From: a virus
DNA length: 49,216 bases
Strand: one strand, 5' to 3'
IMG/VR virus record: IMGVR_UViG_3300010379_000009
Span: 1 to 49,216 of that record
The translations under genes and the position numbers were made by a program. A model generated the notes under the pieces. That model saw nothing but the letters and a program-made list of their open reading frames with translations, did not search any database and had not been told where the DNA came from. How positions within the stretch are numbered: position 1 is the first letter of the stretch; each line of letters begins with the position of its first letter. Shown here one piece after another: positions 1 through 49,216 of this stretch.

Positions 1-941
1 AGTACGCCCCGCCCGGACGGTGACGCTAGGACAGCGGGGGCGATCCCCATGTCCGTCAGACTCTTGTTCAACTGCTCCGTGGTCCAGTCGCGCGCGGACG
101 CGCCGTTGCCACCCGGTGCCGCCGGCGGCGGTTGCCCGGTGGCATTCTGCGGCTTGGCGGCCGCGCCCGGTGACTTCTCCTGCGTGATGGCGCCACCGTT
201 GCCAGTGCTGGCAGGGCGCACCACTTCGCCGAACAGGTACGGGTGCGAGTCGCGCAACTCGCCGAACATCTTCTTCTGGTCGATCGCCGACAAGCGGTCG
301 TAGTACGCCTTGGTGGTCTCCCCCTCGGCTTGCTGCGGCACCTTGCGGCGAACGAGTTCCACGGCGTAGTCGGGATCTTTGATCCCTTCCATCACCGCTT
401 CGACCTTCAATTCGAGGCGCGCCTGCTCCTCGAGCGCTTCCTTGGCCACGATGCGCTGGCGCTTTTCCGCGCGCATCTTGTCGCGCGTCGCCACGCGCAA
501 CTTCTCTTGCAGATCCTGGTTCTCGCGCTGCAAACGCTCGTACTCGCGCCGCGACACGCCCCCGCCGTTGCCCTGGCCGTTGGTCTGCGGCTGTGCTTGG
601 CGATCTTGCGTCTCAGTGCGGGCCGGTTGCTGGCCGCGCGCTGCTGGCTCTGTCTTGCGCTTGCTCGCGGCTTGAATCATCTCCTCGATGGAGGTGAACC
701 CCGCCGCCTTGGCCTGCTGCTCGAGCGCCTCGCGTGCGCGGCGCTCGCCCTTCTCTCGCTCCTCGCGCTTGATCTTCCCGAGCGACCGCTCTGGCAACTG
801 CAAAACCTTTTGCCCCGGGGCTTGCCCGTTGCCGCGTGCGTGCTGCTGCTGTTGCGGAGTCTCGGGCTCCTCGTGCGCGTCTCCATTCGGCGGATCATTG
901 CCGGGGTGGAGTCCCCCTTCTGCTGGTACTGCTGGCGGCAT
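1..941 (-). CDS. Scaffold-like coiled-coil protein (3' end cut by window edge)
   Basis: About 313 residues are visible; the reading frame is still open at the left edge, so the C-terminus is missing. The N-terminal 50 residues are rich in Pro, Gly and Gln, followed by two charged helical stretches (about residues 53-90 and 130-200) of coiled-coil type, full of Glu, Arg, Lys and Gln, and a Gly/Pro/Ala-rich tail. Low-complexity ends around charged coiled coil, plus a position at the end of the head genes, fit a capsid scaffolding protein (DUF4355-like organisation); the family match is inference. The ATG at 941 follows an AGAGGA ribosome site. A capsid gene would be expected just beyond the edge. 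Confidence 0.72.
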   Translation of the reverse strand, partial: MPPAVPAEGGLHPGNDPPNGDAHEEPETPQQQQHARGNGQAPGQKVLQLPERSLGKIKREEREKGERRAREALEQQAKAAGFTSIEEMIQAASKRKTEPAARGQQPARTETQDRQAQPQTNGQGNGGGVSRREYERLQRENQDLQEKLRVATRDKMRAEKRQRIVAKEALEEQARLELKVEAVMEGIKDPDYAVELVRRKVPQQAEGETTKAYYDRLSAIDQKKMFGELRDSHPYLFGEVVRPASTGNGGAITQEKSPGAAAKPQNATGQPPPAAPGGNGASARDWTTEQLNKSLTDMGIAPAVLASPSGRGV

Positions 942-1137
942 CGTCGTCCTCTTTCTTTGTGGTTGCCCTGGGGTTACCCGTCGCTGGTCTTTGACCGACT
1001 GATTACCGCCGTCGTCGCGTGGGACGTCGGAGTAGCCTGCCGGGCTGACACTCGATGGGGACCTGGGATGCCTCTATTCAAACCGTTTTCAGACTCAAGC
1101 CCGCCGCGGCACATTCCGCGGAGCGGGAAGTTTTGGC
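942..1137. other. Noncoding gap with hairpin
   Basis: This gap of 196 bases holds no convincing gene. It contains the inverted repeat at 1100-1127 (listed separately) and the ribosome site of the scaffold-like gene. A promoter for the scaffold/capsid genes could lie here, but I see no clear -10 and -35 pair. Confidence 0.5.
1100..1127 (-). terminator. GC-rich hairpin, possible terminator
   Basis: Arms CCCGCCGCGG and CCGCGGAGCGGG pair over ten bases with a two-base GA bulge and a six-base loop. It lies 10 bases past the stop codon of the minus-strand gene at 1138-1617. No clear T-run follows on the minus strand, so it may be a weak terminator, a pause site or an mRNA-end stabiliser that tunes the scaffold/capsid transcript. 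Confidence 0.4.
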
Positions 1138-1617
1138 CTACGAGTTGGCCGGGTAATTCGTGGTCGGGTCCGTCGCGGCGCGCGCCTGGTACTCGATGAT
1201 GAACGCGGTGACGTCCGTCGTCGGGAAAGACAGCGTCTTGCCGTCGTCACTGATGCGCGCGATGCCCACCACGGTGTGCGTGTTCGCAGTTACCATGTCG
1301 CCCGCAACGTCTGTCAGCACGTAGGTGCCCGCGGTAGACGCGGTCGTCGCCGCCGTCACGCGCAGCGTGCGCAGCACGCCTATGGGTGGCAGCGCGGCCA
1401 AGTCGCCGCCCAGCGTGTTGAGACCGGTGACGGTCGCCTTCGCGAACACCGCGGCCGACGTAATGTCGAACGAGCCAGCAGCCGTCAGTCCGGTGACCAC
1501 GGCTTTGATGTTGGCGAGCATGTTGCCGATGCCGACCTTTTGCAGCAGGTCAGGCAACTGGTTCGGGTTGGCCTGGTTGAGCGCGGACTGGATCGAACCT
1601 TGGTATGAATCGGTCAC
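1138..1617 (-). CDS. Hypothetical virion-region protein
   Basis: Encodes 159 aa, rich in Ala, Thr, Val and Gly with alternating hydrophobic residues, as in beta-rich phage structural proteins. The N-terminal third is more helical (IQSALNQANPNQLPDLLQKV). GTG at 1617 is chosen because an AAGGAG site lies seven bases upstream. It sits between a small structural-looking gene and the scaffold-like gene, so a head decoration or head-tail connector role is possible. I do not recognise the family. Confidence 0.7.
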   Translation of the reverse strand: MTDSYQGSIQSALNQANPNQLPDLLQKVGIGNMLANIKAVVTGLTAAGSFDITSAAVFAKATVTGLNTLGGDLAALPPIGVLRTLRVTAATTASTAGTYVLTDVAGDMVTANTHTVVGIARISDDGKTLSFPTTDVTAFIIEYQARAATDPTTNYPANS

Positions 1618-1643
1618 GGCAATTGCTCCTTGTGGTGCAGGGC

Positions 1644-2030
1644 CTAAGCGGCCTGCCCGATGAACACGTCTACAAACGACTCGACACCGGCCGGCCGCGT
1701 GAGCGTGACGGCGGTGATATTCACTCGTTGCGTGAAGAGACACAAGAACGAGTCAACGGGCCACGCCTGCGACGTGCCCGCGGCGGACGTCACCGACACC
1801 GTCACGGGCCCGCCGCCGTTGACCTTGACCCACAACACGTTGACGACAGGCAACGCGCCGAATGACACGCTCTGCGGCGAATCCGACGTGAGGTCGTACT
1901 CGCCGGGGATGCCCTTGGTCTGCAGCGTCAACGCTTCCGCAAGCTGCGACACGACGCCCGTGAGACCGCTGGCCGACGGATTGGTCGGAGCGGTCTGCAA
2001 CGTGCCCGTCAGTGTGAGCGTGTCGGCCAT
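1644..2030 (-). CDS. Hypothetical beta-rich virion-region protein
   Basis: Encodes 128 aa starting MADTLTLTGTL. It is rich in Thr, Val, Ser and Gly, with short hydrophobic strands and almost no charged helices, typical of small structural proteins. No known motif is seen. It is followed closely by the gene at 1138-1617, suggesting one operon. A decoration or adaptor role is only a guess from position. Confidence 0.72.
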   Translation of the reverse strand: MADTLTLTGTLQTAPTNPSASGLTGVVSQLAEALTLQTKGIPGEYDLTSDSPQSVSFGALPVVNVLWVKVNGGGPVTVSVTSAAGTSQAWPVDSFLCLFTQRVNITAVTLTRPAGVESFVDVFIGQAA

Positions 2031-2121
2031 GCCTCATTGGTGCCGTCTCTCCGGCTGTCACGCGACTCAAAATTCGTGGGAGGTACTGCGTTGGAGCCCC
2101 CCTTTTTGTAGGTCGGCGAAC

Positions 2122-2304
2122 CTAGGGCTTGCTCGGCATGTTGCCGAGCTTGAACGGCGTCTCGGTCTCCACTTGCGGGAGCATCGGGAGCTTGCGCTCA
2201 GGCTCGAGCTCTTCCGCGGGGTCGTGGTAGACGCCCGTCTCGGCGTCCATCGCTTCGCGCGAGGTTTCGAACTGGCGACCTTGCCCAATCTTGCTCGTGT
2301 CCAT
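2122..2304 (-). CDS. Small head-region protein with C-terminal PF-motif
   Basis: Encodes 60 aa, hydrophilic and probably disordered. It ends in ETPFKLGNMPSKP, which closely resembles the end of the 78-aa protein at 2492-2728 (ETPFTLGKVPT). Four tandem small proteins here (2122-2964) all end in a Pro-Phe motif. The conserved tail suggests a shared binding partner in the virion. Function is unknown. Confidence 0.7.
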   Translation of the reverse strand: MDTSKIGQGRQFETSREAMDAETGVYHDPAEELEPERKLPMLPQVETETPFKLGNMPSKP

Positions 2305-2315
2305 GGTGTGAGTGG

Positions 2316-2495
2316 TTACCTCTTGCCCGTGAGGGGGCCGAAAGGCGCCGGACTGGTGTCGGGCGCGGGAGCGATGTCGATCTCGAAGCCCTTGTCGGCG
2401 TACGTGCCGTGCTTCTTCTCGTACGCCTCGCGCGGGTCGGTCACCGGCTTGTCGGTGCCCACGCCGTCGTACAGCTCTTCGTTGGGCGTGGTCAT
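2316..2495 (-). CDS. Small head-region protein ending PFGPLTGKR
   Basis: Encodes 59 aa from ATG at 2495, overlapping the preceding stop as ATGA. It is acidic in the first half and ends PAPFGPLTGKR; the 78-aa protein at 2728-2964 ends LPFKNLRGKR, so the two appear to be a pair. No known domain; likely a small virion or assembly protein. Confidence 0.68.
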   Translation of the reverse strand: MTTPNEELYDGVGTDKPVTDPREAYEKKHGTYADKGFEIDIAPAPDTSPAPFGPLTGKR

Positions 2496-2728
2496 GTCGG
2501 CACCTTTCCGAGCGTGAAGGGAGTCTCCTGCGGTGCCGCGCTGGGCGGCGTGTTCGCGAGCTTCTCCGACGCGCCCTGCGCGCGATCCTCGTACTTGAGC
2601 ACTGGGATGGCCGCGGACGCGTCCGCGCCGGGGTACATCTGTCCGTCGAAGCCAGAGGGCGCGGTGCCCTTCTCGACGGCGATCTTGCGAGCGTTGCGGA
2701 ACGTGGGCGGACCTTTGTACGCGGCCAT
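2492..2728 (-). CDS. Small head-region protein with C-terminal PF-motif
   Basis: Encodes 78 aa starting MAAYKGPPTFRNARK. The ATG overlaps the upstream stop as TAATG and its own stop overlaps the next start as ATGA. The C-terminus ETPFTLGKVPT matches the tail of the 60-aa protein at 2122-2304. It is hydrophilic with no membrane segment. Probably a virion-associated small protein. Confidence 0.72.
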   Translation of the reverse strand: MAAYKGPPTFRNARKIAVEKGTAPSGFDGQMYPGADASAAIPVLKYEDRAQGASEKLANTPPSAAPQETPFTLGKVPT

Positions 2729-2964
2729 TAGCGCTTACCTCGCAGGTTCTTGAACGGCAGGTGCGCCCCGTTGTCGAGCGGGAAGTCCGTCCGGGCGCCG
2801 CGTGGTTCGTAGCCCAGGTTGCCAGACTCCTCGTACAGCGACGGTCCGAACCCGAACTGCGCGTTGCCTGGGCGATCCGCCTCGCGCAACGACGTGCCCG
2901 GGGGCAGCAGTCCTTGCTCACTCGGTTGGATCGCAAACGGGGGTACTACGCGGTTGCCGGCCAT
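2728..2964 (-). CDS. Small head-region protein ending LPFKNLRGKR
   Basis: Encodes 78 aa from ATG at 2964 (MAGNRVVPPF); an in-frame TTG at 2973 is an alternative. It is rich in Pro, Gly and Asn, with no known domain. It is the first of four tandem small genes and lies divergently from the only plus-strand gene, with about 60 bases between them. Confidence 0.7.
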   Translation of the reverse strand: MAGNRVVPPFAIQPSEQGLLPPGTSLREADRPGNAQFGFGPSLYEESGNLGYEPRGARTDFPLDNGAHLPFKNLRGKR

Positions 2965-3025
2965 GTGATGCAACGAAGTGTGCGCCAGGTGACTCGGCGC
3001 TAACTGTCAAGTAAAGTAACTGGAC
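2965..3025. promoter_or_regulatory. Divergent intergenic region with TTGACA box
   Basis: This is the only divergent gene pair in the window. On the minus strand a TTGACA lies at 3005-3010, followed by TTAGCGC-like sequence that also follows the stronger TTGACA at 49071-49076. A good -10 hexamer at the right distance is not seen, so a promoter here is only possible. Confidence 0.3.
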
Positions 3026-3577
3026 ATGCTCTATCCACCACCTAAGGGTCCCATTCACATCGGCAAAGCGATCGAATGTCTCGGCTTGGCGCTAGGCGCG
3101 CACCCGATGGAAGACGCGGTAATTCAAGCCTGGGCGGCAGAGCGACAAGCCATCGTGCAAGCCGCGCAAGAGGACCACTCGGTGGGTAGCGACGCGTGGT
3201 TGCGAAGATACGGTGACGTGAACCTGGCCAAGGTGGTGGTGGGGCAACCGTTCCCCAACGCGTACGTACCGCCGCCCGCACTCGCGCAACGCCCACACGA
3301 AACACGCATGGACGCAGCGAACGCCATGTTGCTGCGCGCGTACGCCGTGCTGCGCAAAGCCCCAGTACACTTCGCCATGCTCGAAGCGGTGTACGGCCTA
3401 GACGTGCGCGAGGCGGTGCGCTTCCCCACGCCGAAGATGTACCGCGACAATCTGCAACTCGCGCAAGCGCGCAGGCACTCGGTGCGCATGCGCGCTTGGT
3501 TGCGCATTCAACGGGCTATGCAGGTGATTGAGAAACAGGACGCGGAGCGCGAGGCGGCCGCAACGGCGATGCGCTAA
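3026..3577 (+). CDS. Hypothetical protein, the only plus-strand gene
   Basis: Encodes 183 aa starting MLYPPPKGPIHIGKAIECLG. It is mostly helical, with the C-terminal third strongly basic (about residues 145-180), which would suit nucleic-acid binding. Its stop codon overlaps the stop of the convergent gene at 3574-4188 by four bases. It resembles, loosely, small phage late-transcription regulators that contain helical basic ends, but there is no clear motif. No alternative minus-strand frame fits this interval, so the gene is probably real. Confidence 0.7.
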   Translation: MLYPPPKGPIHIGKAIECLGLALGAHPMEDAVIQAWAAERQAIVQAAQEDHSVGSDAWLRRYGDVNLAKVVVGQPFPNAYVPPPALAQRPHETRMDAANAMLLRAYAVLRKAPVHFAMLEAVYGLDVREAVRFPTPKMYRDNLQLAQARRHSVRMRAWLRIQRAMQVIEKQDAEREAAATAMR

Positions 3578-4188
3578 GCGGCGTCACCCATCCCGTCGTC
3601 ATCATCGTCCATGTCATCGTCATCGTCGGCGTCTTCACCGTCACCGTGGTCATCGCCACCGGGTGCCGCGTCGAGTTGCCCCACGCGGAACAGGAAGCCC
3701 GCCACCATGTCGGCGTCGGTGATCATTCCCTCTTGCTCGAGGTGGTCTGCCAACATCTGCGCGTCGTCGTGCGAGATGCCCTTGAGCGCGTCGTGCATCT
3801 CTTCGACGAGGCTGTCGTCGAGCGCTTCGAGACACTCCGCGAGATCCGCCTTCGCGTCGTCGTCCATCTGTGCACCCGGGTCTTCGAGCATCTCAGGGTC
3901 CATGCCCTCGGCTTGCTCTTCGACGTCGCCGGCGTGCGCCTCGAGCTGCTGCATCAGGTCGGCGTACTTCTCCATACCGCCCGGCAACTCATCGCCCTCA
4001 TCTTGGCTGGACTCGTCACCTTCGGCCATATCGGGGTGCGCCTGCTGGTGCGGGTTGCCACCGCCGCCGCCCTTCCCGGGCTTTTGCTTGCCCGGTTTAC
4101 CCTTGCCTGGCTTGCCTTGGGATTGCTGCATCGGCTGGCCAGACGGGCCACCTGCGATCGCTGCGAGTTTGGATGGATCGACTGCCAT
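3574..4188 (-). CDS. Very acidic head-region protein
   Basis: Encodes 204 aa from ATG at 4188, with an AGGAG site upstream. A basic Gly/Lys/Pro-rich stretch (residues 20-45, repeats of PGKGK type) is followed by a helical acidic domain and a C-terminal tail of nearly pure Asp. Charge-segregated proteins next to head morphogenesis genes are often assembly or scaffold partners; that role is inference. The final stop overlaps the convergent plus-strand gene. Confidence 0.75.
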   Translation of the reverse strand: MAVDPSKLAAIAGGPSGQPMQQSQGKPGKGKPGKQKPGKGGGGGNPHQQAHPDMAEGDESSQDEGDELPGGMEKYADLMQQLEAHAGDVEEQAEGMDPEMLEDPGAQMDDDAKADLAECLEALDDSLVEEMHDALKGISHDDAQMLADHLEQEGMITDADMVAGFLFRVGQLDAAPGGDDHGDGEDADDDDDMDDDDDGMGDAA

Positions 4189-4255
4189 GGTGTTGCGCGC
4201 TCCTGTTGGTGCCAGAGTGCACGAACCGCGGCCGGGCGCAAGTCCAGAAGCGCGC

Positions 4256-5197
4256 CTAGGTAACGTCTTCCCGTTTACCACCCACCAAGCGCCAACCGGG
4301 AACGCCCCACCCCGGACGCCACGGCATGAGCACGGCGCGATCGTTTGGACGGTTCGGCGGGTACTCGAATCGCGCACCCGTCTCGGGATCTTCGAACTGT
4401 TGCCCCGGGCGCGCTACTTGCCCGTGCAACCGGAATGAATCCTCCGCCACGCGATGGTCGAACGCCTGACCTGTCACGTCGGAAATGTGCTCAGACCAGC
4501 GCATGTGCACGTCACCCTCGCCGATAATCTGGTCGGCGTCCGCGATCGCGTCGGCGCTGGCAGAGTTCTGTGCCCAAGCCGTCTCCGTGCGCGCGATGCG
4601 CTCGGCCTGCCACCATTCGAGCTCGCCCACGTCCTGGATGCGGTCGATCGCCTCGCCCACTGTCTCGCCCATCACCGTTGATTGCGCGAGCTCGTTCTCG
4701 AACCGCCCGATGAGCCGCGCCCCGTACCGCGCCATGGACGACTGCAGACGTCCCGTGGCGGCGTGGCCGGACGGATCGCGCAGCAGGGAGATGGGCCCCG
4801 CCGGCAACGCCCCCGCGAACCGCGCGGCTTCCTCCACGGGCAACACGGGCGTGGTGCCGGCGTAGTGCTCCTCCAGCTTGCGCACGTTGCGCAGGGTGGC
4901 GCCGCGCGCCTCCGCCGCCGCCTCGCGCACGTACGTCGTGGCGTCGCCCGTCATGCGCAGCGTGAGCGCGCGGATGCCCTGACGCAGCTGCACCATCACT
5001 TGGCGCGCGTGGTGCGCCGTGAACGTGTCGCGCGCCTGGCCGCGCATGAGGTGGCGTGACTTGCGCTCCATGTCCGCGAGGGCCCGCTCGTACAGCGTCT
5101 TGAGCCGCGCGGCAGACCCGCGCTCGGCGAGCCTGTCCAGCCGGCGCAGGTGCTCTCGGCTAATCTGCTCGAATACGGCGGCACTCGGTCTTGCCAT
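4256..5197 (-). CDS. Phage head morphogenesis protein (SPP1 gp7 / Mu gpF type)
   Basis: Encodes 313 aa. The C-terminal 120 residues carry the family pattern: a helix with ARTETAWAQNSA, then W-x-E with D-V-x-x-x-A-x-D-H-R, a His-Gly (LHGQVARPGQQF) and a YPPNRPNDRAVLMPWRPGW tail. These minor head proteins associate with the portal inside the procapsid. The N-terminal part is helical and charged. The ATG overlaps the stop of the preceding gene as TAATG. The portal gene is about 8 kb upstream, separated by small genes, which is unusual because the two are normally adjacent. Confidence 0.88.
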   Translation of the reverse strand: MARPSAAVFEQISREHLRRLDRLAERGSAARLKTLYERALADMERKSRHLMRGQARDTFTAHHARQVMVQLRQGIRALTLRMTGDATTYVREAAAEARGATLRNVRKLEEHYAGTTPVLPVEEAARFAGALPAGPISLLRDPSGHAATGRLQSSMARYGARLIGRFENELAQSTVMGETVGEAIDRIQDVGELEWWQAERIARTETAWAQNSASADAIADADQIIGEGDVHMRWSEHISDVTGQAFDHRVAEDSFRLHGQVARPGQQFEDPETGARFEYPPNRPNDRAVLMPWRPGWGVPGWRLVGGKREDVT

Positions 5198-5460
5198 TAC
5201 GCAAACACCACAGCAGCTGCGTTGCATGCCTGCCGCCACTCGAGCGTCTTGGGTACACCGAAGAATGAAGTTTCGTTGCTGCGGTACAGCTCGACCAACA
5301 CACCCGCGGCAACGAGCCTGCGCGCCATGCCGGTATACGTACAGGAATGCCGTGCACCGCCGAGCATGCGTCGGATAATGCCACGCGCGTGGTCGACTAC
5401 CCAATAGTCTGCCCAAAGCCTGGCTTGCGCCGACGATGCGCGAAATGGAACCCTAGCCAT
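5197..5460 (-). CDS. Small winged-helix-like protein (family W)
   Basis: Encodes 87 aa. The middle has a helix ending RRLVAAGVLVELY, then a short strand-rich stretch and a C-terminal helix RQACNAAAVVFA. This matches the pattern of the other family W proteins (L..AGLL, then ...A..VLFA). It is translationally coupled (TAATG) to the head morphogenesis gene. DNA binding is plausible for a winged helix but not shown by any catalytic or contact residue. Confidence 0.72.
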   Translation of the reverse strand: MARVPFRASSAQARLWADYWVVDHARGIIRRMLGGARHSCTYTGMARRLVAAGVLVELYRSNETSFFGVPKTLEWRQACNAAAVVFA

Positions 5461-5761
5461 TGGGCACGCGCGGAGTTTGCCACTCCCAGTGCGACGCGTA
5501 AAACCGCCGCGTTTGCTCGTCAGGCTTGCGGCGGAACGTGAGTCCGAGCATGGCCCGCTGCGAGTGCGTGGGCGCCCAGTAAGCGCGCGCGATCACGCCC
5601 TCGCGCTCTGCCCAGTTTAGCGCGTCGTCGGCGTCGGACGGACTCGTGAAGTACCGCCCCATGGCAGCCGCACACATGGAGTCGACAAGCACCGAGCCGT
5701 GCAGTGACCCGCGCTCGCGCAGTTCAGCCAGCCACCGCTCCCAACCCGCGTGCGGAGTCAT
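5453..5761 (-). CDS. Hypothetical protein, possible divergent winged helix
   Basis: Encodes 102 aa from ATG at 5761 (ATGA overlap). The N-terminal helix includes WERWLAELRERGSL; a central ALNWAEREGVIARAYW followed by a LGLTFR strand resembles the helix-wing part of family W, but the usual C-terminal helix is missing. Function unknown. Confidence 0.65.
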   Translation of the reverse strand: MTPHAGWERWLAELRERGSLHGSVLVDSMCAAAMGRYFTSPSDADDALNWAEREGVIARAYWAPTHSQRAMLGLTFRRKPDEQTRRFYASHWEWQTPRVPNG

Positions 5762-5961
5762 AGCGGCGTACCGCACGCAAGCTTGTAAGCGCACGACCAC
5801 GCAAAGCCCGCGGCCACCATGCGCTCGTACGCCGCGACGATGTCGGTGTGCTTGTTGTGCAATCGCGAACCGGACCACCGCCCGAGCCCATGTCGTTCGC
5901 ACACTACGGTGAAACAGCGATCCGCCGCGAGTGCTTCCACGTAAAGAGCTTGCAGAATCAT
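5758..5961 (-). CDS. Small hypothetical protein
   Basis: Encodes 67 aa starting MILQALYVEALAADRCF. It is helical, with an AAYERMVAAGFAW segment like the recognition helix of the surrounding small proteins. Both ends overlap neighbours as ATGA, so it is firmly within the operon. No known function. Confidence 0.68.
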   Translation of the reverse strand: MILQALYVEALAADRCFTVVCERHGLGRWSGSRLHNKHTDIVAAYERMVAAGFAWSCAYKLACGTPL

Positions 5962-6179
5962 GGCATCTTCCCTGGTCGTACGGTCATCCGCATGTCGCTC
6001 GGCACTCGCGGCGGAGGCGGCAAGTGCGTCGGTTTCGCATCCGCGCACGGGCAATCGCCCGGCATGAATGGCCGGCACCCGCACACCGGACAAATGGGCG
6101 GCCACGCGTACGCGGCGCGCACGGCCAGTTTCGCGGCTGGTGGCCACTCTTCGCGCTTGTCATCGAGTACGTCACTCAT
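5958..6179 (-). CDS. Small zinc-ribbon-like protein
   Basis: Encodes 73 aa from ATG at 6179 (TAATG overlap). A CPVCGC and a CPC about 12 residues later could bind one zinc ion. The C-terminal third is Pro-rich. It may be a protein- or nucleic-acid-binding module; the partner is unknown. Confidence 0.68.
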   Translation of the reverse strand: MSDVLDDKREEWPPAAKLAVRAAYAWPPICPVCGCRPFMPGDCPCADAKPTHLPPPPRVPSDMRMTVRPGKMP

Positions 6180-6418
6180 TACGCGCTCACCACGTGCCAC
6201 CCCGACGCAAGCCGAGCGGCGGTGACGGCCTCCAAGTCCAGCACGCCGTGCTGCCGCGTGCTGCGCGTGTCAACCCACACGCCGTCGCTGCTGCCACTAA
6301 CGCGGCACTCGACCAAGCCGCTGGTGTGGACGGTCTCGGTGTAGGTCAAGCACGACGGCCCGAACTCTTCACAGCCGCGGCTTTTTTGTGTGCATCGGAA
6401 GGTTTTCGTTGCGTTCAT
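6179..6418 (-). CDS. Small hypothetical protein, possibly leaderless
   Basis: Encodes 79 aa starting MNATKTFRCTQKSRGC. Cys residues cluster in the first 25 residues, and the end contains DLEAVTAARLASGWHVV, a short helix-strand. There is no well-spaced Shine-Dalgarno site. Instead a TTGACA and a TAGATT lie upstream, with TAGATT ending only six bases before the ATG, so transcription may begin at or near the start codon. It shares this upstream element with the gene at 6726-7010. Confidence 0.7.
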   Translation of the reverse strand: MNATKTFRCTQKSRGCEEFGPSCLTYTETVHTSGLVECRVSGSSDGVWVDTRSTRQHGVLDLEAVTAARLASGWHVVSA

Positions 6419-6424
6419 GTTGTC

Positions 6425-6456
6425 AATCTAACCTAAGTCTCCTAATAAGGTGTCAA
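6425..6456 (-). promoter_or_regulatory. Sigma-70-like promoter element, close to start codon
   Basis: TTGACA (6451-6456) and TAGATT (6425-6430) are separated by 20 bases, or about 17-19 if the -10 is read as GGTTAG or TTAGAT. The intervening TTAGGAG and TAGGTTAG copies also occur upstream of the gene ending at 7010. The spacing to ATG is six bases. The repeat of the whole element makes regulation likely. Confidence 0.55.
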
Positions 6457-6468
6457 TCCCCGCTGCGC

Positions 6469-6729
6469 TTAAATTCGCACCGCCCGGTCGCGCACGAATT
6501 GCGTGCGCGCGGCAGGGAAGCGCCACACCACGTCGCGCTGCGCCCGGTACAGGTCGTAGTCGGCCGCCGGCAACGCGGCCACCGCCGAGTCCAGCTCGGC
6601 CAGCGCGTGGTTCACGCCCACGCGCGGCGCTTCCGCGTAGCCGGCGTCGGCCTTGCTGGTCAGCCACGCGTCGTACGCGGCCACGTACGCGCCTAGCTTG
6701 TCGAACGCGTTTGCGAGCGCGGGGCTCAC
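6469..6729 (-). CDS. Small helical hypothetical protein
   Basis: Encodes 86 aa from GTG at 6729, which overlaps the upstream stop as GTGA. It is Ala-rich and helical (ALANAFDKLGAYVAAYDAW), with a basic C-terminus. No family is recognised. The next gene downstream has its own promoter, so this ends a transcription unit. Confidence 0.65.
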   Translation of the reverse strand: MSPALANAFDKLGAYVAAYDAWLTSKADAGYAEAPRVGVNHALAELDSAVAALPAADYDLYRAQRDVVWRFPAARTQFVRDRAVRI

Positions 6730-7010
6730 GCGCGCACCAGCGCAGTCAATTCTGTAGCCCTGATTGCCTGCGCCGCAGGACGTGCGAACCACCGCGCTAC
6801 TTCGCCGGTCAAATAAGCTTGGCTGTGGTGTGCGTCAACGCAGCCCTCGATACCGTGCCCGCGCGCGTCCGTGCGAAAATATGGGCTACCACTAAGCCGT
6901 CCGCAGGTCGGGCACTTGTCTTGCGTCTCGATGCCAAGTCGCGCGCACGCAGCTGCACGGATACCGAGAATTTTGATGCAACGAACCTTGTCATGCGCCG
7001 TGTTGTTCAT
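6726..7010 (-). CDS. Zinc-ribbon-like small protein, probably leaderless
   Basis: Encodes 94 aa starting MNNTAHDKVRCIKILG. CPTCGR, then a Cys and a double His about 20 residues later (GCVDAHH), suggest a single zinc site. Six bases upstream of ATG lies TAGATT, and 17 bases further TTGACA, giving a promoter whose start point would fall at the ATG. No Shine-Dalgarno site is at a normal distance. Confidence 0.7.
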   Translation of the reverse strand: MNNTAHDKVRCIKILGIRAAACARLGIETQDKCPTCGRLSGSPYFRTDARGHGIEGCVDAHHSQAYLTGEVARWFARPAAQAIRATELTALVRA

Positions 7011-7016
7011 GTTGTT

Positions 7017-7045
7017 AATCTAACCTATCACTCCTAACCTGTCAA
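7017..7045 (-). promoter_or_regulatory. Sigma-70-like promoter, ideal spacing
   Basis: TTGACA at 7040-7045 and TAGATT at 7017-7022 are exactly 17 bases apart. The -10 ends six bases before the ATG at 7010. The spacer contains a GGTTAG repeated after eight bases, shared with the element at 6425-6456. The perfect -35 and spacing make this the best promoter in the window. Confidence 0.68.
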
Positions 7046-7075
7046 TGCCCTTTTTCGCTTTTGTAGCACCCGCAC

Positions 7076-7435
7076 CTACACGGCCTTGCGCGGCGGGTGG
7101 TGATCGATCCGCACCACGCCCGGGGGTGGCGCGCCGGCGTGCGCCTCGGTCCACCTGCGCGCCGCCCACGCCCACAGCAGCAGGCGCAAACCGCACCACG
7201 TGCCCAACACCCACCACCGCAAGAGCCACCGCCCCAGCGCGGCCGCGTGGGCGGCGCTGAGGCTGTGTTGCACGAGCTCGCGCCGCCCCGGCAACGCCAA
7301 GTGCACGTCCACGGCGTCGCCCGCGGTGACCAACGTCAATGACGCGCCGTCGGGCTCGACCACGCGCACCGCCCCGCGCGCCCCCGGCGGGCCCCCGGCC
7401 ACGATGCGATCAACCAGCCGGCTTGTGATCGCCAT
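7076..7435 (-). CDS. Small protein with probable membrane segment
   Basis: Encodes 119 aa. The N-terminal half is beta-like (VRVVEPDGASLTLVTAGDAV); the C-terminal half has a Trp/Leu-rich segment (about residues 75-100, WLLRWWVLGTWCGLRLLLW) that could cross a membrane, followed by a basic tail. The ATG overlaps the preceding gene by 26 bases. Function unknown; membrane position is inferred from hydrophobicity alone. Confidence 0.6.
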   Translation of the reverse strand: MAITSRLVDRIVAGGPPGARGAVRVVEPDGASLTLVTAGDAVDVHLALPGRRELVQHSLSAAHAAALGRWLLRWWVLGTWCGLRLLLWAWAARRWTEAHAGAPPPGVVRIDHHPPRKAV

Positions 7436-7937
7436 CGTACGCCTGCTTGAACGGGTCCCACGCCGAATATTGCTCGCGGTACTTGGGGCCATAGTCGTCC
7501 GCCGTGCGCGCGACTTTTCGATGCCCGCACGCGCACCGCATGATCACCGAGCCGTCGCGCTGCACCACGTTGTCGCCGCGCGCCATGCTGATGTAGTCGT
7601 GGCTGTTGTTGCCGTCCATGTTGCGCACGGCATCCTCGGTACACGGTCGCGGCGGGTCCGATTCTTCGAGCAGCGGCGCTTCGTCCAGGTTAGGCCAACC
7701 CTTACTCGCTTCTGCACGATGCGCGACTAGCTCTGCTGGCGTGAGCGATGCCACGTACTCCGTGGCGCGCTCTACAAACGCTTCATACGATCGTTGCTCG
7801 CGTGCTTGCAGCCACTCGAGCATGCTGCGCGCCCACGTCGCGTGGTCAACGCGGTACGCGCAGCCGGGGTTCAGACACACCACGTACACACCGTCTGGCT
7901 CATCGCGCAGTGCCACCGCGTGTTGCGTGCAACTCAT
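7410..7937 (-). CDS. Hypothetical protein with possible zinc sites
   Basis: Encodes 175 aa starting MSCTQHAVALRDEPDG. There is a Cys/His set at the N-terminus (residues 3-6 with C23 and C28 in CLNPGC) and an RCACGH motif near residue 138. The middle is helical and charged. ATG at 7937 overlaps the preceding stop as ATGA. It may be a zinc-binding regulatory or structural protein. Confidence 0.7.
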   Translation of the reverse strand: MSCTQHAVALRDEPDGVYVVCLNPGCAYRVDHATWARSMLEWLQAREQRSYEAFVERATEYVASLTPAELVAHRAEASKGWPNLDEAPLLEESDPPRPCTEDAVRNMDGNNSHDYISMARGDNVVQRDGSVIMRCACGHRKVARTADDYGPKYREQYSAWDPFKQAYDGDHKPAG

Positions 7938-8080
7938 CGCCGGCTCTTGCCCTTGCGGCGCGACTTGCCAGCTTTCGAAAGCGCGATCGCGACGGCCTGA
8001 CGCTGCGGTTTGCCCACGGCCATCTCCTTGCGAATGTTCCCCGACACGGCCTTCTTGCTCTTGCCTTTTGCCAACGGCAT
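7934..8080 (-). CDS. Small basic phage protein (KGKSKK...GKPQRQAVAIAL type)
   Basis: Encodes only 48 aa starting MPLAKGKSKKAVSGNIRKEM, with GKPQRQAVAIALSKAGK in the second half. This matches a common tiny phage/bacterial family whose pattern is KGKSKK, then Gly-(K/R)-Pro-x-(K/R)-Q-A-(V/I)-A-I-A (DUF6496-like). The role of the family is unknown; high positive charge suggests nucleic-acid binding. A GGGAGG site precedes ATG, and the stop overlaps the next ATG as ATGA. Confidence 0.78.
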   Translation of the reverse strand: MPLAKGKSKKAVSGNIRKEMAVGKPQRQAVAIALSKAGKSRRKGKSRR

Positions 8081-8094
8081 CGGAACCTCCCCCG

Positions 8095-8337
8095 CTACTG
8101 TAACCTGAAACGCAGCGCGCCGGGGGCGGGCGGCGTGGTGTCATCGTGGCACGCGGCCGCCTCGACGTACACGCTCACGCGGCGCTTGGTCGAGTACGCG
8201 TTCACCGTCACGTCCACCACGGTGCCCTTCTGCGTGAACGCCTCACGCAGCGCTTCCTCCACCTTCTCGCGCACGACGTCGGCGAGCTTGACCGACATGA
8301 TCGATACGCCGGTGGACGACGGCCGGCGCGGAGTCAT
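8095..8337 (-). CDS. Small hypothetical protein
   Basis: Encodes 80 aa from ATG at 8337 (ATGA overlap); an internal ATG at 8298 (MSVKLADVVREKV) is an alternative. A helix (VVREKVEEALREAF) is followed by two beta strands (TVVDVTVNAYSTKRRVSVYVE), an alpha-beta arrangement. No recognised family. Confidence 0.68.
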   Translation of the reverse strand: MTPRRPSSTGVSIMSVKLADVVREKVEEALREAFTQKGTVVDVTVNAYSTKRRVSVYVEAAACHDDTTPPAPGALRFRLQ

Positions 8338-8579
8338 CCCCAAGAGTGCTGCATGTCGAACAAACACATCTGCAACAAGCCCACGCGCCGCGCCGTGTCC
8401 ATGCTCATCGACCAATGCGTGTAGTACGTGTTGGCGTTCTTGAGCGTGGCCGTCACAAGCACGTCCGCAAACTCACCATCCTTGGCGCGCTTGAGTGCGG
8501 ACTCGAGCACTTCCACGATCTGGTTCTGAACGGTTGTGTCCTTCGACAGTTCTTTCAGATGCAGGATCTTGTCAGCCAT
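8334..8579 (-). CDS. Small conserved phage protein, paralog of 19475-19747
   Basis: Encodes 81 aa. Its pattern is a short helix with ALKRAKDGEFADVLVTATL, then a strand with WSMSMD and a helix ARRVGLLQMCLFDM. The 90-aa protein at 19475-19747 has the same order (ALRNADEYRVAIVIM, then EVEGVMYASLHDM). Similar small proteins are frequent in phages and have no assigned role. The ATGA overlap ties it to the next gene. Confidence 0.72.
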   Translation of the reverse strand: MADKILHLKELSKDTTVQNQIVEVLESALKRAKDGEFADVLVTATLKNANTYYTHWSMSMDTARRVGLLQMCLFDMQHSWG

Positions 8580-8979
8580 TGCCGTCGATGCCTTCCTCAC
8601 GTGCCTTCTCGTGCACGTTGTCATGACAATGCGCGCAGATGCTCACAATGTTGTTCGGGTCGTTCGAGTGCCCCTTGCGCGCCAACCACGGCGACTCCGG
8701 AATGCCGCCCTTATGGTGCACGCCGACGCCGCCGTTGGCCTCCTTGTCGCCGAGCTCGCCGCACACCTTGCACTTGAAGTTGTCGCGACGCAGCACACCG
8801 AGCACGAGCGACGGCGGCAGCCCACCCTTGCCACCGGAAGATAGGTACGATCCGGCGCGGTGTGCCTCACGACGGATCGCGCGCAGCGCGCTGCGTTCAT
8901 TCGCGTTCAGTCCGTCGCGGCGCGCGCGATCGCTCTTGCGCTGATCTCCCGCCACGACGCGTGCGAGTGCGGTGCCCAC
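8572..8979 (-). CDS. HNH endonuclease
   Basis: Encodes 135 aa. After a basic N-terminal region, the HNH fold is visible: CKVCGE, then VHHKGG, then NIVSICAHCHDNVHE near the end, giving the two Cys pairs and the catalytic His cluster. HNH proteins in phages are either packaging-associated nucleases near terminase or free-standing homing endonucleases. Here it lies far from terminase among small genes, so a homing or restriction-like role is more likely. GTG at 8979 is chosen with a short gap after the previous stop. Confidence 0.87.
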   Translation of the reverse strand: MGTALARVVAGDQRKSDRARRDGLNANERSALRAIRREAHRAGSYLSSGGKGGLPPSLVLGVLRRDNFKCKVCGELGDKEANGGVGVHHKGGIPESPWLARKGHSNDPNNIVSICAHCHDNVHEKAREEGIDGNG

Positions 8980-8987
8980 GGTGCCCC

Positions 8988-9332
8988 CTACTTTCCGAGG
9001 TACTGCTTCTTGCCGCTGGGCGCGATCTTGTACTTACCGCCTTTGGAATCCGTCATCGTGCCCGCGTTGTTGGGTGGCACCCTCGTCGCGCCCCCCGCCG
9101 CAGCTTTGTCTTTGGCAGCCGCGTGCGCCTTGTCGTTGCCGTGCAATGCCCCGGCATGCGCGACCGCGTGTGCTGCATCGTGTGGCGTCGCCGCGGTACC
9201 AGTCTGACCATGCGGCGTCGCGTGAACGGTGGCAGCCGACGGTGCGAGGTGCGAAGACATGGAACTCGACGGGTGCAATACCGTCACGGGTGGAGAATTT
9301 TTGCCGTAATACTTCTTAGCTGCACCAGGCAT
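8988..9332 (-). CDS. Ala/His-rich hypothetical protein
   Basis: Encodes 114 aa. The N-terminus has KKYYGKNSPP and the C-terminus GGKYKIAPSGKKQYLGK, with a long Ala, His and Thr-rich middle that is probably disordered. It starts with ATG at 9332, two bases after the stop of the preceding gene. Function unknown. Confidence 0.7.
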   Translation of the reverse strand: MPGAAKKYYGKNSPPVTVLHPSSSMSSHLAPSAATVHATPHGQTGTAATPHDAAHAVAHAGALHGNDKAHAAAKDKAAAGGATRVPPNNAGTMTDSKGGKYKIAPSGKKQYLGK

Positions 9333-9334
9333 TG

Positions 9335-9835
9335 TCAGTTCTCCTTCGCGGGCATGTTGGCCACGGCGTCTTCCACTGCGGCGGTCGCTTCGGGGCTCGC
9401 CATGGACACGAGGCGCTCCGGGCCTGGACCTCTGTCAATTTCGCAGACGTACCAGCTCGGACCTTGCGCCGCCAGCCTCTCAGCCATGGGCGTGCAGTCC
9501 TTGCAAGCGTACACCGTGTTCATTTTCACGTACGGAACCGGGGCACCCGCACTGTCCTTGAAGAACACCGTCATCGCGTGCACGCCCGCCGGGTCGAGAC
9601 GCTCGAGCATCTGGAAATGCGGGTCCTGCTTGCGCAGCTCGGACAGCTCGATAAACGTGCGGAACGTGGTCATCGGCCGGCGCCCGCACTTGCACTTGGC
9701 CCCCACGGGGAACGCGTACTGCTGGTGCACTTCCTCCGCGGTCTGCCCGCCGAAGATCTTGTCCCGATGGATCGTGCGCGCGCGCCGTTCGGATCGGTTG
9801 CCTTGGGTGCGCAGCGTCTTGGCTCCGGTGCTCAT
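9335..9835 (-). CDS. Hypothetical protein with zinc-binding Cys pairs
   Basis: Encodes 166 aa starting MSTGAKTLRTQGNRSERR. CKCGRR near residue 50 and ACKDC near residue 113 could form one zinc site. The N-terminus is basic. ATG at 9835 overlaps the stop of the HAD phosphatase gene as ATGA, so the two are co-translated. No family is recognised. Confidence 0.72.
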   Translation of the reverse strand: MSTGAKTLRTQGNRSERRARTIHRDKIFGGQTAEEVHQQYAFPVGAKCKCGRRPMTTFRTFIELSELRKQDPHFQMLERLDPAGVHAMTVFFKDSAGAPVPYVKMNTVYACKDCTPMAERLAAQGPSWYVCEIDRGPGPERLVSMASPEATAAVEDAVANMPAKEN

Positions 9836-10308
9836 CGCCGCGATGGTAGCAGGCCCCGCGGCGCCGCGTCGAGCACGGGCTCGCCGAACGTGTTGGCGAT
9901 CCACGACCAATCGTACCCCGGCAAAGTGGGATTGATCGACTTGTCATCGATAAAATAGTCTCCCAAGGGTTTTCCGACATTGCCTTCGTCGATCGCGTCG
10001 AAAACGCCCGGCAGCTCCGCCGCCACGAACCGGCGCATTTGCTCGAACAGCGCGGCGTTGTACGCCTGCACGCGCAAGCGATCGCGGTCAGCCGAATCCC
10101 CGAGTGTCGGATACTGGTACTTCCCACTCGGTGGCAGCGGATCAAGGTCCGCGTTGAACCGGCGCGCGCGATTGGCCCGGGCCGAGAAGAGCACCAGCTG
10201 GTGCCCGGCGCGCTTGAGCGCGAGCAGCCCGTCGCGCGCGCCTTCTTTGAGCCGCAACGGCGGATCGCGGTGCACCACGGTGCCGTCGAAATCTACGATC
10301 ATGATCAT
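9832..10308 (-). CDS. HAD-superfamily phosphatase/kinase-like protein
   Basis: Encodes 158 aa. Motif I is MIMIVDFDGTV, with both catalytic Asp residues, close to the N-terminus; motif II is LVLFSARAN; a Lys (GKPLGDYFIDDKS) with the acidic motif IV follows near residue 125. Length and order fit small HAD phosphatases such as 5'-nucleotidase-like or polynucleotide-phosphatase-like proteins; the substrate cannot be told. ATG at 10308 is selected because it overlaps the previous stop as ATGA. Confidence 0.87.
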   Translation of the reverse strand: MIMIVDFDGTVVHRDPPLRLKEGARDGLLALKRAGHQLVLFSARANRARRFNADLDPLPPSGKYQYPTLGDSADRDRLRVQAYNAALFEQMRRFVAAELPGVFDAIDEGNVGKPLGDYFIDDKSINPTLPGYDWSWIANTFGEPVLDAAPRGLLPSRR

Positions 10309-10724
10309 GGCTTCACCCACACCCTGTTACCCTCGACGCACGTCACCGTGTACGTGTGCCCGCCAGGGTAGGTACTGCTGGCAAGCGTGAGCTTCATTCC
10401 CGCCGTGAAGTAACTACCGACGCGCATCGTGAGTTGTATATCCGCCGAACCGTCCATCGAACCACGCAACTGTAGCGCAGCCAAACACATCTCGCGCGTC
10501 ACGTCTGGAACGAGTCGGCACTGAAACCGCTTGCTCATGCGACGTTGGTCGAGTGTGAGCACATTCAACGACAAATGCTGCCAAGCCCACGGACCGGCAT
10601 GCCCGCGCGTTTGAACTAGCCCCAAATCCCACAACGCCCCGAGGTGCCCATTCACGCGCCGCGCCTGCGCCTCGTACGGCGCCCACCGTTGCAACTGCTT
10701 GTCCACGCGCCGGGTGTAGCTCAC
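10305..10724 (-). CDS. Winged-helix-like protein of the second W subgroup
   Basis: Encodes 139 aa from GTG at 10724. The helix HLGALWDLGLVQTR followed by a long loop and RLVPDVTREMCLAALQL matches the next two upstream genes (10721-11116, 11113-11424). The C-terminal 45 residues add a beta-rich extension (GSYFTAGMKLTL and HTYTVTCVEGNRVWV). Overlaps on both sides (GTGA, ATGA) show co-translation. Confidence 0.72.
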   Translation of the reverse strand: MSYTRRVDKQLQRWAPYEAQARRVNGHLGALWDLGLVQTRGHAGPWAWQHLSLNVLTLDQRRMSKRFQCRLVPDVTREMCLAALQLRGSMDGSADIQLTMRVGSYFTAGMKLTLASSTYPGGHTYTVTCVEGNRVWVKP

Positions 10725-11116
10725 GGCTTTGCCTTAGGTGCCGCGATGCCCATGAGTTGCGGGAAAATGGCTTGGCGTGACATGTGGGACATTAGGGAAT
10801 CTTGCAACGCCTTGATCATCGACGGGTTGCTAGTGATCTGCGAAAAGTCCACATCACTCTTCGGCACCTCCATCACGGCCACCGCGTCCCGGCACAGCTC
10901 GCGCGTGGCGTGCGGCACCAGGCGCACCACGGTGACGGGCGTGTATCCCGGACTACGACCAATCCACACAGACTCTTCCAGCAATCCCGCGCGCACCAGC
11001 GCGTGCAGCTCGCGCGTAGTCACGCCCAGACGCGCAGCCTGCGTGGCCTCTGAGTCGTACGTGTGCAAACGTATCTCTGCCTTGCGTTCGCGACGTCTCG
11101 TCGTGGCCGAGTTCAC
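10721..11116 (-). CDS. Winged-helix-like protein of the second W subgroup
   Basis: Encodes 131 aa from GTG at 11116. A MerR/HTH-like segment ARLGVTTRELHALVRAGLLEE is followed by a wing with VVRLVPHATRELCRDAVAVME, the same order as its neighbours. The C-terminal 40 residues form a separate helical tail (SMIKALQDSLMSHMSRQ). A DNA-binding regulator is plausible. Confidence 0.74.
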   Translation of the reverse strand: MNSATTRRRERKAEIRLHTYDSEATQAARLGVTTRELHALVRAGLLEESVWIGRSPGYTPVTVVRLVPHATRELCRDAVAVMEVPKSDVDFSQITSNPSMIKALQDSLMSHMSRQAIFPQLMGIAAPKAKP

Positions 11117-11424
11117 GGGGTCACCGCGCCGAAAGTTTGCACGAATTGCGAATAAGTGTTGATGGCTTGCGCGACCTTCTTCTGGAACAAGTGGCCATGC
11201 CGCGGCGTCTGCATCACCGCCAACGCGGCGAGTGCTTGCTTGCACGTGACGCCGCGGACTATCCGCATGCGCGGTGCACGGTAATAGCGTGGGGTACCGC
11301 AGTCTTCCACCAAGCCGGCGTCCCACAACGCGCAGATCTGGTGCATCGTGATGCCGAGTCGGCTGCACTGCACCGTAAAGGTCGCCCACCGGTGCAGCCG
11401 CGACTCCCTGCGTCCGCGCTTCAC
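11113..11424 (-). CDS. Winged-helix-like protein of the second W subgroup
   Basis: Encodes 103 aa from GTG at 11424. SRLGITMHQICALWDAGLVED aligns without gaps with the HTH of the next gene, followed by MRIVRGVTCKQALAALAVMQ. A helical tail contains VAQAINTYSQFVQTF. The three-gene tandem run 10305-11424 appears to have arisen by duplication. Confidence 0.74.
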   Translation of the reverse strand: MKRGRRESRLHRWATFTVQCSRLGITMHQICALWDAGLVEDCGTPRYYRAPRMRIVRGVTCKQALAALAVMQTPRHGHLFQKKVAQAINTYSQFVQTFGAVTP

Positions 11425-11891
11425 TTCCGCCTGCCCTTCTTGGGCGGTGGCATCGCGGGAGCCGGCGCGGATTCGGCCAAGCATTCGCCTGGCGAAATCA
11501 CGCGGTACCTTTTCGTGGGACTGCCGCGTTGGATCACGCCGTCGAGCAACCCGCGCCGCACCCACTCCACCACCTTGGCGTACGGCACGCGGTACCAGCC
11601 CATGACCACGCCGGCCGTCACCCACACGTCCGCGGCGCTGAGGTTGTCCACCACGCGGTAGGTTGCGCCGTCCGGGTCCAGGTACGGCACGCCGGGGAGC
11701 GACGGCGACGCGCGCGGGGCCAGCGCCGCGTCAGTCTGCGCCTTGGCTTGGTTGAGCTGCTCCACGGCGCGCACCTGGCGCGTGGTGCGAATCAACATGT
11801 CCGTCTTGGGTTGTGCGGCCAGCCAGTCCCTAGTTGCGTACAGCGTTTTGCCGTCCTTGATAACTCGCGCGCTCACGGCAGGTGCTTCCAT
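11421..11891 (-). CDS. Hypothetical protein with possible winged-helix C-terminus
   Basis: Encodes 156 aa starting MEAPAVSARVIKDGK. The middle has VPYAKVVEWVRRGLLDGVI followed by KRYRVISPGECL, resembling the helix-wing pattern of family W. It ends in a Pro/Lys-rich tail (PPPKKGRRK). The ATG overlaps the previous gene by 19 bases. Function unknown. Confidence 0.7.
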   Translation of the reverse strand: MEAPAVSARVIKDGKTLYATRDWLAAQPKTDMLIRTTRQVRAVEQLNQAKAQTDAALAPRASPSLPGVPYLDPDGATYRVVDNLSAADVWVTAGVVMGWYRVPYAKVVEWVRRGLLDGVIQRGSPTKRYRVISPGECLAESAPAPAMPPPKKGRRK

Positions 11892-12091
11892 TTTAGCAAG
11901 GCGGCACGGCCACCACGGGATACCGCGGGGCACGGCTGCCGCGGGGCGTGAACCACGACAGTCCATCCGACGTGGGCGCCGTTGATTGTCGCAGAAACGA
12001 CTCGATGGCAGTTACGCCAAGCTGGCGTGAATTCGGTCAGTGATAAGTGTGCTGCCCGTTTCGTTTTGTAGATCACTCTTGCCTCGCTCAT
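11873..12091 (-). CDS. Small hypothetical protein
   Basis: Encodes 72 aa starting MSEARVIYKTKRAAHLSL. It is basic, with beta-like stretches (RVVSATINGAHVGWTVVV). ATG at 12091 overlaps the previous stop as ATGA. No family recognised. Confidence 0.66.
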   Translation of the reverse strand: MSEARVIYKTKRAAHLSLTEFTPAWRNCHRVVSATINGAHVGWTVVVHAPRQPCPAVSRGGRAALLKWKHLP

Positions 12092-12309
12092 TTGAGCAAC
12101 CCCAGCGCGTGCAAGTCGGCGCGGTTGAGCGCGAACAGCTCGACCGGCTGCCAGTGCGTGCGGTCGCGGCATTCTAACACCGCCACCTCCGCCCCGCGCA
12201 GCACGCGCACGTGTACCTCGGGCCAATGCACCCCGTCGTAATGCTTGCGCGTCAGTTCCGGCAGCGCGTCACGCATGTGCTCCCAGCTAATGTCGTCGGA
12301 CAGCGCCAT
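12088..12309 (-). CDS. Small hypothetical protein
   Basis: Encodes 73 aa starting MALSDDISWEHMRDALPEL. The order is helix, beta strands (VHVRVLRGAEVAVLECRD), then helix (NRADLHALGLL). It overlaps the preceding gene by about 23 bases. Unknown function. Confidence 0.67.
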   Translation of the reverse strand: MALSDDISWEHMRDALPELTRKHYDGVHWPEVHVRVLRGAEVAVLECRDRTHWQPVELFALNRADLHALGLLK

Positions 12310-12616
12310 TGCTGCGAGTAGATTGTGCGCGCGGCGGCCGTTCGTCGCAACGGCGGTCCTCCACGGTAACGTGGTACCCGAACGCGCGCAGCATGTGCGC
12401 CGCGTTGGTGCCGCGTTTGGCGCCGCGCACCTTGGCTTCCCACCGGTCGCCGTCGGGCCCCGCGGTGAAGTGGAACGGTCCGGTCACATACTCGCCACCG
12501 CACACCGCCGCGGCGTTCTGGCAGGCGTCGCGATCCACGTAACGCGCGCGGTGCACCACCACGAGCAGATGGTCGGACATGGCGCGCACGGTGGCCCTGA
12601 ACGTCGGAGTGCTCAC
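12287..12616 (-). CDS. Hypothetical protein
   Basis: Encodes 109 aa from GTG at 12616 (GTGA overlap); ATG at 12580 (MSDHLLVVVHRARYVD) is an alternative start. The main part contains beta-like strands and a Gly/Cys-rich middle (CQNAAAVCGG), and ends in a basic Arg-rich tail. No known motif. Confidence 0.65.
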   Translation of the reverse strand: MSTPTFRATVRAMSDHLLVVVHRARYVDRDACQNAAAVCGGEYVTGPFHFTAGPDGDRWEAKVRGAKRGTNAAHMLRAFGYHVTVEDRRCDERPPRAQSTRSNGAVRRH

Positions 12617-12858
12617 TGCTGCAACGCCAGCCACAACGCGGCAGCCGCTTGTTCGGGTGCAACACCGTTCGCCAGTCTGTACGCAAAACCGTGCCACTCC
12701 ACTAACCCGGTGCTTATCAAGTACGTGCACATTGAATAGGAACTTTCGTCTCCGGCGCCGATGTCTTTCCACCGCACCAGCAACTTGCCGTGCTCAACCT
12801 CACTGCCGCCCAACACGGCGCGAATGAAGTGCCCGGCATTGTACGCGCAACTTCTCAT
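12613..12858 (-). CDS. Small winged-helix-like protein (family W)
   Basis: Encodes 81 aa. The helix TYLISTGLVEW is followed by FAYRLANGVAPEQAAAALWLALQQ, matching family W and especially the next upstream protein (12855-13079), which also ends LWLAVQQ. The two are tandem duplicates with an ATGA overlap. Confidence 0.77.
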   Translation of the reverse strand: MRSCAYNAGHFIRAVLGGSEVEHGKLLVRWKDIGAGDESSYSMCTYLISTGLVEWHGFAYRLANGVAPEQAAAALWLALQQ

Positions 12859-13079
12859 TGCTGCACCGCCAGCCATAGCACGGCGTGCGCCTGCTCGTAT
12901 GTCGCGCCAGGTGTGAGCGCCCACATGTTGACCCCCACAAGCCGGATCATCCCGGCCGTGCGCAACGTGTTGATCAACCCCACGTCGCCCTGGCGCAACG
13001 ATGCGCGTAGTAAAGCGGCAACCGCCGCATCACTCCCCGCGATGCGATGCAGCAGGCCAAGCACCGTGTACCCTTCCAT
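12855..13079 (-). CDS. Small winged-helix-like protein (family W)
   Basis: Encodes 74 aa starting MEGYTVLGLLHRIAGS. INTLRTAGMIRLVGVNMWAL is followed by PGATYEQAHAVLWLAVQQ. It is the family W member closest to the portal gene, 18 bases past the portal stop, and is the tandem duplicate of the next gene. Confidence 0.77.
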   Translation of the reverse strand: MEGYTVLGLLHRIAGSDAAVAALLRASLRQGDVGLINTLRTAGMIRLVGVNMWALTPGATYEQAHAVLWLAVQQ

Positions 13080-13097
13080 CGCACGGTAGATTGCGCG

Positions 13098-14990
13098 CTA
13101 CGCCGCGCCGTTCGGGCGTGCGTTCGGGGGCGGCGTCTCCGCGTCCTCCACGCCGAGGATCTTTTCCGCGCCAGTCTCATTGGCGGACATGGTCGCTTTC
13201 GCGAACGTTTGCGCGTACTTCTGGCGGAACTGCGGCACGCTGAGATCCCCGTCCAGCTGCAACGGCGGCAGCCCCTTGCTCGCGCGGATCTCGTTGACCG
13301 TCACGAGGCCCGCGTTGATCTCGTATTCGAAGAACTTGGCCCCGGGCTCCGCCTCGGGCGCGGGCCCCATCATGCGTTGCGTCTCGGCATCCTCCGCCGC
13401 CTGCGCTTGCTTGGCCATGTCGGCCAGCATGGCCTTGGGGTCTTCGACCTGGAAGGTGGACGCCACGAAACGCGACGCGTGCAACGGGTCGACCAGCCCG
13501 CCAGACTTGGCTTGGTTGGCCGCCTGCGTGGCTTTGAGCGCGTCGTCCATCGTGGGCGTCTCGTACGGCGGCCACTGGAATGAGATCTCGCCGCCCTTGC
13601 CCAGCTTGCGTTCAATGATCTTCGTCTTTGTGGTGCCGTCCGGCTGCTCTTCTTCCTCCACGCGCGGCGGAATGCGCAGCACCGTGCGCGTGACGACGCC
13701 GTCCACCATGGCCGTGGACCCGTCCACCGTGCGCGCGGCGCGAATGAGCTTACCCAGCAACCGCTTGACGCCGCGCTCGGCGTACTGCTCGCGCAGCACG
13801 TCGGCCTGCTCGTGCATGGCAGAGTAGTCCTTGGTCACCTCGGTGGCGGTCTTCGCCGCGAAGTTGCGCGACTCCTCGATCACGCACCGCACAATGCGCA
13901 GCGCTTTGGCCTCGAGTCGGTCAGCCTGCTCGATCGCCGTCTTGGGCCCCGAGCCATTCAGCTCGAGGTACTGCGCCGTCTCGCCCGGGTTGAGCCGGAT
14001 GAAGCTGTCACTACCTTTGCGCAGGTTGTCGATCTGGTCCGCGGTCGTGACCACCAACGTCGGATCGCAGTTTGCGATAATTCCACGAGAGCCCTGAGAG
14101 TTCAGCAGATCCACCGTTTCAATCAGATCGAACGCCCCGTGGCAATCCGGTTCGCCGTCGATCTCGTCGGCGGTGTCTGTGTTCTGAATCCACTCGACCG
14201 GGCAGAACCCGAACCCGTGCTCCACCGTGCGCGTGGGTTGGCGGTTCTCGAGCGCGCGGCGCCAGTCCGGCTCGCCGCCGTCGTCGCCGGGCGAGATGCC
14301 CTCCCACATCATGTCCGCCTGCGCGTCGATCACGCGGCACGCCCAGAGCTCGATCTCAATGAACGCGCCGGTGTCCGGATCGCGCAGCCACTCGCGGTAC
14401 GGCCAGCACACCGAGATGTTCTCGAGCTCGCGCGTGAGGCGGTTCGTGAACTTGGGCGTGGTCCACCGCGGGTCGAACACCTCGAACACCGGCAGCCCGT
14501 CCGCGAACTCGAAGCCCAGACCCACGGCGCCCATGCTTCCGCCGAAGTCGCGCGCCGGGATCATCTGCGCCCACAAGCGGCCGGACTCGATCGCGCCCGA
14601 GAGCCAATCTTCGGTGAGCGCGTCTCCCAGCACGCGCACGCGCGGGTGCCGCCGTTGCGAGAAGAGCAGCCCCGTGAAGCGCTTCACGACCACGCGGCCG
14701 AGGTAGTACGGCGCGCTCGGGCGACGCGTGCTCAGTGGTGCCGTGCTCCCGCTGTAGTCCGTGAAGCCCGGCGGGATGTTCTGCCCCCGGCCGATTTCCG
14801 CGTCGATGATCGGGTCGCCATCCCAGTTGTGCGTGCGCGCGTCGTAGCACGTACCCTTGAAGTAACTGTACCGCCGCGAGAGCATGGTGCGGCGCGGATT
14901 GACCGCACCGCCGCCTTGCGTGATCGCCGCGCCCAGCTGGTTGGCGCCTTGGTTGGCCGCGCGCGGGTCGGTGGGTGTGCCGCTGCTCAT
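13098..14990 (-). CDS. Portal protein
   Basis: Encodes 630 aa, a typical length for SPP1 gp6-like portals of tailed phages. It contains an N-terminal head domain (YYLGRVVVKRFTGLLF), long central helices (EQADRLEAKALRIVRCV), the stretch KTATEVTKDYSAMHEQADVL, and near the C-terminus LVTVNEIRASKGLPPLQLDG, a pattern common to portals. The last 40 residues are acidic and Pro/Asn-rich. The portal forms the dodecameric ring for DNA entry and head-tail joining. Its ATG overlaps the stop of the tailspike gene as ATGA. Confidence 0.92.
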   Translation of the reverse strand: MSSGTPTDPRAANQGANQLGAAITQGGGAVNPRRTMLSRRYSYFKGTCYDARTHNWDGDPIIDAEIGRGQNIPPGFTDYSGSTAPLSTRRPSAPYYLGRVVVKRFTGLLFSQRRHPRVRVLGDALTEDWLSGAIESGRLWAQMIPARDFGGSMGAVGLGFEFADGLPVFEVFDPRWTTPKFTNRLTRELENISVCWPYREWLRDPDTGAFIEIELWACRVIDAQADMMWEGISPGDDGGEPDWRRALENRQPTRTVEHGFGFCPVEWIQNTDTADEIDGEPDCHGAFDLIETVDLLNSQGSRGIIANCDPTLVVTTADQIDNLRKGSDSFIRLNPGETAQYLELNGSGPKTAIEQADRLEAKALRIVRCVIEESRNFAAKTATEVTKDYSAMHEQADVLREQYAERGVKRLLGKLIRAARTVDGSTAMVDGVVTRTVLRIPPRVEEEEQPDGTTKTKIIERKLGKGGEISFQWPPYETPTMDDALKATQAANQAKSGGLVDPLHASRFVASTFQVEDPKAMLADMAKQAQAAEDAETQRMMGPAPEAEPGAKFFEYEINAGLVTVNEIRASKGLPPLQLDGDLSVPQFRQKYAQTFAKATMSANETGAEKILGVEDAETPPPNARPNGAA

Positions 14991-16957
14991 CGGTGCGAGC
15001 CTAGCATTCCGCTACGCGCGGCGTCCATGCGTCGTGGCAACCGCTTCCGCGTGTTCCACCGGGCTAGCGCGGCATCCATACCGGCGTCGGGAGTTTTCGC
15101 GGGCGCGTGCATGCCCATCGCCGGGAGTGGACGGTTCTCAGCGCTCACACGCAGCGCCGCCGTTGGCGTGTACGGCGCTCCGCTCTTGTTGAGCAACGTC
15201 ACGATTGCCTGCGTCGAGGTGTCGATCGGGTAAGCCGCGAGGAAGATCCCCGCCGGCATGTTCGGATCTTCGAGCGTGGCGGACAGCGTAGTCTGTCGCG
15301 GCGTGATGCCGGCCGTGGGGCCCACGTTCATGATGAGTGACGCGATGGCACCATCCGGCACTGGCGACACCGACCACGCCGGTGTCGCGTTGACCGTGCT
15401 GTACCCGCCGAGCGTCGGGTCCGTGTTGGGACCAATTTGGAATCCGCCAGCACCGACCATCACGCCGCGCAAGTCGTTGAGCTGCGTTGGTGGGCATGCG
15501 GTAAACTCTGGCAAGTTTCCAAATGACGCGGCAGTGTTGCTCCCGTCAAGCCCGCCATTCTCCGGGTGCAGCACGACCAATCCACGATTGCCACCTCCGA
15601 ACGTCGGGCAATACGTGGTTGTCGCAAAGTCGACCGGAATGCCACCCGCGAAATAGCATGACGTGATGTTCGGCGTGTATCCGCCGTTGAACACGATTGC
15701 CTTCACGCCGGACGCGAACATGCACGACTCGAATCGCGCGCACACCGGCGTGTACAGGTTGCACCACGTGGCCGAGTCGCCATCGCCAAACACACCGCCG
15801 GTCACAGTGAGGCAGATGGACAAGAACTGCGAATCACCGTCGAGAAAATATCCACCCGCCCACGGAGTAGTGCTCGGTCCCTCAACAGACGGCTTGTCGA
15901 TCGTCCACGTGAAGTGCGGGTTGTAGATCGGCGCACCACCGAATTGGCAATCATAAATCCCGACGTCGGCGCTGTAGTCGCATTCGCCTTGTGGACCTTC
16001 CCAGTTGGGAATCGCCGTGGGCGCGAAAGGTGTGTAACCCTGGCGCGCAACGCCGAGTAGTCCGTACCGACAGTTGATGAACCAGCAGTCGCGCACCGTC
16101 GCCCCGATGGTCTGCGCAAACCAAATCCCAATCGTGTTCGCCACCGGGTCAGCCGGTGTGTTGAACGATCCTTGAATCCCGACGCGCTCAATGGTGACGT
16201 TGATCGTGTCCGCGCCGTTCGTGAGACTGTGTCCGTACACGAGGCACACGCCGCCGAACCCCGCCACAGGTGCAATGCACAGATCGGTAATCGCAAGCCC
16301 GTGAGTCGAGAGTGCAGACACGGCAACCGGCCCGTCCACCGCGGTGAGCTGCAACGTGGTGCCGCGCGCACCGGCGTTGTCCATGTACATTCCGCAGCCC
16401 TCGATCGTCACCTCGCGCGCGTCGTCGAGCGCCCAGCGTTGCGAGTGCTTGATCACACCGGGGGGCAGCCTGAGCGTACCGCCACCCACGACAACAACCG
16501 CGCTCGTGTTCGTCGTGACCGCGGTGAACGCATTCGCCAGCGCGATGGAGTTGTCAGTCTGCGTCGAGTCGCACCCAAACCACGACGCGTGCACCGTTCC
16601 CGAGTCGTAAATCCTGATCCACCGCCCCACACCTAAGCCGGCCGTGGGGTCAATGATCGTGCCGCCGTCGTCCGCCAGTACGCACGCCGGGTCCCAGTAA
16701 AAGTGCCCGCCGCCACCGTCGCCAGGGAACACCGCGCCGGCGACGATTGCCACCATGTACGCCACGGTCGGCCCCGGGTTGAAGTTCGCCAGATCGCCGT
16801 TGCGCGCCTTGAGATTGCCGCCGACAGCCACCACGCCCGCGGAACCGAGCACCGTCTGCACCGCGACAACAGGACTGGCCGTCACCGACGCGATTGGAAT
16901 TCCCGTCTGTACGGACGCACCGTCACCCGCGAGCAGCGTGCCACCGACGGACTCCAT
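14987..16957 (-). CDS. Tailspike-like right-handed beta-helix protein
   Basis: Encodes 656 aa. The centre (about residues 110-450) is a run of short beta turns with GGTLRLPPGV, VTIEGCGMYMDNAGA and RDCWFINCRYGLLG, as in pectate-lyase-type beta helices used by tailspikes and host-receptor-degrading enzymes. Near residue 80-110 GGGGHFYWDPA and DSGTVHASWFGCD are typical of phage tailspike entry domains. The C-terminus is a smaller beta-sandwich-like region and a basic tail. A catalytic site cannot be assigned. It lies just before the portal gene, an unusual place. Confidence 0.85.
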   Translation of the reverse strand: MESVGGTLLAGDGASVQTGIPIASVTASPVVAVQTVLGSAGVVAVGGNLKARNGDLANFNPGPTVAYMVAIVAGAVFPGDGGGGHFYWDPACVLADDGGTIIDPTAGLGVGRWIRIYDSGTVHASWFGCDSTQTDNSIALANAFTAVTTNTSAVVVVGGGTLRLPPGVIKHSQRWALDDAREVTIEGCGMYMDNAGARGTTLQLTAVDGPVAVSALSTHGLAITDLCIAPVAGFGGVCLVYGHSLTNGADTINVTIERVGIQGSFNTPADPVANTIGIWFAQTIGATVRDCWFINCRYGLLGVARQGYTPFAPTAIPNWEGPQGECDYSADVGIYDCQFGGAPIYNPHFTWTIDKPSVEGPSTTPWAGGYFLDGDSQFLSICLTVTGGVFGDGDSATWCNLYTPVCARFESCMFASGVKAIVFNGGYTPNITSCYFAGGIPVDFATTTYCPTFGGGNRGLVVLHPENGGLDGSNTAASFGNLPEFTACPPTQLNDLRGVMVGAGGFQIGPNTDPTLGGYSTVNATPAWSVSPVPDGAIASLIMNVGPTAGITPRQTTLSATLEDPNMPAGIFLAAYPIDTSTQAIVTLLNKSGAPYTPTAALRVSAENRPLPAMGMHAPAKTPDAGMDAALARWNTRKRLPRRMDAARSGMLGSHR

Positions 16958-16961
16958 GGAC

Positions 16962-17897
16962 TCACAGCAAGCCGGAAACGTTCACGCAGTTCGTTCCGTC
17001 GCTCACGTAATCTTTGCCGCCGTACGCGCTGTTGATCACGTTGGTTCCGCCGTTGAGCGCCCCCGATGACGCCGAAATCGTAATCGTGTTGGTCACACTC
17101 GAAGAACCGCTTGCATCGACGATGGTGAACCGCGTACCCGCTCCGACGGTGCACGGGATCGTCCCGGTGCGCGCCGTGCTGATTGACGTGTACGCGATCC
17201 AGTGGTCACTAGTCGTGCCAACGAAGTTGACATCCGCAATGCCGCGCCACGCCTCACGGTTGCCGCCCTTGCCATACGTGATCCCCTGCACGGTGAGGTT
17301 GTTCGCACCGGGATCAGACGCCGTGGCGCCCCAAAAGAAACCGCCAGATTGATAGATTTTTCCGACAGACGTGCCACCAGACGTGGTGTCGAACGACATC
17401 ACACCGGTGCCCGCCCATAAATCCATCGTCGTACCAACAACTTCGACCCCGAGCGCCGAAGGACCATCACCAAAAAATGTCGCGCCAGCATTTTGGGCCG
17501 CCAGTCGGTACTTGGTCCCAGAATAGTCGATACTTATCGTTTGCGGTCCGGTAGCCCCGCTTCCGCCGAGCACCAAATTCCCCGCTCCACCAAGCAACGG
17601 TCCACGCGTCCCGAGGTACGTGCTGCCGTCAGACTGCACGGTGGCGTACGGGATGCCAGCGGATGCCGTGCCTCCCGGCGCGGCCGTCAAGTTCGTAGTG
17701 ACCGCCCCCACGATCGACCCGTTGACGGTCGTGCCCATGACCGGGCGCCCGCCGCGCAACGGCGCGGGCTGCGTGGACGTGTAGTGCACGTCCACGGCCG
17801 GCGTGGGGTGTTGCCGCAATTGCAACCACGTGAGCCCGGTGAGCCACGCGAACGCCAGCGCGGTGAGCAATGAGGTGGGAGTCGGTTTGAACTTCAC
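16962..17897 (-). CDS. Membrane-anchored or signal-bearing virion-region protein
   Basis: Encodes 311 aa from GTG at 17897. A basic start (MKFKPT) and a hydrophobic segment at residues 9-26 (LLTALAFAWLTGLTWL) look like an uncleaved signal or membrane anchor. The rest is Gly/Thr/Ser/Asn-rich with beta-like repeats (TISIDYSGTKYRLA and TNTITISASS), similar to tail fibre or adhesin domains. Such a membrane segment in a virion protein could act in DNA ejection or in surface display; that is a guess. Confidence 0.72.
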   Translation of the reverse strand: MKFKPTPTSLLTALAFAWLTGLTWLQLRQHPTPAVDVHYTSTQPAPLRGGRPVMGTTVNGSIVGAVTTNLTAAPGGTASAGIPYATVQSDGSTYLGTRGPLLGGAGNLVLGGSGATGPQTISIDYSGTKYRLAAQNAGATFFGDGPSALGVEVVGTTMDLWAGTGVMSFDTTSGGTSVGKIYQSGGFFWGATASDPGANNLTVQGITYGKGGNREAWRGIADVNFVGTTSDHWIAYTSISTARTGTIPCTVGAGTRFTIVDASGSSSVTNTITISASSGALNGGTNVINSAYGGKDYVSDGTNCVNVSGLL

Positions 17898-17903
17898 GGC
17901 GCG

Positions 17904-18287
17904 CTACCCTTGCTGCCGCGTGACGGCGGCTTGCATGCGGCATCCGGAGAGCCCCGAGGCGCTGGTGATGGTGACGCGCAGCGTTTGAAATGCGCACCCG
18001 GTTTGCTCAAGCCCGGACACCGCGCCGTGCGCGATGGTGCCGAACGCCGCACTCGCCGCGGCATCCACGAACCCGTCGTTCAGGTTGGACACGTTGGCGC
18101 CCAGCGGGAACTTCTCGATCGACACGGTGCAGCTGTTGGCCGCGTCCTGGTTGGCGATCGTGAAGCACAGGTTGCCGCCGAGCGGAATGGTCACGTCCGG
18201 GAATGCCGTCGGCACCGACTCCCCGACCACTATGGTTTGGTTGTATTGAGTGAGTGCCCCGCCCGGCTGAGTCTGGTTTGCGCCCAT
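17904..18287 (-). CDS. Small beta-rich virion-region protein
   Basis: Encodes 127 aa starting MGANQTQPGGALTQYNQ. It is a series of beta strands with several Cys (CFTIANQDAANSCTVS and SGLSGCRM), and is very similar in composition to its neighbours. It may be a fibre tip or base subunit. No named family. Confidence 0.72.
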   Translation of the reverse strand: MGANQTQPGGALTQYNQTIVVGESVPTAFPDVTIPLGGNLCFTIANQDAANSCTVSIEKFPLGANVSNLNDGFVDAAASAAFGTIAHGAVSGLEQTGCAFQTLRVTITSASGLSGCRMQAAVTRQQG

Positions 18288-18328
18288 GGCGCAGACGGTA
18301 GCAGCCAGCGAGCCCGGAGGGAAGAGAT

Positions 18329-19417
18329 CTAGGCGACTAGCTGGACCACGTTGCCGGCCGAGCCCGCGGCGCCCGCGACCCCTGAGCCGGTCTTCGCGCC
18401 GCCCGCGCCGCCGTTCGCGTCGATAGTGCCAGCGCCAGAAAGGTTGCGAGTCACGATGCCGACAAACCCGCCACCACCGCCACCGCCACCGCCGCAGTTG
18501 GTCGAGCCGGCCGCACCGCCCGCTCCGCCGCGGGCGTGGATCGCGCCCGCGTTCACGATTGCGAACGCCGCGATGACTAGGACACCGCCACCGCCGCCTC
18601 CGCCACCGCCGTGTCCTGTGCCGTCATCACCGCCGCCGGAGCCGCCAGCACCGCCGTTGATGATCGTGTACGTCGTCCCCGCGAGCACCGCACCCATGAT
18701 GAGGTACGGCAATGTTCGGGGCAGCGGGCCGCCTTCGGCCGCCGTGGGCGCCGTCGCGGCGCCGGCCGTGCCAGCACCAGATCCGCCGGTACCAGCACCG
18801 CCAGCGCCACCAGAACCACCACCAGCCGTGGCCTGCGCACCCCCGTTGGAACCCGCGCCACCCGCGTGTCCCGCACCACCCGCGGCAGAGGCACCGAGCA
18901 CCGCCGCACTGAGCGCAGCGCCAGCGGTCGCGCCGCTGGCGGCGGCGCCATCCCAGTCGATGATGCCGCTGTTCGTCAGCGTGCCGAGGCAGAATATCTC
19001 GAACCCTGCCATGACGATGGTCGCGCTCGCGCCCACCGTCATGTTGATGCAGTAAATGTTGCGGGTTAGCGTGTACACGCCCGTCGACGGGGTGAGCCCG
19101 AGCACCACGCTCGTGCCGTCAAACACTACGGAACCATCGCTGCCGTCACCGAAGACTGGCAACGTGCCAAACCCTACGATTGAGCCGCTCGCGAGGAGCG
19201 CGCCCTGGTTCACGGCGTTGTACGGCCCGGCGTAGCTGGACCCCAGGTCCTTCACCATCAACGTCATCGGCCCGCCGCCGGTGATGCCGTAGCTCGCGAG
19301 CGTGGCCGCGCTGGCGTTCACGACGACGGACTGCCCCGGTGCCAGGATGCCCTCCAGGGGAAACGGCAGCGGTAACGAGTCGTAACCGATGTTTTGAAGC
19401 GCGGCACCTTGTCCCAT
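18329..19417 (-). CDS. Glycine-rich adhesin-like protein
   Basis: Encodes 362 aa. The first 150 residues are beta-rich. From about residue 155 there is extreme Gly/Ala richness with GGAGG repeats and two runs of about nine glycines, each followed by a hydrophobic strand (VLVIAAFAIVNAG, FVGIVTRNL). Repeated poly-Gly runs beside strands are seen in phage distal adhesins (for example S16 gp38) and marine phage glycine-rich fibres, where they form polyglycine II helices. Host recognition is the likely role. The Shine-Dalgarno region lies in a small hairpin (19431-19443). Confidence 0.8.
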   Translation of the reverse strand: MGQGAALQNIGYDSLPLPFPLEGILAPGQSVVVNASAATLASYGITGGGPMTLMVKDLGSSYAGPYNAVNQGALLASGSIVGFGTLPVFGDGSDGSVVFDGTSVVLGLTPSTGVYTLTRNIYCINMTVGASATIVMAGFEIFCLGTLTNSGIIDWDGAAASGATAGAALSAAVLGASAAGGAGHAGGAGSNGGAQATAGGGSGGAGGAGTGGSGAGTAGAATAPTAAEGGPLPRTLPYLIMGAVLAGTTYTIINGGAGGSGGGDDGTGHGGGGGGGGGVLVIAAFAIVNAGAIHARGGAGGAAGSTNCGGGGGGGGGFVGIVTRNLSGAGTIDANGGAGGAKTGSGVAGAAGSAGNVVQLVA

Positions 19418-19430
19418 GTCGTTGTATACT

Positions 19431-19443
19431 CCTCGCAGCGAGG
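19431..19443 (-). promoter_or_regulatory. Hairpin overlapping ribosome site of adhesin gene
   Basis: The minus strand reads CCTCGCTGCGAGG followed at once by AG, so the right arm forms the GAGGAG ribosome site lying 12 bases before ATG at 19417. A five-base stem with a three-base loop would hide part of it. It might dampen translation of the adhesin. Confidence 0.4.
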
Positions 19444-19474
19444 GTACACGCGCCTTGCCGGGTGTCCAGCGCGA

Positions 19475-19747
19475 TCAGCTCTTGACGATCTTGAGCGGCG
19501 ACGGCGGCGGATCGAGACGCACGCGCGGTTGCGTGCTCAGGTTGTTGTGCATGTCATGCAGCGACGCGTACATCACGCCCTCGACTTCGAGACGCGTGGT
19601 GCTCCCGCCTACGGCACAATACGACGACCGGTTCCCGTCCTTGGGAACCATGATCACGATGGCCACGCGGTACTCGTCCGCGTTGCGCAAGGCCTGCGTC
19701 AGCAAGTCTTTCACGTCTTCGCTCGGATCTCGTTCTACATCACTCAT
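19475..19747 (-). CDS. Small conserved phage protein, paralog of 8334-8579
   Basis: Encodes 90 aa starting MSDVERDPSEDVKDLL. Its alpha-beta order (ALRNADEYRVAIVIM, TTRLEVEGVMYASLHDM) is the same as in the 81-aa protein at 8334-8579. The start overlaps the previous stop as ATGA. Family role unknown. Confidence 0.73.
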   Translation of the reverse strand: MSDVERDPSEDVKDLLTQALRNADEYRVAIVIMVPKDGNRSSYCAVGGSTTRLEVEGVMYASLHDMHNNLSTQPRVRLDPPPSPLKIVKS

Positions 19748-19950
19748 AACTCGTTCCTCTCGTAGTCCGCTGTCGCATTCTGGAACGGGGCGGTACGGCC
19801 GGACAGCAGGTACGCCATTCGGCAGCACCGCGCGGCATGGCGCCCGTGCACCCGTGCCGTCGCGTACGCACCCAACTCGAGCGCGTGATGCTGCCGAATG
19901 GCGTGCACCAGCGCGCGACGCGCAAACCAGCTGGCAAGCCAACGCTTCAC
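19744..19950 (-). CDS. Small helical hypothetical protein
   Basis: Encodes 68 aa from GTG at 19950 (GTGA overlap). It is rich in Arg, Ala and His, with VKRWLASWFARRALVHAI as an amphipathic basic helix. No known family; a nucleic-acid- or membrane-surface-binding role is conceivable. Confidence 0.65.
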   Translation of the reverse strand: MKRWLASWFARRALVHAIRQHHALELGAYATARVHGRHAARCCRMAYLLSGRTAPFQNATADYERNEL

Positions 19951-20198
19951 GGCGTCGGTGCTTTCTTGCCCACGCGTTGCGGCCAGCTCCAACACGAGTG
20001 CTGATAGGTCTCGCTGAACTGCACGTGCATCCGCGTCTCCTGCACGCCTGGGCGAAGCACCGTGAGCGTCACCGTGCCGTCCGCCAGCACCTCCGTGATG
20101 ACGGCCGCGCGCACGATGGGCGCACCTGCGTCCACGTAGTGCACCGTGCGCCCCACCGTCTCGCCGTGCGGACCGATCGTCGTCTTGATCTCGTTCAT
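19947..20198 (-). CDS. Conserved small phage beta-barrel-like protein
   Basis: Encodes 83 aa starting MNEIKTTIGPHGETVG. The order VGRTVHYVDAGAPIVRAAVITEV, then strands and a C-terminal HSCWSWPQRV, is a widespread phage/prophage pattern of unknown role, where a Trp-rich end follows a small beta domain. ATG overlaps the previous stop as ATGA. Confidence 0.74.
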   Translation of the reverse strand: MNEIKTTIGPHGETVGRTVHYVDAGAPIVRAAVITEVLADGTVTLTVLRPGVQETRMHVQFSETYQHSCWSWPQRVGKKAPTP

Positions 20199-20545
20199 CC
20201 GTGTACCTCCGTGAATAGCACGCAAGCTACATTGCGCGCGTGCTCCAAAGTCACACCAGGTGCGAGTCGCCACAGGTTCGAACCACGGACATTTTCACAC
20301 AACACCCCGCGCACCGACAACCTGCGCAACGCCCCCGAGTACCGCCAACCCTTGGCCAACCGCCACCGTCGATCGAGCTTGTTGCGCCGCGGCACGAGCA
20401 CGCCGGCCTTGACGAGTTTGGCTACCGTGACCGCGGACAAGTCGTCACCAGCGCCAAACCACACAACTGTCGATGCGATGTGGCGCATCACCTGATGCAC
20501 GCCCATCCACGGGTTGCGCCCAACCGCGTTGACTGCACCACTCAC
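20195..20545 (-). CDS. Winged-helix-like protein (family W)
   Basis: Encodes 116 aa from GTG at 20545. Two helix-turn patterns are visible: VAKLVKAGVLVPR followed by basic KLDRRWRLAK, and GALRRLSVRGVLCEN followed by NLWRLAPGVTLEHARNVACVLFTE, the second being a full family W unit. The protein is therefore probably a double winged helix. GTGA links it to the next gene. Confidence 0.77.
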   Translation of the reverse strand: MSGAVNAVGRNPWMGVHQVMRHIASTVVWFGAGDDLSAVTVAKLVKAGVLVPRRNKLDRRWRLAKGWRYSGALRRLSVRGVLCENVRGSNLWRLAPGVTLEHARNVACVLFTEVHG

Positions 20546-20805
20546 GTGAACAACACCAGCGCGGCGTCCCGTACCTGCGCGGCCGTCATGCCCTCGGGGA
20601 TCTTGAACCAGTACTCACACGGCTCGTGCCGCAACTCGACCTGCTCGAGCAAACCGCGGTTTGCCAGTCGAATACAGAACGCGTAGTGCACGCCAGAATC
20701 ACCGCTTAGGTGGTTCATTGCGAGCACGCCGAGCCACATGTCCGTCGCGTGGTAGGACGCGCTTCGCCACTCCGCCATGGCTGCAAGGTGAGCCATGAGA
20801 ATCAC
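20542..20805 (-). CDS. Small winged-helix-like protein (family W), tandem copy
   Basis: Encodes 87 aa from GTG at 20805; ATG at 20796 is also possible. It shares TDMWLGVLAMNHLSGDSG, HYAFCIRLANRGLLEQ and QVRDAALVLFT with the next upstream gene almost position by position. With 21056-21307 it forms a tandem triplet directly after the terminase gene. Confidence 0.83.
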   Translation of the reverse strand: MILMAHLAAMAEWRSASYHATDMWLGVLAMNHLSGDSGVHYAFCIRLANRGLLEQVELRHEPCEYWFKIPEGMTAAQVRDAALVLFT

Positions 20806-21059
20806 GCGAACAACACCAGCGCGGCGTCGCGCACTTGTTCCTTGGTCAAAGTGGGTGGCAGCGCGAACCGCCATCCCGTGTCGCGGCGTTGCTTCCGTGC
20901 GCGTGCCGCTACAAGCACGAGCAACCCGCGATCTGCCAGCGCCATGCAAAACGCGTAATGCTGCGACGCGCCGCCGCGTAAGTGCCGCATGCCGAGCACG
21001 CCCAGCCACATGTCGTTGCAGTGCCAAGCCGTCGCGTCACGCGTGCCCGCGAGTCTCAC
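20802..21059 (-). CDS. Small winged-helix-like protein (family W), tandem copy
   Basis: Encodes 85 aa from GTG at 21059. NDMWLGVLGMRHLRG, HYAFCMALADRGLL, then a basic wing (ARARKQRRDTGWRFAL) and TKEQVRDAALVLFA. The basic wing makes DNA binding plausible. It is the best template of family W. Confidence 0.83.
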   Translation of the reverse strand: MRLAGTRDATAWHCNDMWLGVLGMRHLRGGASQHYAFCMALADRGLLVLVAARARKQRRDTGWRFALPPTLTKEQVRDAALVLFA

Positions 21060-21307
21060 GGCTCACCTTGCAGCATGATGATCGCGGCCACCTGTCCGGC
21101 CGACATACCACGCGGCAGCGCGTACCTGTCTTGCCCCCACACGCACAGCAACAAGCCCTGCTTCGCCAACTCTTGGCAAATGTTGTGCGCGCCCACGCGC
21201 TCACCGCCTTCGGCATGCATGAATATGTGCCGTTGCGAGAACCCCAACACGCTGTACCACATGGCCGTGGCCGTGTACCAAGCCGTCACGTCACGCGTGC
21301 GCACCAC
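21056..21307 (-). CDS. Small winged-helix-like protein (family W), tandem copy
   Basis: Encodes 83 aa from GTG at 21307, 14 bases after the terminase stop. RDVTAWYTATAMWYSVLG and ICQELAKQGLLLCVW, then ALPRGMSAGQVAAIIML, align with the two downstream copies, though more diverged. The start is not certain because no clear Shine-Dalgarno site is seen; RTRDVTAW aligning with GTRDATAW supports it. Confidence 0.75.
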   Translation of the reverse strand: MVRTRDVTAWYTATAMWYSVLGFSQRHIFMHAEGGERVGAHNICQELAKQGLLLCVWGQDRYALPRGMSAGQVAAIIMLQGEP

Positions 21308-21321
21308 ACTAAGTTGCGCGG

Positions 21322-22821
21322 CTAGCGGCGTAGCGTGGTCTGTCGCCCGGTCTGCACCTTGCCCACGCGGTGGCTCGCCGCCTCGCGCGCGATCCAACTC
21401 GCCATCAACTCGTCCGGCGTGTGCGCCATGGGCTGGTAGTGCAGGGCGCCGCGAATCCATGCGTCAACCTCCTTCGTGAGCGGGCGGCCGCCAGCGCTGG
21501 GAATGACCCACAGCCCGCGCTCGAACTCCACGGCCAGGCTCTCGATGCCGAACGTGGCATCCGCCTTGTTCGCTCCGGTGAAGAAGTTGCGCACGGGCAC
21601 GTCGGGCGCCTCCACTTTCGTGAATTGCGTGATGAACTTTTGCGCCGCGTTCGACTCCACCGCGATGATCGAGCGATACCGCCGGTGCGTGTCGATGATG
21701 CGCCGGATGATCTCCGGGCCCGCCCAGTGACCCGACTCCACGCACAGCACCTCGCGTTGCCCGCTCGGCCATATACATATGGTAAACAGCACGCTCAGGT
21801 CGCCCTTGGCGTTCTCGTCCGTGCCCAGGTCCACGCCCGTGTACGTGCGGTAGCCCGGTGGCAACGCCGCCAGCCTCTCGGGCATGGCGCGCCCGTCGCC
21901 CAAGCGCAGGCACTCCAGGAACCACGCCCGCTTGAACCGCGCCGAGGCGTCGTCTCTGGCCAAGCAATGGAGCTGCCTGGCCGCCTCGTTGGAGCCGTTC
22001 TCGAGCGTCCACGCAGCGATGCGCACGAGCGGCCACCGGGACACCCAGCGAGGCGTTCCGTCGGGGTTCGTGACGGGGAACCGGTACGCGCGCCAAGCCG
22101 GGTTCTCGGCCAGCTTGTGCATGAGGTCTTCCGGGTGCCACGCGTTGCCGATCATCTCGACCGATGCGTGCTGCACGAGTCGCCCGGTGATCGTGCTCTC
22201 GTACCACCCGATGGTCATGTCGCGTTGGCTGGGCGTGCGGCTGTTGCCCCAGTCGAGCACGTCGTCCATCACCACGCGATCGAGTCGCGAGCCCATGATG
22301 CCCTGCGTGCCGATACCCGCCGCGATGATGCTGTAGTCCTTCCCCGCGGCGCGCCGCCCGGCCACCGTGATGCGGCTGTCTGACCACACGCTACCCGGGC
22401 GCAAGTCGGGGAACACCTCGTGCAATGCCTCGCTCGATCCAACGTAGCCCTTGATTGCCCGGAGGATCTTCTCCGCGCCCTCTTGGCTGCGCGAGATGAT
22501 CGCTTGGCGCAAGTTGGGATTGCGCCCCATGAGCCACAAGGTACGCAACACGGCAACGTTTTGCGTTTTGCCGGCCTCGACGTGCGACCAGATGACCACG
22601 CGCCGGTGCGCATTGCACAAGCGCTGGAACTCCTCGTGCACCGGCGCTTGCTTGAGCGGCGCGCCCGTCGACTCGTCGCGCCCCACGAACTCGATGAACT
22701 CGTTGACGTCGTTGCGCGCCACGAACAGCCGCATCTGGTACGCCTGCTCGATCAGCACTTGGGCGGCGGCCGGGTTCAGCACCGTCCAGTCCTTCGCCTG
22801 CTCTAGCCGCTCCATCGCCAT
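21322..22821 (-). CDS. terL: Terminase large subunit
   Basis: Encodes 499 aa, the usual length. The ATPase centre has a Walker A-like loop SHVEAGKT near residue 82 with Lys85, and a Walker B RVVMDDVLD near residue 183. The nuclease domain starts YTGVDLGTD (Asp331) and includes IIAVESNAAQKF further on. The protein cuts and translocates concatemeric DNA into the procapsid through the portal. ATG at 22821 is selected over TTG at 22830. The small subunit candidate is at 23611-24327. Confidence 0.93.
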   Translation of the reverse strand: MAMERLEQAKDWTVLNPAAAQVLIEQAYQMRLFVARNDVNEFIEFVGRDESTGAPLKQAPVHEEFQRLCNAHRRVVIWSHVEAGKTQNVAVLRTLWLMGRNPNLRQAIISRSQEGAEKILRAIKGYVGSSEALHEVFPDLRPGSVWSDSRITVAGRRAAGKDYSIIAAGIGTQGIMGSRLDRVVMDDVLDWGNSRTPSQRDMTIGWYESTITGRLVQHASVEMIGNAWHPEDLMHKLAENPAWRAYRFPVTNPDGTPRWVSRWPLVRIAAWTLENGSNEAARQLHCLARDDASARFKRAWFLECLRLGDGRAMPERLAALPPGYRTYTGVDLGTDENAKGDLSVLFTICIWPSGQREVLCVESGHWAGPEIIRRIIDTHRRYRSIIAVESNAAQKFITQFTKVEAPDVPVRNFFTGANKADATFGIESLAVEFERGLWVIPSAGGRPLTKEVDAWIRGALHYQPMAHTPDELMASWIAREAASHRVGKVQTGRQTTLRR

Positions 22822-22835
22822 GTGGTTCAACTACA

Positions 22836-23060
22836 CTATGCCAACAAAACCCGCACCGCGTCTACCACCTGCGCGAACTCCACACCCTCGCGCAACCGCA
22901 AAAAAGCGTCTTCGTTCCACCATTCACACAGCCCGGTTTGCACGGCGAGCTCACCGACGCTCATGTCTAGGTAGTACTGGTGCGGCGTGTCGCTGCCGGT
23001 GCGTTTATCCGGTAACGCCAGCGCGTGAGCAAGCGCCCACGTGGAGTACAGCTTACGCAA
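22836..23060 (-). CDS. Small winged-helix-like protein (family W)
   Basis: Encodes 74 aa if TTG at 23060 is used. VGELAVQTGLCEWW is followed by FLRLREGVEFAQVVDAVRVLLA, and the last ten residues (VDAVRVLLA) are the same as those of the next gene. It lies 14 bases before the terminase ATG. The start is uncertain. Confidence 0.72.
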   Translation of the reverse strand: MRKLYSTWALAHALALPDKRTGSDTPHQYYLDMSVGELAVQTGLCEWWNEDAFLRLREGVEFAQVVDAVRVLLA

Positions 23061-23601
23061 GCAACACCCGCACGGCGTCTACAAGCTGCTCCCCGGTCAC
23101 GCCGTCGCGTAGCTCGCACACGTGCCGGCGGCCGTTGTACTTGAACAGCGTGACCGCGGTACGCATCGCGAGGATTGCGCGGTCAAAGCCACGCCATATC
23201 TCGTCAATAGGCAACAGCCGTGCCCCGTTCTTATACCCTTGCAATGCAAGGTGCACGCGCGTGCACCAGGTGTCCCACGACGCCGGTGTAGTGTCGATCA
23301 CGCGCGCACCAGCTGCACGGCGTCGCACAGCTGGTCCAGCGATGATGCCCTTAAGCTGACCCAGCGTGATGCCCACACGCGGCACGAAGCGGTTGATCCC
23401 ACCACTCACAGCATACCCGTTCGGCGACAGGTCAAAACACCACGCACCCAACTCCTTGGGCAACCGCGTAAGCATGCGCATGTCTGCCGTCCACACATCC
23501 ATCCCACGTTGCCGTCGCGTTGGACGCACGGCCCAGTTGCGCGCGTTGTACCCGAGCAACTGACTCGCGGTGTACCCCTTGGCGTTACGTGCGCGCGGCA
23601 T
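23053..23601 (-). CDS. Two-domain winged-helix-like protein (family W)
   Basis: Encodes 182 aa from ATG at 23601. The first half has LTRLPKELGAWCFDL and VPRVGITLGQLKGIIAG; the second has AILAMRTAVTLFKY and CELRDGVTGEQLVDAVRVLLA. Each half looks like one family W unit, so it may be a fusion of two copies. The second unit ends like the next gene (VDAVRVLLA). A DNA-binding role is possible. Confidence 0.76.
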   Translation of the reverse strand: MPRARNAKGYTASQLLGYNARNWAVRPTRRQRGMDVWTADMRMLTRLPKELGAWCFDLSPNGYAVSGGINRFVPRVGITLGQLKGIIAGPAVRRRAAGARVIDTTPASWDTWCTRVHLALQGYKNGARLLPIDEIWRGFDRAILAMRTAVTLFKYNGRRHVCELRDGVTGEQLVDAVRVLLA

Positions 23602-23610
23602 GGTGCAACC

Positions 23611-24327
23611 TCAGTTGTTCTTGTTATTGCGCAAGGCATCCTCGAGTGACTGCTCGAGCTTGTCGCGCTCTGCAATACCTTGTGCGCGCTCGTACGTCTT
23701 CGCCATGCCCTCGAGTTGCTCGACGATCTGGTCAGGTGTCATTCGGTCCACCTGCACACCCAAGATTTCAATTGGCTTACCCGTGCGCATGCGCTCGATC
23801 TCCAACGCGATACGCATGACTTGCAAAGCACGTTGCACGACGATAGACGCCGTGCTTGTCATGGCTCGCAGGTCTTGCATCGAGAGCGTGGCCACGTTGG
23901 CGTTCACGCGCGCCTGCATTTCGTTGATCAGCCCATTGCTCAGGAACACCGCGCGACCGGCCACCATGGCGTAGTTGATCGCCACCTTCCTAAGCTGGCG
24001 AGTTCCTTGCGCTTCTTCCTCGCGCGCCTTCACGGCTTCCTCACGCTCGATCAACCGGCGCTCCGCTTCCTTCTGCGCGAGTGCCTTTTCAGTCTCCGCA
24101 CGCATCACTCGCGCGGCCATGCGCTCGTCCTCGAAGATCTGTTTGATGGACACGCGAGCGCACGCCGGGCGTAACAGGCCGTCGTTGAACGCCTTTGCGG
24201 CCGTGGCCCGCGCGCACCCGGCGCACCTCGCGGCGTTCGAGTGGTTGTTAGGGCTCTCCCGGTACGCCTTCACGAGCAGGTTCCACTGCTCCTCGGTCAA
24301 CGGCTTGAATCTCCCGGTGGTGTTCAT
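23611..24327 (-). CDS. Probable terminase small subunit
   Basis: Encodes 238 aa. Residues 10-60 (LTEEQWNLLVKAYRESP followed by NAARCAGCARATAAKAFNDGLL) form an HTH like that of small terminases and other DNA-recognition proteins. Residues 65-120 are a charged coiled coil, and the rest is helical, fit for oligomerisation. It is followed by the large subunit after two small genes. An alternative is an HTH regulator; position and architecture favour the packaging role. ATG at 24327 is taken; a TTG lies just upstream. Confidence 0.75.
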   Translation of the reverse strand: MNTTGRFKPLTEEQWNLLVKAYRESPNNHSNAARCAGCARATAAKAFNDGLLRPACARVSIKQIFEDERMAARVMRAETEKALAQKEAERRLIEREEAVKAREEEAQGTRQLRKVAINYAMVAGRAVFLSNGLINEMQARVNANVATLSMQDLRAMTSTASIVVQRALQVMRIALEIERMRTGKPIEILGVQVDRMTPDQIVEQLEGMAKTYERAQGIAERDKLEQSLEDALRNNKNN

Positions 24328-24344
24328 AATTGCCAACTCACGGT

Positions 24345-25121
24345 CTACGCGCCCCTTTTGGTCTTCCGTCGCGGTTTGGGTGTCATCGCCCCGGCAACCG
24401 CACCGTTTGCACCCACCTTACCACGCGCCGGCGCGTTAGAGTTGCGAGGCTGTGCGTGCACGTCCACGGTGAGCGCCACCGCCTGCACTTGGGAGATCCC
24501 GAGTTGCTCGGCAATGGTCACCACCGACTCGCCGTCTTCCGCCAAGCGAATTGCCTCGGCGGCGTCCTTGAGCGGCGTGCCGCCTTGTTGTGCTAGCACT
24601 TCCTGAGAACTGGCCAGCCACGGCGTCACCTTGGCCAACTGCTCGTCCACCGCGCGCACTTTCTCGAGCGTGGTTTCGATGGCGCGGCGCTGGTTGGCCA
24701 ACGTACCCATGAGCACCCCGCGGCGCTGGCGCAACTCGGCTTCCGTCTCGGGTTCCTTGGGCGGCGCGCGGAACGCCAGCCCCGCGTCCGAAAGCGCGTT
24801 GCGAAGCTCGGCGATGCCCTTGCCGTTTATATAAGTGTGCTTGCGCAGCCACGACTCGGTGTGCTGCGAGAGTTCGCCCAGCGTCTCGATGTCCGCGTTC
24901 TGGCACGCGTTGGCCGTTCGCACGCTCAGGTCGACGTCGTCCAGGGGTGTGAGCCGGTCCATCTTACCCGCGTAATACCGCACGGGCGTGCTGGACGCCG
25001 GAGGCGCGGGCGGGTGCATGATGTGCTTGTCGGGCTTGGGTGCGAGCGCGCCGGGCGGAATGTCGGTGCCGTACTTGCTGTCGCAAAACGGCTTCTTCTT
25101 GGTGGGTGGTTTCTTTGCCAT
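24345..25121 (-). CDS. RNA polymerase alpha-CTD-like domain protein with HTH tail
   Basis: Encodes 258 aa. Residues 57-118 (LTPLDDVDLSVRTANACQ to ALSDAGLAF) align without gaps with the bacterial RNA polymerase alpha-subunit C-terminal domain, which binds UP-element DNA and activators. Residues matching E. coli Arg265, Asn268, Lys298 and Glu302 are present (Arg68, Asn71, Lys101, Glu105), while Gly296 and Ser299 are changed (Asn99, Gly102). A coiled coil (about 123-170) and an HTH-like segment (about 185-220, VVTIAEQLGISQVQAVAL) follow. No alpha N-terminal domain is present. It lies just before the terminase genes. Binding promoter DNA or replacing alpha function is inference. Confidence 0.85.
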   Translation of the reverse strand: MAKKPPTKKKPFCDSKYGTDIPPGALAPKPDKHIMHPPAPPASSTPVRYYAGKMDRLTPLDDVDLSVRTANACQNADIETLGELSQHTESWLRKHTYINGKGIAELRNALSDAGLAFRAPPKEPETEAELRQRRGVLMGTLANQRRAIETTLEKVRAVDEQLAKVTPWLASSQEVLAQQGGTPLKDAAEAIRLAEDGESVVTIAEQLGISQVQAVALTVDVHAQPRNSNAPARGKVGANGAVAGAMTPKPRRKTKRGA

Positions 25122-25125
25122 GCCA

Positions 25126-25383
25126 CTAGGTTGCGCGCGCGAGGGCGCGCGAGAACAAGTACGCGTCGCGGAACGCCTCGACGGTCACGCCGTCCGCCAT
25201 GCGAACGCGGCACCCTTGATTGCCTGGTCTCCAATACTTCACGCCGTTGTCTGCTTCGATGTACCCGCGTTGCAATCCCCAGTCGAGCAGGTCGCCCCAC
25301 TGCATGTCCTGCGCTACGCCGCCCAGGTGGTACCCGGCCAACACCCACGCAGGCTGCCACTCGTGCGAGACCGGTCTAGCCAT
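25126..25383 (-). CDS. Small winged-helix-like protein (family W)
   Basis: Encodes 85 aa starting MARPVSHEWQPAWVLAGY. LLDWGLQRGYIEADNG is followed by a strand-rich wing and RMADGVTVEAFRDAYLF. It is the third of a small run that ends just before the alpha-CTD-like gene; the distance to that gene is only four bases. Confidence 0.75.
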   Translation of the reverse strand: MARPVSHEWQPAWVLAGYHLGGVAQDMQWGDLLDWGLQRGYIEADNGVKYWRPGNQGCRVRMADGVTVEAFRDAYLFSRALARAT

Positions 25384-25630
25384 TAACGAGCACCACGATG
25401 ACGTCGTGCAACTGCTCGGGTGACAACGGGTGCGCGAGCTTCACGCGCAAGCCGTGTGCCCTGTCCTGCTGGTACACGTACCCGGCGATCACCAGCTGGT
25501 CGAGCACCCACCACGCCCCCGCGTCGCCGTGCAACGTCCACGCTTGCGTTGTCACCGTGCACTCAGACAACCAACGCAACAAGGTGTTAGCAGGTAACCA
25601 ACACTCACCCCGCCAGAATGCGGCGTTCAC
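25376..25630 (-). CDS. Small winged-helix-like protein (family W)
   Basis: Encodes 84 aa from GTG at 25630 (GTGA). WVLDQLVIAGYVYQQDR is followed by VKLAHPLSPEQLHDVIVVLVNG. The N-terminal half carries several Trp residues. Overlap of eight bases with the next gene. Confidence 0.76.
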   Translation of the reverse strand: MNAAFWRGECWLPANTLLRWLSECTVTTQAWTLHGDAGAWWVLDQLVIAGYVYQQDRAHGLRVKLAHPLSPEQLHDVIVVLVNG

Positions 25631-25905
25631 GCGAGCACCACTGCGAGCACTGCGCGCGCTCGGCTTAGCGTGCCCGGCAACAGCCGGTATTCATACATTC
25701 CCCCCGCCGAACGCGCTTCCACCATGCCATTGGCCACAAGTACGCCAACCACTGAGCGCGAACTGCCCATGATCTTCGTGGTGTGGTGATAGCCCAGAAT
25801 GCGGCCCAGCAACGCCCACGCGCCGTGCCACTGCAATGACTTGCACGCCCCGCCGCGCGAACGGCGTTTCCACGGCTGCTTGCGCCGCTGCTTGCGCCTG
25901 ACCAT
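25627..25905 (-). CDS. Small winged-helix-like protein (family W), basic N-terminus
   Basis: Encodes 92 aa from ATG at 25905 (an adjacent GTG is possible). It begins with a very basic segment (VRRKQRRKQPWKRRSRGG), then VVGVLVANGMVEARS and EYRLLPGTLSRARAVLAVVLA. The basic extension would strengthen nucleic-acid binding. First of three tandem family W genes. Confidence 0.76.
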   Translation of the reverse strand: MVRRKQRRKQPWKRRSRGGACKSLQWHGAWALLGRILGYHHTTKIMGSSRSVVGVLVANGMVEARSAGGMYEYRLLPGTLSRARAVLAVVLA

Positions 25906-25923
25906 CACCCTAAGGTTGCGCGC

Positions 25924-26430
25924 CTAGCGCCCCGCCGGCACCCAACCCTTGCCGAATGAATCCTTGCCTGCGTGCTCCGGGCTGCTCCGCACGTCTGAGA
26001 GCCGTTCAATCTCTTCATCCTCCATACCGAGGCGCTGCTCGATCTGCTCCGGCGTAAGCCCTTGCTCAAGCAACGCCCGCACGATCGCGCCCATCTTGAG
26101 CACCCCGTGTTGCCCGCGCGCCCTGTTGTGCCGCACGGTGGCGATCATCTGGTCCGCCACGCTCTTGCCGCCATCCAGGTACACCACGGGGCACCGGTCG
26201 CCACTGGCCGCGCGCACCTCGGCGTCCGTGCTGGCCAATGTCCAGCGATGGAACCCGTCCACGATCTCGCCCCCCGTGCGCGCGACGATGGGTTGCGTCC
26301 AACCGTCCTCGAGAATGCTCCGCTTGAGTAGCTGCATCTCGGGCGTGAACACCTTGTTCGGGTTGTAGTTGTTCGCGTGCAGCGTGGCCGGCTCTACCCA
26401 GCACACGTCACTGATCGGATGGATCTTCAC
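25924..26430 (-). CDS. ParB-like protein, IbrB type
   Basis: Encodes 168 aa from GTG at 26430, overlapping the stop of the PAPS-reductase-like gene as GTGA. A ParB/sulfiredoxin-like domain is visible: NNYNPNKVFTPEMQLLKRSI, then WTQPIVAR and EIVDGFHRWTLA. A C-terminal helical part follows (VRALLEQGLTPEQIEQRLG). IbrB of E. coli pairs with IbrA, and the same order and coupling are seen here. The pair's chemistry is not known. Confidence 0.84.
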   Translation of the reverse strand: MKIHPISDVCWVEPATLHANNYNPNKVFTPEMQLLKRSILEDGWTQPIVARTGGEIVDGFHRWTLASTDAEVRAASGDRCPVVYLDGGKSVADQMIATVRHNRARGQHGVLKMGAIVRALLEQGLTPEQIEQRLGMEDEEIERLSDVRSSPEHAGKDSFGKGWVPAGR

Positions 26431-27560
26431 GTTCCCTCGAATCTCGTACCGCCATCGCCCGCCACCTGCACACTCTTGCGCACCTTCAAGTCCCCGCGCA
26501 CGGCCACCATGTACAAGAACTGCCAACTCAACCCCACATCCGCGGCATCAGGTATGGGCACACCCTTGCCGTTGCGTGTCACGTGCGCCCCCATCTCTTG
26601 CTTGATCCGCGCGGCGATGGCGCCGCGCTGCTGCGCCGGCCACTTCTGCAACGCCGCCGCGATGGCCTGCTGCCACGTCATGCCCTCGGGCGGGCTCTCC
26701 GCGCGTTCCCCGTGTGCGTACACCGGGCTCTGGCAATAGCGCCCCGCCGTGGCTGCACCGGGCACGCGCTGCACCATCTTCTCCCACAACTCGGGCCAGC
26801 ACTGCGCGTACTGCCACAAGCCGCGCAACGGTTCCTCGCCGTACGGTGGGCACACGCGCTGCGCGTGTCGCGAGATACCTGCTGCGGTCATCACGTCGTA
26901 CGCCCGGTTGTAGTCCCACCCCAGCGCACGCGGTGCAGTCCACACGTCCTCCGTAGTCCAGTCGTACACCGGCTTGGCCAGCACCACGTGCTTGGCGTGC
27001 GTGTCCTGCGCGAGCCAGTTGTCCGTAACGCGCTTCGCCACGCTGCGGTACCGGCGCAAACTCTCGGCGGCGCGTATGCCCATGACCAACGCCACCTGGC
27101 CACCGCTGGGCGGGAACACCAGAGCGTTGCACACCGGGATGGCCTGACGGTCGAAGCCGGCGAGTTCCGTGGTCGCCCCCGGCGGCAGTGGCCGGCACCA
27201 CTTGGCCCGGTCCTCGGGCGCCCAGGGGTGCCAATACGGGTGCTTGCGGGAGCACGCGTTGCGGTGCTTCACAGGCACGCACAGCCACCGCAACGCCACG
27301 TCCGCCAACGCCCGCACGCGCGCCACATACTCTATGGTCTCGGGCTGTATCGCTTCCTCATCCCAAAACACCACCTCGAGTGGCAGCCGGCCGCGCAAGC
27401 GCGCCTCATCCAACGTCACGTGCAGCGCCACCGTGCTGTCTTTGCCACCGCTGAATGACACCGCCACGCGATCGAACCGGTCGTACAGCGTGCGCACGCG
27501 CTCGCGGGCCAGCGTGAGCACGTCCGTCTGCACGCTCTGCTTCTTGTACGTCAACGACAA
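26427..27560 (-). CDS. PAPS-reductase/ATP-pyrophosphatase family protein, IbrA type
   Basis: Encodes 377 aa. The adenylyl-binding loop is SFSGGKDST (Gly38-Ser42). EVVFWDEEAIQPETIEY, WLCVPVKHRNACSRKH and PWAPEDRAKWCRP are typical of the IbrA/DUF3440 branch, which lacks the catalytic Cys arrangement of true PAPS reductases. DndC, a DNA phosphorothioation protein, belongs to the same superfamily. It is coupled to the ParB-like partner and next to a cupin. The start is TTG at 27560; TTG at 27554 is possible. Substrate unknown. Confidence 0.86.
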   Translation of the reverse strand: MSLTYKKQSVQTDVLTLARERVRTLYDRFDRVAVSFSGGKDSTVALHVTLDEARLRGRLPLEVVFWDEEAIQPETIEYVARVRALADVALRWLCVPVKHRNACSRKHPYWHPWAPEDRAKWCRPLPPGATTELAGFDRQAIPVCNALVFPPSGGQVALVMGIRAAESLRRYRSVAKRVTDNWLAQDTHAKHVVLAKPVYDWTTEDVWTAPRALGWDYNRAYDVMTAAGISRHAQRVCPPYGEEPLRGLWQYAQCWPELWEKMVQRVPGAATAGRYCQSPVYAHGERAESPPEGMTWQQAIAAALQKWPAQQRGAIAARIKQEMGAHVTRNGKGVPIPDAADVGLSWQFLYMVAVRGDLKVRKSVQVAGDGGTRFEGT

Positions 27561-27563
27561 GCA

Positions 27564-28292
27564 CTACCCCCCGTGATTGAAGACGTTGGCTCCGATGAAC
27601 GTGCGATTGAGCATGGGGTGCGCCTGGTCCGTCGGGCCCCAGTCAGAATCGGGATGGTACGCGATCACGTCCATGGACTCGCGCGCGGTGTCGGTGCGGA
27701 AGCTGTGCATCTCTTGCGGGTGCAGCAAGAACACGCACCCGTGCGACAGCTCCTCCGTCCACGTGTCGCCCTCGCCCAACACCTTGGGGCCGAACGCGTG
27801 ACCTTTGCCACGCGCCACGATGCCCAGGCGAATGGATGGGTGCGTGTGCTGCGATTGCACGATGCCTGGAGGAAAGTGCAGGTGGTTGAGCACTGGATCG
27901 CCGAGGCGCGGCGGGTAATACAGCATCGAGTCGCTGCACCCGTCGATGTAACTCAAACGCCCGCGCTCCTCGATCCGCCCCGCCGCGTACTGCCCGCGGT
28001 ACCCGAAGCGCGTGATAAGCACCGCGAGATCCCCCGCGGCCACAGTGACCATCCCCACGCCGGCCAACGCGAACCACCCGCCCATCTTGAGATCCAGCGA
28101 GCCGTGCTCGCTCTGGACCTTGAGACTGCCGTGGAGCGCGTACCCGAAGGTGTGCTGCGTGGCACCGCCGAACTCTTTCTGCCCGCCCACCACGTCAAGC
28201 TTGGATGGGTACATTCCCGCGGTCGCGTCTATGCCCTCACCCGGTGACGGGTTGCGAAGTATTCTCACTGGTTGGCGCCTCTGCGACGGCAT
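27564..28292 (-). CDS. Cupin-domain protein
   Basis: Encodes 242 aa. Two jelly-roll halves are visible: an N-terminal one (GGWFALAGVGMVTVAAGDLAV) and a C-terminal cupin with HTHPSIRLGIVARGKGHAF, then a Glu, and CVFLLHPQEMHSF, giving the usual metal-binding His-x-His and His. The ATG at 28292 makes it overlap the preceding ParB-like gene by 56 bases; an internal ATG (MYPSKLD) would reduce this. A dioxygenase or sugar/nucleotide-modifying role is possible. Confidence 0.82.
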   Translation of the reverse strand: MPSQRRQPVRILRNPSPGEGIDATAGMYPSKLDVVGGQKEFGGATQHTFGYALHGSLKVQSEHGSLDLKMGGWFALAGVGMVTVAAGDLAVLITRFGYRGQYAAGRIEERGRLSYIDGCSDSMLYYPPRLGDPVLNHLHFPPGIVQSQHTHPSIRLGIVARGKGHAFGPKVLGEGDTWTEELSHGCVFLLHPQEMHSFRTDTARESMDVIAYHPDSDWGPTDQAHPMLNRTFIGANVFNHGG

Positions 28293-28980
28293 TCTGGCAC
28301 ATCACCATAAACGCTTCAACGTTCGTTCGCGCCCCGGCGCGCTTGAGTGTTTGCAGCGCCTGGTACGCCCGCAAGTTCTGCTCCGGCGTGAGCGTGAATG
28401 ACAGCGTCACGTGCTCGCCGCCAACGCGCGGCGCGGCACCGGTTTCACCCAATCCGCCAGCCTCGGCGATCACACCATCCAAGAACTCCGTGGTGCCCAC
28501 GCGCTCCTGCAACGCGGCCATCTCAGTGTCGCTCCACCCCAGCAAATCCGCCCTGTCCAACTCACGCATGGATTCGACCAACGCCGCTTCATCCCACCCA
28601 CCTATCTCACCCAAGCGGTTGTCGACCAGCAGGTACGCCTCGGCCTCCTTGTCGTCCTTGAACGCCGCGCCGCGCAACACCGGCACCAGCCACTCGCCGT
28701 CGGGCCCCACGCGCACGCGCCCCGGGGGCGGCTTGCCCGCGGCCTTCAAGCCCTCGTACGCTTCCTTGCGTCCATGGCCCGCCACGAGGCGCCCGGTGCG
28801 TTCATCGAGCACCAGCGGCGTCACGTGCCCGAACCGGTTGAGCGACGCCTGCGCGGTCTCCAGATCGTGCTTCTTGGGGTTGCGCGGTGCGGTCTGCAGC
28901 GCGCCCAGCGCCATGTACTCGATGCGTAGCTCTTGCTCGGGTTCGGCTGGCGCGACGGCCGCCTTGCTCTTCTTGGCCAT
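28237..28980 (-). CDS. ParB-like nuclease-domain protein
   Basis: Encodes 247 aa. The ParB/Sulfiredoxin domain has APRNPKKHDLETAQASL, GHVTPLVLDERTGRLVAGHGRKEA, and a helical extension (ALVESMRELDRADLLGWSD). Such ParB-domain proteins in phages often sit next to DNA methylases or act as regulators; no methylase domain is fused here. It is the second of three ParB-like proteins in the window and lies between the cupin and an unknown gene. Confidence 0.85.
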   Translation of the reverse strand: MAKKSKAAVAPAEPEQELRIEYMALGALQTAPRNPKKHDLETAQASLNRFGHVTPLVLDERTGRLVAGHGRKEAYEGLKAAGKPPPGRVRVGPDGEWLVPVLRGAAFKDDKEAEAYLLVDNRLGEIGGWDEAALVESMRELDRADLLGWSDTEMAALQERVGTTEFLDGVIAEAGGLGETGAAPRVGGEHVTLSFTLTPEQNLRAYQALQTLKRAGARTNVEAFMVMCQNAVAEAPTSENTSQPVTG

Positions 28981-28987
28981 GATCCCC

Positions 28988-29443
28988 TTACTTGTACACC
29001 CGCGCGTTGCCATGCTCCACCACCCGCTTGACGTGCGCGATCTGCGCCTCGCGGATGCCCCACTCGAGGTACGCCGTCACGCCCGGCTCTTCGTGTCGCC
29101 CGAGAACGGGCGCCCCACCCGGTGGGCAACGCTCGGCATCCGAACGCGCCACGGCGGCCACCGCCAACAGCCCCTGCACGAACTCGTCGGTGAGGCTCGG
29201 CAACTTGACCAGCAAGCGCGTGATGGTGCTGCTAGCCAGCAAGTTCAGCTGCCCGCCGTTCACCAATGCCGCCACGCGCTCGTCCTGCACGTGCAGGGCA
29301 AGCGTGTGGCCCATGTGCCACGTGCTCGTCTTGTCCGCGGTGTAGCACGCGCTGTGCGCGATGCCTGGCACTCGAACAAACTGGTGATACGCGTGCACGA
29401 CAGGCCACTTGAGCAGGCATCCCTTGCAATCGCCGCGATTCAC
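28988..29443 (-). CDS. Hypothetical protein
   Basis: Encodes 151 aa from GTG at 29443 (GTGA overlap). CKGC near the N-terminus and a C-terminal helical part (LTDEFVQGLLAVAAVARS) are the visible features. The middle has His residues (HMGHTLALHVQ) that could bind metal. No family recognised. Confidence 0.72.
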   Translation of the reverse strand: MNRGDCKGCLLKWPVVHAYHQFVRVPGIAHSACYTADKTSTWHMGHTLALHVQDERVAALVNGGQLNLLASSTITRLLVKLPSLTDEFVQGLLAVAAVARSDAERCPPGGAPVLGRHEEPGVTAYLEWGIREAQIAHVKRVVEHGNARVYK

Positions 29444-29898
29444 GGCGGCGGCCCGGGGTGCGGGTACGCGGCCGTGAGGTAATCGAGCGGCTTGCCGATG
29501 CCGTCGCGATGGAACGCCAGGTCATTGGGCGTGCCGTGCACGTAGTGCGTGAACGGCCCGCGGCGCAGGTACGCGATCTCCCACGGCTGGAACCGCTTGT
29601 ACGGCGGCTCGAGCAAGCCGTCATCCACCATTTGGTTGAACACGTCGAGCTGCGTGAACTTGCCGTGCTTCCAACACAGTTGCACAGCGAGCCACAGCGC
29701 GTACTTCGCCCGCCACTCGTCCGCGTCCGACATGTCTTCCGTAGTCTCCACCTTCTCGAGCTCCTCTACCAGCCGCTCAATCGCATCCAGCGCCACCTCT
29801 TGGAAGTCCGCCACGCCGCGCAGCACCGGCTCGAACGGCGTCTCACCCGTGACGCGCATGATGCGACAATCGAGCTGGTCCAGCCTGTACGTGTTCAT
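29440..29898 (-). CDS. Hypothetical protein
   Basis: Encodes 152 aa starting MNTYRLDQLDCRIMRV. It is acidic and helical (VALDAIERLVEELEKVE), with a Trp-rich middle (DEWRAKYALWLAVQLCW) and a Pro-rich end. Overlaps with neighbours (ATGA, GTGA) place it in the MazG operon. No family recognised. Confidence 0.72.
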   Translation of the reverse strand: MNTYRLDQLDCRIMRVTGETPFEPVLRGVADFQEVALDAIERLVEELEKVETTEDMSDADEWRAKYALWLAVQLCWKHGKFTQLDVFNQMVDDGLLEPPYKRFQPWEIAYLRRGPFTHYVHGTPNDLAFHRDGIGKPLDYLTAAYPHPGPPP

Positions 29899-30389
29899 GC
29901 GCCGTCCTTGCGATCGCGCGAGCGCGCCTTGGTAAATCCGTTCGGGTAGCGTGCCCTGAGCTTGGCCATGTTCGCCTGCGCCACCTGCTCTAGTGTCACC
30001 CCGATGCGCTCGGCCACGCGGTCGAGATACCACAGCGTGTCACCCAACTCTTCCACGATCTTGGCGCGCATGGCGTCGTCCATCACATGCCCGTGGTACA
30101 CAACCTTCTTGACCTTGCCGTACACCTCGCCCGCTTCCTCGCACAAACACCCAGCGTGATACTCAAGCGGGAAGTGTCCCTCGGGGTTCGAGTCGGTGCG
30201 CTCCACGTGCTGGCGGTACACGGCGAACGTTCGAATGACCGCGGGTTCGGACGCGGTTGCCCTGTATGCGTCGTATGCGGCATCACCGGTGATTGCCAAA
30301 TCGCCACACGCATTGCATCGCAACCCGGACAGCGATTCCCACATGCCGCTCTGCGGATGCTTCGGGCAATGGAACTTAGGCTCGCTCAC
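29895..30389 (-). CDS. MazG-like nucleotide pyrophosphohydrolase with zinc-ribbon N-terminus
   Basis: Encodes 164 aa from GTG at 30389. The MazG metal site is EEAGEVYGKVKK followed by EELGDTLWYLDRVAERIGV, i.e. the ExxE and ExxD pattern on two helices. The N-terminal 30 residues carry CPKHPQ and CNACGD, a possible zinc ribbon. MazG enzymes hydrolyse (d)NTPs or ppGpp and are common in phages, where they adjust nucleotide pools. Confidence 0.84.
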   Translation of the reverse strand: MSEPKFHCPKHPQSGMWESLSGLRCNACGDLAITGDAAYDAYRATASEPAVIRTFAVYRQHVERTDSNPEGHFPLEYHAGCLCEEAGEVYGKVKKVVYHGHVMDDAMRAKIVEELGDTLWYLDRVAERIGVTLEQVAQANMAKLRARYPNGFTKARSRDRKDGA

Positions 30390-30661
30390 GCCGTCACCGT
30401 GGGCGGCGTGGGGAACGGGTAGTCTTCCGCTTGCGCACCGTGAAACACCCCGAGGGTTCCATCCACCTTGGGATCGAACGGGCCCCGCCGCCGCACGTCG
30501 AGCAGCCACACGTGCCCCGGCTCCTCCAGCCCGTCCAGCGCCCCGTCGTCGCGCATCTCGGCGTGGATCGCCGCCACCGTCGTCCCGCCCCGCTTGGCCG
30601 CCTGGCGCACGCCCACGGCGATGCCGTACTTGACCAGGAACTCGCGCTGCTCGGGATTCAT
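30386..30661 (-). CDS. Small hypothetical protein
   Basis: Encodes 91 aa starting MNPEQREFLVKYGIAVGV. Overlaps the ATPase gene stop (TGATG) and the next start (GTGA). REFLVKYGIAVGVRQAAKRGG is a basic helix, then beta-like stretches and a Pro-rich end. No family recognised. Confidence 0.68.
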   Translation of the reverse strand: MNPEQREFLVKYGIAVGVRQAAKRGGTTVAAIHAEMRDDGALDGLEEPGHVWLLDVRRRGPFDPKVDGTLGVFHGAQAEDYPFPTPPTVTA

Positions 30662-32325
30662 CACGACACCCTGCCTGCTTCCACGCGCAGGTGCTTCACC
30701 GGCTGCAGAAGCTCCGCAGCCTCCACTCGGTGCGAGATTACCACCACCGGGCGATCCGCCGCGATCTGCCGAATCGCCTCGCACACCGCCGCCACGCCGT
30801 CCGCGTCGAGCGCGTCAAACACCTCGTCCATCCACAACGTACCAGGTTGCGCGCCCGCGGCCGCGGTGGCCACCTCCGCCAACGCCAACAAGATGGCCAC
30901 GTCCAGGCGCCGGCGTTCGCCGCCAGAGCAGCCGTGATACGACTCGCCGCCACCGCACCCGTGCACCTCGATCGAGATGGCGTCGCGCACCGCACCACTG
31001 GCCTGCTCCGTGTACGACTTGAGCTCGAGGCGCATGCCGGACCCGGCGATCTGCCACAGCCACCGCGCCGCCGCCTGCTCGATTCCAGCCAACGCGTCCG
31101 TCAGGATCTTGGCGCGCACCCCCGTGAGCGAGAGCACGCGCTCGCACGCCTCGAGCTCAGCCACCGCGTGCGCGGCATCGAGCACAGCATCCGCCAATTC
31201 CTCGAGCCGCTCGTCCACCGCGCGCGCGTCCACGTCCGCCACCGCCAGCACACTAGAGCAGCGGCTATGCTGCGCCGCGTACGTCTCAGCGTCGCGCATA
31301 TGCAACAGCCACTCGGACCGGCGCGCGGACAGCTCCTCGCGCTCCCCGGACAACTCCACCAGTTCGTGCGCAACCTGCGCCGACTCGTAGTCGGTGGACG
31401 TCTCCGCTTCCAGTGCCTTGGCCGACGCGGCGTTGGCCGCCGCGTGCGCAGCCGCGATACGCTCCTGCGGAAACGGCTGCGCGCACACCGGGCAGTCGCC
31501 GCGCAACAGCTTAGCCAAGTCCGCCGCCGCCGCCCGCGACGCACTCTGCGCGCGCTCGACCAGCGCGGACATCTTGCGATCCTTGTCGCGCAACGCGGCC
31601 ACCACCCGGTCGAGCTTGGCCACACTCTCGTCCAGCTTACTCAACTGCCGCATGCACAACTCGACGCCGTGCTCCGGCTGCTTGAGCCCGACGAGTTCCG
31701 CCTGCGCACGCACGCGGCGCGCCACCATCTCTTCCGCCCGCACGCGCTGCATGTCGCGCTCGCGCTTGGCGTCTTCGTGCGCGCGCGCGGCCACCTTGAG
31801 ATCGACCCGGCAGTTGGCCAGCGCGACGTCAAACCGCTCAAGTCCGAACACCCGCTCTAGCAGCCGCTTGCGGTCGGCGTCCGTCGCCCCGGTGAAGTGC
31901 GCGGCGTCCGCGCTGGACAGCACGTGCGTGCGCCGCCACGTGTCGTGGTCGCCCGCCACCGCCTCGATGGCCGCCTGCATCTTGGTGGGCGTGTCGTGCG
32001 TCAACGGGTCCCACGCGTAACCGTTCGGGCTGGGATCGACCCTGCGCACCATCACGGATAGCGCCGGCTTGTCCTTCTCCGTGCGCTCGCGCGTGACGCA
32101 CACACCTTCCGACCACGCGCTCACCTCGCCAGCCTCACCGCGTCGCCACGGCTTGCGCCCGCGCAAACTCTTGCCCCACACCGCCACCGACACGGCTTCG
32201 ACGAGCGACGACTTGCCGGCGCCGTTGAATCCGGTGACGAGCACCACGCCACGGTCTGGCAACGACACGTCGAACGGTTGTGCGTACGACATGAAACCCC
32301 GCCCCGTGATGCGCCGCACGATCAT
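30661..32325 (-). CDS. Rad50/SbcC-like recombination ATPase
   Basis: Encodes 554 aa. Walker A is GFNGAGKSS near residue 32; long coiled coils flank a zinc-hook CPVC at 278-281; the ABC signature is CSGGERRRLD, Walker B LWMDEVFDALD, and the H-loop VVISHR near the C-terminus. Length is shorter than bacterial SbcC (over 1000 aa) but close to phage gp46-type proteins. With the Mre11-like nuclease at 32701-33828 it would process DNA ends for replication-linked recombination. ATG at 32325 overlaps the previous stop as ATGA. Confidence 0.92.
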   Translation of the reverse strand: MIVRRITGRGFMSYAQPFDVSLPDRGVVLVTGFNGAGKSSLVEAVSVAVWGKSLRGRKPWRRGEAGEVSAWSEGVCVTRERTEKDKPALSVMVRRVDPSPNGYAWDPLTHDTPTKMQAAIEAVAGDHDTWRRTHVLSSADAAHFTGATDADRKRLLERVFGLERFDVALANCRVDLKVAARAHEDAKRERDMQRVRAEEMVARRVRAQAELVGLKQPEHGVELCMRQLSKLDESVAKLDRVVAALRDKDRKMSALVERAQSASRAAAADLAKLLRGDCPVCAQPFPQERIAAAHAAANAASAKALEAETSTDYESAQVAHELVELSGEREELSARRSEWLLHMRDAETYAAQHSRCSSVLAVADVDARAVDERLEELADAVLDAAHAVAELEACERVLSLTGVRAKILTDALAGIEQAAARWLWQIAGSGMRLELKSYTEQASGAVRDAISIEVHGCGGGESYHGCSGGERRRLDVAILLALAEVATAAAGAQPGTLWMDEVFDALDADGVAAVCEAIRQIAADRPVVVISHRVEAAELLQPVKHLRVEAGRVS

Positions 32326-32615
32326 CGCGACGACTCCGCGGCCGGGCGCAAACGTTGCGCGAGCTTGTACAGGATCAGGTACCCCATGAGATCCCACACC
32401 GGGTCCTCCCCCGCGTCCCTGCCGCGCGCGATGCGCGAGAGCTTGTCGTCGATGCGCACCTTGATCTGCTCTAGCGGGTCGGCGCGCGAGAACACGCGCA
32501 TGGGGTCGAGCGCGGAATTCCCGTAGGCTTTGTTCTTCTCGCACAGCATGGTGGCGAGCTCCTCGCACAAGCCGCGGATCTCTTTCTCGAGTGGTGCCTT
32601 GTCATCCGTCGTCAT
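32322..32615 (-). CDS. Nmad1/DUF1599-like protein
   Basis: Encodes 97 aa. The pattern EKNKAYGNSALDPMRVF, then QIKVRIDDKLSRIARG and DLMGYLILYKLAQ, matches the nucleotide-modification-associated domain 1 (DUF1599) family of phages. Family members accompany genes for modified bases or dNTP metabolism; the activity is unknown. An AACGGAG site precedes the ATG at 32615. Confidence 0.75.
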   Translation of the reverse strand: MTTDDKAPLEKEIRGLCEELATMLCEKNKAYGNSALDPMRVFSRADPLEQIKVRIDDKLSRIARGRDAGEDPVWDLMGYLILYKLAQRLRPAAESSR

Positions 32616-32700
32616 GCTCGCTCCGTTGAACTGCGCCTGGCCGCCCGCGGTTGCCCGTCGCACCTTGTTGTGTGAACCCGCGGACGGCCAGACGCACAGA

Positions 32701-33828
32701 CTATATTGCGCGCCGCCCGTCCAAGTACCCGAGTACGCGCTCGAGCACCCGCTCGCGCGCCACCCGCGGCGGCACGTCCATAGCCCCCACGTGCGCACGC
32801 ACGACGTCGCGCCACGCGTCCACGCCGGTGCGCACCGCGGCACCCACCGCCGCCGCCGTGTCCGTGGGCAATGGTTCGGCACACGCACCCGCGAACCCCA
32901 AGCGCTCCGCGTCCTCGCGCACCTGCTTGTCGGCCGCGCCAAGCTGCGACGCCGGCACCAGCCACCGCACGTGCAAGTACTCCGGGTCCACGTGCGTGGC
33001 CGCGTCAAGGTATTGCTCGCGCGCCAAGTCACCCTTCACCGTGAGAAAGCGTGGCCCTGGTATCTCCTCGCGGCGCCAGCAATTGCTCTCTGTGTCATAC
33101 AACACCAGCCCGCCGTAACCCTCCAATCCCGGGTTGTCGTACCCCGTAGGGCACAACGCCCCGCACTGCACCACGCGGTGGTACTGCCCCTGCCACGTCT
33201 TGAAGACGTGCCAATTGCCACACGCTGCGAACGTAATACCGTGCTCATCCATCATTCGCATGAGTGCGCCCACCGGAATCGAGTCCGGCGCACCGCGCAG
33301 GAATTCCGCGGTGGATTCGTCGGACACCCCGGCGTGGAACGCCAGCACGGTGTGCTTCGCGGATGCCAAGCCCATGTCTGCGATCGCCGCGGGTATGGCT
33401 TTACTCGAGTCGCCACGCAGGTACGGCACGAGCAGCAACCGCGCGCCGCCCAGCGACGCCCCGGTGAAGCACACCGGGCGCTCCACCACGATGATCTTGT
33501 CATCGTCGCTGCGCAGCGGACCGAGCGCGTGATCACCCATGGCGTCGCTCGCCATGTCGTGGTTTCCGCGCAGCACGTACACCGTGTTTCGAAACATTCG
33601 CAGCTCCGCCGTGGCAGCCGTGATCACCTGCGGCTCGGGGCGCACCGTGTCGAACAAGTCACCGCACACCACGAACGCGGTAGCACCGGCTTCGTTCGTC
33701 GCGCTCACGGCCCGGTGCAGCGTGCCCAACACGAGCCTGCACCGGGTGTTGATCCCCGACTCGAGCGGACCTGAGTGACGCTTGTGGTTGGCCACGTGCA
33801 CATCCGCGCAAAATGCGATGATCGCCAC
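32701..33828 (-). CDS. Mre11/SbcD-like nuclease
   Basis: Encodes 375 aa from GTG at 33828. Metallophosphoesterase motifs run in order: FCADVHV (Asp9, His11), CGDLFD, RGNHDM, LAFHAGV and GNWH, covering the usual metal ligands. The C-terminal part is helical and would bind the Rad50-like partner encoded downstream. An 85-base gap to the Nmad1-like gene holds no clear gene. Confidence 0.91.
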   Translation of the reverse strand: MAIIAFCADVHVANHKRHSGPLESGINTRCRLVLGTLHRAVSATNEAGATAFVVCGDLFDTVRPEPQVITAATAELRMFRNTVYVLRGNHDMASDAMGDHALGPLRSDDDKIIVVERPVCFTGASLGGARLLLVPYLRGDSSKAIPAAIADMGLASAKHTVLAFHAGVSDESTAEFLRGAPDSIPVGALMRMMDEHGITFAACGNWHVFKTWQGQYHRVVQCGALCPTGYDNPGLEGYGGLVLYDTESNCWRREEIPGPRFLTVKGDLAREQYLDAATHVDPEYLHVRWLVPASQLGAADKQVREDAERLGFAGACAEPLPTDTAAAVGAAVRTGVDAWRDVVRAHVGAMDVPPRVARERVLERVLGYLDGRRAI

Positions 33829-33829
33829 G

Positions 33830-34030
33830 CTACTTTCCCTCTTTGGGATACAGCGCCATCTTCGTGTCCGAATTGAAATCGAACGGCATCGCATCGAATC
33901 GCAGGTTGATCGTCCCGTCCTGCTTGCCACTGGGGAACGCGCGCCCGATCACCACCCAGTGCTCGTCCGTGTCGCCGTTCTTGTCAGTCTCCACCTTCAA
34001 ATATGAGATATCGTAGTACTTGGTTGCCAT
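33830..34030 (-). CDS. Conserved small phage protein
   Basis: Encodes 66 aa starting MATKYYDISYLKVETDKNGD. The order WVVIGRAFPSGKQDGTINLRFDAMPFD is typical of a widely spread small phage protein found near recombination genes, with unknown role (an OB-like fold has been suspected for such sequences, but this is not certain). ATG at 34030 or the adjacent 34033, which overlaps the RecA stop as TGATG. Confidence 0.76.
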   Translation of the reverse strand: MATKYYDISYLKVETDKNGDTDEHWVVIGRAFPSGKQDGTINLRFDAMPFDFNSDTKMALYPKEGK

Positions 34031-35046
34031 CATTCTTGCTCGTCGCCTTTCTTCGCTGCGCCCACCACCGCGGCTGCGCCCGGCCACCCGAGTTTGTGCA
34101 ACGCCTCGGCATGCGCCCTGTGCCCCTTGATCGCCTTGCCCTTGGCGTTACGCCCGGCCAGCACACCCAGCGTCTTGGCGTGCTCCACGGTGCTGTACTC
34201 GTTGTCCCACCCGGTAGCGTAATTGAGCCGCACGCGCGCCTTGCGGTACGGCTCGCTGAACCGCGTCTTGGCGCACATCACAGTAATCACCTTGCCGGTG
34301 TGCCGCATGGTCTTCGAGTCTTTGACCGCCTTGCCGCCGAGTATCTGCAGTCGGTGGCTGGCGTAGAACTTGGTCGCGTTACCGCCGGCCGTCGTCGTGT
34401 TGTCGCCGAACATCACGCCGATGTTCGCCCGCACCTGGTTGAGCAACAGCAGGTGCGCGAGCTTGGGCCCGAGCAACGCCAGGATCTTGGGGAACTCCTC
34501 GGACATGATCAACGGCACGTCCCCCACGCCGCGCTTGCCGGCCACGCGCTCCATGCCGGCCGCCGTCTTACTCGACGCTAGCGAGTCGTACGCGATGAGC
34601 ATGGGGCCCCTGCGCGGGTCGTGGCTGCCCACCACCGTCTTGATCTGCTCGAGCGCCATCTCGAGGTTGCGCGGTTGCAAGAGCAGCAGGTTGCCGAGGT
34701 CCACGCCGAACAGCTCGGCGCGCGCCTCGTCGAACTCGAACTCCGCATCCGTCATCACAGCCGTACCGCCGTCGCGTTGGCACGCCGCGAGCGCCGCGTA
34801 CGCGAGCGACGTCTTGCCGCATCCGTAACTGCCGTACAGCTCACTCACGCGCCCGCACGGCAGCCCGCCGATTGGCTTGCCGCGCACGTCGCCCAGCACG
34901 TAGTAGTCGAGCACCTCGATCCCGGTGGGGATCACGTGCGTCACCTTGCTGTTGTGCGCCGCACCGGCGCCCATGCGCACCGCCGTGTGCTCGCCAAACT
35001 TCTTGCGCAACACCGCAAGCGTGCGATCAAGTACGTCCTTGCCCAT
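34030..35046 (-). CDS. RecA/UvsX-like recombinase
   Basis: Encodes 338 aa. Walker A is LYGSYGCGKTSLAY near residue 72; Walker B LIAYDSLAS; then LLLNQVRANIGVMFG and TTTAGGNATKFYASHRL match the DNA-binding loops of RecA. It catalyses strand exchange for recombination-dependent replication, with the SSB-like and UvsY-like proteins upstream. ATG at 35046, with a GTG just before. Confidence 0.92.
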   Translation of the reverse strand: MGKDVLDRTLAVLRKKFGEHTAVRMGAGAAHNSKVTHVIPTGIEVLDYYVLGDVRGKPIGGLPCGRVSELYGSYGCGKTSLAYAALAACQRDGGTAVMTDAEFEFDEARAELFGVDLGNLLLLQPRNLEMALEQIKTVVGSHDPRRGPMLIAYDSLASSKTAAGMERVAGKRGVGDVPLIMSEEFPKILALLGPKLAHLLLLNQVRANIGVMFGDNTTTAGGNATKFYASHRLQILGGKAVKDSKTMRHTGKVITVMCAKTRFSEPYRKARVRLNYATGWDNEYSTVEHAKTLGVLAGRNAKGKAIKGHRAHAEALHKLGWPGAAAVVGAAKKGDEQE

Positions 35047-35220
35047 CACTCAACCCTTTCGGGGGCCGTCTCTCCGGCCTGCCACGGCGCTTGGCTATTC
35101 GCGTTGCCGTTCGCCCCATTACCCCAGCCAATCAGGACCCGGGCACATTCCACACATTCGCCTGGGAATCACAACGGCCCGTGCACGCGTGCACGGGTTT
35201 TCGGTGCGGGTGATGAATTC
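35047..35220. other. Intergenic region between SSB-like and RecA genes
   Basis: These 174 bases hold no open reading frame of interest. They contain the perfect palindrome at 35178-35197 and, close to the RecA start, an AAAGGG ribosome site. No clear promoter is seen. Low-GC stretches are absent. Confidence 0.6.
35178..35197. terminator. 20-base perfect palindrome, terminator-like
   Basis: The sequence CCCGTGCACGCGTGCACGGG is an exact inverted repeat, 24 bases after the SSB-like stop. On the plus strand it is followed by TTTTC; on the minus strand it is preceded by AAAA and not followed by a T-run. It could stop plus-strand transcription, stabilise the SSB transcript end, or be a protein-binding operator. 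Confidence 0.5.
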
Positions 35221-36024
35221 CTAGTCTTCGTCGTCGGCCACTTTGCCGTCGTACACGCGGTCCGCCGCAGTGCGCCCACTGCCGCCGCCGCGCCGTTCAC
35301 CCGCGGCACCTCGGCGCTGCTCGCGCGCCGGGCGCTCACCGGCCAGCATGGACTCGATCTCCGCCGCGGTGGGCGAGTCGGCGTAGCGGTCCAGGTCGGG
35401 CATCGCCTTGAGCAACTCGGCCAGCTGCGCGTTGTCCGCGCACACCGGGCTCGGCCCCTTGGGGTCGGTGCCCACGTTGTACTTGGTTTCCAAGTCCTTG
35501 CCCGTCTTGGTGATGATCAAGTCGATGCCGCGGATCGGGTCTACGAAGTTGATGTCATCGCGCAGGGCTTGCAACGCCTTGTGGATGGTGGTCTTGAACG
35601 GCCAAGGCTTGACGCCCAACTCGGGCGCGGCGCGCTGCAACACGTTCGCCACCACCTCGCGTTGCGGTGCTAGGTCCTTCGCGATCTCGCGCTCGATCTG
35701 GTTGGCCGATTGCTCCTTGCGGCGCTGCATCGTGCACGCCGGGCACGGCTGCTTGCCGTTGCTGTTCAAGCTCGGGCAATTGAAGATCACCTTGCGCTCG
35801 AGCCCCGGCACTGAAATGAAGTGCTTCCACACCGTGCGCCACGGCCTGGGCGCGTGCGACGCGCTCGCGCGCGCCGGCAGCATGCGCAAAACCGTCTTGC
35901 CCGGCTCGAGCTTCACCACCGCGCTCGACTTGGCGTTGCGCTTGGCCTCGTCGATGTCCTCGTCGAGCGCCTTGAGATCGAAGTCCGCGTAGAGTGCCAG
36001 CGTTGAATCCGTTTCGTTTGCCAT
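35221..36024 (-). CDS. gp32-like single-stranded DNA-binding protein
   Basis: Encodes 267 aa. A zinc site in the order His68, Cys83, Cys94, Cys97 (VWKHFI, FNCPSLN, CPACTM) matches the HCCC site of T4 gp32. The region around residues 30-60 (SAVVKLEPGKTVLRMLP) and the C-terminal acidic tail (KVADDED) complete the family pattern; acidic tails recruit replication partners. An AAAAGG ribosome site precedes ATG at 36024. It likely coats ssDNA in replication and recombination. Confidence 0.9.
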   Translation of the reverse strand: MANETDSTLALYADFDLKALDEDIDEAKRNAKSSAVVKLEPGKTVLRMLPARASASHAPRPWRTVWKHFISVPGLERKVIFNCPSLNSNGKQPCPACTMQRRKEQSANQIEREIAKDLAPQREVVANVLQRAAPELGVKPWPFKTTIHKALQALRDDINFVDPIRGIDLIITKTGKDLETKYNVGTDPKGPSPVCADNAQLAELLKAMPDLDRYADSPTAAEIESMLAGERPAREQRRGAAGERRGGGSGRTAADRVYDGKVADDED

Positions 36025-36047
36025 CGTCTTTTTCCTTTTGCTTTCTG

Positions 36048-36581
36048 CTACTTGTCGTCGTTCCAATTGTTGTCTGTGCCGTGCCCGACGTCGCGTTGCG
36101 CGCTTCGGATGGTGGGGTTGCCGTCCATCTCTTTTCGCACGTGCGCCCCGAGACTGATCAGCATTTCCTTCTTTGCCTCGATGGCGCGCACCACGCCCTG
36201 CACCCTTACCTTCTGCACCTCCGCGTCGATCATTGCAAGACGCGCGTTCACGTATCGCGGGTCGGTCGATATGCACGCTTTGAGCGTGTTTTCCGTTGAC
36301 TTGCTTCCCTCGGCCACAAGGCGCTCGCGCCACTCAATGTGTAGACGCGCCTCGGTGGTGTCGAGTGCCATGTCCGCCTCGAGATACGTGTCTAGCGCGT
36401 CGGCGTAGCGCGAGTTCCACGCGGCGAGGTCAGACGACAGCCGCACATACTCCGGCTGCAACTGCAACGGGTCCACCCCGGTGCTCTCGCGCAGAAACCG
36501 CTGCTCGGCATCCTCCGGCGGTCGGCGCCATCCCATGGCGTCCGCGGTCAAGTCCGCGCCCGGTACCGCGGACTTACTCAC
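36048..36581 (-). CDS. UvsY-like recombination mediator candidate
   Basis: Encodes 177 aa from GTG at 36581 (GTGA overlap). The central 100 residues are helical (ALDTYLEADMALDTTEA, ENTLKACISTDPRYVNARL, AIEAKKEMLISLGAHVRKEM), a pattern seen in phage proteins next to SSB and thought to be UvsY-like recombination mediators. Such proteins load recombinase on SSB-coated DNA. Neighbours (SSB-like, RecA-like) agree. The family link is from memory of the pattern, not a test. Confidence 0.7.
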   Translation of the reverse strand: MSKSAVPGADLTADAMGWRRPPEDAEQRFLRESTGVDPLQLQPEYVRLSSDLAAWNSRYADALDTYLEADMALDTTEARLHIEWRERLVAEGSKSTENTLKACISTDPRYVNARLAMIDAEVQKVRVQGVVRAIEAKKEMLISLGAHVRKEMDGNPTIRSAQRDVGHGTDNNWNDDK

Positions 36582-36703
36582 CACGCCCACCGTAGGTGTG
36601 TGAACGCAATTCCAACACCGCACGCGAGCGCGTGCGTGACGATCAGCACGAACAAGACAAGCACCGGGCTGCTGAACGGTGACACTGGCCTTGAACCATC
36701 CAT
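36578..36703 (-). CDS. Small membrane protein
   Basis: Encodes 41 aa starting MDGSRPVSPFSSP, with a single hydrophobic stretch of about 22 residues (VLVLFVLIVTHALACGVGI). Stop overlaps the next start as GTGA. It lies 17 bases past the DNA polymerase stop. Tiny membrane proteins are common in phages, sometimes as superinfection-exclusion or lysis factors; role unknown. Confidence 0.58.
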   Translation of the reverse strand: MDGSRPVSPFSSPVLVLFVLIVTHALACGVGIAFTHLRWAW

Positions 36704-36720
36704 GCCACTAGATTGCGCGC

Positions 36721-39390
36721 TCACAGCTTGTACTCCTCCATCGCTCCCCACGTCTCGCCGATTTTGAAGTCTACAACGATAGGAACGTTGTAGTTGTGCC
36801 ACCCCGCCATCGTCTCGTACATGGTCTCGGCTGCTTGCGGCACCTGGTCCTTGCGCACCTCGGCGCAAATGCTGTCGTGCACCGTGAGCACGATCTCCGC
36901 GTCGGTGCGCTCAGCGTCAAAGCGCTCCTGGATGACTGGCAAGCTGCGCGTGCAAAAGTGCGCGGCAGACCCTTGGATGGGTGTATTGACCGCGGCGTTG
37001 GTGGCGTTACGCACCAAGCCCTCGGCGTTCTCACCTTGCGCCGCGATGTTGGGCAATGGGCGCCAATTGGCTTGCTCGCCGTCGATGTACACGGGTGCGC
37101 CGCCGTGCTTTTGCGCCAGCGACACCCACCGATCGAACGTGCGCTTGAGCACGCGGAACTCGCCAAACACGGCCTTGACTAACACGTCGGCGTCGGCAAC
37201 CGGAATGCCCAGCTTGCGCGCGATCGTGTACTCAGGCGCGCCAACCTCGTAAGCGATTGTGAAGTTCACGGTTTTCGCGTCGCGTCGGTAGTGCTTGCGC
37301 TGGTCTTTGGTGAGCGCCTCCCAGTCCGTCACGCCCCACACCTTGGGCGCGAAAAGCTTGGCCGTGGACTCGTGAAAGTCGTGGCCGCTCTTGAATAGAG
37401 CGATCATCACCGGGTCCTGCGAGAGCATGGCCGCCACGCGCAACTCGAGCTGCGAAAAGTCCGCCTCGAGCAGCACGTACCCCGGCCGCGCGCAAAAGCA
37501 GTTGCGCGCCATCTTGCCGTAAAGCTCATCCTTCTCGGGCGACGGCTGGTTCTGCAGGTTCGGCGATTGGCTGGAGATGCGGCCACTTCCGGCCCCATCT
37601 GGCAAGTACGTGGTGTGGATGCGGCCGTCCGCCCGGATCGCCGCGCGCAGCCCCTCGGCGTACGTGCCTTGCAACTTGCGCAGGTGCCGGTAGGCGATGA
37701 TGTCTTTGACTATAGGGTGCGACTTCTTGTCGGCCGCGAGCTCGTCGAGCACGGAGCGATCCGTGCTGAACTCCCCACTGCTCGTCTCTTTGTTGGGCTT
37801 GAGCCCGAGGCGCTTGAACAATAGATCGCGCAACTGCGGCGGGCTGTCGTAGTTGATGTCGCCGTACGGTTTGAGCCGCGCGTCCACCTCCGCCACAGCA
37901 CCGCGCAAGTGCAACGCGAACGCGTCGATGGCCACGCGGTTGGCCAGAATGCCGGTGCGCTCGATGCGCGCGAGCGCGCGCATGGCAGGGTGCATCACCT
38001 TGGTCCACGCCCGCGCCAAGTCCGGCCGGTTGGTGAGCGTGGGCAGCAACTCGTCCACCAACAAGTCAGTCGCCAGCGTGTCACGCGCGTTGTACCGGGC
38101 GCGCACCGACGGATTCATGTACCGGTAGGCATACTGGATTGTTTCGGCCGCACCCGAATGAATGAGCTCTAGCACGCGCGCGGGCACGTCCTCGCGCTTG
38201 ACGCCCTTGGGCTCGTACGGTTTACGCGACTTGCCCGACGCGAGCGGCGCGCGGTACGGCTCGTTGGCGAGCTTGGTCAGGTCCGCTTCGATTACCGAAC
38301 GTGTGTCCTCGGCCTCCTGCTTGTGACCGCCCATGCCCACGAGCTCGGCCATCGTCTCGAGCTTGCCGTCCGCGTCGCCGCCGTCGCGCAGCTTGCGCAA
38401 GAGGCGCGTGTCCAAGTGCATGTGCGCCGTCACGTCCACGTGCACGCGCGGGTCGCACCACACGGCCAGCGCGTCGTACTTGAGGTTGTGCCCCGCGAGC
38501 AACTTCGCCCGTAGCAAGTCCACCAACGCCGCGCGCGTCACCGGGTCTTCGATCGCCGCCCAATCCCACGTGTACCCGCAAGCGGCGCCGTGCCCTCGCA
38601 GCGTGATGCAGTCGATCCGGAAATCGCCGTCAAACATCACGCCCGACGTCTCGGTGTCCAGCGTGATGAACTCGTGCGGCACCAGCGCCATCATGGCGGT
38701 GTTGGCGCTCGCCGCGTCGCACACCTGCACCAGCACCTGGTCGCGCTGCGGCGCCTTGGGTACCGGGCACGTGAGCGCCCATTGCAAATCCCCCTCGAAC
38801 TGCCGCGCGTGGAACCGGTTACGCAACGCGGCCGCGGGGTTCATCGTGAAGAACACCGGCACCCAGTCGCCGTCAGGCTTGGCGTCGTCGATCCACCACC
38901 CGAACCCGCGGCGCACCGACATGACGGGCGGGCTGCGCCCGAGCACGGACAGCGCCGCCTTAGCCCCCATGACCACGATGCGCGACGGCTTGGCAGCGCG
39001 AATGGCCGCCGCGGTGTACGGACGGCACGCCTCCACGTGCTTGGGCTTCACCTCCGCCGCCCCGGGGGCGCAGCGCACGGCGTTGCCCATGACCACCGGT
39101 CCGCGCCAATGCTTGGCCATGAGCCCGCGCAGGTACCGCCCGCTGTCGCCCGAGAACGGGCGCCCTACCCGGTCCTCCACCTTGCCGGGCGTCTCGCCAA
39201 TCAGGTACACGCCGCCGTGCACCGCAGTCGACCCAGCTTCGGTGTTCTCGGCCGCGTCGCGCATGCACTTGGTCTGCGCACCTAACGCGTGCAGCTCACA
39301 CCGCTGGCAGTCGCCGTTGAATGGCAGCGGGTCTTCCCACCCGGCCTCCGCTTGCGGCGCCACGGGGTAGAGGGGCAGCGCTGCGCTCAC
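36721..39390 (-). CDS. UDG-DNA polymerase I fusion
   Basis: Encodes 889 aa from GTG at 39390 (GTGA overlap). Residues 1-210 form a family-4-type uracil-DNA glycosylase: CQRC (28-31), GETPGKVED (65-73), NAVRC (Cys107), CRPY (Cys122), i.e. four Cys for an iron-sulfur cluster; the catalytic HPA motif reads NPAA (184-187), losing His. An exonuclease follows: LDTETSG (245-247), NLKYDA, YNARDT. The polymerase has ADFSQLELR (Asp644), the O-helix RRDAKTVNFTIAYE (702-715) and VHDS (837-840), where most family-A enzymes have HDE. Main replicative polymerase; the glycosylase may scan for uracil or a modified base. Confidence 0.93.
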   Translation of the reverse strand: MSAALPLYPVAPQAEAGWEDPLPFNGDCQRCELHALGAQTKCMRDAAENTEAGSTAVHGGVYLIGETPGKVEDRVGRPFSGDSGRYLRGLMAKHWRGPVVMGNAVRCAPGAAEVKPKHVEACRPYTAAAIRAAKPSRIVVMGAKAALSVLGRSPPVMSVRRGFGWWIDDAKPDGDWVPVFFTMNPAAALRNRFHARQFEGDLQWALTCPVPKAPQRDQVLVQVCDAASANTAMMALVPHEFITLDTETSGVMFDGDFRIDCITLRGHGAACGYTWDWAAIEDPVTRAALVDLLRAKLLAGHNLKYDALAVWCDPRVHVDVTAHMHLDTRLLRKLRDGGDADGKLETMAELVGMGGHKQEAEDTRSVIEADLTKLANEPYRAPLASGKSRKPYEPKGVKREDVPARVLELIHSGAAETIQYAYRYMNPSVRARYNARDTLATDLLVDELLPTLTNRPDLARAWTKVMHPAMRALARIERTGILANRVAIDAFALHLRGAVAEVDARLKPYGDINYDSPPQLRDLLFKRLGLKPNKETSSGEFSTDRSVLDELAADKKSHPIVKDIIAYRHLRKLQGTYAEGLRAAIRADGRIHTTYLPDGAGSGRISSQSPNLQNQPSPEKDELYGKMARNCFCARPGYVLLEADFSQLELRVAAMLSQDPVMIALFKSGHDFHESTAKLFAPKVWGVTDWEALTKDQRKHYRRDAKTVNFTIAYEVGAPEYTIARKLGIPVADADVLVKAVFGEFRVLKRTFDRWVSLAQKHGGAPVYIDGEQANWRPLPNIAAQGENAEGLVRNATNAAVNTPIQGSAAHFCTRSLPVIQERFDAERTDAEIVLTVHDSICAEVRKDQVPQAAETMYETMAGWHNYNVPIVVDFKIGETWGAMEEYKL

Positions 39391-39545
39391 CGGTACCCCG
39401 CCGCGACCATGCCCAACACCAGCAGTGAGATCCACCCCAGCGTTCCGTAAAATGCCACGTTCTCACCCCACAAATTGTAGAGCCCCTGCTCCACGAACCC
39501 GGTGGTCACCAAGAACGCAGCCACGGCCAGCAACACGCGCACCAC
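39387..39545 (-). CDS. Small two-segment membrane protein
   Basis: Encodes 52 aa from GTG at 39545: VVRVLLAVAAFLVTTGFVEQ, then a turn with WGENVAFYG, then WISLLVLGMVAAGYR. Two hydrophobic segments cross the membrane. Its stop overlaps the polymerase start as GTGA, so translation is coupled. Unknown role; it mirrors the 41-aa membrane protein on the other side of the polymerase. Confidence 0.62.
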   Translation of the reverse strand: MVRVLLAVAAFLVTTGFVEQGLYNLWGENVAFYGTLGWISLLVLGMVAAGYR

Positions 39546-39552
39546 GGCGGCG

Positions 39553-40320
39553 CTACTTCATCAGCAAGATGTTGCACGTGCGGTCGATGCGGTCGACCAG
39601 GTCCTCCGCCGGCAGCCGCGCGAGCGCGGGCACGGCGGCCTGGTGCTTCACGCACCAGTCGACGATGGTCTGGCGATCCCACCCCAGCGTGTCCTTTAGG
39701 TACTGCGCCACTTCGCGATGGCGCGGCGCCTCCATCACTTCCTTGGGTATGGTGCCGTTGGTGGGCGCCGCGGGCTTCGCGACAGCAGGCTCGGGCTGCA
39801 CCTGCGTTTGCGTGGCCACCACGCGCGGTGGGTCTCCCATCACAATCTCCCCGGCGTTGGCCACCTTCACCTGCACTGGCGCGCCGTTGCCGTCGATCAG
39901 CGGCGATGGCGAGCCGAGCGGCGCCACGGTGAGCGGCGTGACTAAATGCGGGTTGGTGACGGCGACTGGCGATGCCGCCACCGGTTCAGGTGCCGCCGCG
40001 GCGCGAGGTGCGCGCGTGCGCTTCGGTCGCTCGGCCGCGGGTTGCTCGGCGATCACGACTGCCGGCGTGCTCGGCTCGGTCGCGACAGGCACGGGGTGCT
40101 GCTCGGCTCGGGTTGCCTCGAGCTGTGCCTTGAACTCCGCAGCCACGCGGTCGCCACCCATCACCGGCATTTGCGCTTGGATCGTGAACCTGTGCTCGTG
40201 TTTGCCATCCGTGGCCACGTGCACCAGCAACGCGGCGAGCTCGTCGTCTGTAGCCTCCACCGCGAAGAACCCCGTCGTCACCCCGTCAACCATTTTTGCG
40301 TCATAGCTTCTGAGTTTCAT
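39553..40320 (-). CDS. Hypothetical protein with Pro/Ala-rich linker
   Basis: Encodes 255 aa starting MKLRSYDAKMVDGVTTG. The N-terminal 70 residues form a small alpha-beta domain; residues 80-190 are rich in Pro, Ala and Val, like a linker; the C-terminal 60 residues are helical (EVAQYLKDTLGWDRQTIVDW). ATG overlaps the HIRAN gene stop as ATGA. It may act as an adaptor between replication proteins. Confidence 0.72.
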   Translation of the reverse strand: MKLRSYDAKMVDGVTTGFFAVEATDDELAALLVHVATDGKHEHRFTIQAQMPVMGGDRVAAEFKAQLEATRAEQHPVPVATEPSTPAVVIAEQPAAERPKRTRAPRAAAAPEPVAASPVAVTNPHLVTPLTVAPLGSPSPLIDGNGAPVQVKVANAGEIVMGDPPRVVATQTQVQPEPAVAKPAAPTNGTIPKEVMEAPRHREVAQYLKDTLGWDRQTIVDWCVKHQAAVPALARLPAEDLVDRIDRTCNILLMK

Positions 40321-40652
40321 GTGCTTTCCCTTTTGAGGCTCCGCAGAGCCAGCGTAATTACCGCGGTGCAGTACCGGGCGTCCACCACTCCCAACTTGCA
40401 CCGCACGTCGTAGCCGTTCGCCAACAGGCGCGACACCATGCCGGAGTGCGTGCGCGGAATGTATCCGATCATGTCCATGCCCTTGTCCACCACCTTCACC
40501 GCGCACGGATCGAACTTGTTCGTCGGCTCTGGCACCAACGCCAGCACGCGCCCGATGGGAGCCCCCGCCAGCGCCGCACGCACACCTTCCGTCGTGTGAT
40601 GTTGCATACCCGCCAACCCAACGTCCATCAGTTTGAAGAACTCGTCACTCAT
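40317..40652 (-). CDS. HIRAN-domain protein
   Basis: Encodes 111 aa, almost all a HIRAN domain: VGLAGMQHHTTEGV at the start, EPTNKFDPCAVKVVDKG and MIGYIPRTHSGMVSRLL. HIRAN recognises 3' ends of DNA in HLTF/Rad5 and stands alone or fused to nucleases in bacteria and phages. It lies between the primase and the polymerase, so a role at forks or ends is plausible. Confidence 0.82.
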   Translation of the reverse strand: MSDEFFKLMDVGLAGMQHHTTEGVRAALAGAPIGRVLALVPEPTNKFDPCAVKVVDKGMDMIGYIPRTHSGMVSRLLANGYDVRCKLGVVDARYCTAVITLALRSLKREST

Positions 40653-40945
40653 ACTTTCCTCACCAGGTCGATCGCCTCAGCCACGAGTAGATTGTGCAGA
40701 CTCTCGACGAGCAGCTCGCGATTCGTAATTCGCACCACGCCGCACCCGTATCGCTCAACCGTGAGCGCGTCTTGACGCACCCACAACCCGTCAAGTTTGT
40801 GCAGCTGCCACACTTGCAATCCCCCAAGGTGACGCAAAGCGTCAGTCACCAACATGTTACCGCGCCACAACGTCACGCCCTCCGGCAAGTCTGACTCTGG
40901 CGGATCGGGCGCGTGCAGCACGAACGGCGGCACATACGGTTTCAC
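40649..40945 (-). CDS. Hypothetical protein, possible distant W member
   Basis: Encodes 98 aa from GTG at 40945 (GTGA overlap). The start is Pro-rich (VKPYVPPFVLHAPDPPES), then DALRHLGGLQVWQLHKL and a C-terminal helix LLVESLHNLLVAEAIDLVRKV. It has the helix-strand-helix layout of family W but no clear G.T..Q signature. Function unknown. Confidence 0.65.
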   Translation of the reverse strand: MKPYVPPFVLHAPDPPESDLPEGVTLWRGNMLVTDALRHLGGLQVWQLHKLDGLWVRQDALTVERYGCGVVRITNRELLVESLHNLLVAEAIDLVRKV

Positions 40946-41820
40946 AATGGCTCCGCGATGCACTCGCGCGCGCGTTGCCGCACCCACGCCGGGTCAAGCT
41001 GGTCGGGGTCTATGCGTGGTGGCAACCGCACCCACCCCACGGCGCCCAGGTTCGCGTTCAACCACCGCAGCTCCATCGCCTTGGCGCGAGACGCCAGCCA
41101 CGCGTCGCCGTCCCACACGAGCGCCACGGGGCGCGTGGTCTTCTGCAGCGCGTCTTGCTGCCCCAACGTGAGCTTGCCGAGCATGGCCACCGCGTCTGGC
41201 CAGAAGGGCACCGCGTCGAGCACGCCCTCCACCACGATCAGCGGTTCGTCAGTCGGCACCCACGCTGCCTCGTGGTTCCAGAACCGTCCGCGCGACATGC
41301 CTTGCGGGTACAAGTACTTCTTCTCGGCGCGCCCGGTCCAGTCGCGCGCCACCCACCCGAGCCAGTCCTCGCCTTGCATATTAGGGATGACGATACGTCC
41401 GGAGTAGTACCCGTCGAGCACAGCCCCCACGCCCAGCCGCTTGCACACCTCGCGCGGCATGTGGCGCTTGGCGCAGTACGCGCGGGCGGGTGCCAGCGAT
41501 TCAGCAGAGAGTGCAGGCTCACACCACAGCGGAATGAACCCGTCCGGCGGTCCGATGAACTTGTCCCCGCCAATGTCGTCAGCGACGTACGCCCCGTCCT
41601 CGTCTTGCGCAAGGTTCTTGAGCTTGCCGCCCACCGCGCAACGATGGCAAAAATACAGCCCCGTGGCCGGCGACAGCCCCAACGAGTAGTCAGAGCGCCC
41701 CGTCTTGCTCGACGTGCAGAACGGGCAAAGCGCGCGCACCTTGCCGCCCTCGCGCTTGCCGGACGACTTGAGCGCGTGTTCCACCGCCTCGTGCTGCTCG
41801 CGTAGCTCCGACAGGTTCAC
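40942..41820 (-). CDS. DNA primase (CHC2 zinc finger and TOPRIM)
   Basis: Encodes 292 aa from GTG at 41820. The N-terminal zinc site is CPFC (32-35) and CHRC (58-61). The TOPRIM domain has LIVVEGVLDAVPFW and PVALVWDGDAW, with the catalytic Glu and Asp-x-Asp. A C-terminal helicase-binding domain is not obvious. It is coupled to the DnaB-like helicase by a GTGA overlap, so the two probably act as a primosome. Confidence 0.9.
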   Translation of the reverse strand: MNLSELREQHEAVEHALKSSGKREGGKVRALCPFCTSSKTGRSDYSLGLSPATGLYFCHRCAVGGKLKNLAQDEDGAYVADDIGGDKFIGPPDGFIPLWCEPALSAESLAPARAYCAKRHMPREVCKRLGVGAVLDGYYSGRIVIPNMQGEDWLGWVARDWTGRAEKKYLYPQGMSRGRFWNHEAAWVPTDEPLIVVEGVLDAVPFWPDAVAMLGKLTLGQQDALQKTTRPVALVWDGDAWLASRAKAMELRWLNANLGAVGWVRLPPRIDPDQLDPAWVRQRARECIAEPL

Positions 41821-43136
41821 GTGAGTTCCCCGTCGGGGCGCGCCACGATGCGGCCGCACGCGAAGTCGTGCGGTAACGGCGTCAGCCCGAAACCGCACGG
41901 GCCGTGGTTGTTCGCGCCGACGTACAGTTCAATCTCGTTTTCAGACGGGCGCACCGCGCTCACCATGAGATCGATCGCGCGCACCTTGTTCATGCTGTCG
42001 GCCACGTCCTCCGCTTCGATCCTCGTCTTGCGCGCCTTGGCCTCGCGGCGCTTGGGCTGCGACGCCGACCAGCCCCACATGCCGCGCCCCTCGACGTAGA
42101 TGCGCATGTCCTCCGTAGCCTGCCCTTGCATCAGGTACTCGGTGTCGTGCTTGCGGTTCGAGCTGCCTAACTTGTCGATGTAATCCACGACGAGCAGGTC
42201 CGTCTTGCGCCCTTCCTTCTGCTCCACGTCGCGCACCCACGCCGCCACGTCGCCGAAGTTGGTCACCTTGGGCGTGAAGAACCGCACGGACACGCTGCCG
42301 ATGCGCTTGTTGATCTCCGGCAACTTGATGTGCAACTCGGCCTGCGCCGACGGGTCGCGCACGCGATCGATCGGCCACCCCAGAAAGTTGGCGATGAGCC
42401 TGGAATTCTGCTCGTATTCCGGAAGTTCCAACGTGGCGAGCGCCACGGTCAACCCCAACTCGAGTCCGGTGCGCACCTGGTTGATCAGGTACATCGACTT
42501 GCCCGTGCTCTTACCCGCGACGAACAGCCCCATCTTCCCGCGCGCGAGACCGCCGTTCAGGCCGATGTCCAGCTCGTGGATGCCCGTGCTGAGTCGGTCG
42601 GACGTGGCGTGCGCCATGATCTCGTCCAGCGCCTCGAGCCCGAACTTGGACCCGAGCGACTTGTCCACCTTGCCGAGCGCCTCGGTGGCTTGGATGCGCT
42701 CGCGGATCTCCTCAAATCCCTCGTTCTTCTGATACGCCTGGATTGCCGCGAGCGCCGTCTCGCCATGCCGAATGCGCTGTAGCAGCGGCACGAGTTCGAC
42801 GAGCACCTCGTCGTCGGGCATCACGTGCACCTTGTCCGCGTAGTCGTCGATCAAGTCGGCGAACTGCCCGATTTCCTCGTACGTCGTAGTCCCCTCGTGC
42901 ATCCAGCGGTGGAGCCGTTGCGCCACCATGATGTACGAGCTAGGGCCGCGACCGAGATCCTTGGCGTACGCTTGCACCGCGCGCACCGTGAGCACGGCCA
43001 CGGGATCGCTCAGGCGCGCCACCTCGATGGCGTGACCCACCACGCCGTACAGCGCCGGGCGGCACACCAGCATGGCCGCCACCACGCGTTGGAACTCGAC
43101 GGACAGCGGGTACGGCTCGGGCGCTTTCGTGCTCAC
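41817..43136 (-). CDS. DnaB-like replicative helicase
   Basis: Encodes 439 aa from GTG at 43136. N-terminal helical domain (about 1-150), then STGIHELDIGLNGGLARGK and Walker A VAGKSTGKS (206-214), Walker B LLVVDYIDKL, and WSASQPKRREAK with the arginine-finger region after. Belongs to the RecA-like hexameric helicases that unwind the fork and recruit primase. The A loop has Ala/Ser instead of the usual G-x-x-x-x-GKT/S start but is intact. Confidence 0.92.
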   Translation of the reverse strand: MSTKAPEPYPLSVEFQRVVAAMLVCRPALYGVVGHAIEVARLSDPVAVLTVRAVQAYAKDLGRGPSSYIMVAQRLHRWMHEGTTTYEEIGQFADLIDDYADKVHVMPDDEVLVELVPLLQRIRHGETALAAIQAYQKNEGFEEIRERIQATEALGKVDKSLGSKFGLEALDEIMAHATSDRLSTGIHELDIGLNGGLARGKMGLFVAGKSTGKSMYLINQVRTGLELGLTVALATLELPEYEQNSRLIANFLGWPIDRVRDPSAQAELHIKLPEINKRIGSVSVRFFTPKVTNFGDVAAWVRDVEQKEGRKTDLLVVDYIDKLGSSNRKHDTEYLMQGQATEDMRIYVEGRGMWGWSASQPKRREAKARKTRIEAEDVADSMNKVRAIDLMVSAVRPSENEIELYVGANNHGPCGFGLTPLPHDFACGRIVARPDGELT

Positions 43137-43855
43137 CCCCACAGGTACGCTCCCTTGGCCACGCGCCGCGCGATGATCTCCTGCAACTGCCTGGCCTCAC
43201 TCTGCGCGCGCTGCACTAGCACCTCGTACTGGTCGCCGGGAAAGGCACGGTGCACCACCTCTTGCACGGCGCGCAAGTCCTGCGGCGCGCTACGCAACAG
43301 GTCATGCTTCATGCGTGACCACACGCGCAACAGGTTGCGATGCACGTCGCCGAGCACCAGCTGGCCGCCCTCGTACAGCGCCGCTTGCGCCAAGTACTTG
43401 CCGCGACGCTCCGCCACCTGCTCATGTCTGCACACCCAACTAAATTGCGCGGGCTTGCCGCGTACCTTCGTCATTGTGGCATCGTGATCGGTCCAATTGC
43501 GCCACTCGTCGAGCATGAACGCGCACCACGCCATGGGTGGCCATCCAACATCCGCCAATGCCATGGCGCACGCCACCACGGCATCGCGGTCCTTGCCGCG
43601 TGGCGTGGGTGCGCGGCGGTGCAGACCGTACCGGTGCGCTACGGCGGCAGCGTGCGCGTGCGCCAGCGTGCGCACCTGGCTGTCGGCGTCCGCGTCCGGC
43701 GTGAACTTGGGCGGTGGCGGCACCCGCGCCACGGCCACCACGCCGTCGCCGGGGTACGCCGGGATCACCCCGGCGTGCGCGCGCACAAGATCGGTCCACG
43801 TGCCTGGCGCAGCGTGGAACTCCCCGTGCAGGTGTTGGTCTTCGTCCGGTGGCAA
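43133..43855 (-). CDS. Hypothetical replication-region protein
   Basis: Encodes 240 aa if TTG at 43855 is used. Residues 35-55 are beta-like (GVVAVARVPPPPKF), followed by Ala/His-rich helices and a charged C-terminal helical region (LRSAPQDLRAVQEVVHRAF). It sits just before the DnaB-like gene (GTGA overlap), where helicase loaders are often coded, but no AAA+ motif is seen. Function unknown; start uncertain. Confidence 0.7.
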   Translation of the reverse strand: MPPDEDQHLHGEFHAAPGTWTDLVRAHAGVIPAYPGDGVVAVARVPPPPKFTPDADADSQVRTLAHAHAAAVAHRYGLHRRAPTPRGKDRDAVVACAMALADVGWPPMAWCAFMLDEWRNWTDHDATMTKVRGKPAQFSWVCRHEQVAERRGKYLAQAALYEGGQLVLGDVHRNLLRVWSRMKHDLLRSAPQDLRAVQEVVHRAFPGDQYEVLVQRAQSEARQLQEIIARRVAKGAYLWG

Positions 43856-43889
43856 GCGCCCGCCCTAGTGCGAGGGAGTGCGCCTCGCA

Positions 43890-44111
43890 CTAAGCAGATT
43901 GCGCGGCTCGCCCAGCTGCGTACTGGACAAAATTACGCAGCTGGCCGTTTTCACGTGCCAGCCGGCGCACCTCGCCCAGCATTCGGATCAGCCCACGCGT
44001 GGCAAAGTCTCCCAGTTCCGGCGTGTCATTGCCGATCATGTCGGCAAGGCGGCGTTCAATCTGGGAAAGCTCGTGCTCGGTTATCGCGGACGCTTCATCA
44101 TGGCTTCGCAT
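43890..44111 (-). CDS. Small helical protein, first gene after a promoter
   Basis: Encodes 73 aa starting MRSHDEASAITEHELSQ. It is helical, with GLIRMLGEVRRLARENGQL in the C-terminal half. A strong ACGGAGGGG ribosome site lies just upstream of ATG. Likely a small regulator or adaptor. Confidence 0.72.
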   Translation of the reverse strand: MRSHDEASAITEHELSQIERRLADMIGNDTPELGDFATRGLIRMLGEVRRLARENGQLRNFVQYAAGRAAQSA

Positions 44112-44203
44112 AGTCCCCTCCGTAGGTTGTGCGGGGGCTGGGCTACACCGTTATTCTACCCATTATGCGCGCCGACGCAAGGCGTTACATGACGGATGGC
44201 AGG
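44112..44203 (-). promoter_or_regulatory. Intergenic promoter region before the replication operon
   Basis: These 92 bases hold a TAGAAT at 44153-44158 and TTGCGT at 44175-44180, 16 apart, on the minus strand; leader to ATG is 41 bases with a strong ribosome site. The -10 fits five of six consensus bases. This may start transcription of the helicase-primase-polymerase operon. Confidence 0.45.
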
Positions 44204-45640
44204 CTAACTGCGTTCAATTACCTCGTAACCTTCCCCCAAGTACGCACGTCGGCGTGACCGGGCGTGCGCGTGCAACCACTCGCACGGCTTGTGGTCGTAC
44301 ACGCCGCGCTTGTCCACCGTGCGCCGGCAACCGCACCCCACGTCCAGCAAGTCCACCACGGTGAACGCGTCCTTCACCACGTTGCCCGCCCGATCGAGCC
44401 TGCGCGAACCGCGGCCGGCTTGCTGCAACGCCGCGATGTGCGACTTGCCGCCGGCCGCGTTGATCACCGTGGCCAGCGTGGGAATGTTAATGCCGGCCTG
44501 GAACACCACGTTGGCCACGATCACGTCCGTGTCGCCGTGCTCGAGCCTGCGCACGGCCGCCTCGCGTTCGGGCGTGGCCTTTTCCCCCCACATGAACTCT
44601 GCGGGCGTGCCGGCGCGCGTGAGCGCTTCAGCTATCAATTTCCCGTGCTCCACGCGGGAGACGAACACCAGCGCCGGCTTTTTCGCCTTGCGCGCTTCAG
44701 CCATCACCACGCGGTTGCGCGACCCGAGCGCCACGAGCGCGTCGTACGCGTCGGCGTAACCCGACCAGTCCAGCCCATTCACTTCCGCGCGCGGCATCTG
44801 CACCTTGACCAGCTCCACGCGCGCCTTGGCGATCACGCCCAGGTCCACCAACGTCTTCTGCTCGATGCGGTAGATGCCCGGGCCGATGGCCGCCACCGCG
44901 AGCAAGCTCTTGCGATCGCCGCGGTCGAACGGCGTGGCGCTGTACCCGTAACGCCAGTACGCGTTAGGGCACGCCATGGCCACCTGCCAGTACGTGTCGG
45001 CAGGCAACCCGTGTACTTCATCCACGCTGAATGCCCCGAGTGACGCCAGCCACTTGATGCACCACTTGTCCTTGCGGCGCAGCGCGGCGTACACGGATTG
45101 GAACGTCGCCACCGTCACGCGCGCGGTGCGCCACACGCCTTCGCCGATGCGTCCGGCGACTTCCCCCGTGCGCGACTCGAACCGCGTGGCGATCTCTTCG
45201 AGCAATGATTTACTCGGCACGAAGATCCCCCACGTGCACGGCAACACGCACGCAAGTGCCGCCATCAATTCGGTTTTCCCAGAACCGGTTGGTGCGTGGA
45301 AAATTCCGCGGCCGCGCTCGAGCCCCACGTCCAACGCCGCGTCCTGAAAGTCGAACAGCCACCCCACGTCCGCGTGCAGGTCTGGCGCGCACGGGCGCAC
45401 GCGGCGGTCGATCACTTCGACCTTGTAGCCGTCCTCCGTCGCACCCTCGAGCACGATGGGCAAGAGCCCCGTGGGGAACGACATGTTGAGCAGGTTGAGC
45501 ATGCGCCTGCGGTTGCCGTGGTCGCCGCGACGGAAGCGCGCGTTCGGGTCGGGCATGCCGAGATAGTTGTCCAGGTAAGCGATCTCGCCGTCGGTGTACT
45601 GCGACAGCGTGACGTTAGTATTTTGAACTGTGGCCCACAC
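44204..45640 (-). CDS. Superfamily 2 helicase
   Basis: Encodes 478 aa from GTG at 45640; an AAGGAG site lies ten bases upstream. Motif I is APTGSGKTE (about 116-124), motif II SVDEVHGL, motif III GYSATPFDRG, and motif VI QQAGRGSRRLD. The C-terminal 40 residues have a Cys-rich VGCGCRRT. Similar to phage UvsW-like or type III-restriction-like helicases, which act on branched DNA or start replication. It overlaps the preceding gene by 26 bases. Confidence 0.9.
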   Translation of the reverse strand: MWATVQNTNVTLSQYTDGEIAYLDNYLGMPDPNARFRRGDHGNRRRMLNLLNMSFPTGLLPIVLEGATEDGYKVEVIDRRVRPCAPDLHADVGWLFDFQDAALDVGLERGRGIFHAPTGSGKTELMAALACVLPCTWGIFVPSKSLLEEIATRFESRTGEVAGRIGEGVWRTARVTVATFQSVYAALRRKDKWCIKWLASLGAFSVDEVHGLPADTYWQVAMACPNAYWRYGYSATPFDRGDRKSLLAVAAIGPGIYRIEQKTLVDLGVIAKARVELVKVQMPRAEVNGLDWSGYADAYDALVALGSRNRVVMAEARKAKKPALVFVSRVEHGKLIAEALTRAGTPAEFMWGEKATPEREAAVRRLEHGDTDVIVANVVFQAGINIPTLATVINAAGGKSHIAALQQAGRGSRRLDRAGNVVKDAFTVVDLLDVGCGCRRTVDKRGVYDHKPCEWLHAHARSRRRAYLGEGYEVIERS

Positions 45641-45884
45641 GGCGCAGCAACTCCTTGGCCTCGTCTCCGGTTGGCACGTATTTGAACCGTGCATCTTCGC
45701 AAAATAGCAGCGCGTCGCGCTCCTCGAGCACCAGCACCTTGAGCACCAGCACGCGCTTGCCGCCCGAGTACCGCGCCACGATGCACGCCTTGCCACCCTT
45801 GGTGGACGCTATGCGCACGAACGCCAGGTACACGCCGTGTTTGTACCGCTTGTCCATCACGCACATGGGATCGCCGCTCTTCAT
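45615..45884 (-). CDS. Small hypothetical protein
   Basis: Encodes 89 aa from ATG at 45884 (ATGA). The beta-like strands (VYLAFVRIAST, CIVARYSGG and KRVLVLKVLVLEERDAL) are followed by a helix (EAKELLRRVG). No family recognised; the position before the helicase suggests a partner. Confidence 0.68.
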   Translation of the reverse strand: MKSGDPMCVMDKRYKHGVYLAFVRIASTKGGKACIVARYSGGKRVLVLKVLVLEERDALLFCEDARFKYVPTGDEAKELLRRVGHSSKY

Positions 45885-46111
45885 GACCGCAACACCACGA
45901 GCACCGCCACAATTTGGTCCAGTGTGACGCCGTCTGATACCAAATAGCGCGAACACAGCTCCCACCCGCGCGCAGGGACGTAGCGCAGCATGCCGGTGTT
46001 CACCAAATTGAGCACAGCAAATACAGCAAACCTTTCGCTGGCGTAGCGCCAGGGTTCCGGCAACCGCCGACGCAACTCAGACCACGTCATTGGTCGCGTC
46101 GGCGTCTTCAC
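45881..46111 (-). CDS. Small winged-helix-like protein (family W)
   Basis: Encodes 76 aa from GTG at 46111. VFAVLNLVNTGMLRYVPARG is followed by YLVSDGVTLDQIVAVLVVLRS, a clear family W unit and the only one in the early region. Overlaps ATGA with the next gene and GTGA with the previous. Confidence 0.77.
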   Translation of the reverse strand: MKTPTRPMTWSELRRRLPEPWRYASERFAVFAVLNLVNTGMLRYVPARGWELCSRYLVSDGVTLDQIVAVLVVLRS

Positions 46112-46380
46112 GCCAGCCCGGCGGCCTGCGCCACGCTCGGACCCACGTGCTTCACCAGGCTCGACACGAGCACGTAGCGCCGCCGGTGACACACCACCTC
46201 GCCGTCGATCTTGCCGCGCGCCAGCCACGTGTAGACCATGTTCACGCGCACGTTCAGTCGCCGCGCCACCTCCACGGCGTGCAGGTACCCGCGCGAGTGC
46301 ATGAGCGCCAACTCGGACGGCGGCACCCGCGTAGTGCGTACAACCTGCGTGGTTACCGCCTTGCCATTCTTCTTACTCAT
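46108..46380 (-). CDS. HTH DNA-binding protein (excisionase/MerR type)
   Basis: Encodes 90 aa. Residues 33-75 (YLHAVEVARRLNVRVNMVYTW, LARGKIDGEVVCHRRRYVL) form a helix-turn-helix with a basic wing as in helix-turn-helix_17 (excisionase-like) families. The last 20 residues are hydrophobic-Ala. A transcription regulator of the early region is plausible; no integrase is found, so excision is unlikely. Confidence 0.77.
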   Translation of the reverse strand: MSKKNGKAVTTQVVRTTRVPPSELALMHSRGYLHAVEVARRLNVRVNMVYTWLARGKIDGEVVCHRRRYVLVSSLVKHVGPSVAQAAGLA

Positions 46381-47035
46381 TGGAAATCTCCTCGCCCAAC
46401 ACGTTGAGAAGCCCTAGCGCCATGTCGCGCGTGGTGCCGCCGGCCTTGCGCAACTTGCGCTTCACCGTCACCAGCTGCTTGCGCGACCCGAACTTGAGCT
46501 CGAGCACGAACGGGCGGTCGGCCACCGCGGGTTCGTCCTCCACCGCGCCGCCGTGCCCGAGCAACGGCTGCTCGGGCTGCGCCATCAGGTCCGCCACCTC
46601 GGACTCGGTGAACCCGGTCATCACGGCGAGCTCGTCCATGTCCAGACCACCGGCCAGCATCTCGGTCATGGCGCCCGCCGCGAGCGTCAGGTCGACATCG
46701 CCGCGCAGGTGATTCATAGCCAGCCGGTACGCGCGAATCTGCACCGGCGTCATGCGACGCACCACGGCCTGCACGTGCCGCAACCCCAACTCGCCCAGCG
46801 CCTTCACGCGGTGGGCGCCATCCACCACATCGAATTCAGCATCCGCGCCCAGACCGATGGGCGATACGAGGATGGGCTGCAGAAAGCCCCCCTCTTGAAT
46901 AAACGCTTTGAGCGACGCGAACCGCTCGGCACTCATCCTATTGGGGTTGTCCGCGTCCGGCACCAGGTGCAGCACGGCGAGCGACAGCGTGCACGTATTA
47001 GTGATGAGCGTGGCTTCCAAGTCTCGCTGGTTCAT
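46373..47035 (-). CDS. ParB-like protein
   Basis: Encodes 220 aa. The ParB domain is NPNRMSAERFASLKAF, GGFLQPILVSPIGL and DVVDGAHRVKALGELG, followed by a helical HTH-like region (AVMTGFTESEVADLMAQ). The C-terminus is basic. It differs from the two other ParB-like proteins by its early position next to a sigma factor. Coupled by ATGA to the sigma-factor gene. Confidence 0.86.
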   Translation of the reverse strand: MNQRDLEATLITNTCTLSLAVLHLVPDADNPNRMSAERFASLKAFIQEGGFLQPILVSPIGLGADAEFDVVDGAHRVKALGELGLRHVQAVVRRMTPVQIRAYRLAMNHLRGDVDLTLAAGAMTEMLAGGLDMDELAVMTGFTESEVADLMAQPEQPLLGHGGAVEDEPAVADRPFVLELKFGSRKQLVTVKRKLRKAGGTTRDMALGLLNVLGEEISNE

Positions 47036-47595
47036 ACGGCGATATTCTCTTTCCACAACTTGTGTAGTTCTGCGTCGTTGCGACACAACTTGCGCACGCG
47101 GCCTGCGAGTTTCTGCACGGCGCGCGAGTTCGTCCCGTGGTACGCGGCGATCGCGGCCGGCTGGTGCTCGCCGCTGAGCACGGCCAAAGCAAACGGCAAC
47201 CCCTCGGCACCAACGAGCTCAAGCAGCCGCTCGCGCACCCGGTGCTCGAACGCCGCGCGGGCGTACGCGTCGCCGGCGTCCGCCCGGCCATCCGCCCGTA
47301 TGTCGTCGTGCAATGCGCACCGGCGCACCCCGTTGGCCATCTCTGGGCGGTGCTTGAGCCCCGAGAGCGGTAAGGCCAGCTGCGCGGATTCGCGCTTGCA
47401 CGCGCGGAGCGCGATCGTCCACACGTACGGGTAGAAATCGCACTTGCCCGAGTCGAAAGTGCGCACCGCCTTGAGCACCTCCACCCACGCGGCTTGTTCG
47501 AGGTCCTCGTGCACGCCGCGCCCGCGGTCGTACCGCTTGGCAGCGGCGCGGCACGCCTGCTCCATCTTGACCAATTGCTCGGGCGTGGGTGTCAC
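47032..47595 (-). CDS. Sigma-70-family RNA polymerase sigma factor
   Basis: Encodes 187 aa from GTG at 47595. Region 2 is visible at residues 20-90: ACRAAAKRYDRGRG, EDLEQAAWVEVLKAVRTFD and FYPYVWTIALRACKRES, with the aromatic-rich -10-binding helix. A region-4-like HTH is at about 150-180 (PAAIAAYHGTNSRAVQKLAGR). Short, ECF-like in length. It would redirect the host RNA polymerase to phage promoters. The alpha-CTD-like protein at 24345-25121 could complement it. Confidence 0.84.
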   Translation of the reverse strand: MTPTPEQLVKMEQACRAAAKRYDRGRGVHEDLEQAAWVEVLKAVRTFDSGKCDFYPYVWTIALRACKRESAQLALPLSGLKHRPEMANGVRRCALHDDIRADGRADAGDAYARAAFEHRVRERLLELVGAEGLPFALAVLSGEHQPAAIAAYHGTNSRAVQKLAGRVRKLCRNDAELHKLWKENIAV

Positions 47596-48488
47596 GTTTC
47601 CAACTCCGTGAGCAGCAACTCACCCACCTTGGCCGCGACGTCGCTCGCTCGCGCGTGCAAGTCGTTCAGTCGCGCGCCGAGCAACCCAGAGTACGCCTCA
47701 ATCTTCTTCTCGAGTATCTCGAGCCGATCCGCCCGGGTCTTGAGCGCGCGCTTGCCCACGGTGCGCTTGCCATCCGCGTCCACCTCGTGCAGCTGGTTAG
47801 AAGCTTGCTCGAGCACCGCGGTGCTCTCCCGTTGCAGTGCGTCGAGTACCGCCTCCACCGCGCCCGCACCGTCGAGCGCGGGTATCGCGAACACCCGGCA
47901 CTCGGTCACCGCGTGCAACACGTCGCAGTAGCGCTGCCACGCCACCGACTCGCGCGCGGGCAGGTAGTAGATGCCGCCCGTGTCGCGCAACGACACGGCG
48001 TGGATACCCTGCACGAGATCGACGAGCCACCCGCCCACGTCTTGCGTAGATAACCGCGTGCGCACTTCCAAGTACAGCTCTTGGATGCGCTCCACGTCCG
48101 CGGGGTCGAACCCGCGCAGCTCAACGCGCGTCAACGTGTTGTCGGTTCCGCGCGCGACAACCAACTCGCGGTGCACGGTGTGACGGGGCAGACCCGACTC
48201 GTCGTGCGTCTCGTGCACCAGCGCAAAGCCCGATGCCTCACTCCCGCGTATCGGGCGCACCAGCGTGGTGTGGCGCCTGTCCTCATCCGCCAGCAACTGC
48301 GCCGTGCGGTGCAGCGCGGTGTGCATGCTGGGCAGCGCCGGCAAGTCGCCGACGTTCAATCCTGCCGCCACCCACGCGTCGCGCAACGGCGCGTACGCCA
48401 CCGCGCCCCCCGCGAGCCGCCAGTACGTGATGGTGCCTGTCTCCGCGTTCTCGAGACCCTTGGGAAGCGCGATCACTTTTGCGTTCAT
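47592..48488 (-). CDS. DUF6744-like phage protein
   Basis: Encodes 298 aa starting MNAKVIALPKGLENAETG. A beta-rich centre (TTLVRPIRGSEASGFALVHET) is followed by a long helical C-terminus (GKRALKTRADRLEILEKKIEAY). The order resembles DUF6744 proteins of large phages, function unknown. An AAAGG-type ribosome site precedes ATG at 48488. Confidence 0.73.
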   Translation of the reverse strand: MNAKVIALPKGLENAETGTITYWRLAGGAVAYAPLRDAWVAAGLNVGDLPALPSMHTALHRTAQLLADEDRRHTTLVRPIRGSEASGFALVHETHDESGLPRHTVHRELVVARGTDNTLTRVELRGFDPADVERIQELYLEVRTRLSTQDVGGWLVDLVQGIHAVSLRDTGGIYYLPARESVAWQRYCDVLHAVTECRVFAIPALDGAGAVEAVLDALQRESTAVLEQASNQLHEVDADGKRTVGKRALKTRADRLEILEKKIEAYSGLLGARLNDLHARASDVAAKVGELLLTELET

Positions 48489-48524
48489 TTGCTTTTGCCT
48501 TTCGCTTTTGCTTTGTGGTTTCGG

Positions 48525-49028
48525 TTACTTGTCCGTCGGCTTGAGGTGCGCGATCGGCAGCGGCCACGTGGCGCCCGCAAGCTCGAGACGCCCTTCGCAT
48601 AGCGCAATCTTGCCCGCGACTTTGCTCACGGTGAACCGCGCCGTCGAGGGCTTGGGCAAGAGCACCCCGTACAGCTTGCAAAACCGGTCGCGGAACTGCA
48701 CCACCGTGCCCGCCACGATGACGCCGCCGCGCACGCGCTTGAGCGTGAACTCCGCCGGGAGCGTGTCGAGCGCCACGGCGGCGGCCTCGCACGCCTCTTT
48801 GGCCCCCTCGAGCTCCTCCGCGGCACCTTTCGCGATCGCGTGCCCGCTGGCTTCAAGCCGCGCGGCGTGCGCGCCAATCTTCGCCGCAAGCCAACGCGCG
48901 GCGCGTGCGAGCCGCGCGCCTTCCGTCGGCGTTTCCTTGGCAGCGCGCCCCCGCTTGCGCTTGTTGCCGCCGCCGATGACGGGCTTGGGTGGCGTGGCGG
49001 TGATTGCAGGTGCTTCAAGTTTTCCCAT
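48525..49028 (-). CDS. Hypothetical protein, first gene of the left-going operon
   Basis: Encodes 167 aa. A basic start (GGGNKRKRGRAAKE), a long Ala-rich helix (LARAARWLAAKIGAHAARLEASGHAIAKGAAEELEGAKEAC, about residues 38-85 in total), then beta strands (GGVIVAGTVVQFRDRF) and a small domain. CGGAGGT ribosome site. No family recognised. Confidence 0.73.
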   Translation of the reverse strand: MGKLEAPAITATPPKPVIGGGNKRKRGRAAKETPTEGARLARAARWLAAKIGAHAARLEASGHAIAKGAAEELEGAKEACEAAAVALDTLPAEFTLKRVRGGVIVAGTVVQFRDRFCKLYGVLLPKPSTARFTVSKVAGKIALCEGRLELAGATWPLPIAHLKPTDK

Positions 49029-49047
49029 GTGTGTTACCTCCGGTTGC

Positions 49048-49076
49048 TATATTGCGCTTGTGCGCTAAGTTGTCAA
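49048..49076 (-). promoter_or_regulatory. Early promoter with TTGACA
   Basis: TTGACA at 49071-49076, preceded by GGGCAT as at 7040, and an AT-rich AATATA (49048-49053) 17 bases downstream. The leader to ATG at 49028 has a good CGGAGGT ribosome site. It probably drives the operon 49028-44204. Confidence 0.55.
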
Positions 49077-49085
49077 TGCCCTCTA

Positions 49086-49216
49086 TCACCGTTTTAATTG
49101 GTTTGCAACTACTGCAACAACACCCCCTAAAGAAACAGGCACCCACCCAGGTTCACGCAAAACCACCACGCGCGCGTCTGCGTCCGCGGTTTGCAGCTTG
49201 GCCAACGATTTCCAAC
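49086..49216 (-). CDS. Hypothetical protein (5' end cut by right edge)
   Basis: The last 43 residues of a minus-strand gene: they read SLAKLQTADADARVVVLRE, then GWVPVSLGGVVAVVANQL and a Lys-Arg end before TGA at 49086. Alternating hydrophobic and charged residues look coding rather than random. The start is beyond the window. Its stop lies just before the promoter at 49048-49076. Confidence 0.55.
   Translation of the reverse strand, partial: WKSLAKLQTADADARVVVLREPGWVPVSLGGVVAVVANQLKR

Follow-up and report, generated by a model that had tools for sequence, protein, structure and literature searches.

A family of small proteins with a predicted minimal winged-helix fold has expanded within the gene arrays of a 49-kb bacterial virus

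The DNA analysed here, referred to as the window, is the 49,216-base stretch (about 65% GC) of IMG/VR record IMGVR_UViG_3300010379_000009. The record represents a mid-sized bacterial virus that encodes at least 16 relatives of a single small protein, which we call family W. No tRNA genes were found in the window, and its recognisable genes lie mostly on the minus strand. They include a head-morphogenesis gene (inferred 4256-5197), the portal gene (13098-14990), a tail-spike-like gene (14987-16957), the large terminase gene TerL (21322-22830), a PAPS reductase gene (26427-27560), ParB-like genes, a helicase gene, a conserved HTH-like gene (11421-11966) and an HTH_17-like gene (46108-46380; HTH_17 match E 2e-4, below the cut-off). 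Family W accounts for about a tenth of the genome (4.8 of 49.2 kb, summing the listed coordinates).

A sequence-only reading had proposed about 15 small related genes, scattered over the genome and mostly with start/stop overlap. All 16 ORFs that it listed are present, on the minus strand, at seven places (5197; 10305-11424; 12613-13079; 20195-21307; 22836-23601; 25126-25905; 45881), five of which are tandem arrays. They are described here with E-values from the leave-one-out test explained below. W5197 (5197-5460; 87 aa; E 0.13) is a single copy that touches the head-morphogenesis gene and lies immediately upstream of it. The portal-downstream site carries W10305 (10305-10724; 139 aa; E 1e-3), a W domain with a C-terminal extension, W10721 (10721-11116; 131 aa with an inferred GTG start; E 0.025), a W domain with a tail, and W11113 (11113-11424; 103 aa with an inferred start; E 1e-4). 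W12613 (12613-12858; 81 aa; E 7e-6) and W12855 (12855-13079; 74 aa; E 2.5e-4) form a tandem pair after the portal gene. The first gene after TerL is W21056 (21056-21307; 83 aa with an inferred start; E 1.3e-3), in an array with W20802 (20802-21059; 85 aa; E 5e-10), W20542 (20542-20805; 87 aa with an inferred GTG start; E 5e-6) and W20195 (20195-20545; 116 aa; E 6e-4). Between TerL and the gene at the TerS position lies W22836 (22836-23060; 74 aa; E 9e-4), adjoined by the W23053 ORF (23053-23601; 182 aa; E 0.02). W25126 (25126-25383; 85 aa; E 0.02), W25376 (25376-25630; 84 aa; E 2.5e-5) and W25627 (25627-25905; 92 aa, with a basic N-terminus; E 5e-4) make up a further array, and W45881 (45881-46111; 76 aa with an inferred start; E 3e-4) stands as a single copy between the HTH_17-like gene and the helicase gene.

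The gene list itself needed some revision. Start/stop overlap held up, in that the inferred start of 11 of the 16 genes overlaps the stop codon before it, but the overlaps suggest that several listed starts were placed too far upstream and favour 20805, 12858, 11424, 11116, 46111 and others. Two of the genes, W20195 and W23053, appear to be fusions of two units. In W20195 the family profile finds two domains, the first lacking the last helix. In W23053 the C-terminal W domain occupies about 23053-23256, and the N-terminal half is probably a second, damaged unit. A stretch in another frame of the minus strand (23298-23405, ending in DQLCDAVQLVRA and a stop) is probably a remnant of a further W unit, and appears to be the frameshifted last helix of this N-terminal unit, judging from its place in repeat family D2, its translation and a weak profile match (E 0.12).

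Relationship among these genes was assessed with profiles. A first scan with a single W protein as query gave no match. A seed profile was then made from W20802, W20542 and W21056, the tandem genes after TerL, and two genes of L005, which is the same contig as L022 (IMGVR_UViG_3300037840_000556; TerL 93% identical to that of the window). Searched against 1058 six-frame ORFs, it ranked the other listed genes as its next best matches: the top unseeded match was an L005 ORF (7e-10), followed in the window by W5197 (9e-4), W20195 (1e-3) and W12613 (2e-3), with most of the remaining listed genes just beneath. After one iteration W25376, W12855 and W11113 reached about 5e-4, and the profile converged on exactly the 16 listed window genes together with members in related contigs, with a gap between members and the next ORF. 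Because iteration inflates significance, a leave-one-out test was also run, in which the profile used to score a gene excluded that gene and every sequence resembling it at BLAST E<1e-3; the core segments had been trimmed by hand, which limits the test. By this test 15 of the 16 genes (E 5e-10 to 0.025) ranked above all non-member ORFs of the window and above 4320 shuffled decoys, in agreement with the proposal of one family. W5197 was the exception, outranked by two non-member ORFs. From more distantly related phage contigs, about 320 kb in total, no convincing W member emerged (best E 0.02).

The ORFs are short, overlapping and diverged, and many member pairs have weak pairwise identity only, so that a chance pattern among short GC-rich ORFs had to be considered. 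The leave-one-out ranking against real ORFs and decoys contradicts this, as do paralogy at the DNA level, W members in an independent contig and negative control contigs; we regard a chance or compositional artefact as ruled out for practical purposes. Tandem neighbours are often closest relatives (W20802/W20542, W12613/W12855, W22836/W23053, W11113/W10721). W20802 and W20542 are 73% identical in DNA over 100 bp. The end of W20802 shares 89% of 36 nt with W20542, and near its start it shares 92% of 26 nt with W21056; W20802 thus matches different neighbours at its two ends and looks mosaic. The same gene is bordered by an inverted repeat with 32-nt arms at its junctions with W20542 (20780-20811) and W21056 (21043-21074). 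This repeat, the best short-range one in the window, pairs at 27 of 32 positions, a value absent from 165 Markov simulations (maximum 26).

Copy content differs between relatives. In the L022 contig, the site downstream of TerL holds a different W set with additional intact members, and the counterpart of W21056 reads as broken. At its portal-downstream site, one ORF (L022:12226-12792) fuses a W11113-like unit to a W10305-like unit, the latter forming the C-terminal half. The more distant contig G003 (64,239 bases; TerL 62%, portal 52%), which for the most part is collinear with the window, has one clear W member, at the portal-downstream site, and a weak, doubtful candidate in the TerS-TerL gap. 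Directly after TerL no W member was found in G003, nor was one found after TerL in L006. Scans with W subfamily alignments for more relatives returned only the L022 contig, already known, and scans of genome contigs with the portal and with a W subfamily gave no match. The simplest reading is that one or two ancestral W copies expanded in the lineage of the window and L022; with few genomes compared, the low copy numbers of G003 and L006 could formally also be products of W loss. Descent of the family from the neighbouring HTH-like gene (11421-11966) was rejected, with a profile-comparison probability of 0.2%.

W proteins evolve faster than structural genes, and copies turn over between close relatives. 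For the orthologue-like pairs between window and L022 (W20542, W11113, W10305 and W20195), dN/dS was 0.45-0.63, compared with 0.142 for TerL and 0.136 for portal. Because the genes are short and dS reaches about 1, these values from Nei-Gojobori-type counting are rough; they show weaker constraint rather than positive selection. Fast change, turnover and near-absence from a collinear cousin suggest that the functions of family W are dispensable, accessory ones.

The common layout noticed in the sequence-only reading stands in refined form: a helix h..L[VA]..G[LMV][LVI] is followed by a wing of 4-39 residues and, near the C-terminus, by [FYVW][RK][LI].PG[VML]T.EQ[AV]..[AV]. AlphaFold2 models were made for two divergent members. 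The W20802 model (25-sequence alignment; mean pLDDT 85.3, pTM 0.72) has the order H14-21, H31-43, E48-50, E64-66, H73-84, and the W11113 model (11-sequence alignment; pLDDT 84.7) has H5-10, H16-23, H27-35, E39-42, E52-55, H61-72, H77-98. Both predict the same helix-helix-hairpin-helix order, from input alignments with members in common. In Foldseek searches of the PDB, W20802 matched mainly winged helices of the MarR, PadR, ArsR and Fur types (best E 0.1, TM about 0.47), with a few unrelated helical proteins among them. The top 50 matches of W11113 were winged-helix regulators, nearly all of the MarR family (best E 7e-3, probability 0.99; TM 0.3-0.4, with high rmsd over the whole length). Overall no E-value fell below 0.001, and TM-scores were 0.3-0.5. 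Sequence-profile searches of the PDB gave no significant match for the family; several of the sub-threshold matches fall in winged-helix proteins (MCM C-terminus, MntR, HxlR, S19e, Rio2). The models and their structural neighbours make it very probable that family W adopts a minimal winged helix, as had been proposed. Charge is uneven across the family: pI is 9.9 or more in nine of the 16 proteins and 5.1-8.4 in the other seven, and the exposed positions of the helix at the recognition position are Lys/Arg-poor (0-26% per column), several being hydrophobic.

No significant match for family W was found in Pfam, NCBIfam, PHROGs or PADLOC, and a central member had no tblastn match in INPHARED, which covers cultured phages. 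The HTH_17/excisionase Pfam profile matches no W member. MarR-type regulators (7kfs, 3eco, 3gfj and others) share with the models the winged-helix topology, the helix-helix-hairpin-helix order, a recognition helix ending GL[LIV], and a wing followed by an "L..G" turn. However, W proteins are about half their size and largely lack the dimerisation helices (a single C-terminal helix closes W20802, and W11113 carries one more), and the GVTxEQA C-terminal helix is specific to family W. As none matches a MarR profile above the curated cut-off (one member reaches E 0.056 to MarR_2) and the dimerisation helices are missing, family W does not belong to MarR. Defence-related models gave weak single matches only; the winged helix of the AbiEi antitoxin (PF13338) resembles a single member, below cut-off (E 0.014; PADLOC 0.024). 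Family W is thus a small protein family not described before, whose expansion is lineage-specific. The earlier suggestion that so many scattered copies are without parallel in known phage families is too strong: the closest precedent, and with its source the sole useful one found in the literature, is Bacillus phage G, a jumbo phage with about 35 copies of a zinc ribbon (PMC7824862). That case is likewise a lineage-specific expansion of a small, presumed DNA-binding protein in one phage, though of another fold and in a far larger genome than the 49-kb contig here. Jumbo phages also encode multiple winged-helix/HTH specific transcription factors (median 2, range 1-15; PMC7824862), but these counts pool different families, whereas family W by itself has 16 copies inside long gene arrays. 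Expansions of small DNA-binding proteins in one phage were already known; the novelty lies in the family itself and in its density in a 49-kb record.

Prediction supports the start codons of the W genes and their co-transcription. The minus strand has few gaps of 40 nt or more that lack an ORF of at least 40 aa, a size common by chance at this GC content. A promoter-like motif, GGGCATTGACANNTTAG, occurs exactly at 49065 and 7034 on the minus strand, with two mismatches at 6445 and, poorly, with three at 40466; these four matches compare with 0.6 expected, and four were reached in none of 100 shuffles. Simple sigma70 consensus scans, limited to that promoter type, found no site in 19500-39400. 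Promoter-like sites were thus found near array ends only, and most W copies appear to be located well inside long transcripts, an arrangement that argues against a local operator for each copy. These observations weigh on the proposal that each W copy regulates the transcription of a particular module of the phage itself, which we consider improbable. The winged-helix fold would fit it, as would the position of copies at head, terminase, tail and replication gene boundaries, and large phages often encode winged-helix transcription factors (PMC7824862). Against it stand nearly gap-free coding, promoter-like sites far from most copies, a Lys/Arg-poor recognition helix, the seven proteins that are not clearly basic, copy numbers that vary among close relatives, and a collinear relative, G003, that manages on one or two copies.

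The reading that we favour, with a probability of about 0.45, is that W proteins are trans-acting, fast-diversifying nucleic-acid-binding accessory proteins. We infer an ancestral state of one or two copies, at the portal-downstream site and perhaps also in the TerS-TerL gap, from which the family would have been amplified within one phage lineage as copies duplicated in tandem, recombined with one another and spread to other gene junctions. Within long leftward gene arrays, co-transcription and translational coupling of the copies are probable. Their products, of about 75-140 aa, may act in trans as small nucleic-acid-binding factors on a scaffold of a short helix, a recognition-position helix ending GL[LIV], a wing hairpin of 4-39 residues and a conserved PG[VM]T.EQA..A C-terminal helix. 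Through their variable wings, individual copies could recognise distinct targets, in the DNA of the host or of the phage, and so serve host takeover or counter-defence. The nine proteins of high pI speak for this reading; the recognition helix, the seven remaining proteins, Foldseek E-values never below 0.001 with TM-scores of 0.3-0.5, the members common to both model alignments, the largely missing MarR dimerisation helices and the weakness of the single matches to defence-related models count against it. Given the scarcity of Lys/Arg in the recognition-position helix, it should not be assumed that every copy binds DNA.

That same hydrophobic or neutral helix, together with the strongly variable wing, the non-basic members, fast evolution and copy turnover, would suit proteins that act as decoys or inhibitors and contact host proteins, such as defence regulators or RNA polymerase, rather than DNA. 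We rank this second; it is an unlikely account, given that over half of the members are basic and that the AbiEi matches it could draw on are sub-cut-off and confined to one member. Local regulation ranks third. Last comes near-neutral or selfish proliferation, in which short coupled genes duplicate by junction recombination and are kept with little function. Tandem arrays, fusions, a broken copy, a remnant, the inverted repeat bordering W20802 and relaxed dN/dS agree with it, but dN/dS below 1 and a core signature kept in very diverged copies imply constraint, and such a gene load is unusual for a compact phage genome; we consider it quite improbable. More speculative than the decoy reading, though less doubtful than local regulation, is the idea that a compact phage maintains its minimal winged helices in the manner of an effector gene family: recombination between tandem copies would keep reshuffling a diversifying set of effectors, in which the scaffold is fixed and the wings vary, and these would be directed at various regulatory or defence targets in the host.

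A compact phage genome thus devotes about a tenth of its length to one undescribed family, which is nearly absent from a collinear relative. Paralogue expansion in a mid-sized phage can be followed cleanly here, with tandem copies, mosaics, fusions and broken copies still visible as intermediate stages, and the members may serve as a natural panel of variants for exploring the binding range of a minimal winged helix. If W products act on host defence or transcription, new anti-host factors would be found packed closely together in such arrays.

A gene whose product contains the HTH-like stretch WVTAGVVMGWY..V.EWVRRGLLD..SPTKRYR is conserved beside the portal-downstream site, the presumed ancestral location of the W family of small, predicted winged-helix proteins, in every relative examined (window 11421-11966; L022 11774-12232; L006 7049-7570; L026 12099-12770). 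The gene had no match in Pfam, and profile comparison showed no tie between it and the W family. In the largely collinear relative G003, the TerS-TerL gap encodes a small protein (37231-37536; L031:17431-17736) with a layout like that of a diverged W member, RIDALETAGVL..NYELLAPYTWDDALCIDRLL; its score against the W profile was not significant. Window ORF 5453-5902 adjoins the W member W5197, has a helix with an EREGVI end as well as a wing-like stretch, and is possibly a very diverged winged helix; the W profile does not pick it up.

In L022, a contig from a very close relative (IMGVR_UViG_3300037840_000556, also L005), the gene after the W array (about 3600-4030) has a C-terminal segment, VREATGASYADCKRALE, similar to an EF-Ts/UBA motif; this segment seems to be missing from the corresponding gene of the window (19947-20273). 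On the same contig, an intein/LAGLIDADG-like sequence seems to split TerL (1-719, translation read by eye), whereas the window TerL has no such insert. The 8.7-kb contig L023 (IMGVR_UViG_3300032160_000777) encodes a DNA polymerase 100% identical to that of the window and is apparently another record of the same phage.

Three minus-strand sites in the window share the promoter-like motif GGGCATTGACANNTTAG (49065-49081, 7034-7050, and 6445-6461), which did not turn up in any other locus examined. Both sites near 7 kb also share the leader GGTTAGATTRACAACATGAAC and are followed by short genes. Finally, a 32-nt inverted repeat (20780-20811 and 21043-21074; 27/32 pairs) has its arms at the two borders of the W member W20802. 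This repeat scored highest among the short-range inverted repeats of the window, with none of 165 simulated sequences equaling it, and could be a trace of the origin of the W20802 copy.

Follow-up and report, generated by a model that had tools for sequence, protein, structure and literature searches.

A freestanding RNA polymerase alpha-CTD homologue, joined to a predicted long helix and a probable helix-turn-helix, encoded beside phage terminase genes

What might a phage do with the alpha-CTD of RNA polymerase when it is encoded apart from the alpha-NTD? The question is posed by a 258-aa protein whose gene lies in a 49,216-nt stretch of viral DNA (here called the window). The domain stands near the head of the chain, which continues into a predicted long helix and a probable helix-turn-helix (HTH), and both ends of the protein carry basic tails. 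The ORF is uninterrupted and its GC content by codon position is coding-like, in a record of 66% GC. Coordinates of this gene, its parts and the surrounding features are collected in Table 1.

Table 1. Features of the alpha-CTD locus and of related contigs
Feature	Position	Strand	Basis
258-aa protein: free alpha-CTD, long helix and HTH	24345..25121	-	ORF; PF03118 above cut-off
Alpha-CTD-like domain, residues 57-118	24768..24953	-	R265, N268, K298 and E302 equivalents
Long helix (predicted), residues 127-179, probably a coiled coil	24585..24743	-	single-sequence model (low confidence); periodicity
Probable HTH, residues 183-222	24456..24575	-	HTH_7/HTH_23 below cut-off; three short helices in single-sequence model
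241-aa protein, candidate small terminase subunit, directly downstream	23611..24336	-	similarity to proteins upstream of TerL in relatives
Terminase large subunit (TerL)	21322..22830	-	phrog_38, E 1.5e-48
Three small paralogous ORFs immediately upstream of the alpha-CTD gene	25126..25908	-	iterative HMM
ParB-like protein, cassette start	25924..26526	-	PF02195, phrog_2159
Cassette: ParB, PAPS-reductase-like (DndC-like), cupin-like, ParB	25924-29013	-	largely common to ~10 viral contigs
Sigma-70 region 2 protein (phage sigma-like factor)	47032..47595	-	PF04542, 36.4 bits
Paralogous small ORFs (1)	5197-5460, 11113-11625, 12613-12924, 12855-13079, 20195-20545, 20542-21027, 20802-21059	-	
Paralogous small ORFs (2)	21056-21460, 22836-23060, 23053-23601, 25126-25383, 25376-25630, 25627-25908, 45881-46228	-	
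Single-chain proteins joining alpha-CTD to MerR-like HTH and sigma region 4-like HTH	L023:5335-6234, L024:3947-4882, L138:2183-3097		virus contigs

Identity and fold of the domain

Profile searches place the protein firmly in the alpha-CTD family. The RNA_pol_A_CTD model (PF03118) matches residues 57-111 at 32.5 bits (E 6.9e-8), above its curated cut-off of 23.8, and a phmmer search of PDB chains gives a gap-free alignment of residues 57-117 with the E. coli alpha-CTD (E 5e-6 to 8e-6), with identity at 22 of 61 positions (36%). The gap-free alignment of residues 57-118 proposed in the initial annotation is thereby confirmed, and this segment is a genuine RNA polymerase alpha-CTD homologue. Among NCBIfam models, those for rpoA are the top matches. 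The full-length rpoA model reaches 34.9 bits against a cut-off of 227.8, because the CTD alone is present; the match covers that part only, so that the protein does not classify as RpoA and, as had been claimed, contains no alpha-NTD. A generic helix-hairpin-helix (HhH) identity was rejected because in the profile searches the alpha-CTD models are clearly ahead and generic HhH families score nothing.

For the full-length protein, a single-sequence structural model was too low in confidence to be read as a whole (pLDDT 51.5). Residues 45-126 were considered separately, using an alignment of 25 rows that comprised the query and 24 relatives, of which 21 are rpoA CTDs and 3 are viral, and gave a model with a mean pLDDT of 84. 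Its top matches among solved structures are alpha-CTDs (1z3e, with Z 11.0, 1lb2, 1coo and 9zum), and the best of them include complexes with AT-rich DNA, CAP and Spx. A comparison of predicted structure with alpha-CTDs, 1coo among them, had been proposed at the outset, and no unrelated fold emerged from it. Because the rpoA CTDs in the input alignment favour an alpha-CTD fold, the result is partly circular and is taken as supporting evidence of compatibility only.

Contact surfaces

Conservation was assessed at positions that we take, from general knowledge, to be the DNA-, sigma- and activator-contact determinants of the alpha-CTD. In the DNA-contact set (265, 268, 269, 296, 298, 299, 302) the phage protein reads RNANKGE against RNCGKSE in E. 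coli, with four of the seven residues identical. Retention of the Arg265, Asn268 and Lys298 equivalents had been noted before, correctly if incompletely: Glu302 is also kept, and the remaining positions carry the changes C269A, G296N and S299G. The sigma-contact set (257, 258, 259, 261) reads LDDD against VDDE, so that the acidic positions are largely retained, and the activator-contact set (285-288, 290) reads TESWR against TEVEL, a surface mostly lost. UP-element binding, activator bridging and the sequestering of host factors, all raised in the initial annotation, are putative roles.

Arg265 of alpha is crucial for UP-element contact, and it is the residue targeted by T4 Alt and ModA (PMC2988021). 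This precedent for phage attack on Arg265, together with partial conservation of the 265 surface, brings to mind a host-takeover decoy, which would occupy host UP elements or activators and so deprive the host polymerase of its upstream contacts, with an effect like that of T4 ModA when it modifies Arg265. Such a decoy seems quite improbable, however, given that the residues for activator contact are mostly gone and that the gene has packaging and late genes, not early ones, as its neighbours.

The C-terminal half

The initial annotation had a coiled coil and an HTH following the alpha-CTD, and the analysis bears out a long helix with a likely HTH after it. In the single-sequence model residues 127-179 form a 53-residue helix, at low confidence, and residues 126-180 show a hydrophobic periodicity of 3.5 residues (shuffle p 0.0004). 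HTH_7 and HTH_23 match residues 186-211 below the Pfam cut-offs (19.6 versus 23.8 bits, with the C-terminus searched in isolation).

Comparison with known alpha-CTD proteins

With RpoA the protein shares the homologous domain and its fold, but it has neither alpha-NTD nor linker, and its alpha-CTD is placed N-terminal to the predicted coiled coil and HTH. At least six further phage lineages also have free alpha-CTDs, in some cases joined to HTH domains. The named carriers are Bacillus phage Goe8 (gp5), Microbacterium phages Mazun, Morrill, Atraxi and TrippleS, Mycobacterium phage Zenteno07 (gp68) and Ruegeria phage V16 (gp23), and the domain occurs likewise on IMG/VR contigs L022, L023, L024 and L138. 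Every aligned member keeps the Arg265 and Asn268 equivalents, and six of seven have an acidic residue at position 261. These proteins are mostly labelled hypothetical or DNA-binding, and literature searches found no papers on their function. The class is already known, small, scattered and uncharacterised; the architecture of the 258-aa protein is new, and no full-length relative of it was found in IMG/VR or in 20 related contigs.

The other phage proteins resemble this one in being phage-encoded and in lacking an alpha-NTD, but their flanking parts are unrelated and in most of them the alpha-CTD is C-terminal. Those of L023, L024 and L138 (the last a close copy of the L023/L024 type) also join an alpha-CTD to HTH domains on a virus contig, although the domain order is the opposite and the HTH families are others. 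A further parallel comes from BREX PglW, in which an alpha-CTD-like domain is followed by winged HTH modules (PMC12839542). Here the order of parts is alike, the alpha-CTD-like domain preceding HTH-type modules, but the HMM match to the 258-aa protein is weak (E 2e-4) and partial, at 14.9 bits against a cut-off of 990, which places the protein outside PglW; moreover, PglW models run to about 1400 aa and include a kinase and an inactive AAA+ domain, neither of which is present in the phage protein.

In Ruegeria phage V16 the alpha-CTD lies before a pyrophosphatase domain, a fusion that bears on a different account of the fold. The 258-aa protein might be a general DNA-binding protein, concerned with replication, repair, the nucleoid or DNA modification, in which the alpha-CTD fold serves only to bind the minor groove in the manner of HhH domains, unconnected with polymerase. 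HhH-like folds are reused widely, the lower-ranking structural matches of the domain model include Rad51-paralogue domains, and the gene adjoins a ParB/PAPS-reductase-like cassette. Against these points must be set the specificity of the sequence match, which is to alpha-CTD and not to generic HhH families, and the retained acidic sigma-contact positions; we judge this account unlikely.

Several other candidates were set aside. MT839982 (L018, MT839982.1), the sole candidate relative from the phage collection, is bacterial: it carries a fragment of rpoA next to a gene for an L17-like ribosomal protein. Further MT and OR records of that collection that lack annotation may likewise be cellular rpoA and were left out of the count, MT839982 alone having been checked. 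Among the matches listed (at least 80 genome matches) no cellular free alpha-CTD was seen, all being in frames of the length and position typical of rpoA, some of them truncated. A weak alpha-CTD-like match in L053 (genome of the related phage L050), at 16.7 bits and below cut-off, lies elsewhere in the L050 genome and has no pairwise similarity to the 258-aa protein.

Gene neighbourhood and packaging

With a ParB-like gene on its upstream side and the terminase genes downstream, the alpha-CTD gene is tightly packed: only 4 bases separate it from the small ORF upstream and 8 bases from the next gene, and it lies about 1.5 kb upstream of TerL. The 241-aa product of that next gene has no family match in Pfam or PHROG; its relatives upstream of TerL are in L045 (27.7%, E 1e-9) and L050 (22%, pairwise E 6e-6). 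L025 and L027 share the cassette, and in them the genes after ParB encode a small terminase subunit and a TerL.

This arrangement raises the possibility of a packaging accessory, that is, a DNA-recognition protein working with terminase, whose alpha-CTD-like head would keep phage DNA close to where packaging takes place. Proximity to the candidate small terminase gene and to TerL speaks for such a role, as does the small-subunit gene found after ParB in L025 and L027. But the 258-aa protein matches no terminase PHROG and no terminase small-subunit family, its only hit being phrog_664 (DNA binding protein, E 0.037), and the 241-aa protein is a separate candidate for the small subunit. Nor is there an alpha-CTD gene beside TerL in contigs that share TerL, or in relatives in which the packaging region is preserved. 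We conclude that the gene is an accessory one, inserted here, and does not belong to the conserved packaging set; a packaging role appears rather unlikely.

Sigma factor and promoters

A phage sigma factor had been invoked as a partner of the alpha-CTD protein. The sigma-like gene itself is borne out by its PF04542 match, and profile searches detected no sigma region 4 in the product. The proposed link fares less well, since only one of six other free alpha-CTD records sampled, some of them possibly fragments, contains a sigma region 2 protein (Goe8). The UP-element consensus has no match in the whole window, and no sigma-70-type promoter matches in 21000-31000, although the promoter type of the host may differ from those sought.

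Proposed function

We tentatively favour the view that the 258-aa protein is a phage-encoded, freestanding alpha-CTD DNA-binding regulator consisting of an alpha-CTD head, a coiled-coil dimer and an HTH, and rate its prospects at somewhat under even. The head would grip DNA, probably in an AT-rich minor groove, by way of the Arg265/Asn268/Lys298 surface, the coiled coil would dimerise the protein, and the C-terminal HTH would supply a second, sequence-selective DNA contact. Most likely, phage genes would be regulated from promoter-upstream DNA, and sigma region 4 might be touched by way of the 261 surface, whose acidity is retained, in the manner of the polymerase-tethered alpha-CTD. The regulator reading is supported by the PF03118 score, the gap-free alignment and the alpha-CTD fold, by the invariant Arg265 and Asn268 and acidic 261, and by PglW and the other phage joins of alpha-CTD to HTH. 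It is weakened by the G296N, S299G and C269A changes, by the missing UP-element and sigma-70-type promoter matches in the regions searched, by the lack of a full-length homologue among those sought, by an HTH below Pfam cut-offs and by the location in the packaging region.

A bolder proposal, which we hold to be doubtful, is that of a detachable alpha-CTD acting in trans. Held at phage promoters by the HTH, it would present DNA and region 4 of a host or phage sigma factor with its 265 and 261 surfaces, giving an upstream promoter contact that dispenses with the alpha subunit. If the protein is active at promoters, a domain that is ordinarily attached to the polymerase would be working as a separate, HTH-guided module, and phages would be a source of naturally detached alpha-CTDs with which to ask what the alpha-CTD does without the alpha-NTD.

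Other features of the window

About 14 small ORFs, all on the minus strand, form one paralogous family by iterative HMM, members recruited in late iterations being less certain. They are scattered between conserved genes, many of them around the terminase region. Several look-alike small proteins also stand in a row upstream of the terminase genes in L045 (504-4813); by eye, these belong to another family. The TerL of a 93%-identical relative (L002:3-1967) appears, again by eye, to carry an in-frame intein near the Walker A motif, which the TerL of the window does not have. Finally, a 904-aa ORF at 36721-39435 (minus strand) joins a uracil-DNA glycosylase domain, at its N-terminus, to a family A DNA polymerase.
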